From assembly GCA_024449915.1 (NCBI GenBank), contig JAMZAV010002009.1:1-64000 (forward strand): a stretch of DNA of 64,000 nt, read 5' to 3'. Below are positions 1 to 64,000 of this stretch, one piece after another. Numbering within the stretch: position 1 is the stretch's first letter; the number at the start of each line of letters is the position of its first letter. The position numbers and the translations under genes were made by a program. The notes under the pieces were generated by a model. That model was not told the DNA's origin, ran no database searches, and saw only the letters and a list, made by a program, of their open reading frames with translations. Origin of the DNA: Sweltsa coloradensis. Lineage: Eukaryota > Arthropoda > Insecta > Plecoptera > Chloroperlidae.

Positions 1-296
1 GCACAGAGTAAAGAGAAGAAGAGTGGAAGCCCTAGGGATAGATGGTACAAGCAGATGTGGAGGAGAGAGGAGAGGATTGGCAGAGGTGGGAGATAGATAG
101 AGATGTGGGAAGACAGGAAAAAGTGGAGAGGAGTGGTGTCACGACAAGAGAAAGAAATACACGAAGATCATGTAGTCCAAGAAAATGATGTGTCGAGCTT
201 GGCAGACGATCGAACTGATTCCTGGGATGCCAAGCCCAAATGGTGGAAACACCCTTTACCCAACTACAGTATATAGTTGTTGGAATAAAGAGTAGC
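1..296 (+). mobile_element. LINE-A, 3' end fragment
   Basis: The last ~290 bases of a non-LTR retrotransposon, cut by the window edge. It aligns base for base, with small indels, to 25257-25550: a basic Arg/Trp-rich C-terminal coding segment (DRW, DWAVVGDRERWW, KKWREL in the cleaner copy), a short 3'UTR with an AATAAA signal near 284, then a TA-rich tail. Single-base gaps relative to the 25-kb copy break the reading frame, so this is a dead fragment. Confidence 0.8.
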
Positions 297-1600
297 AATG
301 TATATACGTATATATTACATAACAATCTAAAATATAATAATTATTTGAGTAACTTTAATGCAGCTGTATTCTTGAATTAAGAGTGATTCCCGTAATTTGT
401 TTAGATTCCCTACGCGACGCCTACAACTTGTCAAACTCAAAGCAGGGCTACATTAGATGAGGTGGGAAATGAGATGAAGGGTACAGTAAGGGTTGTAATT
501 GCACCGGAAACGATGGTAGTCGCTTTTGAGTTTCAATCAATAGAAATTGTCATTGACAACTAAAAAACAAAATATTTCATGAAAACAGTATCTCAGCTTC
601 CAACGGAGCTAGAAAAACAAATAAAAATTGTGTCAGACTTGCGAAAGTGTGATCAATATAATAGAGCTATTATCTAAATCGATCTTGCAAATAAACTGTT
701 TAAATAATTGCCGTACTACCCCCTTCCACTCTACGCATGACTCATCTACCCACACCATCGCTGAACTGGTCTCGAGAGCAATACGATCCCGAACGCTGCG
801 TTGAGTCGGCTACACCTGATGTATAGCGCGAATCTCAAGACGGACGCCTGCACACAATATGTTGATAAACCGCAAATCTAAGAGCTTAGTTCCATGCGAA
901 ACGCTCTTAATACAGTAAGGTAACATTTTCAATTAATATATGCAATAATTCTTTTTATTTTATCAACACTTTGATATCAATATCCACAATCTTATTAATT
1001 TCTTTTAATCTAATAAGAAGTGATCTTCAATTTAACACAATAATTAGAGGGTTATTTGTTGAGCATACCTCATTGGTCGGTAAGCTTCAAAGTGATATCA
1101 TTGCAATACATTGTAATAATTTGTAAATTCCTATAATTAACTATTGCATTTACGATAAAATTTCTTATGATATTTTTTGTAGAGCATTAAAAATCCACTA
1201 AAACAATACCTGGTTTGTTCAAATCTGATGAATACTTCTTGGGTTTTAAGAATTATTTTGGCGGCCATCTTGAGAAGCCATGACAGGTGAATTATTTGCT
1301 ACCGAGCGTGTCCCCGGTGAAATATAAACATTCTAAAATATGTGTTTCACTAGCTCCTAAATTTTTGTGCTTGTTTCCGGTTTTGAAATGTTTTTAAGCT
1401 TTTTTCCACGGACTATAATATCCTGTTGTATGCCACCTGGTTAGTGTCCAATTGCTCTGCGTAAAACCTGCCTGATCCTTTGCCAACACTTTCGTTTGAT
1501 TCTAAAAATGTCTGTAGTTGACCACATGCTCCATTGGTATTAGAGATCATCGATGTTTGTTTTCGACTTTCGAGCTATCCTTCCCATTTTTCAGCAGTGG
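297..1600. other. No gene seen; AT-rich unique-looking DNA
   Basis: No supported coding region, RNA gene or recognisable mobile element. The stretch 700-900 is locally GC-richer. Nothing here can be assigned. Confidence 0.5.
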
Positions 1601-1601
1601 T

Positions 1602-1730
1602 AAATAATAATAATAATAATAATAATAATGAATATTAGGTTTTTAAGCATAAGCCCGCTTTCAGGACATAGTTATTAAATGATAGCAATTGTCGAAAAAG
1701 TTTGCCCCAACTGGGTTGGAACCCAGAACA

Positions 1731-1771
<41 letters not shown>
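1602..1771. repeat. Two (AAT)n microsatellites
   Basis: Two AAT runs, about 1602-1629 and 1733-1771, are separated by ~100 bp of ordinary sequence. The RLE-LINE at 2827-6797 ends in the same triplet run, so one or both could be tails of truncated LINE copies; no LINE sequence is recognisable next to them. Confidence 0.7.
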
Positions 1772-1843
1772 GTTTTATATCGGTGTCTAGACCTAGGCTG
1801 TAAATTGCATTGAAACAGTTGAATTTTGTTAATTTTTTGACAG

Positions 1844-2481
1844 TTAAGGCCATTCCAGACGCTAAAATTGACTTCATTGAAGAGTTGCTTTTGTACTAAT
1901 TATTGAAATAACATGTATTAGGCTATGAAAAAAAATGAAAAAAAATATTGTCCCTATTTTCGGGGCGTACCGGCTGTTTAATTTGCATATTGCGCCTAAT
2001 TGCCCTATCAAGTCCAATTTCAAAACGGCTTTTCAGATTATCTTCATTTTTTTTAAAATTAATTTCGTCATCTCTTTGTTCATATGGTGAACAAGTTTCG
2101 TAAGGTTTTGCGAAAGGGATTACAAGTTAAAAAAATTTGATTGGCCCCATAAAATTTACCCCAACACTCAACTCAATGAGTTAAATAAAAAAATCATAAC
2201 TTGTAATCCCTTCCGCAAAACCTTACGAAACTTGTTCACTATTTTGAACAAAGAGATGACGAAATAATAAAAAAAAATGAAGATAATCTGAAAAGCCGTT
2301 TTGAAATTGAACTTGATAGCGCAATAAGGCGCAATATGCAAATTAAACAGCCGGTACGTCCCAAAAATAGCGACAATATTTTTTATTTTTTATTTTCATA
2401 GTCTAATACTGTTATCTCAATAATAAGTTACAAAAAGCAACTCTTTAATGAAGTCATTTTTAGCGTCTGGAATGGCCTTAA
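1844..2481. mobile_element. Foldback/MITE element with ~290-bp inverted arms
   Basis: The left arm (about 1844-2133) and right arm (about 2194-2481) are near-perfect reverse complements around a ~60-bp centre. Both outer ends read TTAA followed by GGCCATTCCAGACG, so the element is bounded by TTAA on both sides. TTAA is the target of piggyBac- and Kolobok-type transposases, but TTAA is also part of the palindrome here, so that assignment is only suggestive. No protein is encoded. Confidence 0.75.
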
Positions 2482-2826
2482 TGGTAAGCATATATTCATT
2501 TAGAGGCATTATTTGTAACTTCAGCAAGGTAATATATCTAAAATAGTATAATATTTAGCATTTTACGTAAGCAGCGTTAATAATTTTGCAGAATCGAGAA
2601 GATTGAAGTCTTCTAAATTCGTCAAATAAGAAAAGATTATCAAAACGAAAAGGCAAGGAGGTTGAGAAGCAAAGACCTCATCACCGCCCTGAAATTGATG
2701 AATCATTGAGAAAAGTGTTTTTAATTCTTTTTAAGTGCATTGACTTTATAAACAATAATAAATAATAGGTGACTTTGACAGATAGTAGAATTTATCTAGA
2801 ACAAGGAAAGTAGGGAATAACAGACA
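2482..2826. other. Possible 5' leader of the following LINE
   Basis: Non-coding AT-rich sequence directly before the first methionine of the RLE-type LINE. It may be the 5'UTR of that element, but no second full-length copy is present to fix the boundary. Confidence 0.3.
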
Positions 2827-3465
2827 ATGGATGTTTCTGCGGTGAATTCACTTCAGACCACCAAAGCTGGAAAAATGAGGCAGCGCATCAAATGGACAGA
2901 AGATATGAACATGTGTGTGATGCGTAGCTTTTATAGGGTAACGTTATTAGAGACTGTTTTAATAGGTTATCGACAAGGGCTCCATAGAGAGTTTATACAT
3001 GAATATCCATTGTTAGAAGTAAGTGCGCAGAGAATAGCCGACCAAAGAAGAATTATAGTTAAAAATAAAATGTTACCAGTAAACATATTAACTAGAATAA
3101 GACGCGAAGTGAAAGACGAACTACAAGCACATCAAGATGATAACGGCGCTACATCGACAGAGGACAGCGAAGAAGAAGACCAGTTGATACCAGAACTACT
3201 AGAACTTCCAGAATTACCTGTAATGCCATACCTGCTACAACTTCCAGATCTACCAGTTATACCAGAAATTCCAGACCAACCAGAACGTCCAGACCTACCA
3301 GAACGTCCGGACCTACCAGAACAACCAGACCTACCAGAACGTCCAGAACCACTAGAAATGCCAAACCATTCAAGAAGATCAAGACACCCAGAACGACTAG
3401 ACGATCAAACACAAGAGGTAGATATGAATAACGCATTAGAAAATACACCTGACATAGCCATCTAA
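2827..3465 (+). pseudogene. RLE-LINE polyprotein, N-terminal part (Myb-like + Pro-rich)
   Basis: 212 codons. Residues ~18-85 (RIKWTEDMN ... AQRIADQRRIIVKNKML) resemble the Myb/SANT-like DNA-binding segment found at the N-terminus of RLE-bearing LINE proteins, presumably for target or template contacts. After an acidic stretch (EDSEEEDQ), residues ~130-185 are a degenerate tandem repeat built on P-D-L-P-E-R, mirrored in DNA as a CCAGACCTACCAGAACGT minisatellite at 3205-3350. The frame stops at 3465 and the next homologous piece starts in another frame at 3498. Confidence 0.65.
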
Positions 3466-3497
3466 AGAAAATCCTAGCTTTAGCATTTGCAACAGCC

Positions 3498-4099
3498 ATG
3501 TCAGAGTTTGCGCACGTAGAACCAAACAAAAGACCATACATACCTAAACCCAAGCATTCAAAGGAAATGAAGACAGCGGTACACATAATGAACACACATA
3601 TTTTATCAGCATACACACAAGACGAACTATCATTTGCAGACGTTCATGCGGCAATTTACTGTGCAACTGTAGCAGTGATTAGATACTTAGGCTTAAAGTT
3701 AAAATCTGCTACCTCTTCAAAGACAAAACAAGAGAAGAAAATTCCGAAATGGGAACAGCGACTAATTGGGAGAATCGATGAGTTAGGAAAGATATCGGTA
3801 GATTGGAACAATTGCGAATGGGTAATCGATCTAAAAATGTGGCACTCTACTGCCAAAATATATTTGATAGAATCAAGGTTCACACAAAACATAAAACACT
3901 GAACAAATTTATTCACGAATATTTGGATACACTTAAACAAAAAGTAAGTGCTCTTGCTAAGAGATTAAAAAGATATATAGAATGTAGCATTAGAAAAGAA
4001 CAAAACCGAATGTTCAAAGAAAAGGAAAAACAGTTTTACCAAAAAGTATCTAGTACCGAAGAAATAACAGGAAATGGAACACCAACTAGACGGAGATAG
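3498..4099 (+). pseudogene. RLE-LINE polyprotein, linker upstream of RT
   Basis: Two overlapping reading frames, 3498-3902 (frame 3) and 3803-4099 (frame 2), carry a lysine-rich linker between the N-terminal domain and the RT. The switch near 3800-3830 implies a single-base indel. A stop at 4099 separates it from the RT. No domain is recognised; it is assigned by position and because the same family shows a conserved region here. Confidence 0.5.
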
Positions 4100-4180
4100 A
4101 AGAAGTTTTGGGCAGGAATATGGGGTAACCCGGTAGCACACAACCAGGATGCACAATGGATTCAAGACGAAAGAGCTAGG

Positions 4181-5749
4181 ATGAGCGATGTTAATGAGAT
4201 GAGATTCGAAGGTATAACTGTTGATGAATTAAAGTCGACAATCAGTGCTACACATAGCTGGAAAGCACCAGGTAATGATAATATTCAAAAATTTTGGTAT
4301 AAGAAATTCAATACTACTCACAATCAAATTAGAAAATGTCTCAACGAGTTTATAAATGGAGTTAAAGAAATACCCGAATTCTTTACTGAAGGAGTAACCT
4401 TTCTCAAACCGAAAGATAATGACACGAAGAACCCAAGTAAATATCGGCCAATTACATGTCTACCAACTATATATAAAATATACACTTCATGCATAACAAA
4501 TAAAGTATATAAGCATTGCGAAGAATACAATATCATGGCCGAGGAACACAAAAGGATGCTGTAAGAACTCGCAGGATGTAAAGAACAACTCATTATCGAC
4601 TCGACTGTAATGAACCAGGCACACAATAAGAAAAGGAATATTCACGTAAACTACATTGACTACAAGAAAGCTTATGACTCAACACCACACACATGGCTTA
4701 TTCAGATTTTACAAATATATAAAATCAACCCCGTAATTGTAAACTTTTTGAAGACAGTAATGAAGACATGGAGAACAACACTAAAACTTAATATGAAAAA
4801 CCAGCAGATAACTACAGATCCAATCCAAATTAAACGTGGCATTTTCCAAGGTGACTCATTTAGCGCATTATGGTTTTGTCTGTCATTAAACCCACTGTTG
4901 CATATGCTTAACGAATCAACATACGGATTTAAAATTAAGGACGATAATATGGTATGTCACACAATTTCTCACCTATTCTTCATGGATGATCTAAAGTTAT
5001 ATGCATCAAATTTTGTTCAACTAAACAGTTTAATCAATACTACATTTGAATTTAGTCAAGATATCTGCATGGAGTTTGGAGTAGACAAGTGTAAGACGCT
5101 ACATATCGAAAAGGGTAAGGTTACGCAGGCAGAAGAGTTCCAGCTAGATGATGGAAATAGGATTGGGGTAATGGATGATAACGAAGTATACAAATATTTA
5201 GGATTCTCACAAGCTGCCAGAATTGAACATAAAGTAATGAAAGAAAAATTGATAGATACATACAAGAAGCGACTAAAATCTATTCTCAAGACGCAACTAA
5301 ACGGTAAAAGCAAGATCACAGCAATAAATACATATGCTATACCAGTACTGACATATTCATTCGGAATCATTAAATGGACGCAGACAGACATCCACGCGCT
5401 GGAAATATTAACTCGTACTACACTTACTAAACACAGAATGCATCATCCTAAATCAGCAATAGAGAGATTGACACTTCCAAGAGAACAAGGAGGACGAGGA
5501 CTAATTGATCTGAACAACTTATATTATAAACAACTAGACATTTTAAGAAAATATTTTTTTACAATGAGCAACCAATCAACAATACACAAAGCTGTGGTGC
5601 TAGCTGACAAATCATTAACTCCACTCAATCTAGCAAACAAAAAAGTCAATCTACAAGGGAAACTCATAACTGACGCTTCAAAGAGTTACGTCTCGAAGAA
5701 AAGACCCTACACAAGAGACATTATGATGAACTACATAAAGGTCACGTAG
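4181..5749 (+). pseudogene. RLE-LINE reverse transcriptase domain
   Basis: One frame interrupted by a stop at 4562-4564. Motifs in order: SWKAPGNDNI (RT0/1 region), FLKPKDN..NPSKYRPITCLPTIYK (motif 2), YIDYKKAYDS (motif A, catalytic Asp), RGIFQGDSFSALWFCLSLNPL (motif B), FFMDDLKLYA (motif C, FMDD instead of F/YADD) and the thumb up to 5749. Its role would be target-primed reverse transcription of element RNA. The FMDD variant keeps both aspartates. The frame shifts again between 5749 and 5812. Confidence 0.8.
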
Positions 5750-5811
5750 ATATTAAAGCATCAAATAGGTGGTTAAACAACGGGGAACTATTTGGAGAAA
5801 CAGAAGGTTTT

Positions 5812-6471
5812 ATGCTGGCTATTCAAGACAGAGTGATTGCAACGAAAAATTATAAAAAATACATTATACAAGATGCGACAGTAAACGATCAATGTAGAAA
5901 ATGTAGTGTAAGGGGTGAAACAATTGAACACATCATATCCGGGTGCCAGTCACTATGTCAAACGGATTACCTCCACAGACATAACCAAGTAGCTAACATT
6001 ATTCACCAAAAACTAGCAATCAAGTACAACCTCATTGATACACACACACCTTACAACAAATACAAACCGGAGAAAGTACTAGATAGCAAAGATTTCAAAT
6101 TATATTACGAGTACGACCGCACAGTTATAACAGACCAAACTATACATCACAACAGACCGGATATAATTATAATTGACAAGAAGAAACAAGAAACTACCCT
6201 TATTGACGTTGCTGTCCCAATGTGCCATAACGTCGAGACTGCATGGAAGAAAAAAATTGACAAGTAAAGTGAACTTGCAATTGAGATCAAGAAGATGTGG
6301 AAACAGAAAAAGGTAAATACAATCCCATACGTGATATCGGCTAATGGCATCATACCGAAGAAGCTACATGAAAGCATTAAACAACTAGATCTTCCACCCA
6401 ATGTGTACATCGAGACTCAAAAGGCAGTAATACTCAACACGTGTAGAATAGTTCGTAAATTTCTAAACTAA
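5812..6471 (+). pseudogene. RLE-LINE zinc finger and restriction-like endonuclease
   Basis: Starts with a CCHC-type finger (CRKCSVRGETIEHIISGC) followed by HRHNQVANIIHQ and the endonuclease core RPDIIIIDK..ETTLIDVAVP, the PD...D signature of the restriction-like nuclease that nicks the target. A TAA at 6265-6267 interrupts the frame, but the same frame continues to the natural end (QKAVILNTCRIVRKFLN) at 6471. The C-terminal motif is repeated in the truncated copy at 14.2 kb. Confidence 0.75.
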
Positions 6472-6797
6472 GAATGATACTTCGAGATTCCGAGACAGCT
6501 TCCATCCTGACATGGTTTTCGTGGTTTCCCATAGTCCGAAGAGCAAATGCTAGGATGGCGACGAGAAATCGGCCACGACCGTACACAGCAGAAAGAAAAC
6601 ATCATCTACAAACTATATTATAAATGACTTATTTTAGTTAGAGTTAAGACAAAGTAATAATGTAGGTATGTAGGCCTAATATAGATAGGCCTACACATGG
6701 AAGTACTTGACGTAAGTCCGTACAACATGTTAGCTCCGGTTTTGACCGAGTTTGTATGAAATACATCCAATAAAAAATAATAATAATAATAATAATA
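6472..6797 (+). other. 3'UTR and (AAT)n tail of the RLE-LINE
   Basis: About 300 bp after the polyprotein stop, matching 14285-14512 in the second copy. It ends in an AATAAA-like signal and an AAT run. Two TAGGCCTA palindromes (6671-6678, 6686-6693) are present here but not at the corresponding place in the second copy. Confidence 0.75.
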
Positions 6798-7449
6798 AAT
6801 CAATGTCTTTTCTTAAACACATATAGGCCTATATACATAATTAAACTAGGATCATGATAAAACATGTTTCAGTGGGGAAAGGTTCAGAAGGAAGACGGCT
6901 TACCTTAAATAAAAATGTTAGGTAGGTCACACAGATATAAATGGATTAAAATTTAAAAGTACTAGTTGCTGATACGTTTCCAGCAACTTGTGGTCATTAT
7001 CACTCAGTGTGAGTAGAGGTTAGGGCCCATACAATTATTTTACACAATTTTATTTTCATAAGTACACATTTATATTCACGGTACCAATTATAAATTCACA
7101 ATGGAAACAACACACGTCAAGTCGTCAGGTTTCAATCAAATAATAGTAAGCTGATTTTTATTGAACTGATGCAGTAGCCAATCGCATCACTGTTGTCGAC
7201 ATCATTATCCACAACGTTATCGAAACGGCTCCATCTTGGTCTACTGGCCAACTTAACATTGATGAGAAGGGATATAACCATTCTTTTGGCAAGACAATCA
7301 CAGGGGTTGTTTTGTAAGTCCATACCAGAGCCAGCATTAAGATGCCCTATAAATAACAATAAGTATTATTACCAACCAGCTTCAACTCCATATAACTAAG
7401 CAAATCATCATTAATTCAATATTATATACATATAATAGCATTTACAGAT
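6798..7449. other. No gene seen
   Basis: No homology recognised; short reading frames on both strands around 7130-7400 look like chance. Confidence 0.5.
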
Positions 7450-7738
7450 TTTATTTTTATCCATAAAGGGATTGACAAACGGAATGATAAGGTTGGAGCT
7501 GTCTTTGTTGATCTTAGGAAAGCATTTGATTAAGTACCTTTTTTAACCTCTTTTAATAAAACTAAAAACCAGGTATAACATAAGTCCTTATTTAGTATGA
7601 TTGGAGAAGGGTTGACAGGTTGGGAAAGCATAGAGAACATAAAGAACATAAAACCCAGCCTGAAGGGCTGGGGGCGACAAAACTTTTCACCTGCTGATGA
7701 CAACTGCAGCTAATTTAAATTTTTTTAAAGTTGTTTGT

Positions 7739-7795
7739 TACCTTAATCCACGACGCGTTTCGTCCTTCTGGGACTCATTAGGCGGATGGTGGCCA
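7739..7795 (-). ncRNA. Hammerhead ribozyme, degenerate copy
   Basis: Reverse complement of the ribozyme at 8316-8372 with one change in the catalytic core: CTGATGAG has become CTAATGAG (invariant G to A). This substitution in the conserved core should abolish or greatly reduce cleavage. Stem II (GTCC/GGAC) and GAAAC are kept. Confidence 0.75.
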
Positions 7796-8089
7796 CTAAA
7801 AATCGGCTAACTACATGCAAAAAAACTCACAACACATAACTAAACCTGTGGTAAGGCCACGCAAGAAGTAAATTCTGCATGCATGTTATCATCAGCAAGG
7901 TTACTTCACACACCATTCATACTGGGGCACACAGTCAGCACAGACAGTAAGGGGACTTCCCTCCCAACTCTGCTGTGTTGTGACTTTCCACCCTTCCTAT
8001 CTCTAACCTTTTCTCTTAGAATGAATGAAGAGGCACCCTTGCCCAGCAACAGCAGGAGGGGCAGCTTTTCTCTTGTTGCCAAGGGTCCT

Positions 8090-8100
8090 GGTTCGAATCC
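8090..8100 (+). promoter_or_regulatory. RNA polymerase III B box in hammerhead element copy 1
   Basis: GGTTCGAATCC is a perfect match to the tRNA T-arm/B-box consensus GGTTCRANNCC. It is preceded by GTTGCCAAGGGTCCT and sits in a tRNA-like 3' half. No convincing A box is seen at the usual 30-60 bp upstream. Confidence 0.55.
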
Positions 8101-8315
8101 AGGGTAAGTCATGGATTTCTTGTCTCCCGAGCACCAGAGTTTGGGAGGGAAGCCCCCTTACTCTCTGTGCTGACGGTGTGGCTCAGTATGTATGGTGTGT
8201 GAAGTAACCATGCTGATGATGATAACATGCATGCAGAATTTACTTCTTGCGTGGCCCTACCACAGGTTTGGTTATGTGTTGTGAGTTTTGTTTGCATGTA
8301 GTAAGCTGATTTTTA

Positions 8316-8372
8316 GTGGCCACCATCCGCCTGATGAGTCCCAGAAGGACGAAACGCGTCGTGGATTAAGGT
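8316..8372 (+). ncRNA. Type I hammerhead ribozyme (copy 1)
   Basis: All core elements are present in order: stem I 5' strand ACC-AT-CCGC, CTGATGAG, stem II GTCC with loop CAGAA and GGAC, CGAAAC, a minimal stem III (ACGCGT), the cleavage triplet GTC (predicted cut after C8360), then stem I 3' strand GTGG-ATTAA-GGT, which pairs with CCGC and ACC. A one- to two-pair stem III is typical of hammerheads in Penelope-like elements, animal retrozymes and the schistosome SINE-like satellite. Activity is inferred, not shown. Confidence 0.85.
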
Positions 8373-8950
8373 AACAAACAACTTTAAATTAGCTGCAGTT
8401 GTCATCAGCAGGTGAAAAGTTTTGTCGCCCCCAGCCCTTCAGGCTGGGTTTTATGTTCTTTATGTTCTCTATGCTTTCCCAACCTGTCAACCCTTCTCCA
8501 ATCATACTAAACTAGCCAATTGGCCTTTTCCTAATTGAAACTAATAAGTCCTTATTTGTTACCAATTATGGTGGATTACTTTTTAAAAAGAAAAATGTTT
8601 ATCAGCCTTGCAAAATATAGTTCAAAAGTATTCAATCTTTTTTTGTGGAGTACCCCAAGGATCAATATTAGGACTCCTTTTATTTATTCTCTAGTCGATG
8701 ATATATCTACTATAATGGCCGGAAGAAGTTCTCAAGAGGATGGATGCTTGGTTTAAAACTAAAGAACTTGATATTAATAATAATTAAACAAATTTTATGA
8801 TTTTTCATAAGGCTAATGATAGAAGCATGAATGATATTCATTTGACGTTGAATTAAGTTAATTTCTAGAGTGTATGAATTTAAATATCTTTGAGTTTTCT
8901 TAGATTGTAATTAAATTTTAAGATACATTATGAATATGTATGCAATAAAG

Positions 8951-9437
8951 CAGGGTTGCCACTTTCAAGGATATTATCCTTTTCTCAGGATTTTTAGAGT
9001 GTCTCAAGGATAACAGGATTTTGGGCAAAATCTTAGGATTTTCTACTGTCTTTAAAAAATACATTAAATTAATACATTTTTAAATTCAGCCAAAAAAAGC
9101 AATGTAGGCAGTAAAAAACATCAGGAACTAGTAAAAATAAACATAAGTGACTGCATAGACCTCACATTTACCGCAAGTGGTAGTTATGGTGAGTAGGCCT
9201 AAAAGTAAAACGTTAAAATACATTGGAAGAAAATTCTGATTCTTATGCGTTTGTCTGCACGTAATTTTGACTAGATTCTCGAAAATCAGGCTGGCATAAC
9301 ATATTTTGGTATGAAACCTGAAAATTTGTAACATTCCTTCGCGGTTATAATACGCTAATGCTGAATAACTGTTTTCAAGGATTTCTCAGGATTTTTTAAG
9401 TATCTTTCAAGGATAAAAAAATTGACTTGGTGGCAAA
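8951..9437. mobile_element. Possible hAT-like MITE rich in an AAGGATT motif
   Basis: Starts CAGGGTTGCCACTTTC and ends near TTGGTGGCAAAG, giving a short inverted TTGCCAC/GTGGCAA terminus. The inside repeats CAAGGATA / CAGGATTTT about eight times near both ends. No target duplication was found, so limits are approximate. Confidence 0.4.
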
Positions 9438-10753
9438 GTATCATTAGCAACTGGAATTATAAGTAGAATGAAGAGGTTTATAACCGAGAGAATATTGAGG
9501 TTACTTGTTGATTGTTATATTCACTCTGTTATTGATTATGCTTATTGGTTTGGGCAGTATAGCTAGGTGGATTAGCCTAACAATTAGGGATTTTGTGGTA
9601 GAGGCGTGTATTTTGGATTGTATACTCAGAACACTATTCTAAGAAAATTGCCTCGAGGTTCCATGACAAAATCCATCCGGCTAAGGGGGTGGGAGGGAGT
9701 GAAAAATGGCATTTTAAAAAAATTCAAAAATTCAAAAAGTAAACTAATTTTAATCCTAAGATTACAAAATTAAGACATATTGTGGATAAAAGTCGAAAAT
9801 GTAATAACAAAATTATGTAATAACATATATGTATATCTGTCCAGATTATGCACCTTTTGACATTTATTCACAACTTTACTCACTGTGCTGGGAGGATAAC
9901 CTACCAGTCATAGGTTTTGTGATACGGCCATGAATTTTGGCTAAAACACTCAGGAAATGTCCTTTAAAAAATGGCCCAGGGTGCCCTACAAAAAGTTGCT
10001 TGCTTAGAGGAGAAAGAGAAGAGAGAGAAAGGGGTTGATAAAACTAAAATAAAGAAATCCATATTCAAATAAAGTATTTAGAACGCCAAATTAATATGTA
10101 TTGTAGATAAAGGTTTAAAATATTATTTAAAAAAATTAAATTTCCTCATGTATATAAATTGTGCCCTTTGACCCATTTTCACAAAAATGTTAATATTACG
10201 AAAGTGTATCGTGTGACCACTCGTTTTGTCCCAAATTATGACAATAATAAGAATTAGGATGAAAATATGTTTTTTAATATCTTGGGTACATTTTCACACA
10301 TGGTCTTTGACCCATTTTCTAAGAATAAGCGTCAAACAGCGTGTTTAGAGTAACATAGCCTCAGTGGCGTAACTAGCCCTTGTTTTCTTGGGGAGCGAAC
10401 ATTTTTATAACCACAAATAATTTTTTTGTGGGAAACCTTCCCATGGTGCAATTAATGCCCCTCTTCAGGTGTCTTAACTAGGTATGTTGCGGATAGGACA
10501 ATTGTGAAGAGATGTTCGAGCACTCAAGAGGACTCAATCCCTTGCATTCGCATTAACGACTGAGGAAAACCTCGGAAAAAACCTTCAGTCAGGATTGCCG
10601 GTCTCGAAGGGATTTGAACCCGAGACCTCACACTGTCACCTATGTATCCTGGTATAATGGGGCTCTGGGGGACCCCCCCCCCCCAACTAGTGCGTGGCAG
10701 TGGCAGTGGCGGCTATTCAACTAATTATCAGGTGTGCACTGAGCAGTGGTGTC
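9438..10753. other. No gene seen
   Basis: AT-rich sequence with a C run at 10673-10684. Repeated wording (CCTTTGACCCATTTT near 10170 and 10310) suggests old duplicated repeat DNA. No coding region is supported. Confidence 0.45.
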
Positions 10754-12402
10754 TAGGGTTCCCAACCGTCCCGGTTTCTCCGGGACAGACCAGGAATGAG
10801 TGTCGTGGTCCCGGTTGAAATAAAATTGGTTCCGGGACGGTCAACGTACCGGAATTTTAATAGAGCGCCCAACCGCGGGCTCCTTTCCAGACTCCCCTCA
10901 CCTCCAGCCACACTTTTCCAGACTGCCTTGCTGTGAAGAGAACAGTGCTAGTGTTTGTACTGGTGCAGTGGAGCGGTGTCATGTTCACACTTTGTATTTC
11001 ACGGAAGCTATCACTATCAGTCATTATTTATATTACTAGGAAGCTTCGCAAACGCTTTTTCAGGCGCGTTGTTGGATGAGCGTAATTGTTTAAAAACGAA
11101 AAAAGCGTAAAATTGCGATTTTCATATAGAAATAATAATTTGATTACGCTCAAATTTCACACGAATATATTAATAGTACATAAAATTAAGGTTCTTCAAA
11201 AAATCATTACAATTGGATAAAGCATGTAGGTGTTATAAGTCAAAGAAATTTAAAAAAAAAAATCATAAAATCTCGATTTTTATAAGAAATAATTTTTAGA
11301 TTGCGCTCAAATTTCACACTAGGCCCCTAATATATATTAATTCATAAAATTAAGGTTCTGTGAAAAAATCATTTCAATCGGACAAAGCATGTTGGTGTTA
11401 TAAGTCCATTAGTTTTTTTTCAATCGAAAAAAAAAGTTAAATTGGGATTTTCATGAGAAAATAATGTTTTGATTGCGCTAAAAAACGTGGCAGTTCTAAG
11501 TTCAGAGATTTCAAAGGCCTCCACAAAATTTCATTGCGATTGGAGTATTGGTTGAGCCGGAATCGTGTTAACAAACAGACAAAAATACAAAAAGAAAGAA
11601 AAAAAAACATTCTGAATTTTTTTCTCCAGTGTAGTGAAATGAAATCTTCGCTATGCTCATCGAATTATTAATAGGTTCGTTTTTTTGTCCCGCACTTTTC
11701 TGTGGTGCTGGTGTAGGGTGTAGACCGGAAAACGTCGATAGTGTAGTATCACTACAGCCAGACAAAAAAAGCTTTGGTGTAGCATCATTTGATCAGTAAA
11801 ATAATTCTGTACAATTTTGATTTCTATTTACGTTTGTATGAAATAAGTAAACAATATTATTTCTGGTATAAAGCCTTGAAGAAATCTTGACATTACGTTA
11901 AAACACAGTTCAATTTAAGTTGCCGACATCTTTTCACTGCACTACACCACACACCTACCTCAGGAGCCGGTGTTACACCGCGGTAAAGTTTTGGGTTTAC
12001 ACTGGACAAAATAACGCAGCAGTGTACGTTGCACGGAGACAAAATAACGTGCTGGTGCTCTACACCTTGCACCAGCGACAGCAGTGCAGGACAAAAAAAC
12101 GACCCTAATAAATCAACAAAATATATAATATAATACTGTCCTATTGCTTTTTGTGTTTTCCCTTTGCTTGTTTGATAGTTGCTCCTTAGCACCTCCCACA
12201 TTTGCAGACTCTTTAATTGTTAGATATATTTATCATTATCATAAAAGTCCAAAAAAGCACTCTCAGGGACTAAGATGTTGAAAAAAAAAATCGCCTTCGG
12301 CTATAAGGCCTCCGGCGGCCCTTCGGGTGCATTCACTACGCATAGTGCCTTTATAAGCTTACTTCGGTCCCAGAATTGTACTTTACACAGTTGGGAACCC
12401 TA
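10754..12402. mobile_element. hAT-type element with nested repeat
   Basis: Terminal inverted repeats TAGGGTTCCCAAC (left) and GTTGGGAACCCTA (right), flanked by an 8-bp target duplication with one mismatch (GTGGTGTC / CTGGTGTC), the hAT size. Subterminal sequence repeats CCGTCCCGG and CCGGGACGG. No transposase is encoded. A copy of repeat family A lies inside (about 11040-11640). Confidence 0.8.
11040..11660 (+). repeat. Repeat family A, copy 1 (nested in hAT element)
   Basis: Opens with AGGAAGCTTCGCAAACGC and GTTGGATGAGCG; contains two ~163-bp internal units (AAGGTTCT.. at about 11189 and 11352); closes with CTCCAGTGTAGTGAAATGAAAT and CTTCGCTATGCTCATCGAA. The outer TTGGATGAGCG and its inverted form at the 3' end could pair. 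Function unknown; the same pattern recurs at 27.3-30.2, 51.4, 53.4 and 59.8 kb. Confidence 0.7.
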
Positions 12403-12410
12403 CTGGTGTC

Positions 12411-13337
12411 ATCAAAAATGTATTTATGGGTGTACGCTCTTTCGTGAGTAAAGAAAATGATTTAGTAAATTGAGGGGGCTGGGAGGGAAAAGCGCGTTAG
12501 CTAGTGTGGGGCTGGGGCGCACTGCCCCGGAAAATTTTTCGATTCTAAGAATGTGATTGAAGGATTTTAACGACTCTTAGGCATATTTTGTTAATATTTT
12601 TGTTACGGTTGTTTGTATTTAATTTGTTACTGATGATTGGTGTGATTGCAACATTGGATTTCCTCATTTGTTCTACGACAGTAAAAAAATATGCACCGTA
12701 TACAGCGTATACCCCATACCCTGATTTGAATTTAGTTTTAAATTTACTGAAAGGTATCAAGGCTTATTGCGTTTTGGGTTTACGCCGTATACTCGCATGA
12801 CACCACTGCAGGTGTGCAATAGGTCAGACTACATCATGGGAGTTTGGGGGCACAACCTCTGGGAACATTTTGTTTATGGTAGATTGATTTTGCTCAATTT
12901 ACATAATTATAAAAACAATTTCATATTTTCCTCTAATTTAGGAATTCCTATTTTGTTTTTATTTTCGTGATGCCAAATACACCAAAGATGTCGGCTATAT
13001 GGAGGCTGCACTGTCATTTGCGTGGGATTTTTCGACTTACCCGATAATTCCCCAAAGTAAAAGCGTGCTTGTAACTCCCACATTGGGTAAAGTACTCGTG
13101 TGAGTTTTAAAAATACATGTTTTAAAGCCCATTCTGTTGTCTTGTTTCAACTGTCATTAAAAACCTGATGAAGGAGGTTGATTAACCTTTGAAATATTGT
13201 AATCTTTGTTTTATTTTGAGTAGTGTATAGTCCAAAAAACATCATGATCTTAAACCAGACCTACTCTAAAATTGTTTCACCTTTGTAATATGACAGAAGA
13301 TACTTCAGAAGTAGAGAAGAGGGCTCTTCGTACACAA
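12411..13337. other. No gene seen
   Basis: Mixed AT-rich DNA. A GGGGCTGGGGCGCACTGCCCC hairpin-like stretch at about 12510-12530 resembles the GC hairpins found inside several TEs in this window. No coding region is supported. Confidence 0.45.
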
Positions 13338-13602
13338 TAAGCCTACTACCCCCTCTGGTGGGTCCGTGTTTCCTTGTTCCTTACAAGGTTGACTCCTTGT
13401 CCTGCTGGGGGGCCCTAGCAGGTGATGAACCTGTTAGACCCTTCTCTTCTTTTCCTTCAACCTCTTCACCTGCAGCCAAGAGCTAGTAAAGCACATGTGC
13501 CTGTGCCATAGCCAAGAGCTTGCAACTTGTAGTGTCTTTTCCTTTCGTTTTCTGATCCCAGTCACAATTAGTAGGACAGTCTCTCTCGTTGCCACGGGCC
13601 TT

Positions 13603-13810
13603 GGTTCAAATCCAGGTTAAGACATGGTTGTTTTGTTGCCCAAGCACCAGAGTCTAGGAGGGAAGCCCCCTCACTGGTTGTGCTGTGTTGTGACTTTCCA
13701 CCCTTCCTATCTCTAACCCTTTCTCTAAGTATGAATGAAGAGGCACCCTGGCCGAGCAACAACAGAAGGGGCAGCTTTTCTCTTGTTGCCAAGGGTCCTG
13801 GTTCGAATCC
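13603..13810 (+). promoter_or_regulatory. Two B-box-like motifs of the dimeric unit, copy 2
   Basis: GGTTCAAATCC at 13603-13613 and GGTTCGAATCC at 13800-13810, each in the context GTTGCCA.GGG, spaced 197 bp. The surrounding ~100 bp match each other (AGCAC.AGAGT..GGGAGGGAAGCCCCC), showing an internal duplication. Confidence 0.55.
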
Positions 13811-14024
13811 AGGGTAAGTCATGGATGTTTTGTCTCCCGAGCACTAGAGTTGGGAGGGAAGCCCCCTTACTGGTTGTGCTGACGGTGTGGCTCAGTATGA
13901 ATGGTGTTTGAAGTAACCTTGCTGATGATGACAACATGCATGCAGAATTTGCTTCTTGCGTGGCCCTACCACAGGTTTGGTTATGTGTTGTGAGTTTTGT
14001 TTGCATGTAGTTAGCTGATTTTTA

Positions 14025-14081
14025 GTGGCCACCATCCGCCTGATGAGTCCCAGAAGGACGAAACGCGTCGTGGATTAAGGT
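14025..14081 (+). ncRNA. Type I hammerhead ribozyme (copy 2)
   Basis: Core identical to the one at 8316-8372: CTGATGAG, GTCC-CAGAA-GGAC, CGAAAC, GCGTC, with stem I CCGC/GTGG and ACC/GGT. Predicted cleavage follows C14069. Conservation of the whole motif between separate insertions, while neighbouring sequence differs, is consistent with selection or recent amplification from active copies. Confidence 0.85.
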
Positions 14082-14215
14082 AACAAACAACTTTAAATTA
14101 GCTGCAGTTGTCATCAGCAGGTGAAAAGTTTTGTCGCCCCCAGCCCTTCAGGCTGGGATTTATGTTCACTTTGCTTTCCCAACCTGTCAACCCTTCTCCG
14201 ATCTCAGATCTTCAA

Positions 14216-14512
14216 ACTAATGTATACATCAAGACTCAAAAGGCAGTAATACTCAACACGTGTAGAATAGTTTGTAAATTCCTAAACTAAGAATGATAAT
14301 TCGAGATTTCGAGACAGCTTCCATCTTGACTTGGTTTTCGTGGTCTACAAACAATATTATTCTCGACTTATTTTAGTTAGAGTTAAGACAAAGTAATAAT
14401 GTATATAATAATGTAGATATGGAAGTACTTGACGTAAGTCCGTACAACATGTTAGCTCTGGTTTTGACCGAGTTTGTATGAAATAGTACATCCAATATAA
14501 TAATAATAATTA
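14216..14512 (+). mobile_element. RLE-LINE 3' fragment (5'-truncated)
   Basis: Starts in the last codons of the polyprotein (TQKAVILNTCRIV.KFLN, stop at about 14290) and continues through the 3'UTR to an AAT-rich tail. It matches 6405-6797. The 5' end adjoins the end of hammerhead element copy 2. Confidence 0.8.
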
Positions 14513-15843
14513 AAGTAGACAGATTAGGACAGGTTGCAAAGCCCAAGTTGACTGTCAGAAGCGGGCAACGGCGGTGAATAATGGTGATGATGTAGGCAAT
14601 TCTACATGTAATTTTAAGATAAACATGTATCATTTGTAAGTAAAACTCAAAAGTCTACATCAATCTAATGGAAACATTTGATCTAAAAAACTTACCCCAA
14701 TAATCCGTAGTGCAAATGTTACGCCTAATTTCAGTTTGAGGTTGGATGCCCGTCTCTTGTGTACTGCAAAACAAAACATCAATGAACTGAAGAAACATAG
14801 GCCTAGCCTGTAACACCGGCAACCTTGTGCTCTGAAGAAACATACATAGGCCTAGCCTGTAACACCGGCAACCTTTCGAAGGAGGCGCCTAGGTTGGTGT
14901 AGGTAGCAGCTCGATACCTGCTGTGCCGTCTCGTCTAGAAGGTTTAGTCTATGTTCTTGTAGCAATATTAAATCTAATTTTTAAGACTGCTGGGGAGTCT
15001 GCGTTATGCATGCTTCTCTCCAGAGATCGCGCTCCGACTCCCCTCAAAGCTAAAAGCTAGGTACCGGTACCGATTTCGTTTTTCGGGTTGCCTTTGCTGT
15101 GATCAGGGAAAAATCATGAATTTGTTTAGCCCTCGCTTAGCTTGTTCAGAAGATTGAGCCCATTGTCTTGAAAATGGGGGCATAGCTGATAGTTCCATGA
15201 CGATGACCTGGCTCTTTTTAGTTTGACAGTCATCAGAGCAGGCATAGACAGACAGTGAGCTATAGCCTATATATCACAGTGTCTGAATGTCATTGTAAAT
15301 ATAAAATTTAATTTGTTATCAATACTGCACTTAGAAAGAACAATTTTTTTGTATGAAATTTAAATAGTAGGCTATATTTGACAATTTCAAAGTAAACTGT
15401 TATACTAATTACAATTTCATCTAGGCCCCTAATCTCATTTTGTTGTGCAGGCAACTTTTTTGCATTGTGTGTTGATTGGGAGAACACTCGTCTTGCACAT
15501 TTTTTACATTTCACATGCACATTTTACAGTTGATAATGTGATATAGGCCTAGATTGTTTATAATGATATAACTACATAATGTACACCAACCATGAAAAGG
15601 TTTTTCCCATGCAGAAATGTCACATTTTTTACACATGTGTTGTTTGTGCATAGTCAATTGCGGGGGGGGGGGGGGAGCTTCACAAGATGTTAGCCCCCCC
15701 CCTTACCCGAAATGTCACAACGTACACTCCTGGGGTAGGGGGCGTTTGTGCACGTATTCATTTCGTCTGCTCAAAAACGATGTGACGATGTGAAATATAT
15801 TAGTATAATAATAGTTCCCATAGAATGTAATCTGCATATTAAC
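14513..15843. other. No gene proven; tandem duplication and G run
   Basis: A ~46-bp segment (GAAGAAACATA..GGCCTAGCC TGTAACACCGGCAACCTT) is present twice in tandem at 14788-14825 and 14834-14874. A run of 14 G lies at about 15662-15675. On the minus strand a GTAAGT donor-like site occurs near 14685-14700, but no matching coding exon could be supported. Confidence 0.4.
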
Positions 15844-16219
15844 TAGGGATGCACATCGATACTTTTTCCATTATCGATTATCAAAAAGGTAATGTCATTA
15901 TCGATATCACCAACAAAGCTTGTTCCGACCTATAAGTGGAACCTCAAGTGTGGCAAGTGTAACAAAACAATACAATAGCGTTCCGTTTGCTGTCTCTGAT
16001 GTCATATGTTAGGCTTCCGTTATCGAATGATAGCTTATTTCCAAAAATAAATCTCGAGTGTGACACATCAGCCCAGGCAGTGAATGGCACAACGTGCCAC
16101 TATTTAGCAATTACTATTTGATATTTCGATAATCGATAATTAATTTTGGTTATCGATTATCGAAATGTTATCCATTATTGATTATTGATCGATAATATCG
16201 ATTATCAAGTGCATCCCTA
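15844..16219. mobile_element. hAT MITE
   Basis: Terminal inverted repeats TAGGGATGCAC / GTGCATCCCTA with a perfect 8-bp target duplication ATATTAAC (15836-15843 and 16220-16227). Both ends are packed with the palindrome-forming motif ATCGATAAT/ATTATCGAT. No coding capacity. Confidence 0.9.
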
Positions 16220-16298
16220 ATATTAACGATTGTCTATTCGCTGTCTTACACACTCAATAGTAATTCGAGAGGCCGTTGGTCCGATACCAGCCACCGGC

Positions 16299-16334
16299 AA
16301 TCATCATCATCGTCATCGTCGTCATCATCATCAT
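16299..16334. repeat. (CAT/CGT)n microsatellite
   Basis: Run of CATCATCATCGTCATCGT triplets. Short, imperfect. Confidence 0.8.
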
Positions 16335-16373
16335 GCGCTCCCAAGCGAGTTTTTATTCCTATTTGCACACAAT

Positions 16374-17114
16374 TACAGGGTTCCCACTTTTTTTAAGAAT
16401 CAATTTCCCTGACTTTTCCAGGTTTTCCAGGTTGTGATAAACGCCCAAAAATAGCTTGCCGGGAACGCAGCACCCCCTCGATACCCTCTCAAATTTATTT
16501 CCCCGTACTTCATCAGGGCGGAACTTCGTTTCATGGGCCCGCCTGCAAAATTTCTATGGGGGATCTCCTAACAGATACACACATACATAGGCTCAGTGTT
16601 GAATTCAGGTTTTTCATCCCGGGGTTATTATATAGGGACAAAGTACGGGGGGTTTGGGGGGCCTCCCGCAACAATAGCGCTGCAGGCGAAAATTTTGAAA
16701 ATCAGGTTTTTAGAGAGCGTTTGGTGCGTTTTAGAAAAAAGTTGTGGGTTGCATGCAATACCAAAATAATGTAGTTTTTTTGTTATTGTGTTGTGGACGC
16801 TTTCCTAAATATCCGCTAGATTTCACCTTCAAACCGCTAGCTTCCTAAAACGGTTATTTTAGCAACGAAAACAAATGATTGATTTTATTTAATTTTTCTG
16901 ACTTTGGAGTCGGGAAAACATTTTCGTAATTTCGGTGAAAATATATGTTTTTTGAGAAAACCGAATAAGCCTAGATTTAAATAAATTCCCATTTTCCCTG
17001 ACTTTTCCAGGTTTTTGAATTTTTTCCTCAATTCCCTGACTATTCCCTGACATTTTGACCCATATTTTCAATTCCATGACTTTTCCAGGTTTTCCAGGTC
17101 GGTGGGAACCTTGA
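16374..17114. mobile_element. hAT-like MITE rich in CCCTGACTTTTCCAGG motif
   Basis: Left end CAGGGTTCCCAC and right end GTGGGAACC form an inverted terminus. Within ~100 bp of each end the phrase TCCCTGACTTTTCCAGG recurs (about three times left, five times right). The centre holds a GGGGGTTTGGGGGGCC.. GCAGGCGAAAATTTTGAAAATCAGG module also present at 31.48, 37.02 and 55.06 kb. No clean target duplication was found. Confidence 0.65.
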
Positions 17115-18336
17115 ATTAGTTCATAGTTAGTTGCTTTGAAAAAATTGGTTTTTAGTTTTTACATAGGCTTACCCTAGAGAGGCCTAGCATTGAACTGCCC
17201 ATAGTTTATTTATTTTTATTTTTTATTAGTGAAGTTATTTTAAGATACTAGTAAGGGGTCGGGAACCTGCGGCTCCTGAGTGGACTTTTTTATTTTTTTA
17301 TTATTTATAACCTAATTTTTTGTTATCTTTGACTAAAATGTGGATAACTTTACCAATTTTTGTCCAATTTAAAAAAATGTTGCACACAAAAATGTTTAGA
17401 ATTTTATACCCCCCCAAGAAAATGTTAAAACATGACTTTCAAACATGTTTGTTTACCCTAAGGGTTGGTTCTCCTCCGGCCCACATATTATGTTGTACAT
17501 TTGTACGAATTTGTAAAATAAAACTTAGGTTATATTACGATGTAATTAATTTTCTATTAATCTACTATGGCTCCAACTAGCTTAAAGGAATTGTCTCGGT
17601 TTGCATAACAAGCTCCTTAGAAGGCGCCTTGATTCAACTCAAGAACAATACAACAAAATCCAGGTCGCTGAGACTTATGGAACTCAAATAATCACGCTTT
17701 TACTAAAGCCCTGCACAGCGCGTAGGCCGCCTACGGTGACGTCACTGCAGGGCTACCTGCTAGGCTGGCTCCAGCCGAGGAAGGCCTCGCTCAAGCTCGC
17801 TGCCGTGCCGCAAGCGGCCGCTTATGGCGAATTTCCTAAGGGTAGCATTGCCGCTGTGACATTTCTAGGCCTAATAACCGATTTTACATGTTGAAAGAAC
17901 AAGATAAATATCACTGTTTCTGAATACAAACTAAATTAAAGTTTTTATAGCATAACAAAAATGTAACATTCAACACTTTACCAAACATTGACGTTTCACA
18001 TGAATCTGTACTCCCGTATTGTCACCTCTCGAACGCAAAAGGTGGCCAAAAGACTCATTCAGATCATGGAAGCTCAGATTTCACATTTTCGATCGTTTAT
18101 TGTTTGACTTTCTCAATTTCATTAATCGGTAAACACTGCCGTAGGTGTAATTGATTTACCCCGCAGAGATTGATTGATTTCCATTGTTTGACATGTCCAT
18201 TGTTAATCATTACGAGAGTAAAACTATTCTTTCCAAAACTAGTGCCGAGTGGGGAGTATAGCTACCACTCTCCGCCCTCGTGTCGTTTTATCTGTCCAGC
18301 AGTGGCGTATGAACCGGGGGTGGGGGTGGGGGGTCA
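17115..18336. other. No gene proven; GC-rich island at 17700-17860
   Basis: The segment 17705-17752 begins GCCCTGCA and ends TGCAGGGC around a GTAGGCCGCCTAC palindrome, so it can form a cruciform. A GC-rich tract with CpG sites follows to about 17860. It reads through without stops for 97 codons but has no recognisable motif. Confidence 0.4.
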
Positions 18337-19544
18337 GGGCCGGATTAAAGCATTTGGCGCCCCTAGGCTATAATATTTTAAGCGCCCCCTGTATTGGCCC
18401 TACCTACCTACCTTTATTTAAGAGTATTTTTGTGCTGACCCAATCTGTCCCCCCTCCCCCCCCCACCTCTCCCATTCTTCACAAAAAAAATAAAAAAGCT
18501 TAATATTTTTTAACTTAACGCATTGGTGACGACTAATATTATTTGCAATTGTATTTTTAACACTGTATTTGTGGGGGATTTTTGAGTAAAAAATTAACTG
18601 AAGCTGCTAATTTTAGGAATGAATTCTAATAATATTGCTTTGCGCAATGCCTTTTTGTTTTGAAGTTTTCTATTTTGAGCACCACTTAACTTTTTTATGT
18701 TCCATGTTGTTTCACTGTTATCACTCACTCCGTTTGCGAATATGAATTATAATATTCAAACATAAAATCATAATAAACACTTAATCAGTGTAATTAGTAC
18801 GGACTGTAAAGGTTAACCACAAAAAAATACAATTAAAATATATGAAACAAAAAAAATTTGAGCCCGGGCGTAACCCGAAAGTGAAAAAAAAGAACTTAGC
18901 ACTTGCTCTGTTACGAAAAACCTTTTTAATATTTAAACATTTGTTTGCTGCGCACAAATGACACGACTGTTTGGCCGAAATTTTTTTAGAACTGAAAATG
19001 TTTGGCTTGGCCTGTGACTGTTTGAGCTATGTCCTCTCTTCCCCCCAAAATCAATAGTTTTTTTAGTTAAGTACTTTACACTTTGATTTAAAAAGTACTT
19101 TGAAGAATTTTTCAATTTTGTAAGAATTATTTTTAAAAACATATGAAAAAGTTGGGGGTTTTGAAAGAAGGGATGAATGCTGCAATCGTGGGAAGAGGGA
19201 GGGGGGGGGGGGGCCCCGATGGGTGAGGTTTTTTCCCTGTCATAAAATTTTTTGGGAGAGTGATAATTCTGTAAAAAATACGCTTGTCGAAGCCCCAAAT
19301 TTTTTCCTAATACCCATCGGTTTCAAAGAAAACAAACACCTAAAAGTTTTTTTCCCGATTTGAGAGCGGCTGGCATCCAAATTGATAAGTCTACAAATAG
19401 CTTAAAACCCCGAAAATTTAGAGGTTGGCATAGGAAACCCAACTACTTTTAAAATTCATTTGGGCCCTAGAGGCCTCAGAGGGCGCCGCCCTTGAGAGCT
19501 GCGCCCTAGGTACAGCCTAGTTAGCCAAGGGTAATAAGGGCCCT
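18337..19544. mobile_element. hAT-like element (CAGGGCCGGATTAA type)
   Basis: Left end CAGGGCCGGATTAAAGC with GGCGCCCCTAGG; right end GGGCGCCGCCC ... GGTAATAAGGGCCCTG. This wording is characteristic of a widespread group of hAT elements. No target duplication is visible, and the right half lies in a stretch with many long homopolymers, so the end is uncertain. Confidence 0.5.
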
Positions 19545-22500
19545 GGGGGGGGGAAATATTAACTTTACGTGCTTTTTTAAAAGTTTTTAGACCCGAGGCG
19601 GAAGTTTATTTTTAGTTTTTGGGGTTTATAAATTTTTAAGATTTAAAAATTTTTTATTATTGTGCAAAACTTTTTTTTAACATGATGGTTTAGTTAGGAA
19701 ACAATAAGACATTTTTTTTACCCCCAAAATCAACTTCATAAACAAAATAAAAACCCTTGTTTGCCTTTTTTCAGTTAAAAACTGACGAAAAACTGTAGTT
19801 GGTGTAATTTTTTTTTTCAAAATCGTTTCCTTTAAATAATTTGGAGACACCACGGGGGGGGCCAAATGAAATTTCGCTTACTTTGGCCCTGGCACAAAAT
19901 GAAACTATTCACAGGGCGAGTCACAGTTTGAGTTAAAAACACGAATAGTATTTTTGAATGTAAATATGAAAATTATTAAGTTAAAACTTGAAAAACTATA
20001 GGCTGACAAAAAAGTTAAACTTCCCACAAAAAACGCTCAAAAGCGAATTAAACACTAGTGCTAAAACTAAAATCACGTAAATAAACGATGATCAGCGTGT
20101 ATAAATATAAAACACGTATGATATGAAACCACAATTCTATTTTAAAAAATAAACGGTAAACTAAAGATTTCGGAGCCGACGTACACACTGAATAGCCGCC
20201 CCGTAGCAGGTAGAAAGAGCGAGGACGGTCCCCAGACTGACTTTCAAAATTTTTTCGCGGGGGTTTGAAAAGAAACCCCCATAGACCCACACCACCCTCA
20301 ATAGTCTTTTTTTGCAAATACATTCTTTTCATTAATAATATTTAAGGTTTTTTAAAAGACACTTTTTGGGAAAAACTCGGAAATCCCTTTAACTTAAAAA
20401 TTTTCTAAAATTTTGGCCCCACGAAAAAAAGGTTACCGACCCCCCCCACTAGAAAGGGGGTAAAGTGTAGGCCAAATTTTATACGGTCTAGTCAGAAAAA
20501 AATTAAATTGGCATAGGCCTCAGTTTGTAGGATAGGGGGGACACTCGCAGGTGCTAGCAAAGAAGGCAACTCAGGTTTTAGAGAGAGAAAACCCCCACAG
20601 AGCGGGGACTCGCAGTATGTCGTGCTCGTTGGGCGGCCCCGGCCCCGCAGACCAAGGTCAACACTGAAGGCCTAGTTGAATGAGAACGACTAAAGAGGGG
20701 TTGGGGGTCTGCGTTTTTGATGCTAACTTTGGACAGTTGAATGAGATGGCATCCCCTCCCGATTCCTGGCGGGGGAAATCACTGTGTAGTTGCGGGCCGC
20801 CGCAAGGGGGGAATACGCAATGTGTAGCCCCACCCCTAATGATACTTTACCGTCCCAATGTATAATAGTACAGTTTTAGATTTTTTTATTTTGATTATAA
20901 TAAACTGAAAATTGAAAAATCACTAGTTGCCTATTTCCACTGGGTTTAAAAATAAACGAAGTGGCTTTTTAACCGTAGGCTGGGAAAAATTTAACTAACA
21001 AATCATCGTAGAAAAAAACAAAGATCTGGGGAAAATAACGAAGGTATTCGAATCTTTTGGGGATCGGGGGCCCGGCGGCCCCCTTCCTGTTTCGAAACCT
21101 GACTGCAATGAGGGTTTTTGTTGATGCAAAATTAAAATTTGAGCAACACAAGGTTTTTAAAAAGTCATTTATATTTAAAATAGAAAGTTAAAGGTTTTTT
21201 TATTTATTTGCTTCAATTCCCATGAGTGGAAAAAAGACGGCAAACATGAACCCGTAAGTCCCCCCCCTTTTTTCATCAGCCTGGGGTTTTCCCTAGACTT
21301 TTTGTTGCAGTAACGAAATTTTCGATATTCTAGGCCATGTTAGCCCACATGCGACGTTTTGAGCGTTCTTCGGAAGTCAATTTTTAAACACCATTTGGTA
21401 GAGAAAAGGGCCCCTTTATATACAATAGAGAATTTGATATAATCATAAATTATGCCTGAAAAACATCCACAGTCTCAAAGTAATGAATCTTACCAAGATT
21501 CCGCTACTGTATTACGGGGAAAATATTCCCCAATGTTTACGTTTAGTCTGGCGCATAGCAATTATCTGTATTTGTAGACTAAAGGTGGCCCCCTACAAAA
21601 ACTTGCCGTAGTTTCGGTTTAGGGGTCGTAAATTTTCCCCTTGGGCCAGGCCAAAAGTCTATAGCTAAACTCTACCCCCGTTCCCGTAGTACGGTTAAAA
21701 TAGCATGCTTTTAAAATAGACAGTCTACGGTTAAAAATTTTTATAACGTAATTTTTCCGTTGTACGGTTTTAAAAAGCCACAGCGTTAAAAAAAAAGCAA
21801 TGTAGGCTAATAATTTATCCCAGGGGTACCAACGTTCTGAAATTTTTGTTGATTTTTTCGTACCCCTCTGCCCAGAATTTAGCAAAAAGAATCAACTGAG
21901 AATTGTCAAAGTTCAGCTCGCAAGGCAGAAATTTGACTTTCAGGTCCGCTAACCTTTTACTCCAGACATAACTGCTAGCACCCGAACATTGAACACAACA
22001 CAAGAGGGTTTAGGTGTGCAACTATTATAGGAGTTCTAATAAATTGTTTAGAAACAGTTAGCAAATTTAGGGGAAAATAGTTTTTTTTTTTGTGGCACAG
22101 CCAATTTAGCCTACAGTTCGATTTTTTGTGTAGTTAAATTTTCGAAGCGTTTTAAAAAAAAAAATTAACAGGCTAAGTGATTTTAATTTTATATAGAATC
22201 ATCAAAACTTTTGATAGACGAAAAATGCCATAACTTTAAAAATACCTGAGTGTCATGTGTCCCTTACTATTTTTAACGATGCCGGTTTAAACACTGTCGC
22301 AACCCCTGAAAGCATTTCAAAGTTAAAGCTATTAAGAAAATTTTCTAAGGGGCAGCAGTCACTTTTCCCTTTAAGTATTTAAGCGAGCAAAACTCGAAAA
22401 CCGCAACTGATGCAATAATCGATGAAATTTACCAGGAAATCACCCGCAGAAATAATTTTTTCTTATAATTTAATAGAAAGAAAGCAAAAACATAATGCAT

Positions 22501-23100
22501 TTTAAAAGCAGTGGATTTTTTTACTTTTTTGAAATTTGTCACAAGGAAATTTGGGGAGAGGGGCCCCCAAACTTAATCTTGCAGGGGGGCTGGGGCTTTT
22601 TTTTTTTGTGGCTCAGTTTGTGGTTAGGTATTGCTTCCAAAGCAGAAGGTCCAGGGTTCGATTGCCGTCAAAGTCAGAAGTTTTTTAACTTCTGATTTAG
22701 ACTTTTCCATCAGTTCTAAGGGGTTGTAAAAGGACTTTTGGGCCCTCCTAGCAACAAAAACAAATAAATTTAGAGTTTTTCTGAAAAATGTCTTGTTGAT
22801 TTGGGGTTTATCCCTTGGGTTGCATGTCCATACCCCGATTGCTACTAATTTTCCTATTTAAAAATATCGACTTTTGGGTTTGGGTTTTGCTCACTGCGAT
22901 TGCGTCAGGGCCACAGGGTTGGCTTGGTCACTTTGATTTTCTGTCTCCCCTGAAAACGTTTTTATAACTGAGTAGGTAGAATCTAAATAAAATTATTTTT
23001 TTTTTTTTGCGCTACGTATGGTCCGGTAATTTAAATTTGGCCTATCAAGGTCATTCTTGAAAAACTCGCTTTTTTGGAATTTTTTTTTTTCAAAAATAAA
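19545..23100. other. Homopolymer-rich, low-confidence sequence, no gene
   Basis: Dense runs of T, A, G and C of 5-11 bases and no readable coding region. Bits resemble the TE modules elsewhere (GGGGGCCCGGCGGCCCCC near 21065; CCCCGCGA-like pieces). See the finding on homopolymer patches. Confidence 0.45.
22607..22672 (+). repeat. tRNA-derived SINE head (tRNA-Gly-like)
   Basis: Shows an A-box-like TGGCTCAGTTTGTGGTTA, an anticodon-loop-like CTTCCAAAG and a B box GGTTCGATTGCC 25-30 bp later, in the spacing of a tRNA. The acceptor ends do not pair. Probably a SINE head or tRNA pseudogene. Confidence 0.45.
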
Positions 23101-24050
23101 CAAAAAATTAAATAAACACTATATAAAAATTGCAAACCAGGGGAAGGGCAAGTTAGAGATGCACAGGGGTTTTCCCAAAAAAAAAGCGTTAGATAGTGAC
23201 CCCTGATTAGTAGCTGCATTTTTTAAAAGAAAGGGGACAGAAAGCAAGCCACAACCTGAAGAAAAAAACGGGAAAAAAAAAACTCTGGGAATTACAGATA
23301 AAAAACACGGAAAATATGAGGGGAGTAAAGAGGTTATGCCAGGGAGGGGGAGTGATGGATGTAAAGAGGAAGGCGGTGCCTGAGGGAACATACAGTACAG
23401 TGCAAAAAATTTTGTGGAACACAACATGAGAGGAGGAGGAGAAAAAGGACACCGTGGGGAATAAGAAGTGAAAAATGGCAGTCAAAAAGGAAAAAAGTAG
23501 CATGGAAGACAAAAGAAATTGATAGGTCAGAACAAAACATCAGGGAAAACAGAAGACAAAAAAGTAATGGTGAAAGTAGTAAAGACAGAAAAGATAGAAA
23601 ATGTGGGAAAAGGCGAAGACTGGAAGAGGCTTTGGTGGCAATAAGAAAAGATTATGGATGATAAAGGAGAAGGCAGGACAAGGGCAAAGGGTTTATGAAA
23701 TACAAGGATGTAGGACCGAGATCCAAAATTATTTGTATTGATGTATGTTTATTGTAGAGTTGTGTTGTTAGTATATGTATGTTTTTATGTATGTATGTAT
23801 GCATGTATATGTATGTATGTGTATGTTGTGTATGTTGGGATGTTGTATGTTTTTGTTATGTGATTTTTTTTATGTATGTATTTGTACATTAAATGTGGAA
23901 AACAGTATTAGTGAGATGGCAAAGAAAAGAGGAGAAAACGAAAAAGGAAGAAGTAAACCCAAAGGGAAAACAAGGAAAGAAAAATGGCAATCCCCAGGAG
24001 CATGAGTTTGCCGTTGTAATGATTAAAGAAAGGGGGACCAACGGCAATCA
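23101..24050 (+). other. Purine-rich segment, possible 5' part of LINE-A, plus (TATG)n
   Basis: From about 23220 the + strand is strongly purine-rich in the style of the LINE-A coding strand but without a readable frame. A TATG/TATGTG microsatellite lies at 23775-23880. Pyrimidine-rich reading frames on the minus strand are mirror effects of this composition. Confidence 0.35.
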
Positions 24051-25550
24051 AAAATGGAGACAGGGGTGAAAGCAGGTGGGGAACAGAAGAGGCCAAAGAT
24101 TGGCTTTGAGGGGGGATAGGCCCCAATTGAAAAAGGGGGACAGGGAAAAATTGTAATTAAATATTCTACCTACAAAGTCAGGGGGCAAAAATTTATGAGA
24201 GAGTGATGAAAGGAGAGTGCGCAAAAAAAGTGGAGCCAAAATGAGAGAAGAGCAATAGGATTCAGATGCGGCAGATCCCCTATGACCCGATTTTTTCACT
24301 ACGACAAATCATGGAGAAAAGGTTTGGGGGGAAGGGAAGCTTTTATATGGTTTTTTTGGACTGGAAAAGGCGTATGACCACCTGCCCAAAGGGGGAAAAT
24401 TTTGGGATGCTCAACGGAAAAAGGGGGTTTGGAAAAAGCTAGTAGAGGGAAAAAGAGCTTGTAGAGAGGTGCGAAAATTTTGTTTCAAAAAAAGCCATGG
24501 CCCAAATGAATGGTTCACAACGACATAGGGTAGAAGGGGGTGGTATCGTATCACCCATATTTTTTTGGTAGTAATGGCGAGATGCTCAAAGGGTGGATCC
24601 CAAAAGAAGAAGAAGAAGAGTGACAAAAGACAAGATTGATGCGGAGACATTTTGGAATTTGGGGGACAGTGTGAGGGAAGGCAGGAAAGGGGGATAAGTG
24701 GAATGAGGTGACAGAAGAATTGGTAGAAAATAGCATTTTGAAGAGCGAGACTTGTGATGCAAAAGGGGAAAAAGGCTCCAAGCACAAAAAAGGATTTCAC
24801 TGAGGGGAGTAGAACTGCAGGAAAAGGAAGAATTCCAATACCTAGGAAGTACGATGACAAATGAAGCAAAGATATGGAATGAGGTAAAGCGAAGGGTGGG
24901 ACTGGCAGAAAAGTTTTACCAGAACGTAAGAAAACTGATTGGGAATGAGCAGTTCCCTAAAAAATGCAAAATGCTGCTAGCCTACAAACAATATTACCTA
25001 CCAATTTCAACATATGGCGCGGAAACATGGCCAATGAGATGGAAAGAAGAAAGTGCAGTACAAGCAGCTGAGATGAAATTCATCCGCAGTGTGGCAGGTG
25101 TCACTAAGATGGACAAGGTACAAAGTAGTGTGATACGGAAGAAAGTGGGAGTTGAGAGCCCAAAGTTCAAGATGGGTAAGGACCGACTACAATGGTATGG
25201 CCACATGAGAAGAATGGAGAAGAATAGGATCCCAAAACAAGCATTTGAAGTAGTGAATGAGAGAAGAAGAGTGGGAAGACCTAGAGATAGATGGCAAGAC
25301 CAGGTACAAGCAGATGTGGAGGAGAGAGGAGAGGATTGGGCAGTGGTGGGAGATAGAGAGAGATGGTGGGAAGACAGGAAAAAGTGGAGAGAGTTGGTGT
25401 CACGACAAGAGAAAGAAATACACGAAGATCATGTTGTTCAAGAAAATGATGTGTCGAGCTTGGCAGACCGATACTGATTCCTGGGATGCCCAAGACCAAT
25501 GATGGAAACACCCCTTTACCCAACTATATAGTTGTTGGAATAAAGAGTAG

Positions 25551-25556
<6 letters not shown>
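24051..25556 (+). mobile_element. LINE-A, 3' part with RT and C-terminal domain
   Basis: From 24250 to 24850 the RT is recognisable only by jumping between frames: GFRCGRSP, a FLDxEKAYDHxP-like motif A at about 24350-24385, then a region before the thumb. From 24854 the sequence is clean. The 3'UTR has AATAAAG at about 25538 and then a (TA)n run. The end matches the fragment at 1-296. Elements with this WYGHMRRME / GRPRDRW C-terminus occur widely in invertebrates and are APE-type LINEs; the exact clade is not determined. Confidence 0.7.
24854..25477 (+). pseudogene. LINE-A reverse transcriptase, C-terminal part
   Basis: 207 codons without interruption. Motifs: a thumb-like YKQYYLPISTYGAETW, then AEMKFIRSVAGVT, WYGHMRRMEKNRIPKQA and GRPRDRWQDQV, followed by a Trp/Arg-rich tail. 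These belong to the region after the RT catalytic core. The start is simply the first Met in the open part; the upstream RT is in other frames. Confidence 0.75.
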
Positions 25557-25610
<54 letters not shown>

Positions 25611-25751
25611 TAAACTTGGCTTTATAGTAGGCGACTATGACGCTGTTATGTTAGTACTTTAGACAGAAATTAAAAAAGTGACACCCCGGTGTAGTCACTT
25701 TTTAATTTCTGTCTAAAGTACTGACATACATATATATATATATATATATAA
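25552..25751. repeat. (TA)n microsatellites flanking a 28-bp-arm hairpin
   Basis: TA runs at 25552-25607 and 25729-25751. Between them, 25650-25725 is an inverted repeat: AGTACTTTAGACAGAAATT..AAAAAGTGA pairs with its reverse complement at 25694-25722 around a short CACCCCGGTG loop. It looks like a tiny foldback element inserted into a TA repeat, or a repeat-born hairpin. Confidence 0.8.
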
Positions 25752-25867
25752 TTCTGCTTTGTTGACTGCCTCGACTACGTGATATTAAGCAAAAACAATC
25801 TGTTGACACACAAACAGTATTGATTTGTAAGATTTTTTATAAATGGCACGGGAAAAAAATATATGTA

Positions 25868-26675
25868 GGACAGCGCACAAAAAAACTCACCCGTGTTATT
25901 TTTTTTTTCGATGTTTTTAGTAGGCCTAACTAGTGGTTTCTAGATTTTCTTGAAAGAGATAAATTATATGGTAAATTATACAAAATGTTGATAGTAGATT
26001 GAGAATATATGTATTGATTTATTCAAGAAGTATTTTAAGCACTTAAAATATGTTTTTTACTCACCTTTGTTACTAATGATCAATTTTTCAACTCATTTTT
26101 TAAAAAACTATTTGTTAAGAAAATAATTGTTTGTATTGATTGTATTAGATGTATTACATAGTACCGGTACTTAAACTATGCAAACAGCATACATGCTTCA
26201 CAATTACAATGGCCACTTTTATCACAATTATTTCCAAGACTTGAAATTATAAGCGGTAACATAGGTGAGATATGGTAACAAAGGTGAGACATAGTAACGT
26301 GGTACCGGTAACGTAGGTGAGTAGCCTAATATATTTTCCTATTTAACACGGATTCCTTGAAATTCTACATCAAATGTAAACTCATCTCTTCGAAGTGGTC
26401 TTGGCAACCCTAATGTACGGAAATTTCATATAAATACTCACCTATGTTACTCAGAATCTCACCCGTGTTATTTTTTAGTAACAAGAGTGAGGGTAACAAA
26501 GGTGAGCTTTAAACCTTAAAAAGGCAATAATTAATGCCAGGCTTGCTTATTTTCCTTGTCAGTATTAGGGTATCAATGGGTTCTGGTATTGATTGCCCTG
26601 TTAAATACTTTAGTACCGGTAAATTATGAACCTAAAGCATTAATTCAAATTATCTAGGTAACAAAAGTGAGATTG
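25868..26675. repeat. Array of GGTAACANAGGTGAG motif, possible decayed DNA transposon
   Basis: The motif or its reverse complement occurs at least nine times: about 25884, 26058, 26253, 26273, 26305, 26437, 26458, 26481 and 26494, with a final copy at 26657. The first copy is inverted relative to the last, as terminal repeats would be. No transposase is readable. Compare the TACCTTGGACCA array in the Tigger element. Confidence 0.55.
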
Positions 26676-27345
26676 AATTAAAATACCGGTACTTCCATCA
26701 AATTAACAGAAGAATGGTGACATTTATTCTTCATTCACATGTTTCACACACATCAGCCATCTAGATAAAGAGGGAACCACAGCGTGTGATGCTTGCACTG
26801 TGAACAAATACCGTAATATTACACTACGCTTAACACAGGAAAGATGGCTGTGTTTCCATTGTTGTGGCAGGAGACAATTTGGATCAGCGCCCCTGGCGGC
26901 ATTGGCGTTACATTGGGCGCGAAATTCAAATACTGGAGTTAGCGCATAGGCCTAGATTATTTTTCCGGGTCGAATTTGAGTGGAATTTTCCAATTGGACA
27001 ATTACGTTAAACGACAAAACAAGGGCAAGATGCCCCTGGGCAGGCTAATACACAACATTACTATCGAAAACACTTAAAACTAACTTCTTGCACCTAAATG
27101 GAGTAAATGCGGTTTAAGGGCACACAACACTAAGGTTATTATAGTGCCCTATGGTTATTATTTTTTTCAAAAAGAGTGGGGCGAAAGGGGAAACGCGGTG
27201 GAACACGGGAGGGTAGGCCTGTGCTGGTCAGAAACAGACAGGGGGAAGGTTGGCGGGGTAGGTGCTGGTGGGTTGTGACGGAATCAGGCCGGGGGCTGGC
27301 ACGGGGAGGGGTTGTTGGGTGTTTATTTATGTGGTTTTGTAGTAC
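26676..27345. other. No gene seen
   Basis: AT-rich to 27130, then a G-rich tract (27180-27320). The tract is open in several frames but is low-complexity and without motifs. Confidence 0.45.
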
Positions 27346-28135
27346 AAGGAAGCTTTGCAAACACTTTTTTAGACGCGTTGTTGGATGAACGTAATTGTTT
27401 AAAAACGAAAAAAGCGTAAAATTGCGATTTTCATAAGAAATAATTATTCGATTACGCTCAAATTTCACACGAATATTAATTCATAAAATTAAGGTTCTGT
27501 GAAAAAATTATTACAATCAGATAAAGCATGTAGGTGTAATAAGTCAAAGAAATGTAAAAAAAAACAACAAAAAAACGTGAAATTGTGATTGTCGTGAAAT
27601 ATTATTTTTCGATTGCGCTCAAATTTAACAAAAATATATTAATTCATAAAATTAAAGTTCTGTGAAAAAATCATTACAATCGGATAAAGCATGTACGTGT
27701 TAACAAAGAAATTTTAAAAATCGAAAAAAATTTGTAAAATTGCAATTTTCATAGGAAATAATTTTTCGATTGCGCTCAAATTTCCAACGAATATATAAAT
27801 TCATAAAATTAAGGTTCTGTGAAAAAATCATTGCAATCAAATAAGGCATGTAGGTGTTATGAATCAAAGAATTTTTTTAAAAATCGAAAAAAAATCGTAA
27901 AATTGCGATTTACTTAGGCCTAGGCCTAAAAAGAAATATTTTTTCGATTGCGCTCAAATACGTGGCAGTTCTAAGTTCAGAGATTTTGAAGGCCTCCACA
28001 AAATTTCATCGCATTTGGAGTATAGGTTTAGCCGGAATCGTGAATACAAAGAAAAAAAAAAAAAAAAACATTCCGGCTTTTTTTCTCCAGTGTAGTGAAA
28101 TGGAATCTTCGCTTCGCTCGCTACGCTCATCCAAT
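27346..28135 (+). repeat. Repeat family A, copy 2
   Basis: Opens AGGAAGCTTTGCAAACAC..GTTGGATGAACG; has three internal units starting AAGGTTCTGTGAAAAAAT at about 27490, 27654 and 27808; closes TCTCCAGTGTAGTGAAATGG and CTTCGCTTCGCTCGCTACGCTCATCCAA. At 27908 a TAGGCCTAGGCCTA insert interrupts a segment that reads GCGATTTTCATGAGAAATAA in other copies. Confidence 0.75.
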
Positions 28136-28640
28136 GAACGTTGTAGCCCCACCTGTTTGGTCAGAATTGGCCCAAAAATCAAGAAAATCATTAAAAATCG
28201 GGAAAAAATCGTAAAAGCACGAGTTCTGTGAGAATTATTTCTTCGGTTGTCCCCAAAATCATAAAACAATTGCGCCAAATTTTTGCCCTTTTTTTGCTAT
28301 AATTGCCTAGGCCTATATCAAGTGATTTTAAATGCTCCCATAAAGTTTTGTCAAGATTGGAGTAGCCGTTTGCACGGTCGCGAGCTAAATATTACGAAAA
28401 TATCGCATAATTTTTTTTTTAAATTGTCAAAATACAATATTCATGAGAAATATTTCTTCGATTGTACCCAAAAAACGTGGCAGGTTTAAGTTCAGAGATT
28501 TCGAAGGTCCCCTCCAATTTTCATTAGGATCGCATATATGCCGTTTGCCCGGTAGAGCTTAAAACAGACAAAAAAAAAGCACCCGAGCTAATTTTTTTGG
28601 GGGGGTTAGTGAAATTAAGTCTTTGCTTCGCTCATACAAT
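28136..28640 (+). repeat. Repeat family A-related, diverged copy
   Basis: Contains the GTGGCAGGTTTAAGTTCAGAGATTTCGAAGG and GCCGTTTGCCCGGTAG..AACAGACA segments and the end AGTCTTTGCTTCGCTCATACAA, in the same order as the short form at 59828-59986. Lacks the clean ~160-bp units. Confidence 0.6.
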
Positions 28641-28714
28641 CAGTAATATTGTGCCATGTAGAAATTAAGATAAATGTAGGCCTACCACATGTAGTTGAGT
28701 ACGGTAGCCTACCA

Positions 28715-30182
28715 CTAGGAAGCTTCGCAAACGCTTTTTCAGGCGCGTTGTTGGATGAGCGTAATTGGTGCATTGAGCTGCCATGTGTTATGAGGATTTT
28801 CTGTTGTTCGGTAAAAAAATCATTACAAAGTCGAATAATTTTTTTAAATTAAATTAAATAAAAAATTGACTTTATTTTTTAATTTTTTTATATAATCGTA
28901 ATTTAAAAAAGGAAAAAAATCGTTAAAATTGCGATTTTCATAAGAAATAATTATTTGATTGCGCTCAAATTTTACAAGAATATATTAATTCATAAAATTA
29001 AGGTTCTGTGAAAAATTCATTACAATAGGATAAAGCATGTAGGTGTTATAAGTCAAAGACTTGTTTAAAAAAAGAAAAAACATGTAAAATTTCGATTTTC
29101 ATGAGAAATAATTTTTCGATTGCGCTCAAATTTCACACGAACATCTTAATTCATAAAATAAAGGTTTTGTGAAAAAATCATTTAAATCGAATTAAGCATG
29201 TAGGTGTTATAAGTCGAAGAAATATTTTAAAAATTGAAAAAATTCGTAAAATGGCGATTTTCATGAGAAATAATTTTCCGATTGCGCTCAAAAACGTGGC
29301 AGTTCTAAGTTCAGTGATTTCAAAGATCTCCATAAAATTTCATCGCAATCGGAGTATCGGTTTATCCGGAATCGTGTTAACAAACAGACAAATATACAAA
29401 AAGAAAGAAAGAAAAAAAAAAAAAAAAACATTCCGGATTTTTTTCTCCAGTGTAGTGAAATGGAATCTTCGCTTCGCTCGCTACGCTCATCCAAAAATTA
29501 AATTAAATTAAATAAAAAATTAACTTAAATTTAAATTTTTTTATATAGGTAATCGTAATTTTAAGAAAAGGAAAATATCGTAAAATTGCGATTTCCATAA
29601 TAAATAATTTCAAAATTTCAAAAATTTTCACAAAGAAATAATTATTCGATTGCGCTCAAATTTAATGCGAATATATTTAATCATAAAATTAAGGTTCTGT
29701 GAAAAAATCATTACAATAGGATAAACTAAAGTATGTATAGGTGTTATAATTCAAAGAATTGTTTAAAAAAAGAAAAAAATCCGTAAAATTTTGTTTTTCA
29801 TGAGAAATAATTTTTCGATTGCGCTCAAATTTCACAAGAATATCTTAGTTCTTAAAATTAAGGTTCTGTGAAAAAAATCATCAAAATCGAATAAAGCATG
29901 TAGGGTGTTATAAGTCGAAGAAATTTTTTAAAAATATAAAAAAATCGTAAAATTGCGATTTTCTTGAGAAATAATTTTCCGATTGCGCTCAAAAACGTGG
30001 AAGTTCAGAGATTTCGAAGGCCTCCAGAAAATTTCATCACAATTGGAGTATTGGTTTAGCCAGAATCGTGTTACCCGGTAACAAACACACAAAAATACAA
30101 ACAGAAAAAAAAGAAAAACAATCTGTTTTTTTCTCCAGTGTAGTGAAATGGAATCTTTGCTTCGCTCGCTACGCTCATCTAC
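28715..30182 (+). repeat. Repeat family A, two adjoining copies
   Basis: Copy 3 runs from AGGAAGCTTCGCAAACGC (28717) to CGCTACGCTCATCCAA (29493), with internal units at about 29001 and 29160. Copy 4 lacks the 5' head, starts about 29496, has units at about 29692 and 29862 and ends CGCTACGCTCATC (30179). The two share the AAATTAAATTAAATAAAAAATT spacer, so this may be one element with a partial tandem duplication. Confidence 0.7.
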
Positions 30183-30247
30183 ATTACCTCACTTTTGGAA
30201 GTAGGTATTGGTTTTGATTAGAATAACCGGCACTCTTTCGGTTGGTG

Positions 30248-30748
30248 TTAGCCAACTTTTAATCACTGTTTTTTCACTTGAAAACGATGGAAAATCACTG
30301 TAAATGATTTATATTTTATAATTGCAGTTGTGTTTAATAAAAAAATGCACTCGCAAGTTTCTTTTTTGTTGTTAAATAAACAAAAGTAAGTTACAAGTAG
30401 GGCCTAGGCCTAGCGATGAGTGAAGCGCCTTTAGGCCGACCGATCATGCTGAGAACTGAGCACCGGCCGGCCGCCACCAAGCCGAGGTTTGTACTCACTG
30501 CAAACTGCAAGCGATGCAAATAACAATAATAACCAATGTAAATATCCAATATGGCCGTCAGCATGTTAACCTGTGTAAATTACTAGCCTAATTCAGCTAA
30601 CACATTGTAGTGTACATTTTCAGATCAGTAGGCCTAGACATCAATAAATCGTTCATAATTACTATTTTTATATTTATTTCATATTCACAGTGGTTTTTTG
30701 TCATTTTTAAGTGAAAAAAACAGTGTTAAAAAGTTGGCCAACAGCGAA
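30248..30748. mobile_element. TIR element (~500 bp)
   Basis: Left end TTAGCCAACTTTTAATCACTG plus TTTTTTCACTT pairs with the right end AAGTGAAAAAAACAGTGTTAAAAAGTTGGCCAA over ~40 bp. No coding capacity; target duplication not evident. Confidence 0.65.
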
Positions 30749-30823
30749 TAATCTTTGCCGTTGAAGCGCCCTGAAACTACTAGGCCTAATACTAATAATA
30801 CCAACCGAAAAAGAATTGAATAA

Positions 30824-31112
30824 GGCCGCGTTCACACAACTTTGTTTTAGTTTTAAGAAATTGTTATTGTTAGGCTAGGGCTATAAGAAATCTGATATCC
30901 TGATTAGTTAGTAATGTTTCAGTGGCCTGTCATAATGAAGTTCTTCCTTTTCATTAGGCCTAGTCGTCCTAAGGATTATTGACGTCTGATTGGTCCGTCA
31001 TAAGAATTTAGTTTTTGTCATAACAATTTCTTAAGACTAAAATGTAAACAATTTATGTCCTATCCCCTTATAACTAAACCATAAACCAATTAGGCCTAGT
31101 GTGAACGTGGCC
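30824..31112. mobile_element. Harbinger-like MITE
   Basis: Inverted ends GGCCGCGTTCACAC / GTGTGAACGTGGCC, flanked on both sides by TAA (30821-30823, 31113-31115), the 3-bp target typical of PIF/Harbinger. An inner inverted pair (AAGAAATTGTTAT / ATAACAATTTCTTAAG) extends the symmetry. Confidence 0.75.
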
Positions 31113-31163
31113 TAACCTTCACTGATTTATAAGGACTAGGCCTAGGACTATTTTGTGTAGGCC

Positions 31164-31453
31164 TACGGCAACGGATCGGAGTGTCTATACGTCCGACGGT
31201 GTTGGACGGGCAAGCAACCACAGGCTGTACGCCCGCCGAGCTTGTGGACGTAATTAAGTTCTCTGTGTACTTTCGTTAGGTTAGTCGAACTTTCCGCCTA
31301 GTTGTAGTATGCCGCGCTAGCTCTAGGATATAATTGATAAGAGCGCACCCGAAATCCTTAAGTTATGCGCTTCTTGGCCATCCGCCGTCGGACGTATAGC
31401 ACAAACTCAGCTGTACGCCCGACATCCCGTCGGACGTATAGACGTGGCCGTAA
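31164..31453. mobile_element. TIR MITE (GTCTATACGTCCGACGG ends)
   Basis: GTCTATACGTCCGACGG near the left end and CCGTCGGACGTATAGAC at the right, with outer TACGGC.AC/GTGGCCGTA. A second inner copy of CCGTCGGACGTATAG lies at 31386-31400. GC-rich, no coding sequence. Confidence 0.65.
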
Positions 31454-32160
31454 CTGATGCCACAGCGCCACAGGTCAAAATTTTGAAAATCAGGTTTTTA
31501 GTCTGTGTTTGATGCATTCTAGAAAAAAATAAGCGGGCTGAATGCAGTACCAAATTAAATTCTTATCTCTAATTCTATGTAGGGGCTAGGCCTACTATGG
31601 CAGGCCCCTAGTGCCAATTAGGCTAGGGGCTAGCCTTGCCCCTAGGCCTACACTTTTAGCTTGAACGTTTAAACGGTTATGTTTTAATTTATTAAAGGTA
31701 GTACTCACTGGTTTGACTATTAGTGGAATGCATGAATGAATAACGCTGGTCAAAGTTGTAAACAGGAGGAGAAAACACATTGTTGTGTTAGGTTTCTAGG
31801 CTAGCCCTAGCACTATTAGCTAGCCTATAAAGGTATAGCTAGGGCTAGTATAAAGGTAGGGCTATAAAGGTTAGGTTTGATTTCAAGCAGCAGCTGCTGT
31901 GCTGTCATGCAGAGTCGATAAAGAAGTTTGCCCAAACAAATAAATCATCAGGCCTAGCCTAGGCCTACCAACATTGAATGTTGCAAATCGTAAAAAATTG
32001 CAATACAGAAAAATAAATGTTACACTGTACGCATATAAATAAATAATTCCACCAGGGTATTACCTTTTTTTTATTTTCGAACCGGAAATTTGATTGAAAA
32101 TCAGACAATCATGCACTCGCCAAAATAATTTTTGCGAGTGCACCTTGTTTGCGTAGGTTG
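31454..32160. other. Upstream region of the PUS7-like gene
   Basis: Contains a fragment of the TTTTGAAAATCAGGTTTTTAG TE module (31480-31560), many TAGGCCTA repeats and an AT-rich stretch. A promoter is presumably near 32160-32300, where CpG-containing GATCGACTACGATATTCGACC sequence starts, but no TATA box or initiator can be claimed. Confidence 0.4.
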
Positions 32161-32346
32161 GATCAAAGGTTGGATGTTCTGAGTACGACGATCGACTACG
32201 ATATTCGACCACGGATATTCGACCCTCGACCTTAGCTTTCGATTCGATCCCGGCAAACGTAGCGTAGCCATTTTTAGCGTTGCCGTTGTCTAATTTTCAT
32301 CTTCAAGTTCAAAACGGAAAGGCGTGCGCGAGGTTTCAATTCGAAG
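32161..32346 (+). other. PUS7: PUS7-like exon 1 (5'UTR) and proximal promoter
   Basis: The transcription start is unknown, so the left limit is nominal. The region is CpG-richer than its surroundings and ends at a good donor (GAAG|GTAATA, intron 32347-32447). The acceptor TTTGTAACAG at 32438-32447 precedes exon 2, in which the first ATG comes 12 bases later. A short non-coding first exon fits this arrangement, though no transcript evidence is at hand. Confidence 0.5.
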
Positions 32347-32447
32347 GTAATAGCTAGCCTTTCTAAGGCCTAGCACGTTTTTCTAACATTTAACTAGTAA
32401 ATTGGGTAAATTGTACTTATATCACATGTTTTATTAATTTGTAACAG

Positions 32448-33179
32448 TTCTTAGCTGAAATGAACAGAGGCTTCAGAGGAGGGTATCCAGGCAAAGGGCC
32501 ACCAAGAATACGAGGGTTCGGGCAGAGTGGTCCCGGTTTCCAGGACCTTCGTGGTGGACAGGGATTTCGAGGCCACATGCACGGCCGTGGAGGTGGTTTC
32601 GGCGGCGGTTACCGTGGTGATCACAGGGGTCGCGGCAGAGATAGCGGGTATCGTGGAGGTTATGGCGGGAATTATAGGCCTAGGTCAAGTTATCCGCCAC
32701 CCACGGAAAATGAGAAATACATTTTCCGCAAGGGCAACGGAAACCACTATCCAAAGTATGTTCACCCCACAGGGACGACAGTTCCCCAATAAAAAGGGGC
32801 TGTCCGAAGTTTAGTGGATACTGAATACATAAGCACAATGAAGGGTTTTAAAGGTACATTAAACAGAGATTTCCGATTTTCATGTCAAAAGTCGATTTTG
32901 AGGAAAAGTTGTTTCGTTGAACAATTTGGAAGTTTCCCGAAGGAAAAAGGTGAAACGATTACACTGGAAAAGCCTTCCAAAAGAAACTGTTTACAAATTT
33001 CGTACTCTACTAAAACCCATTCGGGAGAAGAATAAAGGGTTTAAAGAGTTCAGGGAATGCCAAAGGAAGAGCGAAAAAAATTACATAGCAATACGGGAGA
33101 GTTTTGGGGGACAAGTTAAATAGAACACTAAAACTACTGGTGAAAAAAAGATACGTTATTTCTCGGTCAGACAAATCTG
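32448..33179 (+). CDS. PUS7: PUS7-like pseudouridine synthase, exon 2 (frame-disrupted)
   Basis: ATG at 32460. Residues 1-~85 are Gly/Arg-rich with RGG and RGRG repeats (FRGGYPGKG, HGRGGGFGGGYRGDHRGRGR), an RNA-binding style not found in human PUS7. Pieces of the family's conserved N-terminal region follow in changing frames: TEYISTMKGFKGTL (the GFxGxLKxRYxDF region), NNLEV, KETVYKFRTLLKPIREKNKG and RYVISRSDKSG, ending at the donor CTG|GTAAGT (33180). A TAA at 32790-32792 and at least four ±1 changes, each at an A, T or G run, break the frame. The last codon is split and completes with exon 3. The order and wording of the pieces make the assignment firm; whether the breaks are real is not settled. 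Confidence 0.75.
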
Positions 33180-33239
33180 GTAAGTTTAGTTTTGTTGTTG
33201 TCTCTCACTCCCGCAGTTGGTCAAGGACCGGTGGGGAGG

Positions 33240-34025
33240 TTCGTCTCCTAATCTTCCAATTCCCTTTGACGTATATTTCCCTTCATTGTTTTTTGAGTTT
33301 GTTTCCCCCTTACATTCCCTTTCCTTTTTCCCTTTCACTACCTATTAGCCTGTTCCCCCACTTTATCATCCCCCCCATGATTTCCCTTTGGGCTACGTTT
33401 TGCTGTAGTTGGGAGAGTTAGGTTGGCTTGGCCAGAAATAGTTTTTTTTTTTCTATCCCTTACGAGACCTTTCCAATCAACCATGCTCTTTCCAGAAAGG
33501 GGTATTTTCCCAATCTGTTATATGTTCCCCTTCATACTTCCAACCTGATCCCCCTTTGCCAGGTATGTGGCCCTAGTTAACCCTTTTAAATTCACCCCAT
33601 CCCTCATGGTTCCCCGATTTATATAATTTACTCATCTGATCCCTCCCTTCTTCCTCAAGTTTTCCCCCCTTTGGCATTAACCATTAACGCTACACTTTCG
33701 TAAACTCTTATGTCTTCCCATTTAAACACCTCCTCCCCTTTCCAAGTTTCCCTTTTTCATTACTCTTTGGCTGCCCTTTTTGTCAGTTCCACCCCGCTAG
33801 TCAGTGCTTTCCTGTAGGGTCCCCTACCGCATAGCATACTCTTAGAGTTTGGGTTAAAAAGGATTTGTAGGCATGCCCCTTAAGCTCACCACTCGCCCCT
33901 TTAAGTGTTCTCATGACGAAATTGAGACATCTGAATCCTTTCTTTGTGATTGCCTTCACATGCTCTTCCCAGTTTAGTTGCTGGTGTAGCCATACCCTAA
34001 GGTAGGCTATTTGATGCTCACCACC
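33240..34025 (-). pseudogene. LINE-B copy 2, C-terminal half of RT protein
   Basis: On the minus strand, pieces in several frames match LINE-B copy 1 (49774-50525): KKGFRCLNFVM.TLKGA..ELKGHAYK, then YESV..MV and HEGWGE. Homopolymers are abnormal throughout. It was joined to 39094-40150 before the 5.05-kb hAT-like element inserted. The 3'-most ~300 bp are presumably 3'UTR. Confidence 0.65.
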
Positions 34026-34348
34026 CTCTCAAGCAACCCTCGACAAATCCACGAGGAGTACTCTCGCAAGGCATAATATCCACTCGCAACGAGGTGGCGT
34101 GGGTAAACCGGGGTCTGGGGCAAAGTCCCAGCCGCCGAAGGCGGAAAATTCTTGGGGTCCTGTGTTATAGGCCTATTTGGTGGCATAAAACGCAATTTGA
34201 GGCGACATCTAATCTAAAAAAAAACGATTAAAAGAAAGCTAATAAATTTGGGCAATTCCACAGCTAAGTGTCCCTGACTAGAGAAAATGAAATATTTTTA
34301 CAGAAATGTATTTCATGAAAATTTAAGTAAATTAATAGGGCCTATGTT

Positions 34349-35065
34349 TAGGGTTACCAACTTTGGTCAACTAGAATTCCGGACAAAGCTCGAATTTTAG
34401 TGGGCACACAAGGGGTCTGGGGCGAAGACCCAGCCGCCGGAGGCGAAATTTTTTTTGGACCCTTTTAACCTTCAAAACAGCCGGATACGTAATTTAAAGA
34501 TTCAATGTCTTGGATATATTCAAGTTTTAATTCTTCTTTTTGGGAGGCGAATTGCCTACCAGTTCCATCTCACGATGCAACAATCCGACAGAAAACACAG
34601 GAAAAGGCCACGGTCGCTAAACAAACGGACTAATACTAAGCTGAAATCTCATGTTTCTGCTTGCGCACCAGTGCTGATTGAGTTACGTTGGCCTTGGCCG
34701 GCGGAGTTCAAGTAGCGACTGCGCCTCGCCAAGTGCGCATACAATACAAAGGGGTTGGGGAGGGGTAGTAGTGAGACAGGGCAGTCACGAGCACGACTAG
34801 CTAGGAGTAGGACTACGGAAAGGCGGCTACATGAAAGAAACTAACTTTTATTCCAAATTACCAAACCAACTGATGTACCAACTTTAGAGAGAAAAAACAC
34901 TAATTCACTGCAATAGGTACTCTAAAATTCAATAAATGTAGTACAAATATGACTTTTTCACAAATTCCGGACAAAGTGCCGTCCGGAATGAGGCAATTCC
35001 TCTTTCCGGACAAAGGCATCAAAATCAGGACTGTCCGGAGAAATTCCGGACGGTTGGCAACCCTA
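34349..35065. mobile_element. hAT MITE (TTCCGGAC-rich)
   Basis: Ends TAGGGTTACCAAC / GTTGGCAACCCTA and a perfect 8-bp duplication CCTATGTT (34341-34348, 35066-35073). Carries several TTCCGGAC/GTCCGGAA motifs near its ends. A relative is in PUS7 intron 3 (57118-59235). A GGTCTGGGGCGAAGACCC double-hairpin module is at 34407-34452. Confidence 0.9.
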
Positions 35066-36003
35066 CCTATGTTGTGCTTTGGAAATAATTTATGAAAGTC
35101 CATAGGCCTAAAATTATATTTTTTCTCACTTTTGCATGCATTTTAATTTTCATTATACCAACTGCAGGTTGGAGAGCATTGTAAGAACATATTTTAGTTA
35201 TTAATATTTTTGGTATGTTTTTAAGCAAAAACTCCTATTCATTTAAACTCCTTTCAATACTTAGTACGTGTTGTATTGACAAGATAATACAAAAATAGTT
35301 CAATAATTGTACGAACTTTAGCCATTTAACTCTTTTTACCAATACACTGTTTCCTAATGTAATTAAAACCAAAAATCAATTAGGTATTTTAAATATCTAT
35401 GTATTTGTATACTTAATTGACATCAAAAGTAGTTTTCTTCTAATGTTTCACTAAAATAAGGAAGAGTTTAGGCCTAATCAAAAATAGTTTTAAAAATATG
35501 TATTTAGGCCTAGGCCTACTCCAAATTTCATTGGTAACGGAATTACGGTAACGGAATTACAGAACACTATTGCTTCGAAAACAGTGTTAAATGTTGAGAA
35601 AGTAGACTCCCTTGTTGAGTAATAACGCTTTTTTTCATACTAAACTAGCCGATTGGCCTTTTCCTAATTGTAACAAACCAGTCTTTTGACACCTCTTTCA
35701 CTTTATATCTTTCTTCACCTATGGGGTCGAGATGGGCGAGCCTACTCTACACCCTCTGGTGGGTCCGTGTTTCCTTGTTCCTTACAAGTGTGACTCCTTG
35801 TCCTGCTGGGGGGGCCTAGCAGGTGATGAACCTGTTAGACCCTACTCGTCTTTTCCTTCAACCTCTTCACCTGCAGCCAAGAGCTAGTATAGCACGTGTG
35901 CCTGTGCTATAGCCAAGAGCTTGCAATTTGTAGTATTGTTTCCTTTCGTTTTCGAATCCCAGTCACAATTAGTAGGGCAGCCTCTCTCGTTGCCACGGGT
36001 CTT

Positions 36004-36211
36004 GGTTCAAATCCAGGGTAAGACATGGTTCTTTTGTCGCCCAAGCACCAGAGTCTAGGAGGGAAGCCCTCTCACTGGTTGTGCTGTGTTGTGACTTTCC
36101 ACCCTTCCTATCTCTAACCTTTTCTCTTAGAATGAATGAAGAGGCACCCTTGCCCAGCAACAGCAGGAGGGTCAGCTTTTCTCTTGTTGCCAAGGGTCCT
36201 GGTTCGAATCC
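36004..36211 (+). promoter_or_regulatory. Two B-box-like motifs of the dimeric unit, copy 3
   Basis: GGTTCAAATCC (36004-36014) and GGTTCGAATCC (36201-36211). The second is a perfect B box. Same 197-bp spacing as copy 2. Confidence 0.55.
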
Positions 36212-36424
36212 AGGGTAAGTCATGGATTTTTTGTCTCCCGAGCACCAGAGTTGGGAGGGAAGCCCCCTTACTGTCTTGCTGACTGTGTGCCCCAGTATGA
36301 ATGGTGTGTGAAGTAACTTTGCTGATGATGACAACATGCATGCAGAATTTACTTCTTGCGTGGCCCTACTACAGGTTTGGTTATGTGTTGTGAGTTTTGT
36401 TTGCATGTAGTAAGCTGATTTTTA

Positions 36425-36481
36425 GTGGCCACCATCCGCCTGATGAGTCCCAGAAGGACGAAACGCGTCGTGGATTAAGGT
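36425..36481 (+). ncRNA. Type I hammerhead ribozyme (copy 3)
   Basis: Core identical to the copies at 8316 and 14025; predicted cleavage after C36469. Stem I CCGC/GTGG with outer ACC/GGT, stem II GTCC/GGAC with loop CAGAA, minimal stem III. Confidence 0.85.
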
Positions 36482-36919
36482 AACAAACCACTTTAAATTA
36501 GCTGCAGTTGTCATCAGCAGGTGAAAAGTTTTGTCGCCCCCAGCCCTTCAGGCTGGGTTTTATGTTCTTTATGTTCTCTTTGCTTTCCCAACCTGTCAAC
36601 CCTTCTCCAATCATACTAGACTGTCATTAAGAGTTAGATTTAACCATAGCCTATGCAAGCATTTTGAAAATTTATCATTCGCTGGGGTAATTCCGTTACC
36701 AAGGTTTGTAATTCCGTTACCGAAAATAAATACCTTAAAACAGTTTAAATATCAACCAAAATGCCAAACATCCTTTAAGATTTTCAATAATTTGCATTAC
36801 ACCATCATTAAGAGTTAAATTAAACCACATGAAAGCATTATTTAAATGTATAATTTGCTGGGGTAATTCCGTTACCAGGGGTCGTAATTCCGTTACCGAA
36901 TATAAATAATAGGCCTACA

Positions 36920-37932
36920 CAACCCTTGAAAATTGTGTAACAAATCAACTCGCACCCGTCTTTTAGTACTCGCTCCTAGCGGGAAGGTACTTTCGGCGGG
37001 AAGGCAAGGGGGGTTTGGGGGGCGGAGCCCCCCAACAATAGCGTCGCAGGCGAAAAATTTTGAGGTCAGGTTTTATTAAAGAGCGTTTGGTGCGTTTTAG
37101 GATAACATAGCGGGCTTAATTCAGTACTGAAAAACTTCAGTATTTATACCGTGAAAACTCGTAAACCACTTGCAGATAAGATAAGATAAGAACACTGATG
37201 GTACAAATCATATGCGCCGCATCAACAAAATGCCCAATGACTTATGTTCGCGATCGCGTCTTACAATAATGTGTCTGGCTGTTTACTAGGGATGACGAAA
37301 CCTGACCCGGGTACCCGTCCACATTACCCGCGGGTTACCTGGGTAGTAAAACAAAAAAATCTTGTGGGGTGTCTAATGAACTGTGAAGAAACGCGCTCAT
37401 CAATTATCGTAATATCTCAGACGTAATGCTGTTCTATAAACAATGACGTGCCGATGAAGTAGTATTTCATAATCACGAAAGAGGAACAGCAGCGGGCCGT
37501 TAAGATAACACTCACTGTTCGGTTGCATCTGCTTTATAACTTGTCACAGTCAAGTCAAGGTCACGACTCACGATGCGTTGGCTCGGGGCGCGGGAAGGGG
37601 GGGACTGGAGCCCGAACGAGAGTAAACAAGATAAGGAAAGATTTATCACCACGGGTGATAGCTTTTAAGTTTTGACTTCTAGCAGATTGAAAACATAAGT
37701 GATGTTGTGGTAATTATTTACGCGGTATAATCTCTGGAAGATCGCACAAGTGGTTAGGCAGGAGGGGGTGGGGGGGCATACTCAGCACACTGCCACAAGT
37801 CGGCGGCATGAATCGGCGCTCGATTCAAATTCTCGCAAAAACGATATTTGAAGCACGTCCATAAAAGTTACTCGCAAGAGCCAAATTGTCACTCGCAAAA
37901 TGCGAGCGTGCGAGTGGGATTTTCAAGGGTTG
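36920..37932. mobile_element. hAT-like element (CAACCCTTG type), copy 1
   Basis: Ends CAACCCTTGAAAAT / TTTTCAAGGGTTG with a perfect 8-bp duplication GGCCTACA (36912-36919, 37933-37940). Nearly identical to 54996-55933, so recently active. Internal features: GGGGGGCGGAGCCCCCC hairpin, GCAGGCGAAAAATTTTGAGGTCAGG module, a CCCGGGTACCCG palindromic tract and subterminal CTCGCA/TGCGAG motifs. Non-coding. Confidence 0.9.
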
Positions 37933-39093
37933 GGCCTACAGTTTAAAATTTAAATATAGTAATTTAATTATTTTTAATGAAGGTATGTTATTTATGTTTA
38001 GTACTATGCTTCTAGATGTTGTAGAAGCTGCAAAATAGATATTTTTATTGCACCATTAGGTTTTTAACAATTAGGCCTAGGCTACTAACTTAACCAGTAC
38101 CGTAACACATGGCACTTTCAGCGTAATTCCGTTACCAGTCAAAAACCTGCCTGAAAACTCATTTAAAATAAATTTAAAATAAAATAAATTTGTGCTAAAT
38201 TTAGTTCAATTGAAGTCCTATGTAAGTCAGTTTATAGAACAGTTATACAAGGTTACCTTATTTGAAATATTGTCTTTTGAATGTGTTGTTAGCTCTCTGA
38301 AATGTAATTCCGTTACCGTGGAATTGCCCTATTGCATTACTAGCTCCTTACGTCACGTCATAGGAGTTCAATCCTCGGTCACTTAGGCCTAGGCCACACA
38401 AAGCTTAGGCCTAGGACCGCGGCACAATGAGAGTTCAAAAAGGCCTAGGGCCACCACCTGCTGGATTTACGACTATGTTTTCATGAGGATGGGCAAGGTC
38501 ACTGATTTTTTAATTAAAATAAACACTACTTTGGTTTATTATGATTCAGAAAACTTAATCCAAGATCGCGGAAGGCCTAGGCCTATTGTGATTTCAACCT
38601 AGCAGCTGACGTTTGCAAGTCTACGAGATGCTCGACAAGTTTCACGATTTCATTATTACACTTATTATCAGGAGGATGTTGCACGGGATTTAGGGTTGTC
38701 GGTGGATTCTCATATTTCTCTCCAATAACGTCAGATGAAGTTAAAACATAATTAAGAATGGTTTCGTGTTCGCGTCGATTTTACGCCTAGTTTAGGCTTT
38801 GATGGTTTAGGCGTCCGTCTCTTTGTTACGTGCGTTGTTGGGTAGCCTGGAACTTGACCTTGACTTTTTGATACCACTTCGTTTTTGGCGAGTGGTTAGT
38901 AACTGGCCATGCTGCGCATCAGGTTATGCGCGGTAGTTGTATTGCAGGCGCGGTAATTCAAATGCTAGATTGTAAAAAAAGCGCGGTCGCAAGATAAGTT
39001 ATCTGCGATTATCAATTTGCCAACTCGCAAGCAACAAATTTTCACTCGCAAATTGCGAGCTTGCGAGTGGGATTGTCGAGGGTTGCTCTCAAG

Positions 39094-40150
39094 ATCTCTA
39101 CCCATTATCTCATCCCTCACCATTCAAGACACGATCCCTTCTTTTTGTGAACCTCACCCATTTACACTTATCTATATTCAAACTCATGCCATTATTACTT
39201 ACCCAAGTTCCCAGAATCCCCATATCATCCCTAAGTTTACCAATGTCCTCTATATTTCTTATCACCCTGTAGATGATGCAATCATCTGCAAACAGCCTCA
39301 CCCTGGCCCCCATCCCCTGTGCTATATCATTTACATATATCGCAAACAAGAGAGGACCCAAGACACTCCCTTGGGGGACTCCCGAGGTTACCTCGGCCTT
39401 TCCAGACATATCATTGCACACCCTAACCCTCTGACTTCTGTTTGTTAAGAAGTCCTTTGTCCATCTGATAACCCATTCATCCTCTATTACTTCTTCAACC
39501 TTAGCTAACAATTTCTCATGCGGGACCTTGTCGAAAGCCTTCTCGAAATCTATGAAAACTGCATCAACCACCCCTCCTCTATCCATGGTTTCCCCCAACT
39601 CGTTCACCAAGTCCAACAGTTGGGTTTCACAAGAATATCCTTTTCTAAATCCGTGCTGACTTTCAGACAACCAGTTTTTCTCTTTTATTTCATCTTTTAT
39701 TAATTCACCAATAACTTTCTCCATTATTTTTGATCCTATAGACGTTAACGAGATTGGTCTATAGTTACCAAGTTTCCCCTTCTCCCCCCCTTTATGTAGG
39801 CCTATAGGGATTACTGTGGCCTCCCTCCATCTGTCCGGAATAGTTCCATCTTTTAGCGATTTCTCAATTATCTCCCCCATGTACAATGCTGTCTCCCCTA
39901 ATGCAAGTTTTAGGAAATCCACTCTATGAGTCCATCACTTCCCGGTGCTTTCCCATTCTTTATCCCTGCCACTATCTTGGTTATCCTGTCAATGCTGACC
40001 TCAATGATCCTGTCCCCTCTCACATCTTTGGCTACCCTAGTGCATCTTGTCTTATCCTGGAACACTCAAGCATAATATGTATTAAGAGCCTCTGCCTTCT
40101 TTTTATTATCAACTAATAACTCACCACTATTTCCTTTCAGAGTAGGTAAG
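39094..40150 (-). mobile_element. LINE-B copy 2, RT-bearing part
   Basis: 5'-truncated at about 40150. Reads on the minus strand into 34025 across the hAT-like insertion. Jockey/CR1-like APE LINE by RT motif wording. Confidence 0.75.
39110..39922 (-). pseudogene. LINE-B copy 2 reverse transcriptase
   Basis: 270 codons uninterrupted: IPDRWREATVIPI, GNYRPISLTSIGSKIMEKV (motif 2), QHGFRKGYSC, FIDFEKAFDKVPHEKL (motif A), TSGVPQGSVLGPLLFAIYVNDI (motif B), RLFADDCIIY (motif C, catalytic FADD), MSLNIDKCKWVRF (motif D). Sense continues beyond 39094 but is cut by a transposon, so the protein cannot be completed. The Gly-Leu in VIPIGLHKGG is coded by a GGCCTA insertion (see findings). Confidence 0.85.
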
Positions 40151-40439
40151 TCACCACGTAGGTAGACGTAGGACGTAGGTAGACTAATTCATAGTTTCAG
40201 TGACTAACTAGTGACCAGGGGGTCAGGTTTTTAAAATCGCCTATGCGTTTGCAGCCACTGTCAAAACGTAATCCAAAACGGAATCCTATCCCACCTTATT
40301 TGGCACTTCTTCGGTTGTTATAGGCCTAGGCCTACCCCAACTTTTTAACAAGGGGAAAAGTAGGTTAGGGGGAGGGGGGGGCGCAAAGCGCGTTTGTTTT
40401 ACAATGCATTGGTATTGGTTTCTCTATCCTACTAATGAC
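40151..40439. other. Spacer between the two LINE-B copies
   Basis: Short repeats of GTAGGTAGACGTAGG at 40150-40185; otherwise nothing recognised. Confidence 0.4.
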
Positions 40440-40694
40440 AGTAGTCGGTGGTAGGTTTATTCATCCTTCCTTCCTTCTTAGCATCCTTCATATTCTTAAT
40501 CCTCTTGGAATCCCTTTTCTTGTTTACTTCCCATCCTATTTCATGCGTTATTTCATTCCCTTTTGTTTTGCGTCTTCAGCCCATGTGTAGGCCTACTTCA
40601 TCACACTCATGGATGAATCTCAGAGAGCTTGACCAGTGCTCTCTCACTTTATTTCCCTCTCTCTTACTAATCTAATCAGGGTGAGCCTTAGGCA
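40440..40694 (-). mobile_element. LINE-B copy 1, 3'UTR portion
   Basis: In sense (minus) this continues the 3'UTR of LINE-B copy 1 across the gypsy element and ends in a GGAAGGAAGGATGAATAAAC purine-rich tail. The 4-bp target duplication GGCA (40691-40694 and 49764-49767) marks the LTR insertion. Confidence 0.55.
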
Positions 40695-40932
40695 TGTTAT
40701 ACCTACTTGGGCTTTCAGGTGCAGGATGCGGGCAACAATCACGAGTCGATCCATACTTAAAGATGAATGTGGTTTATTGAATATAATGACACAACACACA
40801 GTAAACACAGTTAAATAAACGTTCGTAAGAGGGTGGCGCAAGTCGGCGGGCGGACTGTCGGGCGGCCATGTTCTCTCTCTGCCTTCCTCCCCTCACTGCC
40901 TTCTTGACTGCCCCAGAGGCGGGAATATAACA
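40695..40932 (-). repeat. 3' LTR of gypsy element
   Basis: 238 bp, identical to 49526-49763, beginning TG and ending CA. The minus-strand AATAAACCACATTC near the middle could serve as polyadenylation signal. Confidence 0.9.
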
Positions 40933-41213
40933 ATCGGCTGTCCTGACATATAATTGTCCCTAATTATAACCAATATTAGATAGTTTAAAGTGATTCTAAT
41001 TCTAACAAAATTACAAAACACTATTGATAAATAGGTAAATAGGAATCATATTACGATGCACTTATTTCTAAAGAGATGTCATCTTAAGTAAATGGTTGAT
41101 ACCAGTTGCGAGTTCTAAAAATACTGTACAACTAACCTACAAGAAAAACTAATATCTGAAGACAGTTACTGCAATTATGCCTAGTGCATATTATCTAAAG
41201 ATAAGATAAGATT

Positions 41214-42617
41214 CTACTTTGATACGTAGTCTGAAAGATACTTCGAAGCGGCTCGGACTCTTGTACCACGGCTCCGGGTACAGCTGGAGTCTTGGGCTTC
41301 TTCTTCATCCTCATCATTGGAAAGCTCGGAAGTGGGATCACCATCATCGACCCGGTCTACGGAACCCCATGGCTTCAACAATGACACGTGCGAGACAGTG
41401 GAGTAAAACCTCCCTCCCTCAGGCGAATAAAGCTGGGACACCCGATACGTGTCCCCTGGTAGGCAAGCCGTAATGACTAATGGCCCGCGATACTTCTCCT
41501 GCGTCTTCGTGGGTTCACCGGTGTGTGCAGGTACACGTCGCATGGCCACGATTTCGCCCACATCGTACTGGGTGGCTATGTAGCGCTTTCGGTCGAACGA
41601 CTCCTTGAACTTCTGCTGCTTTTCTGCGATGCTGTTCCGCGCCTCTGCTTGAAGCGTTGAAGGTGCATGCCACAGTTCTTCTTCCTCGATGTCAGTCACT
41701 ACTTGGTAATGCCCATCATGGAACCTGGGCCGGTAACCATGAAGGACTTCGAATGGGGTTTTCCCCGTAGTCTTATTCACGGATGTATTCAGGTTCCTTT
41801 CACATGTTTTTAACTTGGCATCCCAATCCCTTTGATTTGGATTTTCGATTGAAGTTGTTATAATAGGAACCAGGGCGCGGTTGACGCGTTCAACCTGGCC
41901 GTTGGCCCTCGGGTGTCGGGTTGAATTCAGGGTGTGGGATATCCCTCGTTCGCGGCAATAATCTTCCAGACCCCGAGAGGTGAAGCAGGCTCCACGGTCG
42001 GAGATTAGGCGCATCGGTAGTCCACGTTCCTCCACGAAACTATCCAGGCATTTGATTAGTTTCTTCGTTGACACATCGCGAGTGGCGTACAAGTGTGTGT
42101 ATTTTGTCAGATTGTCAATTATTACTAAAACATACTGGTTGCCCTTTGCACTTGTGATGAAGGGGCCCAGGTGATCTATATTTACAACTTCGAATGGGCG
42201 TCTTCCAGGAGTTATCGGGTGTAGAAGGCCAGGTTGTCTTCCTCCCGGGACCTTGGTGAGCAGGCACTCGAAACAATGCGCCAAATGGTGTTTTGCATAC
42301 CTCTTCATTCCGGGGAACCAATAATGCTCCCTTAACTTCGCAATCGTTCTATCCAAGCCAAAATGACCAGACAAATCATGCGCTTTGACCAACAAACTTT
42401 TCCTCATCGTCTTGGGTACCACGAACAATGTTCGGTTCTTGTCACCCATTTTGATCTGTTTGTAGAGGATTCCGTTACGTAGAACCATGTCAGGTACAAG
42501 CGCCTTTTCATGTGTGTTACGCTCGGCAACGGGCTTGCATAAAATTCCAATCTTGACCTTAAGTTCATCATCGGCGTGCTGCATCATTGTGACCTGATCC
42601 TCGAGACTCGTAGTCAC
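41214..42617 (-). pseudogene. Gypsy integrase (C-terminal pol)
   Basis: 467 codons from the first Met, same frame as the RNase H piece upstream. Zinc-binding HHCC (H-DLSGHFG.., KHHLAHCFEC), catalytic core with D (VVNIDHLGPF), D (LISDRGACF) and E (NGQVERVNRAL), then a GPF/Y-like KYRGPLVI segment. It would join cDNA to the target. A single in-frame TAA at 42648-42650 separates it from RNase H, so a full pol cannot be made from this copy as read. Confidence 0.85.
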
Positions 42618-42650
42618 AAAGACACCAAGACGTTCTCCAACGCTATCTTA

Positions 42651-43093
42651 GGTATCGGCACTGTTCTCCGTAGGTGCTCTGCTTAGGGCGTCTACATGGG
42701 CCATTTTAACACCCGGCCGATGTCTAACTTCGATGATATCGTATTCTTGTAGCAAATTAAACCAGCGGGCAATTTGAGGATTGTCGGTTTTCTTCGTATT
42801 CAAATACACCAATGCTTGACAATCCGTAACTACGGAAAAGGGTATTCCAAGCAAGAATTGACGTAGTCGGGCGAGCGTCCAGACTATGGCGGTTAATTTG
42901 AGCTTACTTGAATGGTAGAATCGCTCAGCCTCTGTGGTCTTCTTGCTTACACAATAGACTAGATGAAGCTTTTTGTCAGTTCCTTCTTGCAGAAGCTTTC
43001 CGGCTAATCCCTCGGAACTAGCGTCCGTATGGACTTCGGTCCTAGCCTTCGGGTTGTATAGACTAAGAGCTGGTTCTTCGGTCAGTGCTTTCT
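42651..43093 (-). pseudogene. Gypsy RNase H-like domain
   Basis: Part in one frame (FSVVTDCQALVYLNTKK, RWFNLLQEYDIIEVRHRPG, HVDALSR) is the end of the RT-linked RNase H. Its N-terminal half lies in the same region after a one-base shift near 43094-43100, where the previous frame stops. Typical position between RT and integrase. Confidence 0.75.
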
Positions 43094-43516
43094 TCAGAAC
43101 TTAAACGAAGCGTGCTGATCAGATTCCCACGCAAATGGCTGATCTTTCTTCAACAGACGTGTCAACGGTTCTGCCTTCGTTGCATGGTGTTTGATGAATC
43201 TTCGGAAGAAACTTGTAAGGCCAATGAACCGGCGAACTTCATGTACGTTCCTTGGTATTGGGAAGTCTGATATAGCTGATGTCTTCCTTCGTCCTGGTTT
43301 CAGGCATCCTGCCGTTATAGCGAATCCTAGGTATTCGATTTCGGATCGTCCGAACTCACATTTGCTCAAGCGCAGTGTAAGCTTCGCCTTTCGTAGTGCT
43401 TCAAATACCAATCTCAGCTTGGCGAGCATTTCGGGCCAGTCCTTGCTAGCAATTAGAAGGTCGTCGAGATAACACATCGCAACAGTGTTTCTCAGAGAAC
43501 CAAGTGCGCGATTCAT
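43094..43516 (-). pseudogene. Gypsy reverse transcriptase, C-terminal part
   Basis: 140 codons: MCYLDDLLIAS is RT motif C (YLDD), then LSKCEFG and YLGFAI (motif D/E) and HEVRRFIGLTSFFRRFIK (connection). Separated from the upstream RT by a short frame-disrupted stretch at 43517-43560 where two small indels lie. Confidence 0.85.
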
Positions 43517-43548
43517 TACACGTTGAAACTCAGCAGGTGTGCATTTTT

Positions 43549-45486
43549 TCAGCCAAAAATCATTCGGTTAAACTCTCCGGTTTCATCGGGGGTCACGAAC
43601 GCGGTTTTCTCCTTGGCTTCCTCACTTAACGGGATCTGTAGGTAGCCGTGAGCCAAATCTAAAACCGTGAACAATGTGCATCCAGACAGTTGTTCAAGTT
43701 GCTCATCCACATTCGGAATCGGAAAGTTCTGTTTCACCGTCTGTAGATTAAGTTTTCGATAATCCACAACTAAACGTTTTTCCCCATTTTTCTTTTGGAC
43801 AATGAGAACTGGGCTAGCATATGGGGATTGTGTTTCGCTGACAATTCCCAACTCCTTCCACTCGTGGACTATCGTTTTAATTGCATCGCGATTTGCTGCA
43901 GTGGCATGATATGGTCGGCATTGCACGGGGTGACTTCCTGGAATTTCCTTTATATCCATCTCGGCCAAATCGGTACAGCCAAGTTCATCTACTGACTGGG
44001 CGAACACATCTCGGTACTCGTAGACAAGCTCGTGTAGTTGCTTACGATACATGTCGGGCATTTTGTTATCGGTGGCAAGATCTTCAATTCTAATTGGTGA
44101 TTTTGGGACAATCCTCTCATGACAGGCAAGTTGGGTGATGATCTCCGCTTTTTCACCTCTGACAACACATTTTCCCTTTTCGAGCAGTATGTCCTGGTCG
44201 GACGAGTTTCTAGCCGGAACAATACATTCTCCACCTTCAATACTGGTGAACAATGGTGATTTCCCCTCGACTTCTTTAATAATGACTTGATCATTGTCAC
44301 TTCCATTCTGCATAACCTTTACGAACTGAATAGAATTCTTTTTCAGAATAACCTCATCATTATTAACCAGTTTTGTAGTGGTACAGATCGGGTCAATCTG
44401 CATATCACGGAAAGGTTCATCAAATCGATTACCAATAGTTAGCTTATCGTCTAATTTGACAAAAGCCACATGAGGCAACTCGGTCCAAGTGCGACCGATA
44501 AGGATTTCGATATCCTGCGCTTTGTCGGGCACTACAAGTACAGTAATATTCTCACCAAGCACACCATTAATCTCCAAGTTTACAGTAACCTTACCTAGTG
44601 GTTGGATTGCTTCCTGCGCATTACCAAATCCGTACAGTGAACTAGTTGTCGGTTGAACTTCAACTCCACATTTAATGGTGGCGGAGGTCTGCATGGTACA
44701 GCTTGAACTGCCACAATCTATCATCCCTTGTAGCAAGAAAGAATTATTTACCTTGACGGTCCTCAAGTATTTGATCGGGTTGACACCCTCTACACTGCTG
44801 ACTTGAAGTACTTGTCCACTCGATGATGACTGCTGTTGCTTAGGGTTCGGGCAGTGTCGTTGCGTGTGCCCATCTTGGTTACACTTCAGACAATGTAGGA
44901 TTCTTTTCGGGCTCGGGCAGTCTCTAGCAATATGTCCATATGTGCTGAAGTTGTAGCACAGCAGTTCTCCAGCGGAATTTGGAAGAGGTGGTCTTCCCCT
45001 AGCAGGAGGATTTCTATTGTTTTGCAGAGGTTTTTCTTCTGTTTTCACCCCGGCGTTTACAGGTATAGGTGAGACGCTCGAAGTTGCCTGTGGCGGGCGT
45101 CGAGAGTATCCTTTCTTGGGATCCTCATTGGAGCTACGTTGTGAGTTTATTCTTCCACTTCGGGTAGTATTTAATTGTTCGAACTCCCTTAGATCGTTGA
45201 GTAACTCGTCCAAATCCGTGTGACGCGTTGAGCTGAGTTGGGAGCACAACTGATTTGACCACAACCCCAAGAGTATTTGCTGCTTTGTGTCATGAAAAGA
45301 CAGCTTGAGTTCGTTACAATATCTTGCTTTTTCATGGAAATACGCATGAGTATTTTCACCTTTTATCTGGACTCGGCCTTGCATCCTATTAAAGAGATCT
45401 GGTAGTGAAAGTGTTCCTATGAAGGTTTTTCTGAAGTTGGTCTCGAATTCTGCCCAGGTTCTCATCTCTCCAACTGCGAGCAGCAA
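43549..45486 (-). pseudogene. Gypsy gag C-term, nucleocapsid, protease and RT N-term
   Basis: 645 codons in one frame, so gag and pol are fused without a programmed shift. Order: capsid-like region; two CCHC knuckles (CYNFSTYGHIARDC, a variant with Phe-Ser at positions 2-3, and CLKCNQDGHTQRHC); protease with MIDCGSSSCTM in place of the usual D-S/T-G; linker; RT with YASPVLIVQKKNG, RLVVDYRKLN and FTVLDLAHGYLQIPL (motif A). It ends in a frame break right after NRMIFG. Confidence 0.9.
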
Positions 45487-45963
45487 ACCAATGTTGTGCA
45501 GCTCCCGTGAGATTCATTCGGGCAGACTCCAGCATAAACGTTTCTGGCCACCTGTGTAATTGGGCCAGGGCCTCGATTGATCGTAACCACTCCTGAGCCA
45601 AACCGCAATCACCATCGCCTGCAAACTTTCCAATAGACTTGGTAAATCAGGCATAATATGGTACGACTCAGTAGGTGAGGGCTGCTGTGTTGTTGGTAGG
45701 CCTATGCGGCTAACCAGGTCCATCATTATTTGATCCCTTCTTCTATTCTCTTCCATCATCAAGCGAAACATTGATTCAGTGGACGATGCAGTGCTACCTG
45801 GTAGGCCTACTTGTGGTTCTGTCTGTACATGAGATACATTTTCAGGAGTAGGCATGCTTGAACTATCGGTTAAGTTTTCATTTTCATGTACCATGTCTAC
45901 TAGACCTTGGTTGGTACAGGCAGCAGCTAAAGTAAACAAAGGGTTTTCGTTTTCCATTGGCAT
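45389..45963 (-). pseudogene. Gypsy gag, N-terminal part
   Basis: The first frame (45514-45963) begins MPMENENPLF and includes MMEENRRRDQIMMDLVSRIGLP. A second frame (45389-45601) carries WLRSIEALAQLHRWPETFMLESARMNLTGAAQHW, typical gag capsid wording. Two single-base shifts are needed to pass to the 43549-45486 frame. VGLP and IGLP, each encoded over a TAGGCCTA, occur twice. Confidence 0.75.
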
Positions 45964-46638
45964 AGTGAAGGCTGATTAAGTAGTTATGCATACATAAAAC
46001 ACAGTTACAATTTTCAAAAGACAGTGCAAGATATAATAGTCAATCAATTTGATAACATGTTGCATTCAATGGACATTTACTAGTTCATTATTTTTGCGTT
46101 CGAGGTTAACAGAAATTATTTTCGAGTTCAAGGTTAACAGCTGATCTGCAGAATAAAATATTGTCGTGTGTAGGGGAACATGCTGTACCTTGGACATAGT
46201 CGTACCTTGGACCATTCAAGATATCTCTGCTATCTTGTGGTAAAAAAAATAACTAAAATTTGTAGTTGTCAATTATACCACTAGGTGTCAGACTATGTCC
46301 AGCTGGGATGGTGGTAGAAAACCTAGCATCATAAAAAAGAAATTGTGTTTTCAACCATTCAAAGTAAGTATTTTGCATGTTACTATTTTGTTTTGAAAGC
46401 CTTCAATGATAATTTATTGCTAAAACACTTTTTTAAGTCTGAGAACCATGTTTTGATGTATAATTATACCAAATACATAAAACAGGCAACTTAACCTCAA
46501 ACTAAATTGGAGGGAAATCAAAAAGCCATGTGCTTGGTTGTACCTTGGGTCACCTTATAGTAATGTACCTTGGACCATGTCCAAGGTACATTTAACTTGG
46601 CATTTTCTTTACCATGGTATGTTTTGTTTCTTTAGATA

Positions 46639-47058
46639 ATGCCACGAAGTAAGGAGGGCAAGGTGAGGGTGAAAATACCCACTAGGGCTACTGATATAGA
46701 AGCAGCTGCAAATAAAGTAATTTCTGAAAATGTGTCCGTTCGACAGGCTGCATTAGCTTACAATGTTCCTCGTACCACTCTTCTTCGCCATCTGACTTCT
46801 TTCAAAGCATCTGATGCAGATATGTTTGAATACAAGGCAAACAATGCTGTTAAGAAAGTATTTGAGGTGGCTGAGGAACTTGTACTTGTTGAATACTTAA
46901 AAACAGCTGCTGCACTACACTATGGGTTGACCATACACGAAGTTAGAAAACTGGCATTCCAATATGCCAAGGCCAACATGAAAACATACCCACCATCCTG
47001 GGACGAAAACCAAGAGGCTGGAGTCCAGTGGTTTTCGTTTTTTTATGGCTACATATAA
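46639..47058 (+). pseudogene. Tigger transposase, DNA-binding N-terminus
   Basis: 139 codons. Residues ~15-55 (AANKVISENVSVRQAALAYNVPRTTLLRHL) are a psq/CENP-B type helix-turn-helix that would bind the terminal motif. A second HTH_CENPB-like segment follows (VEYLKTAAALHYGLTIHEVRKLAFQYA). The frame ends prematurely after WFSFF at a run of eight T (47037-47044), where one base moves the reading into the next frame. Confidence 0.85.
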
Positions 47059-47869
47059 GAAGGATCTGTCACTACGAAAACCTGAGGCAACTAGTTTATC
47101 CCGCTTAACTAGCTTCAACAAAGCCAATGTACAAACATTCTTTGGCAATTATGAGAGGGTACTTTCCAAACACAAGTTTCCCCCACACCGAGTATGGAAT
47201 GTTGATGAGACAGGCATTTCAACAGTGCATGTCCCCCCCAAAATAATTTCAGAAAAGGGGGTAAAACAGGTAGGCAGTATGACTTCTGGTGAACGGGGGG
47301 TAAATACCACTATGATTGGTGCAATATGTGCTACTGGAAACCACATTCCTCCATTTATGATATTTCCAAGGGTGAACTTCAAACCATACATGATTAAGGG
47401 AGCACCTCTTGGTACCCTAGGAGCTGCAAACCAATCTGGTTGGTCAAATGAAGATTTATTTGCCCAATGGTTGGAGCATTTTATTGCTCATACCAAGCCA
47501 TCCCTGGAGGATCCAATTCTACTTTTAATGGACAATCATGATAGCCACACTGCCCTTAAAGTAATATGTAGAGCTAAAGACGTTGGCATTACTTTGCTTA
47601 CTTTTCCACCGCACACTAGCCACAAGTTCCAACCTTTAGACAGGACAGTCTTTGGGCCTTTTAAAACACACTACAACAAAGAATGTAAAACCTTGATGCA
47701 TAAAAAGCCTGGTAAACCAATTTCAATATACGAAGTTGCGGAGTTGGTTGGTGCAGCATTCCCATTAAGCTTTACCACGAGTAACATCCAAAAAGGCTTC
47801 GAAGTTTCAGGTATTGTACCATTTAATCCAATATATTTAATGATGACGACTTTTTGGGTTCGTACGTAA
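47045..47869 (+). pseudogene. Tigger transposase, DDE catalytic domain
   Basis: 274 codons in frame 2. DDE_1 motifs: VWNVDETGIS (first D), LLLMDNHDSH (second D), then PPHTSHKFQPLDRTVFGPFK and a third acidic residue in the helix region. Catalyses cut-and-paste at TA. The frame changes again near 47835, at a T5 run, to the 47854-48285 frame. Confidence 0.9.
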
Positions 47870-48605
47870 CCGATAGGCCTTGTCCAGATGCTGAACAAAC
47901 GGATGAAACAAACACATCCATGATCAATGTTGGAACCAAAACTTCCAGTGGATCTATGTCTACAGACCCAGTCCCAAACACAAAAACTCTTTCGCCCCAG
48001 GACATTCGACCATTTGCCAAAGCAGCACCAAGAAAGGCTAAATCAGCTGGGAGGAAAAGGGGTAAATCAACGATTTTAACTGACACCCCGGAGAAAAATG
48101 CAATCGAAGAGAAACTACGGCTCAAGAGCAATAAAAGTAAGAAGTCCGGCATCTGTAAGGCGTTGATTAAGCCCAAGCCTAAGAAATTTAAAAAGCAATC
48201 ACCGAAGACGAACAATTGTCCGACTATGATGAAGATAGGCCTAGGTCTACTCCACTATCCTCCGCATGTGCAAGTAGTACGATGAAGGACTCGATTATAG
48301 ATCCGGTTGATGCTCCTTTCAAAGCAGGGAATTGGGTTGTGGTCCAGTACCCAGTAAAGAACAGTAACGAGCCGAAGTGTTGTGTCGGTCAAATCATAAA
48401 CAGAAACAAGGATGATTCATACAAAGTTACTTTTGTTCGTCACATTGCGGAGTATCGGTTCCGATGGCCAATGCAAGAAGATGTCGATTTCGTCTCCGAA
48501 AACATGTTTTTCAAACTTTTAAGTGATCCATCAGTTCACTTTAAAAATGACAGAGTTCTGTGTTTAATTTTTGACAATTGCTTGAGCAACTTGCAGCTGT
48601 ACTAA
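47854..48605 (+). pseudogene. Tigger transposase, C-terminal region
   Basis: Two frames: 47854-48285 (basic linker rich in Lys, AGRKRGKST) and 48216-48605 (VDAPFKAGNWVVVQYPVK..CCVGQI then YRFRWPMQEDVDFV). The second is a small beta-rich C-terminal module often found after the DDE domain in such invertebrate transposases. The shift falls at an A5 run near 48190. Confidence 0.75.
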
Positions 48606-49050
48606 GTTATTAGTGCATTAATTGGCACATTCTGTTTTAGGAACCATAATAATCAAAATGGTTGGCCTAAATAATATTTTTATTCAATTGAACAATATAA
48701 CTTTACACTCCCACTCTTAAATATGAAGTAACAAGAAAGAAAACATTAAGTATAGGCCTATCCTACAATTTCCTATGGAATTTATGTACATGGTCCAAGG
48801 TACAAATCATATGGTCCAAGGTACATCCCTATGCTGTACCTTGGACCACTTTGCACTAATTATTAAAACAGTTAATTTATAGTAATAATTGTAAAGTGTA
48901 TTATACAATAAAATCAACAAAGTTTGTACAAGGCATGTTCTAGCAAATACAAAAAAAATTAACCAGATTCATCATCTCCTTTCTACAGAAAAAATATAAA
49001 TGTAAAAAGTGGCCCAAGGTACAGCATGTTCCCCTACAGTTGGCAACGTT

Positions 49051-49230
49051 GTACCGTGGAGCAGACAGTCGGAGCTCTCTTCACGTTGCTTACAACAAAC
49101 ACAACTCGCTGTATCGTGGAGCACAGTCGAAGCTCCCTTCACGTTGCTTACAACAAACACAACTCGCTGTATCGTGGAGCACAGTCGAAGCTCCCTTCAC
49201 GTTGCTTACAACAAACACAACAACTGCTTC
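49051..49230 (-). repeat. 58-bp tandem repeat, three units, in gypsy leader
   Basis: Unit GTATCGTGGAGCACAGTCG..AAGCTCCCTTCACGTTGC.. repeated three times (starts about 49051, 49109, 49167); the first unit differs at a few sites, the last two are nearly identical. It lies between the Tigger insertion and the 5' LTR, in the transcribed leader of the retrotransposon. Confidence 0.85.
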
Positions 49231-49525
49231 CGTCGTTCGTCGAGTCAACGAAAGAGGCGGGGCTAATGGCGGACCCAAATGTACACGACCAATAATTAAT
49301 AAATATGAAAATTAGTTCAGAATTTTCACAGTTGTGATCGGACTGTTGGAATATTATTCATACATTGTTCGAACACTCAAAACACAGTTTATAACATAGG
49401 CGAGCTCACTAAAGTTACACAAAATTCAAGACTTAACATAAGCAAACGGCGTGGCGATTTTCGCAGGCTAGGGCCTAGGCTTGGCGGCAGGCAACAGGCT
49501 ACAGGTGTCAATCGCACTTCTGATT

Positions 49526-49763
49526 TGTTATACCTACTTGGGCTTTCAGGTGCAGGATGCGGGCAACAATCACGAGTCGATCCATACTTAAAGATGAATG
49601 TGGTTTATTGAATATAATGACACAACACACAGTAAACACAGTTAAATAAACGTTCGTAAGAGGGTGGCGCAAGTCGGCGGGCGGACTGTCGGGCGGCCAT
49701 GTTCTCTCTCTGCCTTCCTCCCCTCACTGCCTTCTTGACTGCCCCAGAGGCGGGAATATAACA
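49526..49763 (-). repeat. 5' LTR of gypsy element
   Basis: Identical to 40695-40932 over all 238 bp. Read on the minus strand it would contain the promoter; a TATATTCCCGCCTC start is seen at its outer end. Confidence 0.9.
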
Positions 49764-51350
49764 GGCAGTAGCTTTAGTGACTTTTTAATCCTTTAATATC
49801 ATTTTTGCCCGCTACGCCCTCTGTCAGGCCATTCCACTCCACCACCGTTCTGGGCAAGAACGAGTTCCTTCCTACATCAGTAGCCCATGTCCCTCTCTCA
49901 TATTTACACTTATGATCCCCTCTTGCCAGATAGTTAGCCTTCCTTAAAAGGTTATTCATCTCTCCCCATCCTTCATGAGCTCTAGTCACCCTGTACATTT
50001 TCCCTAGTCTGTCCATCCTTTGCCTATCCTCCAGCTCTTCCCATCCTAGATCCCTTACCATACCGGAGACACTTTCATACTTCCTTACTAGGCCCCTACA
50101 TGTCCATTTACTACTTCCTCCTTCCATGTAGGCCTATTTCCCTTTCTAAGTACCCTTCTTGCAGCTCTCTTCTGTGTTGCCTCTATCTCCTCTACTTCCC
50201 CCTTCCTATACGGGTCCCATATAGCTCCTGCATACTCGACCACTGGGCTCACAAGAGTTTTGTATGCATGTCCTTTTAATTCGCTTCTTGCCCCTTTTAG
50301 TGTCTGCATAACAAAATTAAGGCACCTGAAACCCTTCTTTGAGACCTCCTTGACGTGCTCCTCCCAGCTGAGATTATACTGCAGCCACACTCCTAAATAT
50401 TTAATTTTTGCCACCTTTTCCAGTACCTTCCCCATGAGTGAGTACCCTTCCCCTAGGCCTCGGATTATCCTCCTTCTTGTAAACCTTGCCCATTTATCAA
50501 TGTTAAGGCTCATCTCATTGCCCATTAGTCATTACCCATTCCTCAAGCCTAGTCAAGTCCTGTTTCAGGTCTGTTACATCCCTACTGTTCCTTATGATTC
50601 TGTATATTAGGCCTACGCAGTCGTCTGCGAATAGTCTTACCTTGGCCCCCATCCTGTCGGCAATGTCGTTTATATATATTGCAAACAGTAATGGTCCCAG
50701 TACACTCCCTTGGGGTACCCCTGATGTCACTTCCACTTCATTCGATAGATCCTCCCCTACCTTGACCCTTTGTCTCATATCCCTGAGAAATTCCTTTACC
50801 CATCTGTTAACCCAATAGTCATCTATTACTCTTTACAGCTTCCCTATGAGTTTGTCATGGGGAACCTTGTCAAATGCCTTTTCAAAATCAATGAAAACTG
50901 CATCCACAAGTTCCCCCTTGTCCAGTGAACTAATCAGGTCATTTGCTAGCCCTAAGAGCTGAGTCTCACATGAGTACCCCTTTCTTAACCCATGTTGGCT
51001 TTCTTTTAGCCACTTTTTCCCTCTTATGATCTCCTTTATGTAATCCCCCCACTACCCCTTCCATTATCTTGGATCCCACCGATGTCAGTGATATTGGCCT
51101 ATAGTTAGTTTCCCCTTCTCCCCTCCCTTATGCACTGGTATAACAACAGCTTCCCTCCATCTTCCAGGAACTTCCCCTTTTTCCAGGGAGGCTTCTATTA
51201 ATGTCACTCATAAAGAGCACAGTCTCTCTCATTGCAAGTTGCATAAAATCGCCCGTGAGCCCATCCTTCCCAGGAGCTTTCCCCTTCTTAATTGTTGCAA
51301 TTATCCTAGTTAGGTACCTTAATTTAAGTGCTTGGTATGAAAAATAAACC
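49764..51350 (-). mobile_element. LINE-B copy 1 (RT-bearing part)
   Basis: Minus-strand, 5'-truncated at about 51350, and cut in its 3'UTR by the gypsy element. RT pieces: 51128-51352 (IIATIKKGKAPGKDGLTGDFMQL), a middle piece with GNY-like and AVFIDFEKAFDKVPH around 50850-50920, 50515-50778 (TSGVPQGSVLGPLLFAIYINDI, RLFADDC), 50088-50525 (KYLGVWLQYNLSWEEHVKEV, LKGHAYKTLVSPVVEYAGAIWDPY) and 49774-50127 (MDRLGKMYRV, HEGWGEMNNLLRKANYLARGDHKC, SFLPRTVVEWNGL). Frame shifts and stops make it dead. Confidence 0.8.
50515..50778 (-). pseudogene. LINE-B copy 1 RT, motifs B and C
   Basis: 87 codons. Motif B TSGVPQGSVLGPLLF and motif C RLFADDC followed by VGLIYRII. Copy 2 reads RLFADDCIIYRVI, so Gly-Leu is extra here and is encoded by GGCCTA within TAGGCCTA (50608-50615). 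The insertion lies two residues after the catalytic aspartates. Confidence 0.85.
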
Positions 51351-51367
51351 ATTAGGGCCTACTTAAC

Positions 51368-52136
51368 TAGGAAAACGCTTAAGTCCCGCCGCGTTGTTGG
51401 ATGAGCGTAATTGGTGCATTGAGTTGCCAAGTGTTATGCGGATTTTCTGTTGTTCTGTGAAAAAATCATAACTAAATAAATTTTTAAAAAAATTTATTTA
51501 AATTAAATAAAAAATAAACCTTTATTTTTAATTTTGGTAATTAATCGTAATTTAAAAAAAGAAAAAAATCGTAAAATTTTGATTTTCATAAGAAATAATT
51601 ATTTGATTGTGCTCAAATTTCACAAGAATATATTAAATTATAAAATTAAGGTTCTGTGAAAAAATCATTACGATCAAATAAAGCATGTAGGTGCATAAGC
51701 CAAAAAAATTTAAAAAATCGAAAAAAAGTCAAAAAATTGCGAATTTTTAAAGAAATTTATCTTTCGATAACGCTCAAATTTCACTCGAATATATCAATTC
51801 ATAAAATTAAGGTGCTGTGAAAAAATTATTACAATCGGACAAAGCATGTAGGTGTTATAAATCGAAGAATTTTGTTAAAAAATAAAAAAAAATCGTAAAA
51901 TTGCGATTTTCACGAGAAATAATTTTCCGATTGCGCTCAAAAACGTGGCAGTTCTAAGTTCAGAGATTTCGAAGGCCTCCATAAAATTTCATCGCAATCC
52001 GAGACTTATCGGTTTAGACGGAATCGTGTTAACAAACAGCCAAAAATACATAAAAAAAATAAAAAAAAACATTCCGGATTTTTTTCTCCAGTGTAGTGAA
52101 ATGGAATCTTCGCTTCGCTCGCTACGCTCATCCAAT
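51368..52136 (+). repeat. Repeat family A, copy 5
   Basis: Opens AGGAAAACGCTTAAGTCCCGCCGCG and GTTGGATGAGCG; internal units at about 51648 and 51813; closes with CTCCAGTGTAGTGAAATGG and CGCTACGCTCATCCAA. The head variant (AAAACGCTTAAGTCCC instead of AAGCTTCGCAAACGC) defines a subgroup with the copies at 53351 and 59828. Confidence 0.75.
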
Positions 52137-53007
52137 TACATTTTAAAATCAACTTTGAAACGTGGAAAAAATCTTCAAAGTAGACCCTAATAGCAATTTT
52201 CAAAAATCTTAACTTTGAATGAAATTTTCCATGTAGGGCCTAACTGGGAGAGATATTTTTGTGTTGGATATAAATATATACGGTACCCTACAATTAAAGT
52301 GGCTCCATCGAGTGTACCAGCGGACTCAAAGAGTATAATATTATTATTCAGTAACAGCTTATAAAATATGGCCTAGTTAGTATTTTTATATCAGATAATC
52401 TTACAACTGTAGTTTATTTTACTACTGTAAGTATTAATTTATTTTTAATTGTTACATTTTAGGAAAACCTATTTATTTGCATCTTTTATTGGTACAGTTG
52501 CTAACTGACTAGTTAAGTATTTGCCAACCTCGGAAATCGAAACGTCCATCAAAATAACACGTTAATCACTAAATTAGGCTAATGGTCTAATGGACGAAAT
52601 AATGCTTAGTTCGTTAAACATTAAACATTCAATATGATTGGCTTTCATGTAATTATAAACAATAAATATACGATATGTAATAGTTGGAAACTTCTTCTTG
52701 AGAGTTTGGCCAACCTGGTATTTGGCTTGGCAACATGGCACGGGCTGCCTTCTCATTCTGATCGAGTGTGGATGCGTCGAGAGAACTGCCACCTCGAAAG
52801 TGTTTCATACCAAAGTACACAGTAATTGCGTACACATGCTATGAACAGACGTCAATTACAATCAAGAAATATTGGCAGTAGGCTTTAAAAGCATTAAAAG
52901 TGTCCTAATTGCCATCACAAAACTTTTACGCTCGCTTTGAGTCGGCGTGCATATCTGCTGGGTTGAAGGAAACGGACGGATCGCTATGGACCACCTATGC
53001 CGTGTGG
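52137..53007. other. Intronic, no further gene seen
   Basis: AT-rich; nothing recognised before the tRNA-like sequence. Confidence 0.45.
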
Positions 53008-53079
53008 TCGCAGTTGGTCCAACGGTTAGCGCGCTCGTTTTGTAAGCGAAAGGTCGCCGGTTCGAGTCCCGGCTGCGAA
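53008..53079 (+). tRNA. tRNA-Thr(TGT)-like gene, imperfect
   Basis: Acceptor strands TCGCAGT and CTGCGA pair over 6 bp. A-box TGGTCCAACGGTTAG, anticodon loop TTTGTAA with anticodon TGT, variable loop AGGTC and B box GGTTCGAGTCC are all in the expected order. A T6 pol III terminator follows at 53083-53088. Against a fully functional tRNA: a C-C mismatch in the D stem, a C-A at the top of the anticodon stem, and a T arm (GCCGG..CCGGC) that needs an 8-base loop or overlaps the acceptor. A divergent gene or young pseudogene; lies in PUS7-like intron 2. Confidence 0.45.
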
Positions 53080-53350
53080 AACTTTTTTACCTTTTTTATT
53101 GATCCCATCATTATTGTTTACTTCTTATCGATAACGGGTTACGATTTTTATAACTTTCCATTTAAAATTACTCGAACACAAAGACATTCTTCCCTCAACG
53201 TTTGGCTATAGGGCTAGTTTTGGGTGTATAGTGTAGTCAAGAGTATTTGCTTTTACCGGCTTCAGCCTGCGCACTGCGCCCAATATTTAGTTTTTTTAAA
53301 TATGAAATTTATCCAAATATCTTACATAGGCCCTATACATGACATACACC

Positions 53351-53933
53351 AGGAAAACGCTTAAGTCCCGCCGCGTTGTTGGATGAGCGTAATTGGTGAA
53401 TTGAGTTGCCATTGTGTTATGCGGATTTTCTGTTGTTCTGTGAAAAAATCATTACTAAGTTGAAGTTTTTTTTTTTTTAAATTTAAATTAAATTTTAAAT
53501 TTTTTAAATTAATTTCGTTTTAAAAAAGAAAAAAATCGTAAAATTGCGATTATCATTAGAAATAATTATTCGATTGCGATCAAATTTAACACAAATATAT
53601 TAATTCATAAATTTAAGGTTCTGTGAAAAAATTATTACAATCGGTTAAAGCATGTAGGTGTTATAAGTCAAAGAATTGTTTTAAAAAAGAAAAAACCCGT
53701 AAAATTTCGATTTTCATGAGAAATAATTTTTTGATTGCGCTCAAAAACGTGGCAGTTCTAAGTTAAGAGATTTTGAAGGTCTTCATAAAATTTCATTGCA
53801 ATTGGAGTATCGGTTTAGCCGGAATCGTGCTGACGAACACACAATAATACAGAAAAAAAGAAAAAAAAACATTCCGGATTTTTTTCTCCAGTGTAGTGAA
53901 ATGGAATCTTCGCTACGCTCATCCAATAATAAA
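53351..53933 (+). repeat. Repeat family A, copy 6
   Basis: Opens AGGAAAACGCTTAAGTCCC; one internal unit (about 53617); closes TCTCCAGTGTAGTGAAATGG..CGCTACGCTCATCCAA. The shortest copy with a unit. Confidence 0.75.
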
Positions 53934-54985
53934 TTGCCATATGTAGAACAGAAGTCTTTCAATATGGGAATAATTGCCCCAATTAAAATAATAATACTAA
54001 AAATTGTAAAGCATTTGTGATAGGTCCTCAATAATAATTACTTATAAACTTGCTCGTTATTCTGTGTATATGTTATCTTAGTTTTATTTGTAAAACAGTT
54101 TTTACGACTTTTTTTAACGTTAATACATTCGAACTACGTGTTGTAATACGGAGAGGCAGCCAAACCCAATTTTTAAATTTTCGCTCCCTATACTACTTTA
54201 CAACGGAGTTCACTATCATTGGTCAATCGAGCGCGGTTTCGAAGAGGCGTTCACTGTTGCTCCTGGTTGTTACAATTATATGTTGACTTTGGACGTAAAA
54301 ATATCAAAATCCAGTATGGTAACGTGTATTTTGCAAATACTATTTTTTTTCAGTGTTTAATTACCTGCAAATTGATACATAATTTAGTCATATTTCACTT
54401 GCGGTTCGTGTACTGTAGTGCCTTTTTGGTCGGAAAGTGTAGGGTTTTGCTCGCTTGCAATGTTAAAGGATAGGGATTTACTTGATTTTTATTTCGAAAA
54501 ATCTCCGAAAGTAAGCTGGTAACCCCCATTTTGCTTGGTGTATTATTGAAAAGCACACTATTAAGAGTATATATTATGAATTTCAGCCAAATTTCACTAC
54601 GAGCAAGTTTCAACGGATCGACTTTAAGACTTTTAGCAGATAGGTCCTAGATGAAAAAAAATCAGCTCAATATAACAATATTTACAATTTCCTACTAATG
54701 GACACATTTGGATGGACAGATCCCTATAACAACTCCTTATTTTACTCCCTTCCCAATATAATTCACCTTACAATGTTTTAACACGTAAATTTGCATACGT
54801 TTTGGATAGCAATAGTAAGTATTTTCACTGTGACACTCCAGTGGCGCCCCCCGCCACTGGACTTCCCGCTCGGCGCCTGAAACCAGACACCGGCACTCGG
54901 GCGTCAGGCAGGCGGCCGGCCACCTACTAAGCTTCTGTTTGTGTTGCCGGTTGTGCGTCAGTCTTTATTCGTAACAAAAATAAAA
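53934..54985. other. Intronic, nothing recognised
   Basis: No coding region, RNA gene or element ends identified. A GC-rich piece at 54840-54940 precedes the next hAT element. Confidence 0.45.
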
Positions 54986-54995
54986 ACGTCGTGAC

Positions 54996-55933
54996 AACCC
55001 TTGAAAATTGTGTAACAAATCAACTCGCACCTGTCTTTTAGTACTCGCGCCGCAGGCGAAAAATTTTGAGGTCAGGTTTTATTAAAGAGCGTTTGGTGCG
55101 TTTTAGGATAACATAGCGGGCTTAATTCAGTACTGAAAAAATTCAGTATTTATACGTGAAAACTCGTAAACCACTTGCAGATAAGATAAGATAAGAACAC
55201 TGATGGTACAAATCATATGCGCCGCATCAACAAAATGCCCAATGACTTATGTTCGCGATCGCGTCTTACAATAATGTGTCTGGCTGTTTACTAGGGATGA
55301 CGAAACCCGACTTTTTTACGACCCGGGTACCCGTCCACATTACCCGCGGGTTACCCGGGTAGTAAAACAAAAAAATCGTGTGGGGTGTCTAATGAACTGT
55401 GAAGAAAAGCGCTCATCAATTATCGTAATATCTCAGACGTAATGCTGTTCTACAAACAATGACGTGCCGATGAAGTAGTATTTCATAATCACGAAAGAGG
55501 AACAGCAGCGGGCCGTTAAGATAACACTCACTGTTCGGTTGCATCTGCTCAAGTCAAGGTCACGACTCACGATGCGTTGGCTCGGGGCGCCGGAAGGGGG
55601 GGACTGGAGCCCGAACGAGAGTAAACAAGATAAGGAAAGATTTATCACCATGGGTGATAGCTTTTAAGTTTTGACTTCTAGCAGATTGAAAACATAAGTG
55701 ATGTTGTGGTAATTATTTACGCGGTATAATCTCTGGAAGATCGCACAAGTGGTTAGGCAGGAGGGGGTGGGGGGGCATACTCAGCACACTGCCACAAGTC
55801 GGCGGCATGAATCGGCGCTCGATTCAAATTCTCGCAAAAACGATATTTTTGAAGCACGTCCATAAAAGTTACTCGCAAGAGCCAAATTGTCACTCGCAAA
55901 ATGCGAGCGTGCGAGTGGGATTTTTCAAGGGTT
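54996..55933. mobile_element. hAT-like element (CAACCCTTG type), copy 2
   Basis: Near-identical to 36920-37932. The target duplication is visible as ACGTCGTGAC on both sides (54986-54995 and 55934-55943); allowing for the terminal C and a lost terminal G this is the 8-bp hAT duplication CGTCGTGA. It lacks the GGGGGGCGGAGCCCCCC hairpin present in copy 1 (a ~50-bp difference after CTCGCGCCGCAGGCG). Confidence 0.85.
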
Positions 55934-55943
55934 ACGTCGTGAC

Positions 55944-56312
55944 ACTGCTTGATCAAACTCCTCACGTGTGTGGATCGTTGTTTAAACTTTCAGTCGTCTT
56001 CAACGGGTTTAACTTTAATGACATTTGACAATACAACAGTAAGAGAAAATAATAATCCCAAAAATTTAAACAAATACATATTGTCATCTCAATTTCACCA
56101 GAAAACTAAATCAGTTATGTTCCAACTTACATATCGATGTTATTAACCCTTTAGTCGCTTAGGCGTACCCGGAAAAAACAGAAAGCTGAGCACTTAAACT
56201 CTTCTCCGCGCCAGCCTCAGCGACTTCTCTCAAAAAACAAATGCTACTAAATAAATACCTATAGGCCTACCTACTCTTTTATTTTATTTTTAGAAATGTG
56301 CTAGGCCTATGC
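55944..56312. other. Intronic, nothing recognised
   Basis: Plain AT-rich intron sequence. Confidence 0.4.
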
Positions 56313-56725
56313 ATTTTGGAAAATTACATTTAGGCCTATAGGTCACTGAATAATTTTTTTCATACTTTTTTACTTACTATTACGGTTGACCCTATTTGTT
56401 TTTAGCTTATCTTTGTCAATAAACGTCTTGAAACCTAAACTAGGCATTAAAATAAAAAAATTATAAAAATTGTATTTAGTCTACCCACTCAATATAAATA
56501 TAACTGATTTTCAGTTTTGGAAAATTACATTTTTTATAGGCCACTGAATAATTTTTTTCATACTTTTTTTTACTTACTATTACGGTTGACCCTATTTGTT
56601 TTTAGCTTATCTTTATCAAGAAACGTCTGGAAACCTAAACTAGGCCTTAAAATAAAAAAAAAATTATAAAAATTGTATTTAGAGTCTACCCACTCAGTCA
56701 TATAAATGTAACTGATTTTCAGTGG
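56313..56725. repeat. ~205-bp tandem duplication in intron 2
   Basis: TTTTGGAAAATTACATTT..CACTGAATAATTTTTTTCATAC starts at about 56313 and again at 56515; each unit runs to ACTGATTTTCAGT. The two differ by scattered substitutions and homopolymer lengths, and unit 1 has extra TAGGCCTA sequence. Confidence 0.8.
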
Positions 56726-56911
56726 GGGACAGTAAATCAAAGCGACCAAGCCAACCCTGTAGGCCCCTACGCAATCGACGAGTCTACTTGTCATTTATTT
56801 GTCATTCTTATGCTAGACTCAGGCTTAAAGTTATTAGAGTAGATTGTTGCAGCACCACATTTTGTTATGTTTTACGCTTCTTGCTATAGGCTACCTAATT
56901 TTAAATTTTAG

Positions 56912-57032
56912 CCAAACAAGATGTCCGACTACCTTGGCCAGAAGATAGGCCAGGAAAATATCTCCACTTTGTTTTGTACAAAGAAAACATGGATACTATG
57001 GAAGCAGTGAATTACATCGCAAGCAGATTCAA
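56912..57032 (+). CDS. PUS7: PUS7-like exon 3
   Basis: 121 bp between acceptor TTTTAG and donor GTGAGT. Encodes KQDVRLPWPEDRPGKYLHFV.. LYKENMDTMEAVNYIASRFK. The HFVLYKEN.DTM.A segment is a family hallmark (human PUS7 reads HFVLYKENKDTMDAI) just before the catalytic region. It starts with two bases of a split codon (completed by the G of exon 2) and ends with AA, completed by G of exon 4. Confidence 0.92.
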
Positions 57033-57928
57033 GTGAGTATCAAAATAAGCTAAACGTGCATTGGCCTTGTAGGCCTAATGTAGACTTTATCCTACGTTTT
57101 GTTGTATCTAGTCCAATTAGGGTTACCAACTTGACCGGAATGAAGCTAAACATGCATTGACCTTGTAGGCCTTGTAGACTTGGTATTCTCTACATTTTGG
57201 TTGTGTCTAGTATTGCAATTTGGATTTCAAACACCGGAATTCCCTTTCTGGATATGATCTCTTACAACAGGGGATTGGGGGGCATTATTTATTTTCCTTC
57301 AACTTTTGATTTCACTCTACCCTGAACTTCCTATTTGTAGGCCTACTTTTGGAACCCGGAATCAACTTAGAGAAATGAGTGCCTAGTAGTGATGAGACTG
57401 ACCTTAAATATAGAGTAGGCCTACCATTAACGTGAAAATTTGTAGTCTCTAGTGCAAATATTTTCTGATTGAAACGTACGTAGACCCTATATCTTTGACC
57501 CCCTGGAAGTTAAAAATTTGGAGGTCAATATGATCCGTAAAGTAGGCCTATATGAGCAATTCACTGGATGCATGTTCTAAGAGATTTTTTGAATGTACAT
57601 TTACAAATTACAGTTACCTAGGGATAATATACATAATAATAATAATATATACATATATAATACTATTATATGGGTTTCGATGGGGAAGATCGACTATAGA
57701 CCCGATATTTGTACTTTGACAAGCTATGGAGAAAAGTTGGGAGATGGGTAGAAAAATGAGTATGGTCTTCCTAGACATTGAAAAGGCGTATGATAGTGTG
57801 CCAAGGAATGTAGTGTGGGAAAGCTTGGAAAGAAAAGGAGTTGACAAAGGACTGATAGACAGGGTTAGAAGTATGTAGGAGGCCTACAGTACATAGTATG
57901 TGAAAGCTGTGTAAAAACACAGTTTGGG

Positions 57929-58282
57929 ATGTCAGGGTGGTTCCAAATAACAAAAGGGCTGAGGCAGGGAAGTGTGCTGTCACCACTGCTATTTATAATA
58001 GTGATGGATGACATACACAACAAGGTAAAGATGGAGGAAACGGAGGAGGTAGAGGTTATGCTGTTTGCCGATGATTTCGTGGCGTGGCCAGAGTATGAGG
58101 AGGTACTCCAGAGATACACAACCTCTGGAAGAGACATTGAAGGCCGGCATGAAGATAAGCGTGAGCAAGAGCAAGGTTGTTACCATGCCAGGAGAAGGAG
58201 ACGTAAGGAACTATCATGCAGAGATCAAGATTGGAGAAGAAACCCTGGAAGTGGTGGAGAGTTTTGGATACCTAGGAAGTGA
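57929..58282 (+). pseudogene. LINE-C RT, motifs B and C
   Basis: 117 codons: MSGWFQITKGLRQGSVLSPL then LLFIIVMDDIHNKV and MLFADDFVAWPEYE with the catalytic ADD. After the ADD the homologous frame changes (58065-58625). Confidence 0.75.
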
Positions 58283-58882
58283 AATAATGGCAAGCGGGAA
58301 GATGAAAAAGGAAATTACCAACAGAATACAAAAGGCCAATAACTTTTACCAGTGTGTAAAAGGCCTGGCGTGGGATAGGGAAATAACCCATACAGTGCAA
58401 GATGACACTATACAAGACCTACTTCATACCGATCCTCACATATGCGGCAGAACCACAGAAAGCTGGATTATTGGTGATAGAGAAGAAAGACAAATACAGG
58501 CGGCGGAGATGAGATTCCTGAGGAGCACAGTGGGCAAGACAAGAAGAGATAGCATTAGAAATATGAACATCAGAGAGATGCTTGGGGAGGAGAAGTTAGC
58601 GGCAGGATGGGAAGGACACGGCTGAGATGGTTTGGGCATATGAAACTAATGATGGAAGAGAGGATGCCCAGGAGAATGTATGAGAAAAGGATTGAAGGAG
58701 GAAGAAGAAGGGTGAGACCAAGGAAGAGATGGAAGGAGACCATAGCAAGAGACCTACATAATAGAAGAGAGAGCTGGGAGGATGTTGCAGAGACACAATT
58801 GTGGGAGGATAGAAAGAAGTGGAAGAATTTGGTTGCGAAACCCAAGCTGACGCTGCCAGAAGTAGGAAACGGCAATGGTTAA
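58065..58882 (+). pseudogene. LINE-C RT thumb and C-terminal domain
   Basis: Two frames, 58065-58625 and 58607-58882. Contains GMKISVSKSKVV (motif D), FGYLGSEIMASGKMKKEI, then the WFGHM / RPRKRW basic region and PKLTLPEVGNGNG end. The junction of frames at 58607-58625 is a single-base change. Confidence 0.7.
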
Positions 58883-59827
58883 TGATGATGATGATGATGA
58901 TGATGAATTACCTACTATGCAAAATTCATCCAACACGATTTTGTTTTATTTTGTACGTTAGTGCATCTTCCAAGGCAATTACCTTCACAAAGTAGCAACA
59001 AACAGTCTTAACAGCAAACAAGTAGGTAAGCTTACAAGGAAAACTTCAATTCTAGAAGATAAACAATGCTTTTGGAATCCTCGTACTATTAATATGTAGG
59101 CCTCCGCCTAGACGTAATTTGACATTTTTACAAATTCCGGACAATGTGCCGTCCGGAACAAAGCAATTCCTCCATCCGGACAAACACATTGAAATCCGGG
59201 TTGTCCGTAGAAATTCCGGACAGTAGGCAACCCTAGAAGTCCAATATGAAAAAAATGACTCCCAATAATAATTGATTGGAACTAAATTGATGAATTTGGA
59301 ATCAAATCTAGAACTGTTCTACTACTCAAGATGCAGTAAACATGAAAGGTTACATATCGGCCTCTTTACCCTGTTTTGCAGACGAAGTTGATCTTGAGAA
59401 AAGAGGAAGCTATAAACCGACGGTGAACTACGGTATTATAAAGACCATTAGGCCCTACGACTTAAAAACAATAAGTTTAGGCCTAGGGCTTATGATACAA
59501 TTTCAATTCCTAGATTTTTTTAAACTTTCAGAAAAAAATATTTATACTAGGGCCTACCTTGTACTAAGTGGTTTAACCAATGAGATAGTAATATGTGTAG
59601 GCCTATTGCGATGGTCCATTCGTATTTAAAAAAAAACACTTGTGTAGGCCTAGTAGTAGTTGATATAGGGCCTAGGTTGTATTTGAGAAGTTTTGTTTTA
59701 AACATTAATTTTAATTTCAATGTAGTACTATTATAAATATTCGATTGAGAGTTATTCTGTATCATAAGGCAACAGTGTCAGCTGGAGAGAGACCAATACA
59801 GGTTTATTATAAGTATTATTACCTACC

Positions 59828-59986
59828 TACTAGGAAAACGCTTAAGTTCCGCCGCATTGATGGATCACATAGGCCTATGCCGTTTGCCCGGTAGCGTGCG
59901 AACAAACAGACAGAAAAACAAAAAAACATTGGAGCTAAATTTTTTGAGGGGTCAGTGAAATTGAAGTCTTTGCTTCGCTCATCCAA
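59828..59986 (+). repeat. Repeat family A, minimal copy
   Basis: 159 bp: AGGAAAACGCTTAAGTTCCGCCGC joined directly to GCCGTTTGCCCGGTAG..AACAGACAG and GTCAGTGAAATTGAAGTCTTTGCTTCGCTCATCCAA. No internal units. It shows the head and tail of the family without the middle. Confidence 0.7.
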
Positions 59987-60901
59987 CTATAGGTAGGGCA
60001 TTAGAAAGTAAATTTAAGGGAATATTGGTATTGAAGAAGGGCACACAAGTCTTGACCACAAGAAAAGAGGTCATAGCAGCCGGAATAGCCCTTATGGGAG
60101 TAGGGCCTACAGACAGCTACAGGCAGGTGTATTCTGAACCTCCTTGCTCATTGACAGCCTAACGTACCAAGGGGATTCAACCAGATAAATGGGATTTTAT
60201 TTTTATCTGGATATGTGTGGTGCCAAAGGGATTCAACAGGATTAAACAGGATTTTATTTTTAACTTGATATCAGTCAAACGTCATTACAACGAACACCAA
60301 GGGACCTCGCATTTTTACTTAAGATGATCATTTCGTTAAAATGATCAGTCACCTTTTAAAAAAAATAATCAATCCTCGGTCTCTTTTTTATTCAAAAAGT
60401 TCACTGTGAGACCTACGACAAGCGTACGACGAGAGATACGGAGCGTGAAGCTTCGCCCCTGGAGTGGAGGCAGCTTGCATTGCATGCAAATATTGCAGTG
60501 AAAAACTCTCGTCACACGTGTTTTTGTGCAGCCTAAGTTGGCTTCTGATGTATCGTGCGGGAGTAACATCAAGTCCACTGCGAGACCTACAACACGCATA
60601 TGATGCGAGATACGGAGCGCGAAGCTTCGCCCCCGAAGTGAAGGAATTTTATTTTAAACTGATTGTAACTGATAGTGACGGGTACTAGAACCAAGGAGAT
60701 TCAACAGGATTAAACTGGATTTTAGCCCACCTAGGCCCTAGGTCCCTAGCAAGTATACAATATTTAGTTGGCCAGTGACACATTACTTGATTTGTCGCGG
60801 GCTACACATGCACATTACCAGCCTACTCAACTTACCATCTGCATATTTAACTACTAACCAGTATATCTTACTTACTATTCACTGTAATTTTTGTTCTACA
60901 G
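59987..60901. other. Intron 3 remainder with short direct repeats
   Basis: GATTCAACAGGATTAAAC.. occurs at about 60236 and 60697, with a diverged GATTCAACCAGATAAATGG at 60173. A ~70-bp block (GAGACCTAC..GAGATACGGAGCG.GAAGCTTCGCCCC) is present at 60408 and 60580. CATTACAACGAACACCAAGGGACC near 60284 resembles a pogo-type end. Probably a decayed DNA transposon. Confidence 0.5.
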
Positions 60902-61108
60902 GATGAATCCGAGCATGGTGACTTACGCAGGAACGAAAGACAAACGAGCTATGACTAGCCAGCTGGTAGCAATGTACAAAGTGGAACCATCACGATTAAA
61001 AGAGAAGTGTATTAAACAGAAGAGAATCACCTTAGGCAACTTTGAATTCAAACCCGAGCCGTTGAAGTTGGGCAGCCTCCAAGGCAATCGCTTCAGAATA
61101 ACGCTTAG
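60902..61108 (+). CDS. PUS7: PUS7-like exon 4 (catalytic motif)
   Basis: 207 bp, acceptor TTCTACAG, donor GTAAAA. Encodes MNPSMVTYAGTKDKRAMTSQ, then LVAMYKVEPSRLKEKCIKQK and ITLGNFEFKPEPLKLGSLQGNRFRITLR. GTKDKRA holds the TruD-family catalytic aspartate; LGNF..P.PL.LG.LQGN.F is a second conserved block. It isomerises uridine to pseudouridine in tRNA and mRNA. Phase 1-204-2 fits both neighbours. Confidence 0.95.
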
Positions 61109-61866
61109 GTAAAACTTATTTTCAAAACGTTCACAGAAACGTTCTACGTTATTTAGTGAAATATTAATAGGCCTAGGGCCCTAGATATTTAAAAACAAAA
61201 CAATTTGCAGGCAACTAAAATACCTATAAAATCAGAATTACTAGTAGCCCAGTAAAGGCTCGATCTGAAATTATTAGGCCTAGGTAAATAGATTCAGATT
61301 CAGAAAAATGTTTATTCTCAATAAAATTAGATAGGCAGGCCTAGGCTACATAGAACAAACACAATAGAAGAGAATAATCGAGAGAAGCTCACATAAGCAC
61401 AGTGCTCGTGTGTGGCCAGTTACAAGACATGTTAAATTCATAATAATTACAAGATGTCAGCAAAGTTATAGTTTAAATTAATAGTAGGCCTATGTACAAT
61501 ATGAAAAAATATATAGGCCTGGCCTATGCAAGGAAGCAATTTATATGGTAAAAATTCTTAACTTAACATTGAATTGTTTTTTACCTGGATCCAGGTACCT
61601 AATGCTAGAGACTTAAAACTAAACTAAACTAAAGGAATAGACAAAGGAATTATTATAAAAAAATAAAAAATAAATCTATCCTTGAGACTAAGACAAGTAA
61701 TAGGCTAGAACTGATTGGGCATTATGATTGTTGTTTAAACCTTTTTCAAAGAGCCATTTCTTCACGTTATTTTTAAAAGAATGTCACATGCCTAGCTAAG
61801 GCCTAGGCCTGCGTCAGGTATCATATTCATATTATGCAATTTAAATTTAATAATGTTTTTCTTCAG
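61109..61866 (+). other. PUS7-like intron 4
   Basis: 758 bp, GTAAAA..TTCTTCAG. Holds several TAGGCCTA repeats and a 61310-61420 segment with AATAAAATTAGATAGGC wording that could be an old retroposon tail; nothing firm. Confidence 0.6.
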
Positions 61867-62023
61867 GAATGTGACTGGAACTGATGAACAAATCGAACAA
61901 TCAATGACGAGTTTAAAAGAAAATGGTTTTATAAACTACTATGGCCTGCAGAGATTTGGTAACAACTCTGAAATTCCTACCTATGATATCGGCCGAGAGT
62001 TGCTACTTGGTAACTGGAAGAAA
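61867..62023 (+). CDS. PUS7: PUS7-like exon 5 (TruD motif)
   Basis: 157 bp, acceptor TTCTTCAG, donor GTAGGT. Encodes [20 protein letters not shown] then [30 protein letters not shown]. GFINYYGxQRFG is the signature motif of TruD/PUS7 enzymes (human GFINYYGMQRFG) and lies in the substrate-binding cleft. Ends in phase 0. Confidence 0.95.
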
Positions 62024-62469
62024 GTAGGTGCTCAATGTTATTACTTTTACTACCGGGTACCAGTAATCTTATTCTAGACGTAGCCCCACTAACATACTTC
62101 AGTACCGTAGCAGTAAGTTTATTTAGCAAATAAGCTATTTTTCACTGATACATTGTAAAATAATTCTAGGAACACCACTAGTAGGCCTACTTATTATACC
62201 GGCACAGTCTACGTAAGCATTACCAACATGCATCATGCATGCACAGTAGGCCTACCTACCAAGATTAAGTCTAATTATATAACAATGAAAACATTACAAT
62301 TTAATAACTATGAAGTTGTCTACATATAAAATAGGTGACGAACAAATTAAACTTTAAAATTGCTATTCTATTGATTGTCCCAGAATCCCTGGCTTTGAGG
62401 GATTTATGGGAGACCGGCCGTGCCAGTCAGGCTTGATACCGGGCTCTTATGATCTTGGCTTGTTTATAG
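62024..62469 (+). other. PUS7-like intron 5 with a copied exon fragment
   Basis: 446 bp, GTAGGT..TTTATAG. At 62408-62432 it carries 25 bases identical to 62543-62567 of exon 6 (starting GGGAGACCGGCCGTG). Confidence 0.7.
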
Positions 62470-62629
62470 GTGGTTGAACTAATCCTGAAACCTCGCCGCA
62501 ACGATAGCAACTTGGAGGTAAACCACGCCCGCCAGGTTTGGTGGGAGACCGGCCGTGCCAGTCAGGCATTCAACATCATGAATCGACAAGACTACTCAAT
62601 AGAAGGTAGGCTCATTGGCCACTTGAATG
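62470..62629 (+). CDS. PUS7: PUS7-like exon 6 (gene continues off window)
   Basis: 160 bp from acceptor TTTATAG. Encodes VVELILKPRRNDSNLEVNHA then RQVWWETGRASQAFNIMNRQ and DYSIEGRLIGHLNG. LILKPR and the later EGxL..L match the family (human DLILKPR, VEGQLLRGL). The donor is taken as AATG|GTGTAA at 62630; an alternative GTAGGC at 62605 would cut into conserved sequence. The rest of the TruD domain must lie to the right of the window. Confidence 0.88.
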
Positions 62630-62679
62630 GTGTAATTAGCATCGGGGATGCACAATGATGAAATACAAATTATCAATAA

Positions 62680-62765
62680 TCGTAAAGTTGACTGCATTCG
62701 TCATCATTATTCATCACCGTTTTCTAATTCTAGCAGGGTCAGCTTTGGTTTTGCAACCAAATTTT
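62680..62765 (-). mobile_element. LINE-C 3' end fragment, antisense
   Basis: On the minus strand AATTTGGTTGCAAAACCAAAG and CTGACCCTGCTAGAATTAG match the LINE-C C-terminus (AATTTGGTTGCGAAACCCAAG.. at 58832-58865) and end in ATGATGAC triplets. A very short 5'-truncated copy in the PUS7 intron. Confidence 0.65.
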
Positions 62766-63122
62766 CCTTTCATTCTATCCTCCCAAAAAACAGTGAATCC
62801 TCTATTCATCAAGCCCACCAGGGTGCTGAAAGTGCAGTGCTAAATCGTGTGACAGTGTACCTGCAACTGTTTTGAGTCGAGTATAGTTCTCAGGCCACCC
62901 AGAAGAGTGTCATCGTCGCTTTTTGCGTGAAGTCTATGACTTATTGACTTATCGTCAACTTATCGATAAGTCGTGAAATATAGGTCGATACAATGGTGGT
63001 TTACTTCAAAAGATTGATAAAACACAAGTTTTAGAAACGCACGTAAAAGTCACATGGCGAGCACAATTTCAATTGAAAGTAAAACAGAGTTTCTAGGCAT
63101 CCACATAATATTTAGTTTAAAA
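62766..63122. other. Intron 6, nothing firm
   Basis: Contains a local TTATCGATAAGTC / GACTTATCG inverted pair at 62938-62972. No gene. Confidence 0.4.
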
Positions 63123-63235
63123 TAGGGATTGGCCGATTCATAAAATTTGCCGATCCGATTCCGATTACTGGAAAAACCTATCCGATTACCGATTCTTCAA
63201 CCGATTGCGCGACAGTCATTGTGCTACACAACATC
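63123..63235. mobile_element. hAT-like end, CCGATT-rich
   Basis: TAGGGATTGGCCGATTC followed by about seven further CCGATT/CCGATC words within 90 bp, the style of the hAT subterminal arrays elsewhere in this window. The other end is not found. Confidence 0.45.
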
Positions 63236-64000
63236 TTGCAAACCTCGACGTCTGGCACCTGACCGTAAGAAGATTGTATCGCCGTCCGGCCTATTACTGT
63301 TTCAAATTTAAAAATACGCGCGCTGGTCTAGCTCTAGCACAAGAAACTTTTTGTAGAAAACTAACTTATCAAACAAATTAAACAAAACACAGACACAAAA
63401 CAATGACATTCCCCCGACACCAACATAGATGTTTTAATCTCACCAAGACAAAAACACCCATTGCTTACCAGGACCCCCCCTTGTCCTTCGGAGGTGTGGG
63501 CGCGGCTGGGCTGCGGCGTCCTCTCTCTCGGTTGGTAGGCAGGCGCACTAAGCTAGGTCCAGGTTCCCCGGAGTCTTAGTAATTTAATATTTAAAGCTTG
63601 CTGATGGCTTGTCATGATTTGTGGAACACAATAGGTTAAGAAAGGAAGTGGGTCCCCCTCATACAACTTAGACTGATTGAGATTCAGGTTGCAAGTTTAC
63701 TTGTGAGAAAACAAACATGTTTCATATAAAAGAGCGAGTGAATTTAGCTTGGATCCAAGAAATAGAATTAAAAACCTCCCCTTATGACAATGGTGATACA
63801 GGTGTTACATAAAAATTTGCATAATAAATAAAAATAATGGTTGCTTTTGTACTCAACACTTATCCATAGTCCGGTCGTTGGTATTTACGGAGATTGTACG
63901 AAGCGTAGCTCTGAAGAAAGGGACGGGGCGCGATGGCTTCAAGCGGGTGCTTGAGTGATGGCCTCGCGCGGGCAAGGGCGGACCAAGCGTCCGATCGGCG
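63236..64000. other. Right edge, no gene recognised
   Basis: Two GC-rich patches (63470-63570 and 63890-64000) among AT-rich DNA. Neither matches a known RNA or protein that I can recognise; presumably still intron 6 of the PUS7-like gene. Confidence 0.4.

Follow-up and report, generated by a model that had tools for sequence, protein, structure and literature searches.

A palindromic octamer that arises by insertion at TA in Sweltsa coloradensis is probably a transposon excision footprint

Introduction

What produces the palindrome TAGGCCTA, which recurs throughout the 64,000 nucleotides of Sweltsa coloradensis DNA analysed here (hereafter, the window)? The initial annotation of this DNA spoke of dozens of occurrences, and the count is in fact 61 sites, where 100 dinucleotide-preserving shuffles gave a mean of 0.80 and a maximum of 3. 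In this work, we propose that the octamer is probably the excision footprint of transposons that end in GG...CC and duplicate TA, and that the family of a pogo-superfamily element found in the window is one of its sources.

Abundance and Distribution of the Palindrome

The excess is not particular to the window, as the 1.45-Gb genome has 472,299 TAGGCCTA sites and only 8,817 sites with its letters reversed; the genome-wide comparison suggested by the initial annotation is in favour of an excess. A sample of 264 kb, composed of the window and 20 arbitrarily placed stretches of 10 kb, holds 139 sites, while the runner-up among 24 palindromes whose halves are rearrangements of TAGG or TACC, TACCGGTA, reaches 15 and the others no more than 9. 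Among all 256 palindromic octamers, TAGGCCTA has the highest observed/expected ratio (58.7), followed by GCCTAGGC (27.1), which is a piece of the double form TAGGCCTAGGCCTA, and then by a ratio of 7.0. Together, the shuffles, the octamer ratios and the counts of rearranged palindromes rule out chance or composition as the source of the word.

The sites are clumped, with 0 to 14 per 10-kb stretch, at least one in 18 of the 20 stretches and a variance/mean of 2.5 across 132 bins of 2 kb; in the window, for instance, ten of them lie at 30405..31967 (here and below, sites of the word carry no strand). The double form occurs 26,568 times genome-wide (its reversed letters, once) and is found in the window at 27915..27928, 35505..35518 and 40321..40334, the last two in common with contig C14858 (see below). 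A simple tandem repeat (GGCCTA)n or a telomere-like unit was also considered and rejected, as many-unit arrays do not accompany the word: doubles are few relative to the 472,299 sites, and the triple form is absent from the window and the 200-kb sample.

Insertion at TA

Comparisons of copies show that TAGGCCTA arises as an insertion, from TA to TA-X-TA, both in repeat copies and in two 95%-identical contigs. The initial annotation had claimed insertion rather than ancestry from reciprocal differences between two LINE-B copies, and these were confirmed: VIPVHKGG of copy 1 corresponds to VIPIGLHKGG in copy 2, where a derived TAGGCC insertion forms TAGGCCTA at 39797..39804 in the RT ORF, and DDCIIYR of copy 2 corresponds to DDCVGLIYR in copy 1, where the Gly-Leu is added by TAGGCCTA at 50608..50615. 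The window copy and contig C14858 share the insertion at 39797; none of the 18 other fragments has it, some of which do not span this position. Other differences stood only in part. The 3′UTR of the RLE-LINE has two TAGGCCTA (6671..6693, within 6601-6800) that are missing from its sibling near 14400 (none in 14336-14525), but the gaps are of 7 and 10 nt instead of a clean 6 nt. In family A, CATAGGCCTATG at 59868 (with TAGGCCTA at 59870..59877) does stand against CATATATG, a TATA in the copy near 28533, but the net difference is of 4 nt and not 6; the extra tandem described for this family also exists, at 27915-27928 and not at 27908. Additionally, the TAGGCCTA at 9194..9201 corresponds to TA in a paralogue (L023).

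The activity appears to be recent, as had been suggested. Contig C14858, which may represent the second allele or else a recent duplication, is 95.2% identical to the window over 6.4 kb, and the only 6-nt and 4-nt indels between them are TAGGCC and TAGG, respectively, both of TA-X-TA form. The TAGGCCTA at 35469..35476 and a TAGGTA (X = GG) at 35381..35386 are plain TA in this contig, and 4 of the 13 window sites of the word differ there.

Multi-copy alignments likewise point to insertion, as TA is the consensus state and the indel shapes agree. In 20 rows of LINE-B, the TA-X-TA shape is found in 5 of the 16 insertions that measure 4-12 nt (simulated null mean 0.30, maximum 3 of 300), and in 40 rows of a 490-bp repeat (about 61290-61781 in the window, with TAGGCCTA at 61485..61492) the proportion is 19 of 52 (null 1.78, maximum 8). 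Deletions of this shape number 0 of 8 and 1 of 21, respectively, so that, with both repeats pooled, the shape is found in 24/68 insertions versus 1/29 deletions.

GGCC is the commonest X, and GG, CC, GGC, GCC, GGGC, GGGCC and longer fillers are also observed. For instance, a single GTAC site of the 490-bp repeat (consensus position 120) has received GGCC, GGC and GCC in different copies. In the TA-NNNN-TA spectrum GGCC is enriched 23.5-fold, and the 5-nt forms GGGCC/GGCCC 18-fold; among palindromes TA-NN-N′N′-TA, GG ends greatly exceed CC ends, which exceed TC ends, once the simple repeat TATATATA is excluded. The flanks of the word are biased as well, with G..C at 4.16 times expectation and T..A at 0.13 times. 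Where the target is TATA, a few scars gain GGCC alone, without an additional TA.

A Pogo-Superfamily Transposon as Candidate Source

The forward strand of the window contains, at 46171..49036 including both flanking TA, a transposon with the ends TAGGGGAACATGCTGTACC...GGTACAGCATGTTCCCCTA, that is, TA|GGGGAACATG...CATGTTCCCC|TA. Its terminal inverted repeats (46173..46193 on the forward strand and 49014..49034 on the reverse) comprise 21 exact complementary bases inward from the TA. Two overlapping forward-strand ORFs in different frames are predicted to encode an HTH_psq DNA-binding domain (46636..47058; PF05225, E 3.6e-9) and a DDE_1 transposase domain (46982..47869; PF03184, E 8.3e-23; 283 relatives, the best with 64% identity). 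The TA duplication, the inverted repeats and the combination of DDE_1 with a helix-turn-helix would place the element in the pogo superfamily, within the IS630-Tc1-mariner group.

At least 40 loci, including that of the window, are 97-100% identical (40 scored of 230 candidates), which indicates a recent family; the matches begin at query positions 18-31, except for that of the window itself, which begins at 1, and the TA is at query 22. TA is found on both sides in the 20 copies that have both ends, and all displayed flanks differ. One copy (C1695) has an additional C before the right TA and another, beyond these 20, lacks the right end where expected (C76). G precedes the TA in 15 of the 20 copies and C follows it in 9, or in 10 if C1695 is included, a target preference with the same direction as the flank bias of TAGGCCTA. 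The agreement of the flanks is only partial, however, since A is enriched from −4 to −6 of pogo sites (0.47-0.65, versus 0.28-0.36 at TAGGCCTA sites) and C is less frequent at their −1 (0.10 versus 0.27). Another copy (C1337) lies at a TA that directly adjoins a TAGGCCTA, and elements thus do land next to old scars.

A link between element and word comes from nine TA sites that hold the pogo element in one copy and for which 60 unoccupied paralogues were retrieved. These have a single TA at eight of the sites and TATA at the remaining one (C384). A G/C-rich TA-X-TA (X of at least 2 nt and at least half G/C) was found at that very TA in 5 of the 60 (GGGCC, GCC, GGGC, GGCC and CCGG). The corresponding count is 2 in 1,117 for other TAs (p=5.7e-6) and 1 in 314 for TAs matched by context (p=4.8e-4). 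The comparison is between paralogues and not within one allele, and the paralogues, being related by descent, are not independent observations. Scoring 49 unfetched rows as negative gives 5/109 (p=9.3e-5 against other TAs and 5.0e-3 against context-matched ones), and removing L155 as well gives p=0.016 for the context-matched comparison. The other 55 copies have no such scar, and among them are all six that correspond to the insertion in the window. A preference of the element for certain targets could account for some of this coincidence.

Excision Footprints and Alternative Explanations

Tc1 excision leaves 2-nt overhangs, and a similar chemistry would account for the word. A cut-and-paste transposon with GG...CC inverted termini would enter a TA, preferably preceded by G, giving TA-GG...CC-TA. 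On its exit, the two outer nucleotides of the element would stay on each broken flank, GG on one side and CC on the other, and joining of the flanks would produce TA-GG-CC-TA, which is palindromic because the two ends of the element are inverted repeats. Trimming or filling would generate the rarer forms, and a second round at the TA of an old scar may have produced TAGGCCTAGGCCTA. Support for this proposal comes from the insertion at TA, the range of X, the presence of a young pogo family whose ends and target fit, and the scars at the very TAs where this family sits in other copies. The residue consists of 0-4 nt between two TAs in GG, CC, GGC, GCC, GGCC and GGGC, with longer X too, and it generally matches the terminal nucleotides of the element, with the exceptions of CCGG, CAG, TTG and CCAG, which are not derivable from GG...CC ends.

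The proposal must also deal with numbers. Even allowing that their count is a minimum, the pogo loci fall far short of the number of scars, so that other or extinct families or a long period of high turnover must be assumed, and most of the 472,299 copies would derive from older families or from others with GG ends; a second abundant GG-ended TA family could not be established within the 264 kb. Whether almost every one of the roughly 470,000 words is a scar of departing GG...CC-ended TA transposons is a question on which we consider the case evenly balanced.

Some of the same observations might be explained without excision. TA-specific double-strand breaks, made by a transposase or other nuclease with no inserted element, could be extended by an untemplated, G-preferring polymerase, and GG on each 3′ end would be joined as GGCC. 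Such tailing of both ends would yield GG before CC and fits the variable, G/C-rich X (CGGTACC, GGGGGACC, GGGC), but the exact 2+2 product prevails (on both strands, TA-GGCC-TA 278 versus 4.7 expected, TA-GC-TA 104 versus 106 and TA-GGGCCC-TA 2 versus 0.2) and scars coincide with TAs that a GG...CC-ended element occupies in other copies, which makes this explanation unlikely. The initial annotation had favoured a mini-element, a templated insertion or biased repair. The predominance of GGCC and the duplication of TA would agree with a GGCC mini-element or a templated 6-nt insertion, which we nonetheless regard as very improbable: the same TA sites also give rise to GGC, GCC and GGGCC, and a transposase binds inverted repeats, which 4 nt are too short to contain. 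Neither a mini-element nor biased repair alone accounts well for inserted letters that equal the outermost bases of a transposon resident in this DNA that duplicates TA, for the partial forms beside GGCC or for scars on TAs at which other copies carry the element.

A protein-binding motif kept at high copy and spread by selection would be comparable to HIP1, the highly iterated palindrome of cyanobacteria, which is also an over-represented palindromic octamer. The word is indeed palindromic, very abundant and clustered (30 within one 3-kb stretch). Unlike HIP1, however, it arises by insertion at TA, including in LINE coding sequence and repeat copies, and is linked to a transposon; moreover, 11 of its 12 one-mismatch variants are over-represented, up to 3.8-fold, as expected for decaying scars, and sites differ between the window and contig C14858. 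Selection is thus a most doubtful origin. Finally, the loss of an originally present TAGGCC from some copies, or an error of assembly, hardly deserves credence: no evidence for either was found, the consensus is TA, the TA-X-TA shape is nearly confined to insertions, and the word occurs on different contigs in most of the sampled stretches. Excision footprints are the most probable of these explanations.

Comparison with Known Systems

Excision footprints are already known. In cell assays, Passer leaves 0-4 bp and ZB 0-3, and a range of 2-4 is quoted for Tc1/mariner (PMC9976928, PMC7913693). The footprints of Tc1, Sleeping Beauty, ZB and Passer resemble those proposed here in leaving a few nucleotides at a TA site with TA duplication, but here a single product, GGCC, is found at hundreds of thousands of sites, and longer X also occur. 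Passer, described as an active pogo-superfamily transposon of fish, shares with the window element the TA duplication, short inverted repeats and a pogo-superfamily transposase (PMC9976928); the likeness is at the superfamily level, and the window element is distinguished by its GGGG...CCCC ends and its HTH_psq domain. Footprints and filler DNA of rice DNA transposons have likewise been deduced by genome comparison, and that work counts 94 putative excisions between Asian and African rice, eight of them perfect and the others with deletions and/or fillers, in contrast to the largely uniform 6-nt product observed here (PMC4423477). Among the titles and abstract openings listed in searches of the open-access literature, none describes such a word as a footprint, and one palindromic word of this abundance is unusual.

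Footprints are usually too small and too varied to be counted. If the octamer marks exits, a string search would count them, and counting one short word may amount to counting past transposon departures. The frequency of leaving, its germ-line location and the repair of the breaks would then be testable in ordinary genome data, the exit rate could be measured against that of point mutation (2 G/C-filled TA-X-TA indels per 6.4 kb at ~5% divergence), and the Gly-Leu insertions in reading frames would be explained. If, additionally, nearly all of the words are scars, excision would rank among the main origins of short insertions in this lineage, clusters would mark the regions of most frequent mobility, and the TA-NN-N′N′-TA spectrum of any genome would show which TA transposons have left it, even after the elements themselves were lost.

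Other Elements with Similar Ends

An abundant MITE with TAGGCC...GGCCTA termini was considered and rejected, because among 140 TAGGCC without TA after them (264 kb, both strands) the commonest next six letters occur only four times. Several TAGG...CCTA pairs from scans for terminal inverted repeats proved, by eye, to be hAT ends with an 8-bp duplication (34349-35065 in the window and 7786-8201 in L022), and another, in L008, to be the interior of a longer inverted repeat. The large inserts inspected by eye in LINE-B copies, the 490-bp repeat and contig C14858 were not GG-ended TA elements. Two shorter TA-GG...CC-TA elements were observed, at 489-1024 of L022 and 3069-3224 of L023.

Abundance and insertion at TA dinucleotides

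The eight-letter palindrome TAGGCCTA, in which TA flanks GGCC on both sides, occurs 61 times in the window (C2009:1-64000) against 0.8 expected, and 472,299 times in the genome searched (1.449 Gb, 16,871 contigs), as compared with 8,817 occurrences for the reversed letters. A 264-kb sample, consisting of the window plus twenty 10-kb pieces placed arbitrarily on other contigs, holds 139 sites; the runner-up among 24 palindromes with halves rearranging TAGG or TACC, TACCGGTA, has 15, and the rest have at most nine. The distribution is clumped (0-14 per 10-kb stretch), and the densest group, 30 within 3 kb (L002 1-3014, from C1:788-791 kb), is an extreme cluster of scars, that is, of TA-X-TA words in which a filler X is inserted at a plain TA. 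Additionally, ten sites at 30405-32792 stand upstream of an RGG-rich ORF (32445-32792), which gave no match in a Pfam search and may be a host exon.

The initial annotation proposed insertion rather than ancestry, and this is borne out by the LINE-B repeat (19 fetched fragments and the window copy), where TAGGCC at 39797 is present in the window copy and contig C14858 and in none of the remaining 18 fragments, some of which do not span the site. In a 6.4-kb alignment of C14858 with the window (95.2% identity), there is one 6-nt indel (TAGGCC, at 35469) and one 4-nt indel (TAGG, at 35381), each of which converts TA to TA-X-TA (X = GGCC and GG, respectively). Nine of 13 window TAGGCCTA sites compared with this contig are common, and the four that differ comprise one clean absence and three point changes or 1-nt indels. 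This 14-kb contig (L044, L045) matches window 31901-41469, at 95% over 6.4 kb and 83-97% in other pieces, and could be a second allele or a duplicate of recent origin; at this identity, haplotypes may be uncollapsed and heterozygosity very high.

Shape and filler of the insertions

Among insertions of 4-12 nt, the TA-X-TA form was found in 5/16 for LINE-B (20 rows; mean 0.30 and maximum 3 in 300 simulations) and in 19/52 for a 490-bp repeat near 61290-61781 (40 rows; mean 1.78 and maximum 8 in 300), while deletions took this form in 0/8 and 1/21, respectively. Some of these 24 insertions are A/T-rich and may reflect slippage. The fillers include GGCC, GGC, GCC, GGGC, CC, CGGTACC, GGCCCTA, TTAGGC, CCAG, ACC and CT, as well as TTG in LINE-B, and at a single GTAC site the filler is GGCC, GGC or GCC, depending on the copy. 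Across the 264-kb sample, TA-flanked GGCC is 23.5-fold, GGGCC/GGCCC 18-fold and CCGG 4.5-fold above background, with no enrichment of TA-GC-TA.

Excision as the probable origin of the scars

The simplest account is that TAGGCCTA would be the excision scar of a TA transposon with GG...CC ends; we infer the excision step from paralogues. Two nucleotides kept on each side of such an element would give TA-GG-CC-TA, retention on one side GG or CC, and trimming GGC or GCC; the word would be palindromic because the element ends are inverted. A 2-nt overhang remains after Tc1 excision. Fillers such as CCGG, CAG and TTG require other element ends or repair. Reported excision residues are 0-4 bp for the pogo element Passer and 0-3 for ZB, with 2-4 bp quoted for Tc1/mariner (PMC9976928, PMC7913693), and excision breaks bear small 3′ overhangs derived from the element ends (PMC4423477). 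These footprint sizes (0-4 bp) support reading TA-X-TA here as excision.

A candidate source is the pogo transposon at 46171-49036, which has inverted termini (TA followed by GGGGAACATGCTGTACC, and TA after the far end; 21 complementary bases), and overlapping ORFs with HTH_psq and DDE_1 transposase domains. Its relatives occur in insects, Hydra, a brittle star and fish. A left-end search gave at least 40 loci, window included, at 97-100% identity (40 scored of 230 candidates), the other 39 starting at query base 18-31, with TA at base 22; such identity and such starts near TA indicate that the element moved recently.

Joined flanks of 14 pogo copies were searched in the genome, yielding unoccupied paralogues for nine sites, and 60 of the 109 paralogue rows listed were fetched. 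Five of the 60 carry a G/C-rich TA-X-TA at precisely the occupied TA: GGGCC (L120) and GCC (L124) at the C531 site, GGGC (L172) at C2882, GGCC (L153) at C384 and CCGG (L155) at C2035. By comparison, 2/1,117 other TAs in the same stretches (p=5.7e-6) and 1/314 context-matched TAs (p=4.8e-4) are scarred. Scoring the 49 unfetched rows as negative gives 5/109 (p=9.3e-5 and 5.0e-3, respectively); excluding L155 gives 4/59 (p=8.0e-5 relative to all TAs), and making both changes gives 4/108 (p=0.016 relative to context-matched TAs), although these values are only a guide, since paralogues share descent. A smaller set of 40 unoccupied copies gave 3/40 against 2/764 (p=0.0011), and the window pogo site is a plain TA in 6/6 unoccupied paralogues.

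In the C2035 copy, TA-CAG-TA precedes the element and 9/10 paralogues have a single TA, so this site was struck repeatedly. The C1337 copy occupies a TA immediately adjoining a TAGGCCTA, which shows that an element landed beside an old scar. The double form (two overlapping scar words in tandem; 26,568 genome-wide) presumably arises when the process is repeated at a TA belonging to an existing scar. Some scars at TATA targets contribute GGCC alone, and the C384 pogo copy has no extra TA relative to its TATA paralogues; TA/TATA variation may explain both.

Other possible sources

Flanks were fetched for 20 further pogo copies, 19 with both ends (the C76 right end was absent where expected). With the window copy (n=20), G precedes TA in 15/20 and C follows it in 9/20, or 10/20 if C1695, which has an extra C before its right TA, is scored as having it. 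The flanks of TAGGCCTA share the first-base bias (G 0.35, compared with 0.19 for TAs overall). However, they are not A-rich at -4 to -6, as pogo sites are, and C is commoner at -1 than at pogo sites; therefore, either the pogo family is not the sole source or the context has eroded. Moreover, the scars exceed the at least 40 pogo loci listed by orders of magnitude, and thus it must be assumed that elements moved repeatedly or that other or extinct families with GG ends contributed. No second major GG-ended TA source was established in the 264-kb sample. Further GG-ended families may be represented by two shorter elements, at L022 489-1024 and L023 3069-3224, which show the TA-GG...CC-TA arrangement and have inverted repeats.

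Other TA-palindromes are over-represented in the 264 kb, namely TACCGGTA (6.5x), TATCGATA (3.7x) and TACTAGTA (2.6x), which TA elements ending in CC, TC and CT, respectively, may have left as scars. A hAT-type element, TAGGG...CCCTA (34349-35065), with the 8-bp duplication CCTATGTT at 34341-34348 and 35066-35073, is missing from C14858 and is probably a recent insertion. By eye, ORFs at 41214-45975 appear to encode zinc knuckles, reverse transcriptase and integrase of a putative gypsy-type LTR retrotransposon. In the 264 kb, words such as AC followed by TAGGAAAACGCT or TAGGGAAACGCC repeat with differing upstream sequence and are probably ends of another repeat family, and GGGGGGGG and CCCCCCCC lie 44-fold and 31-fold above a second-order model.
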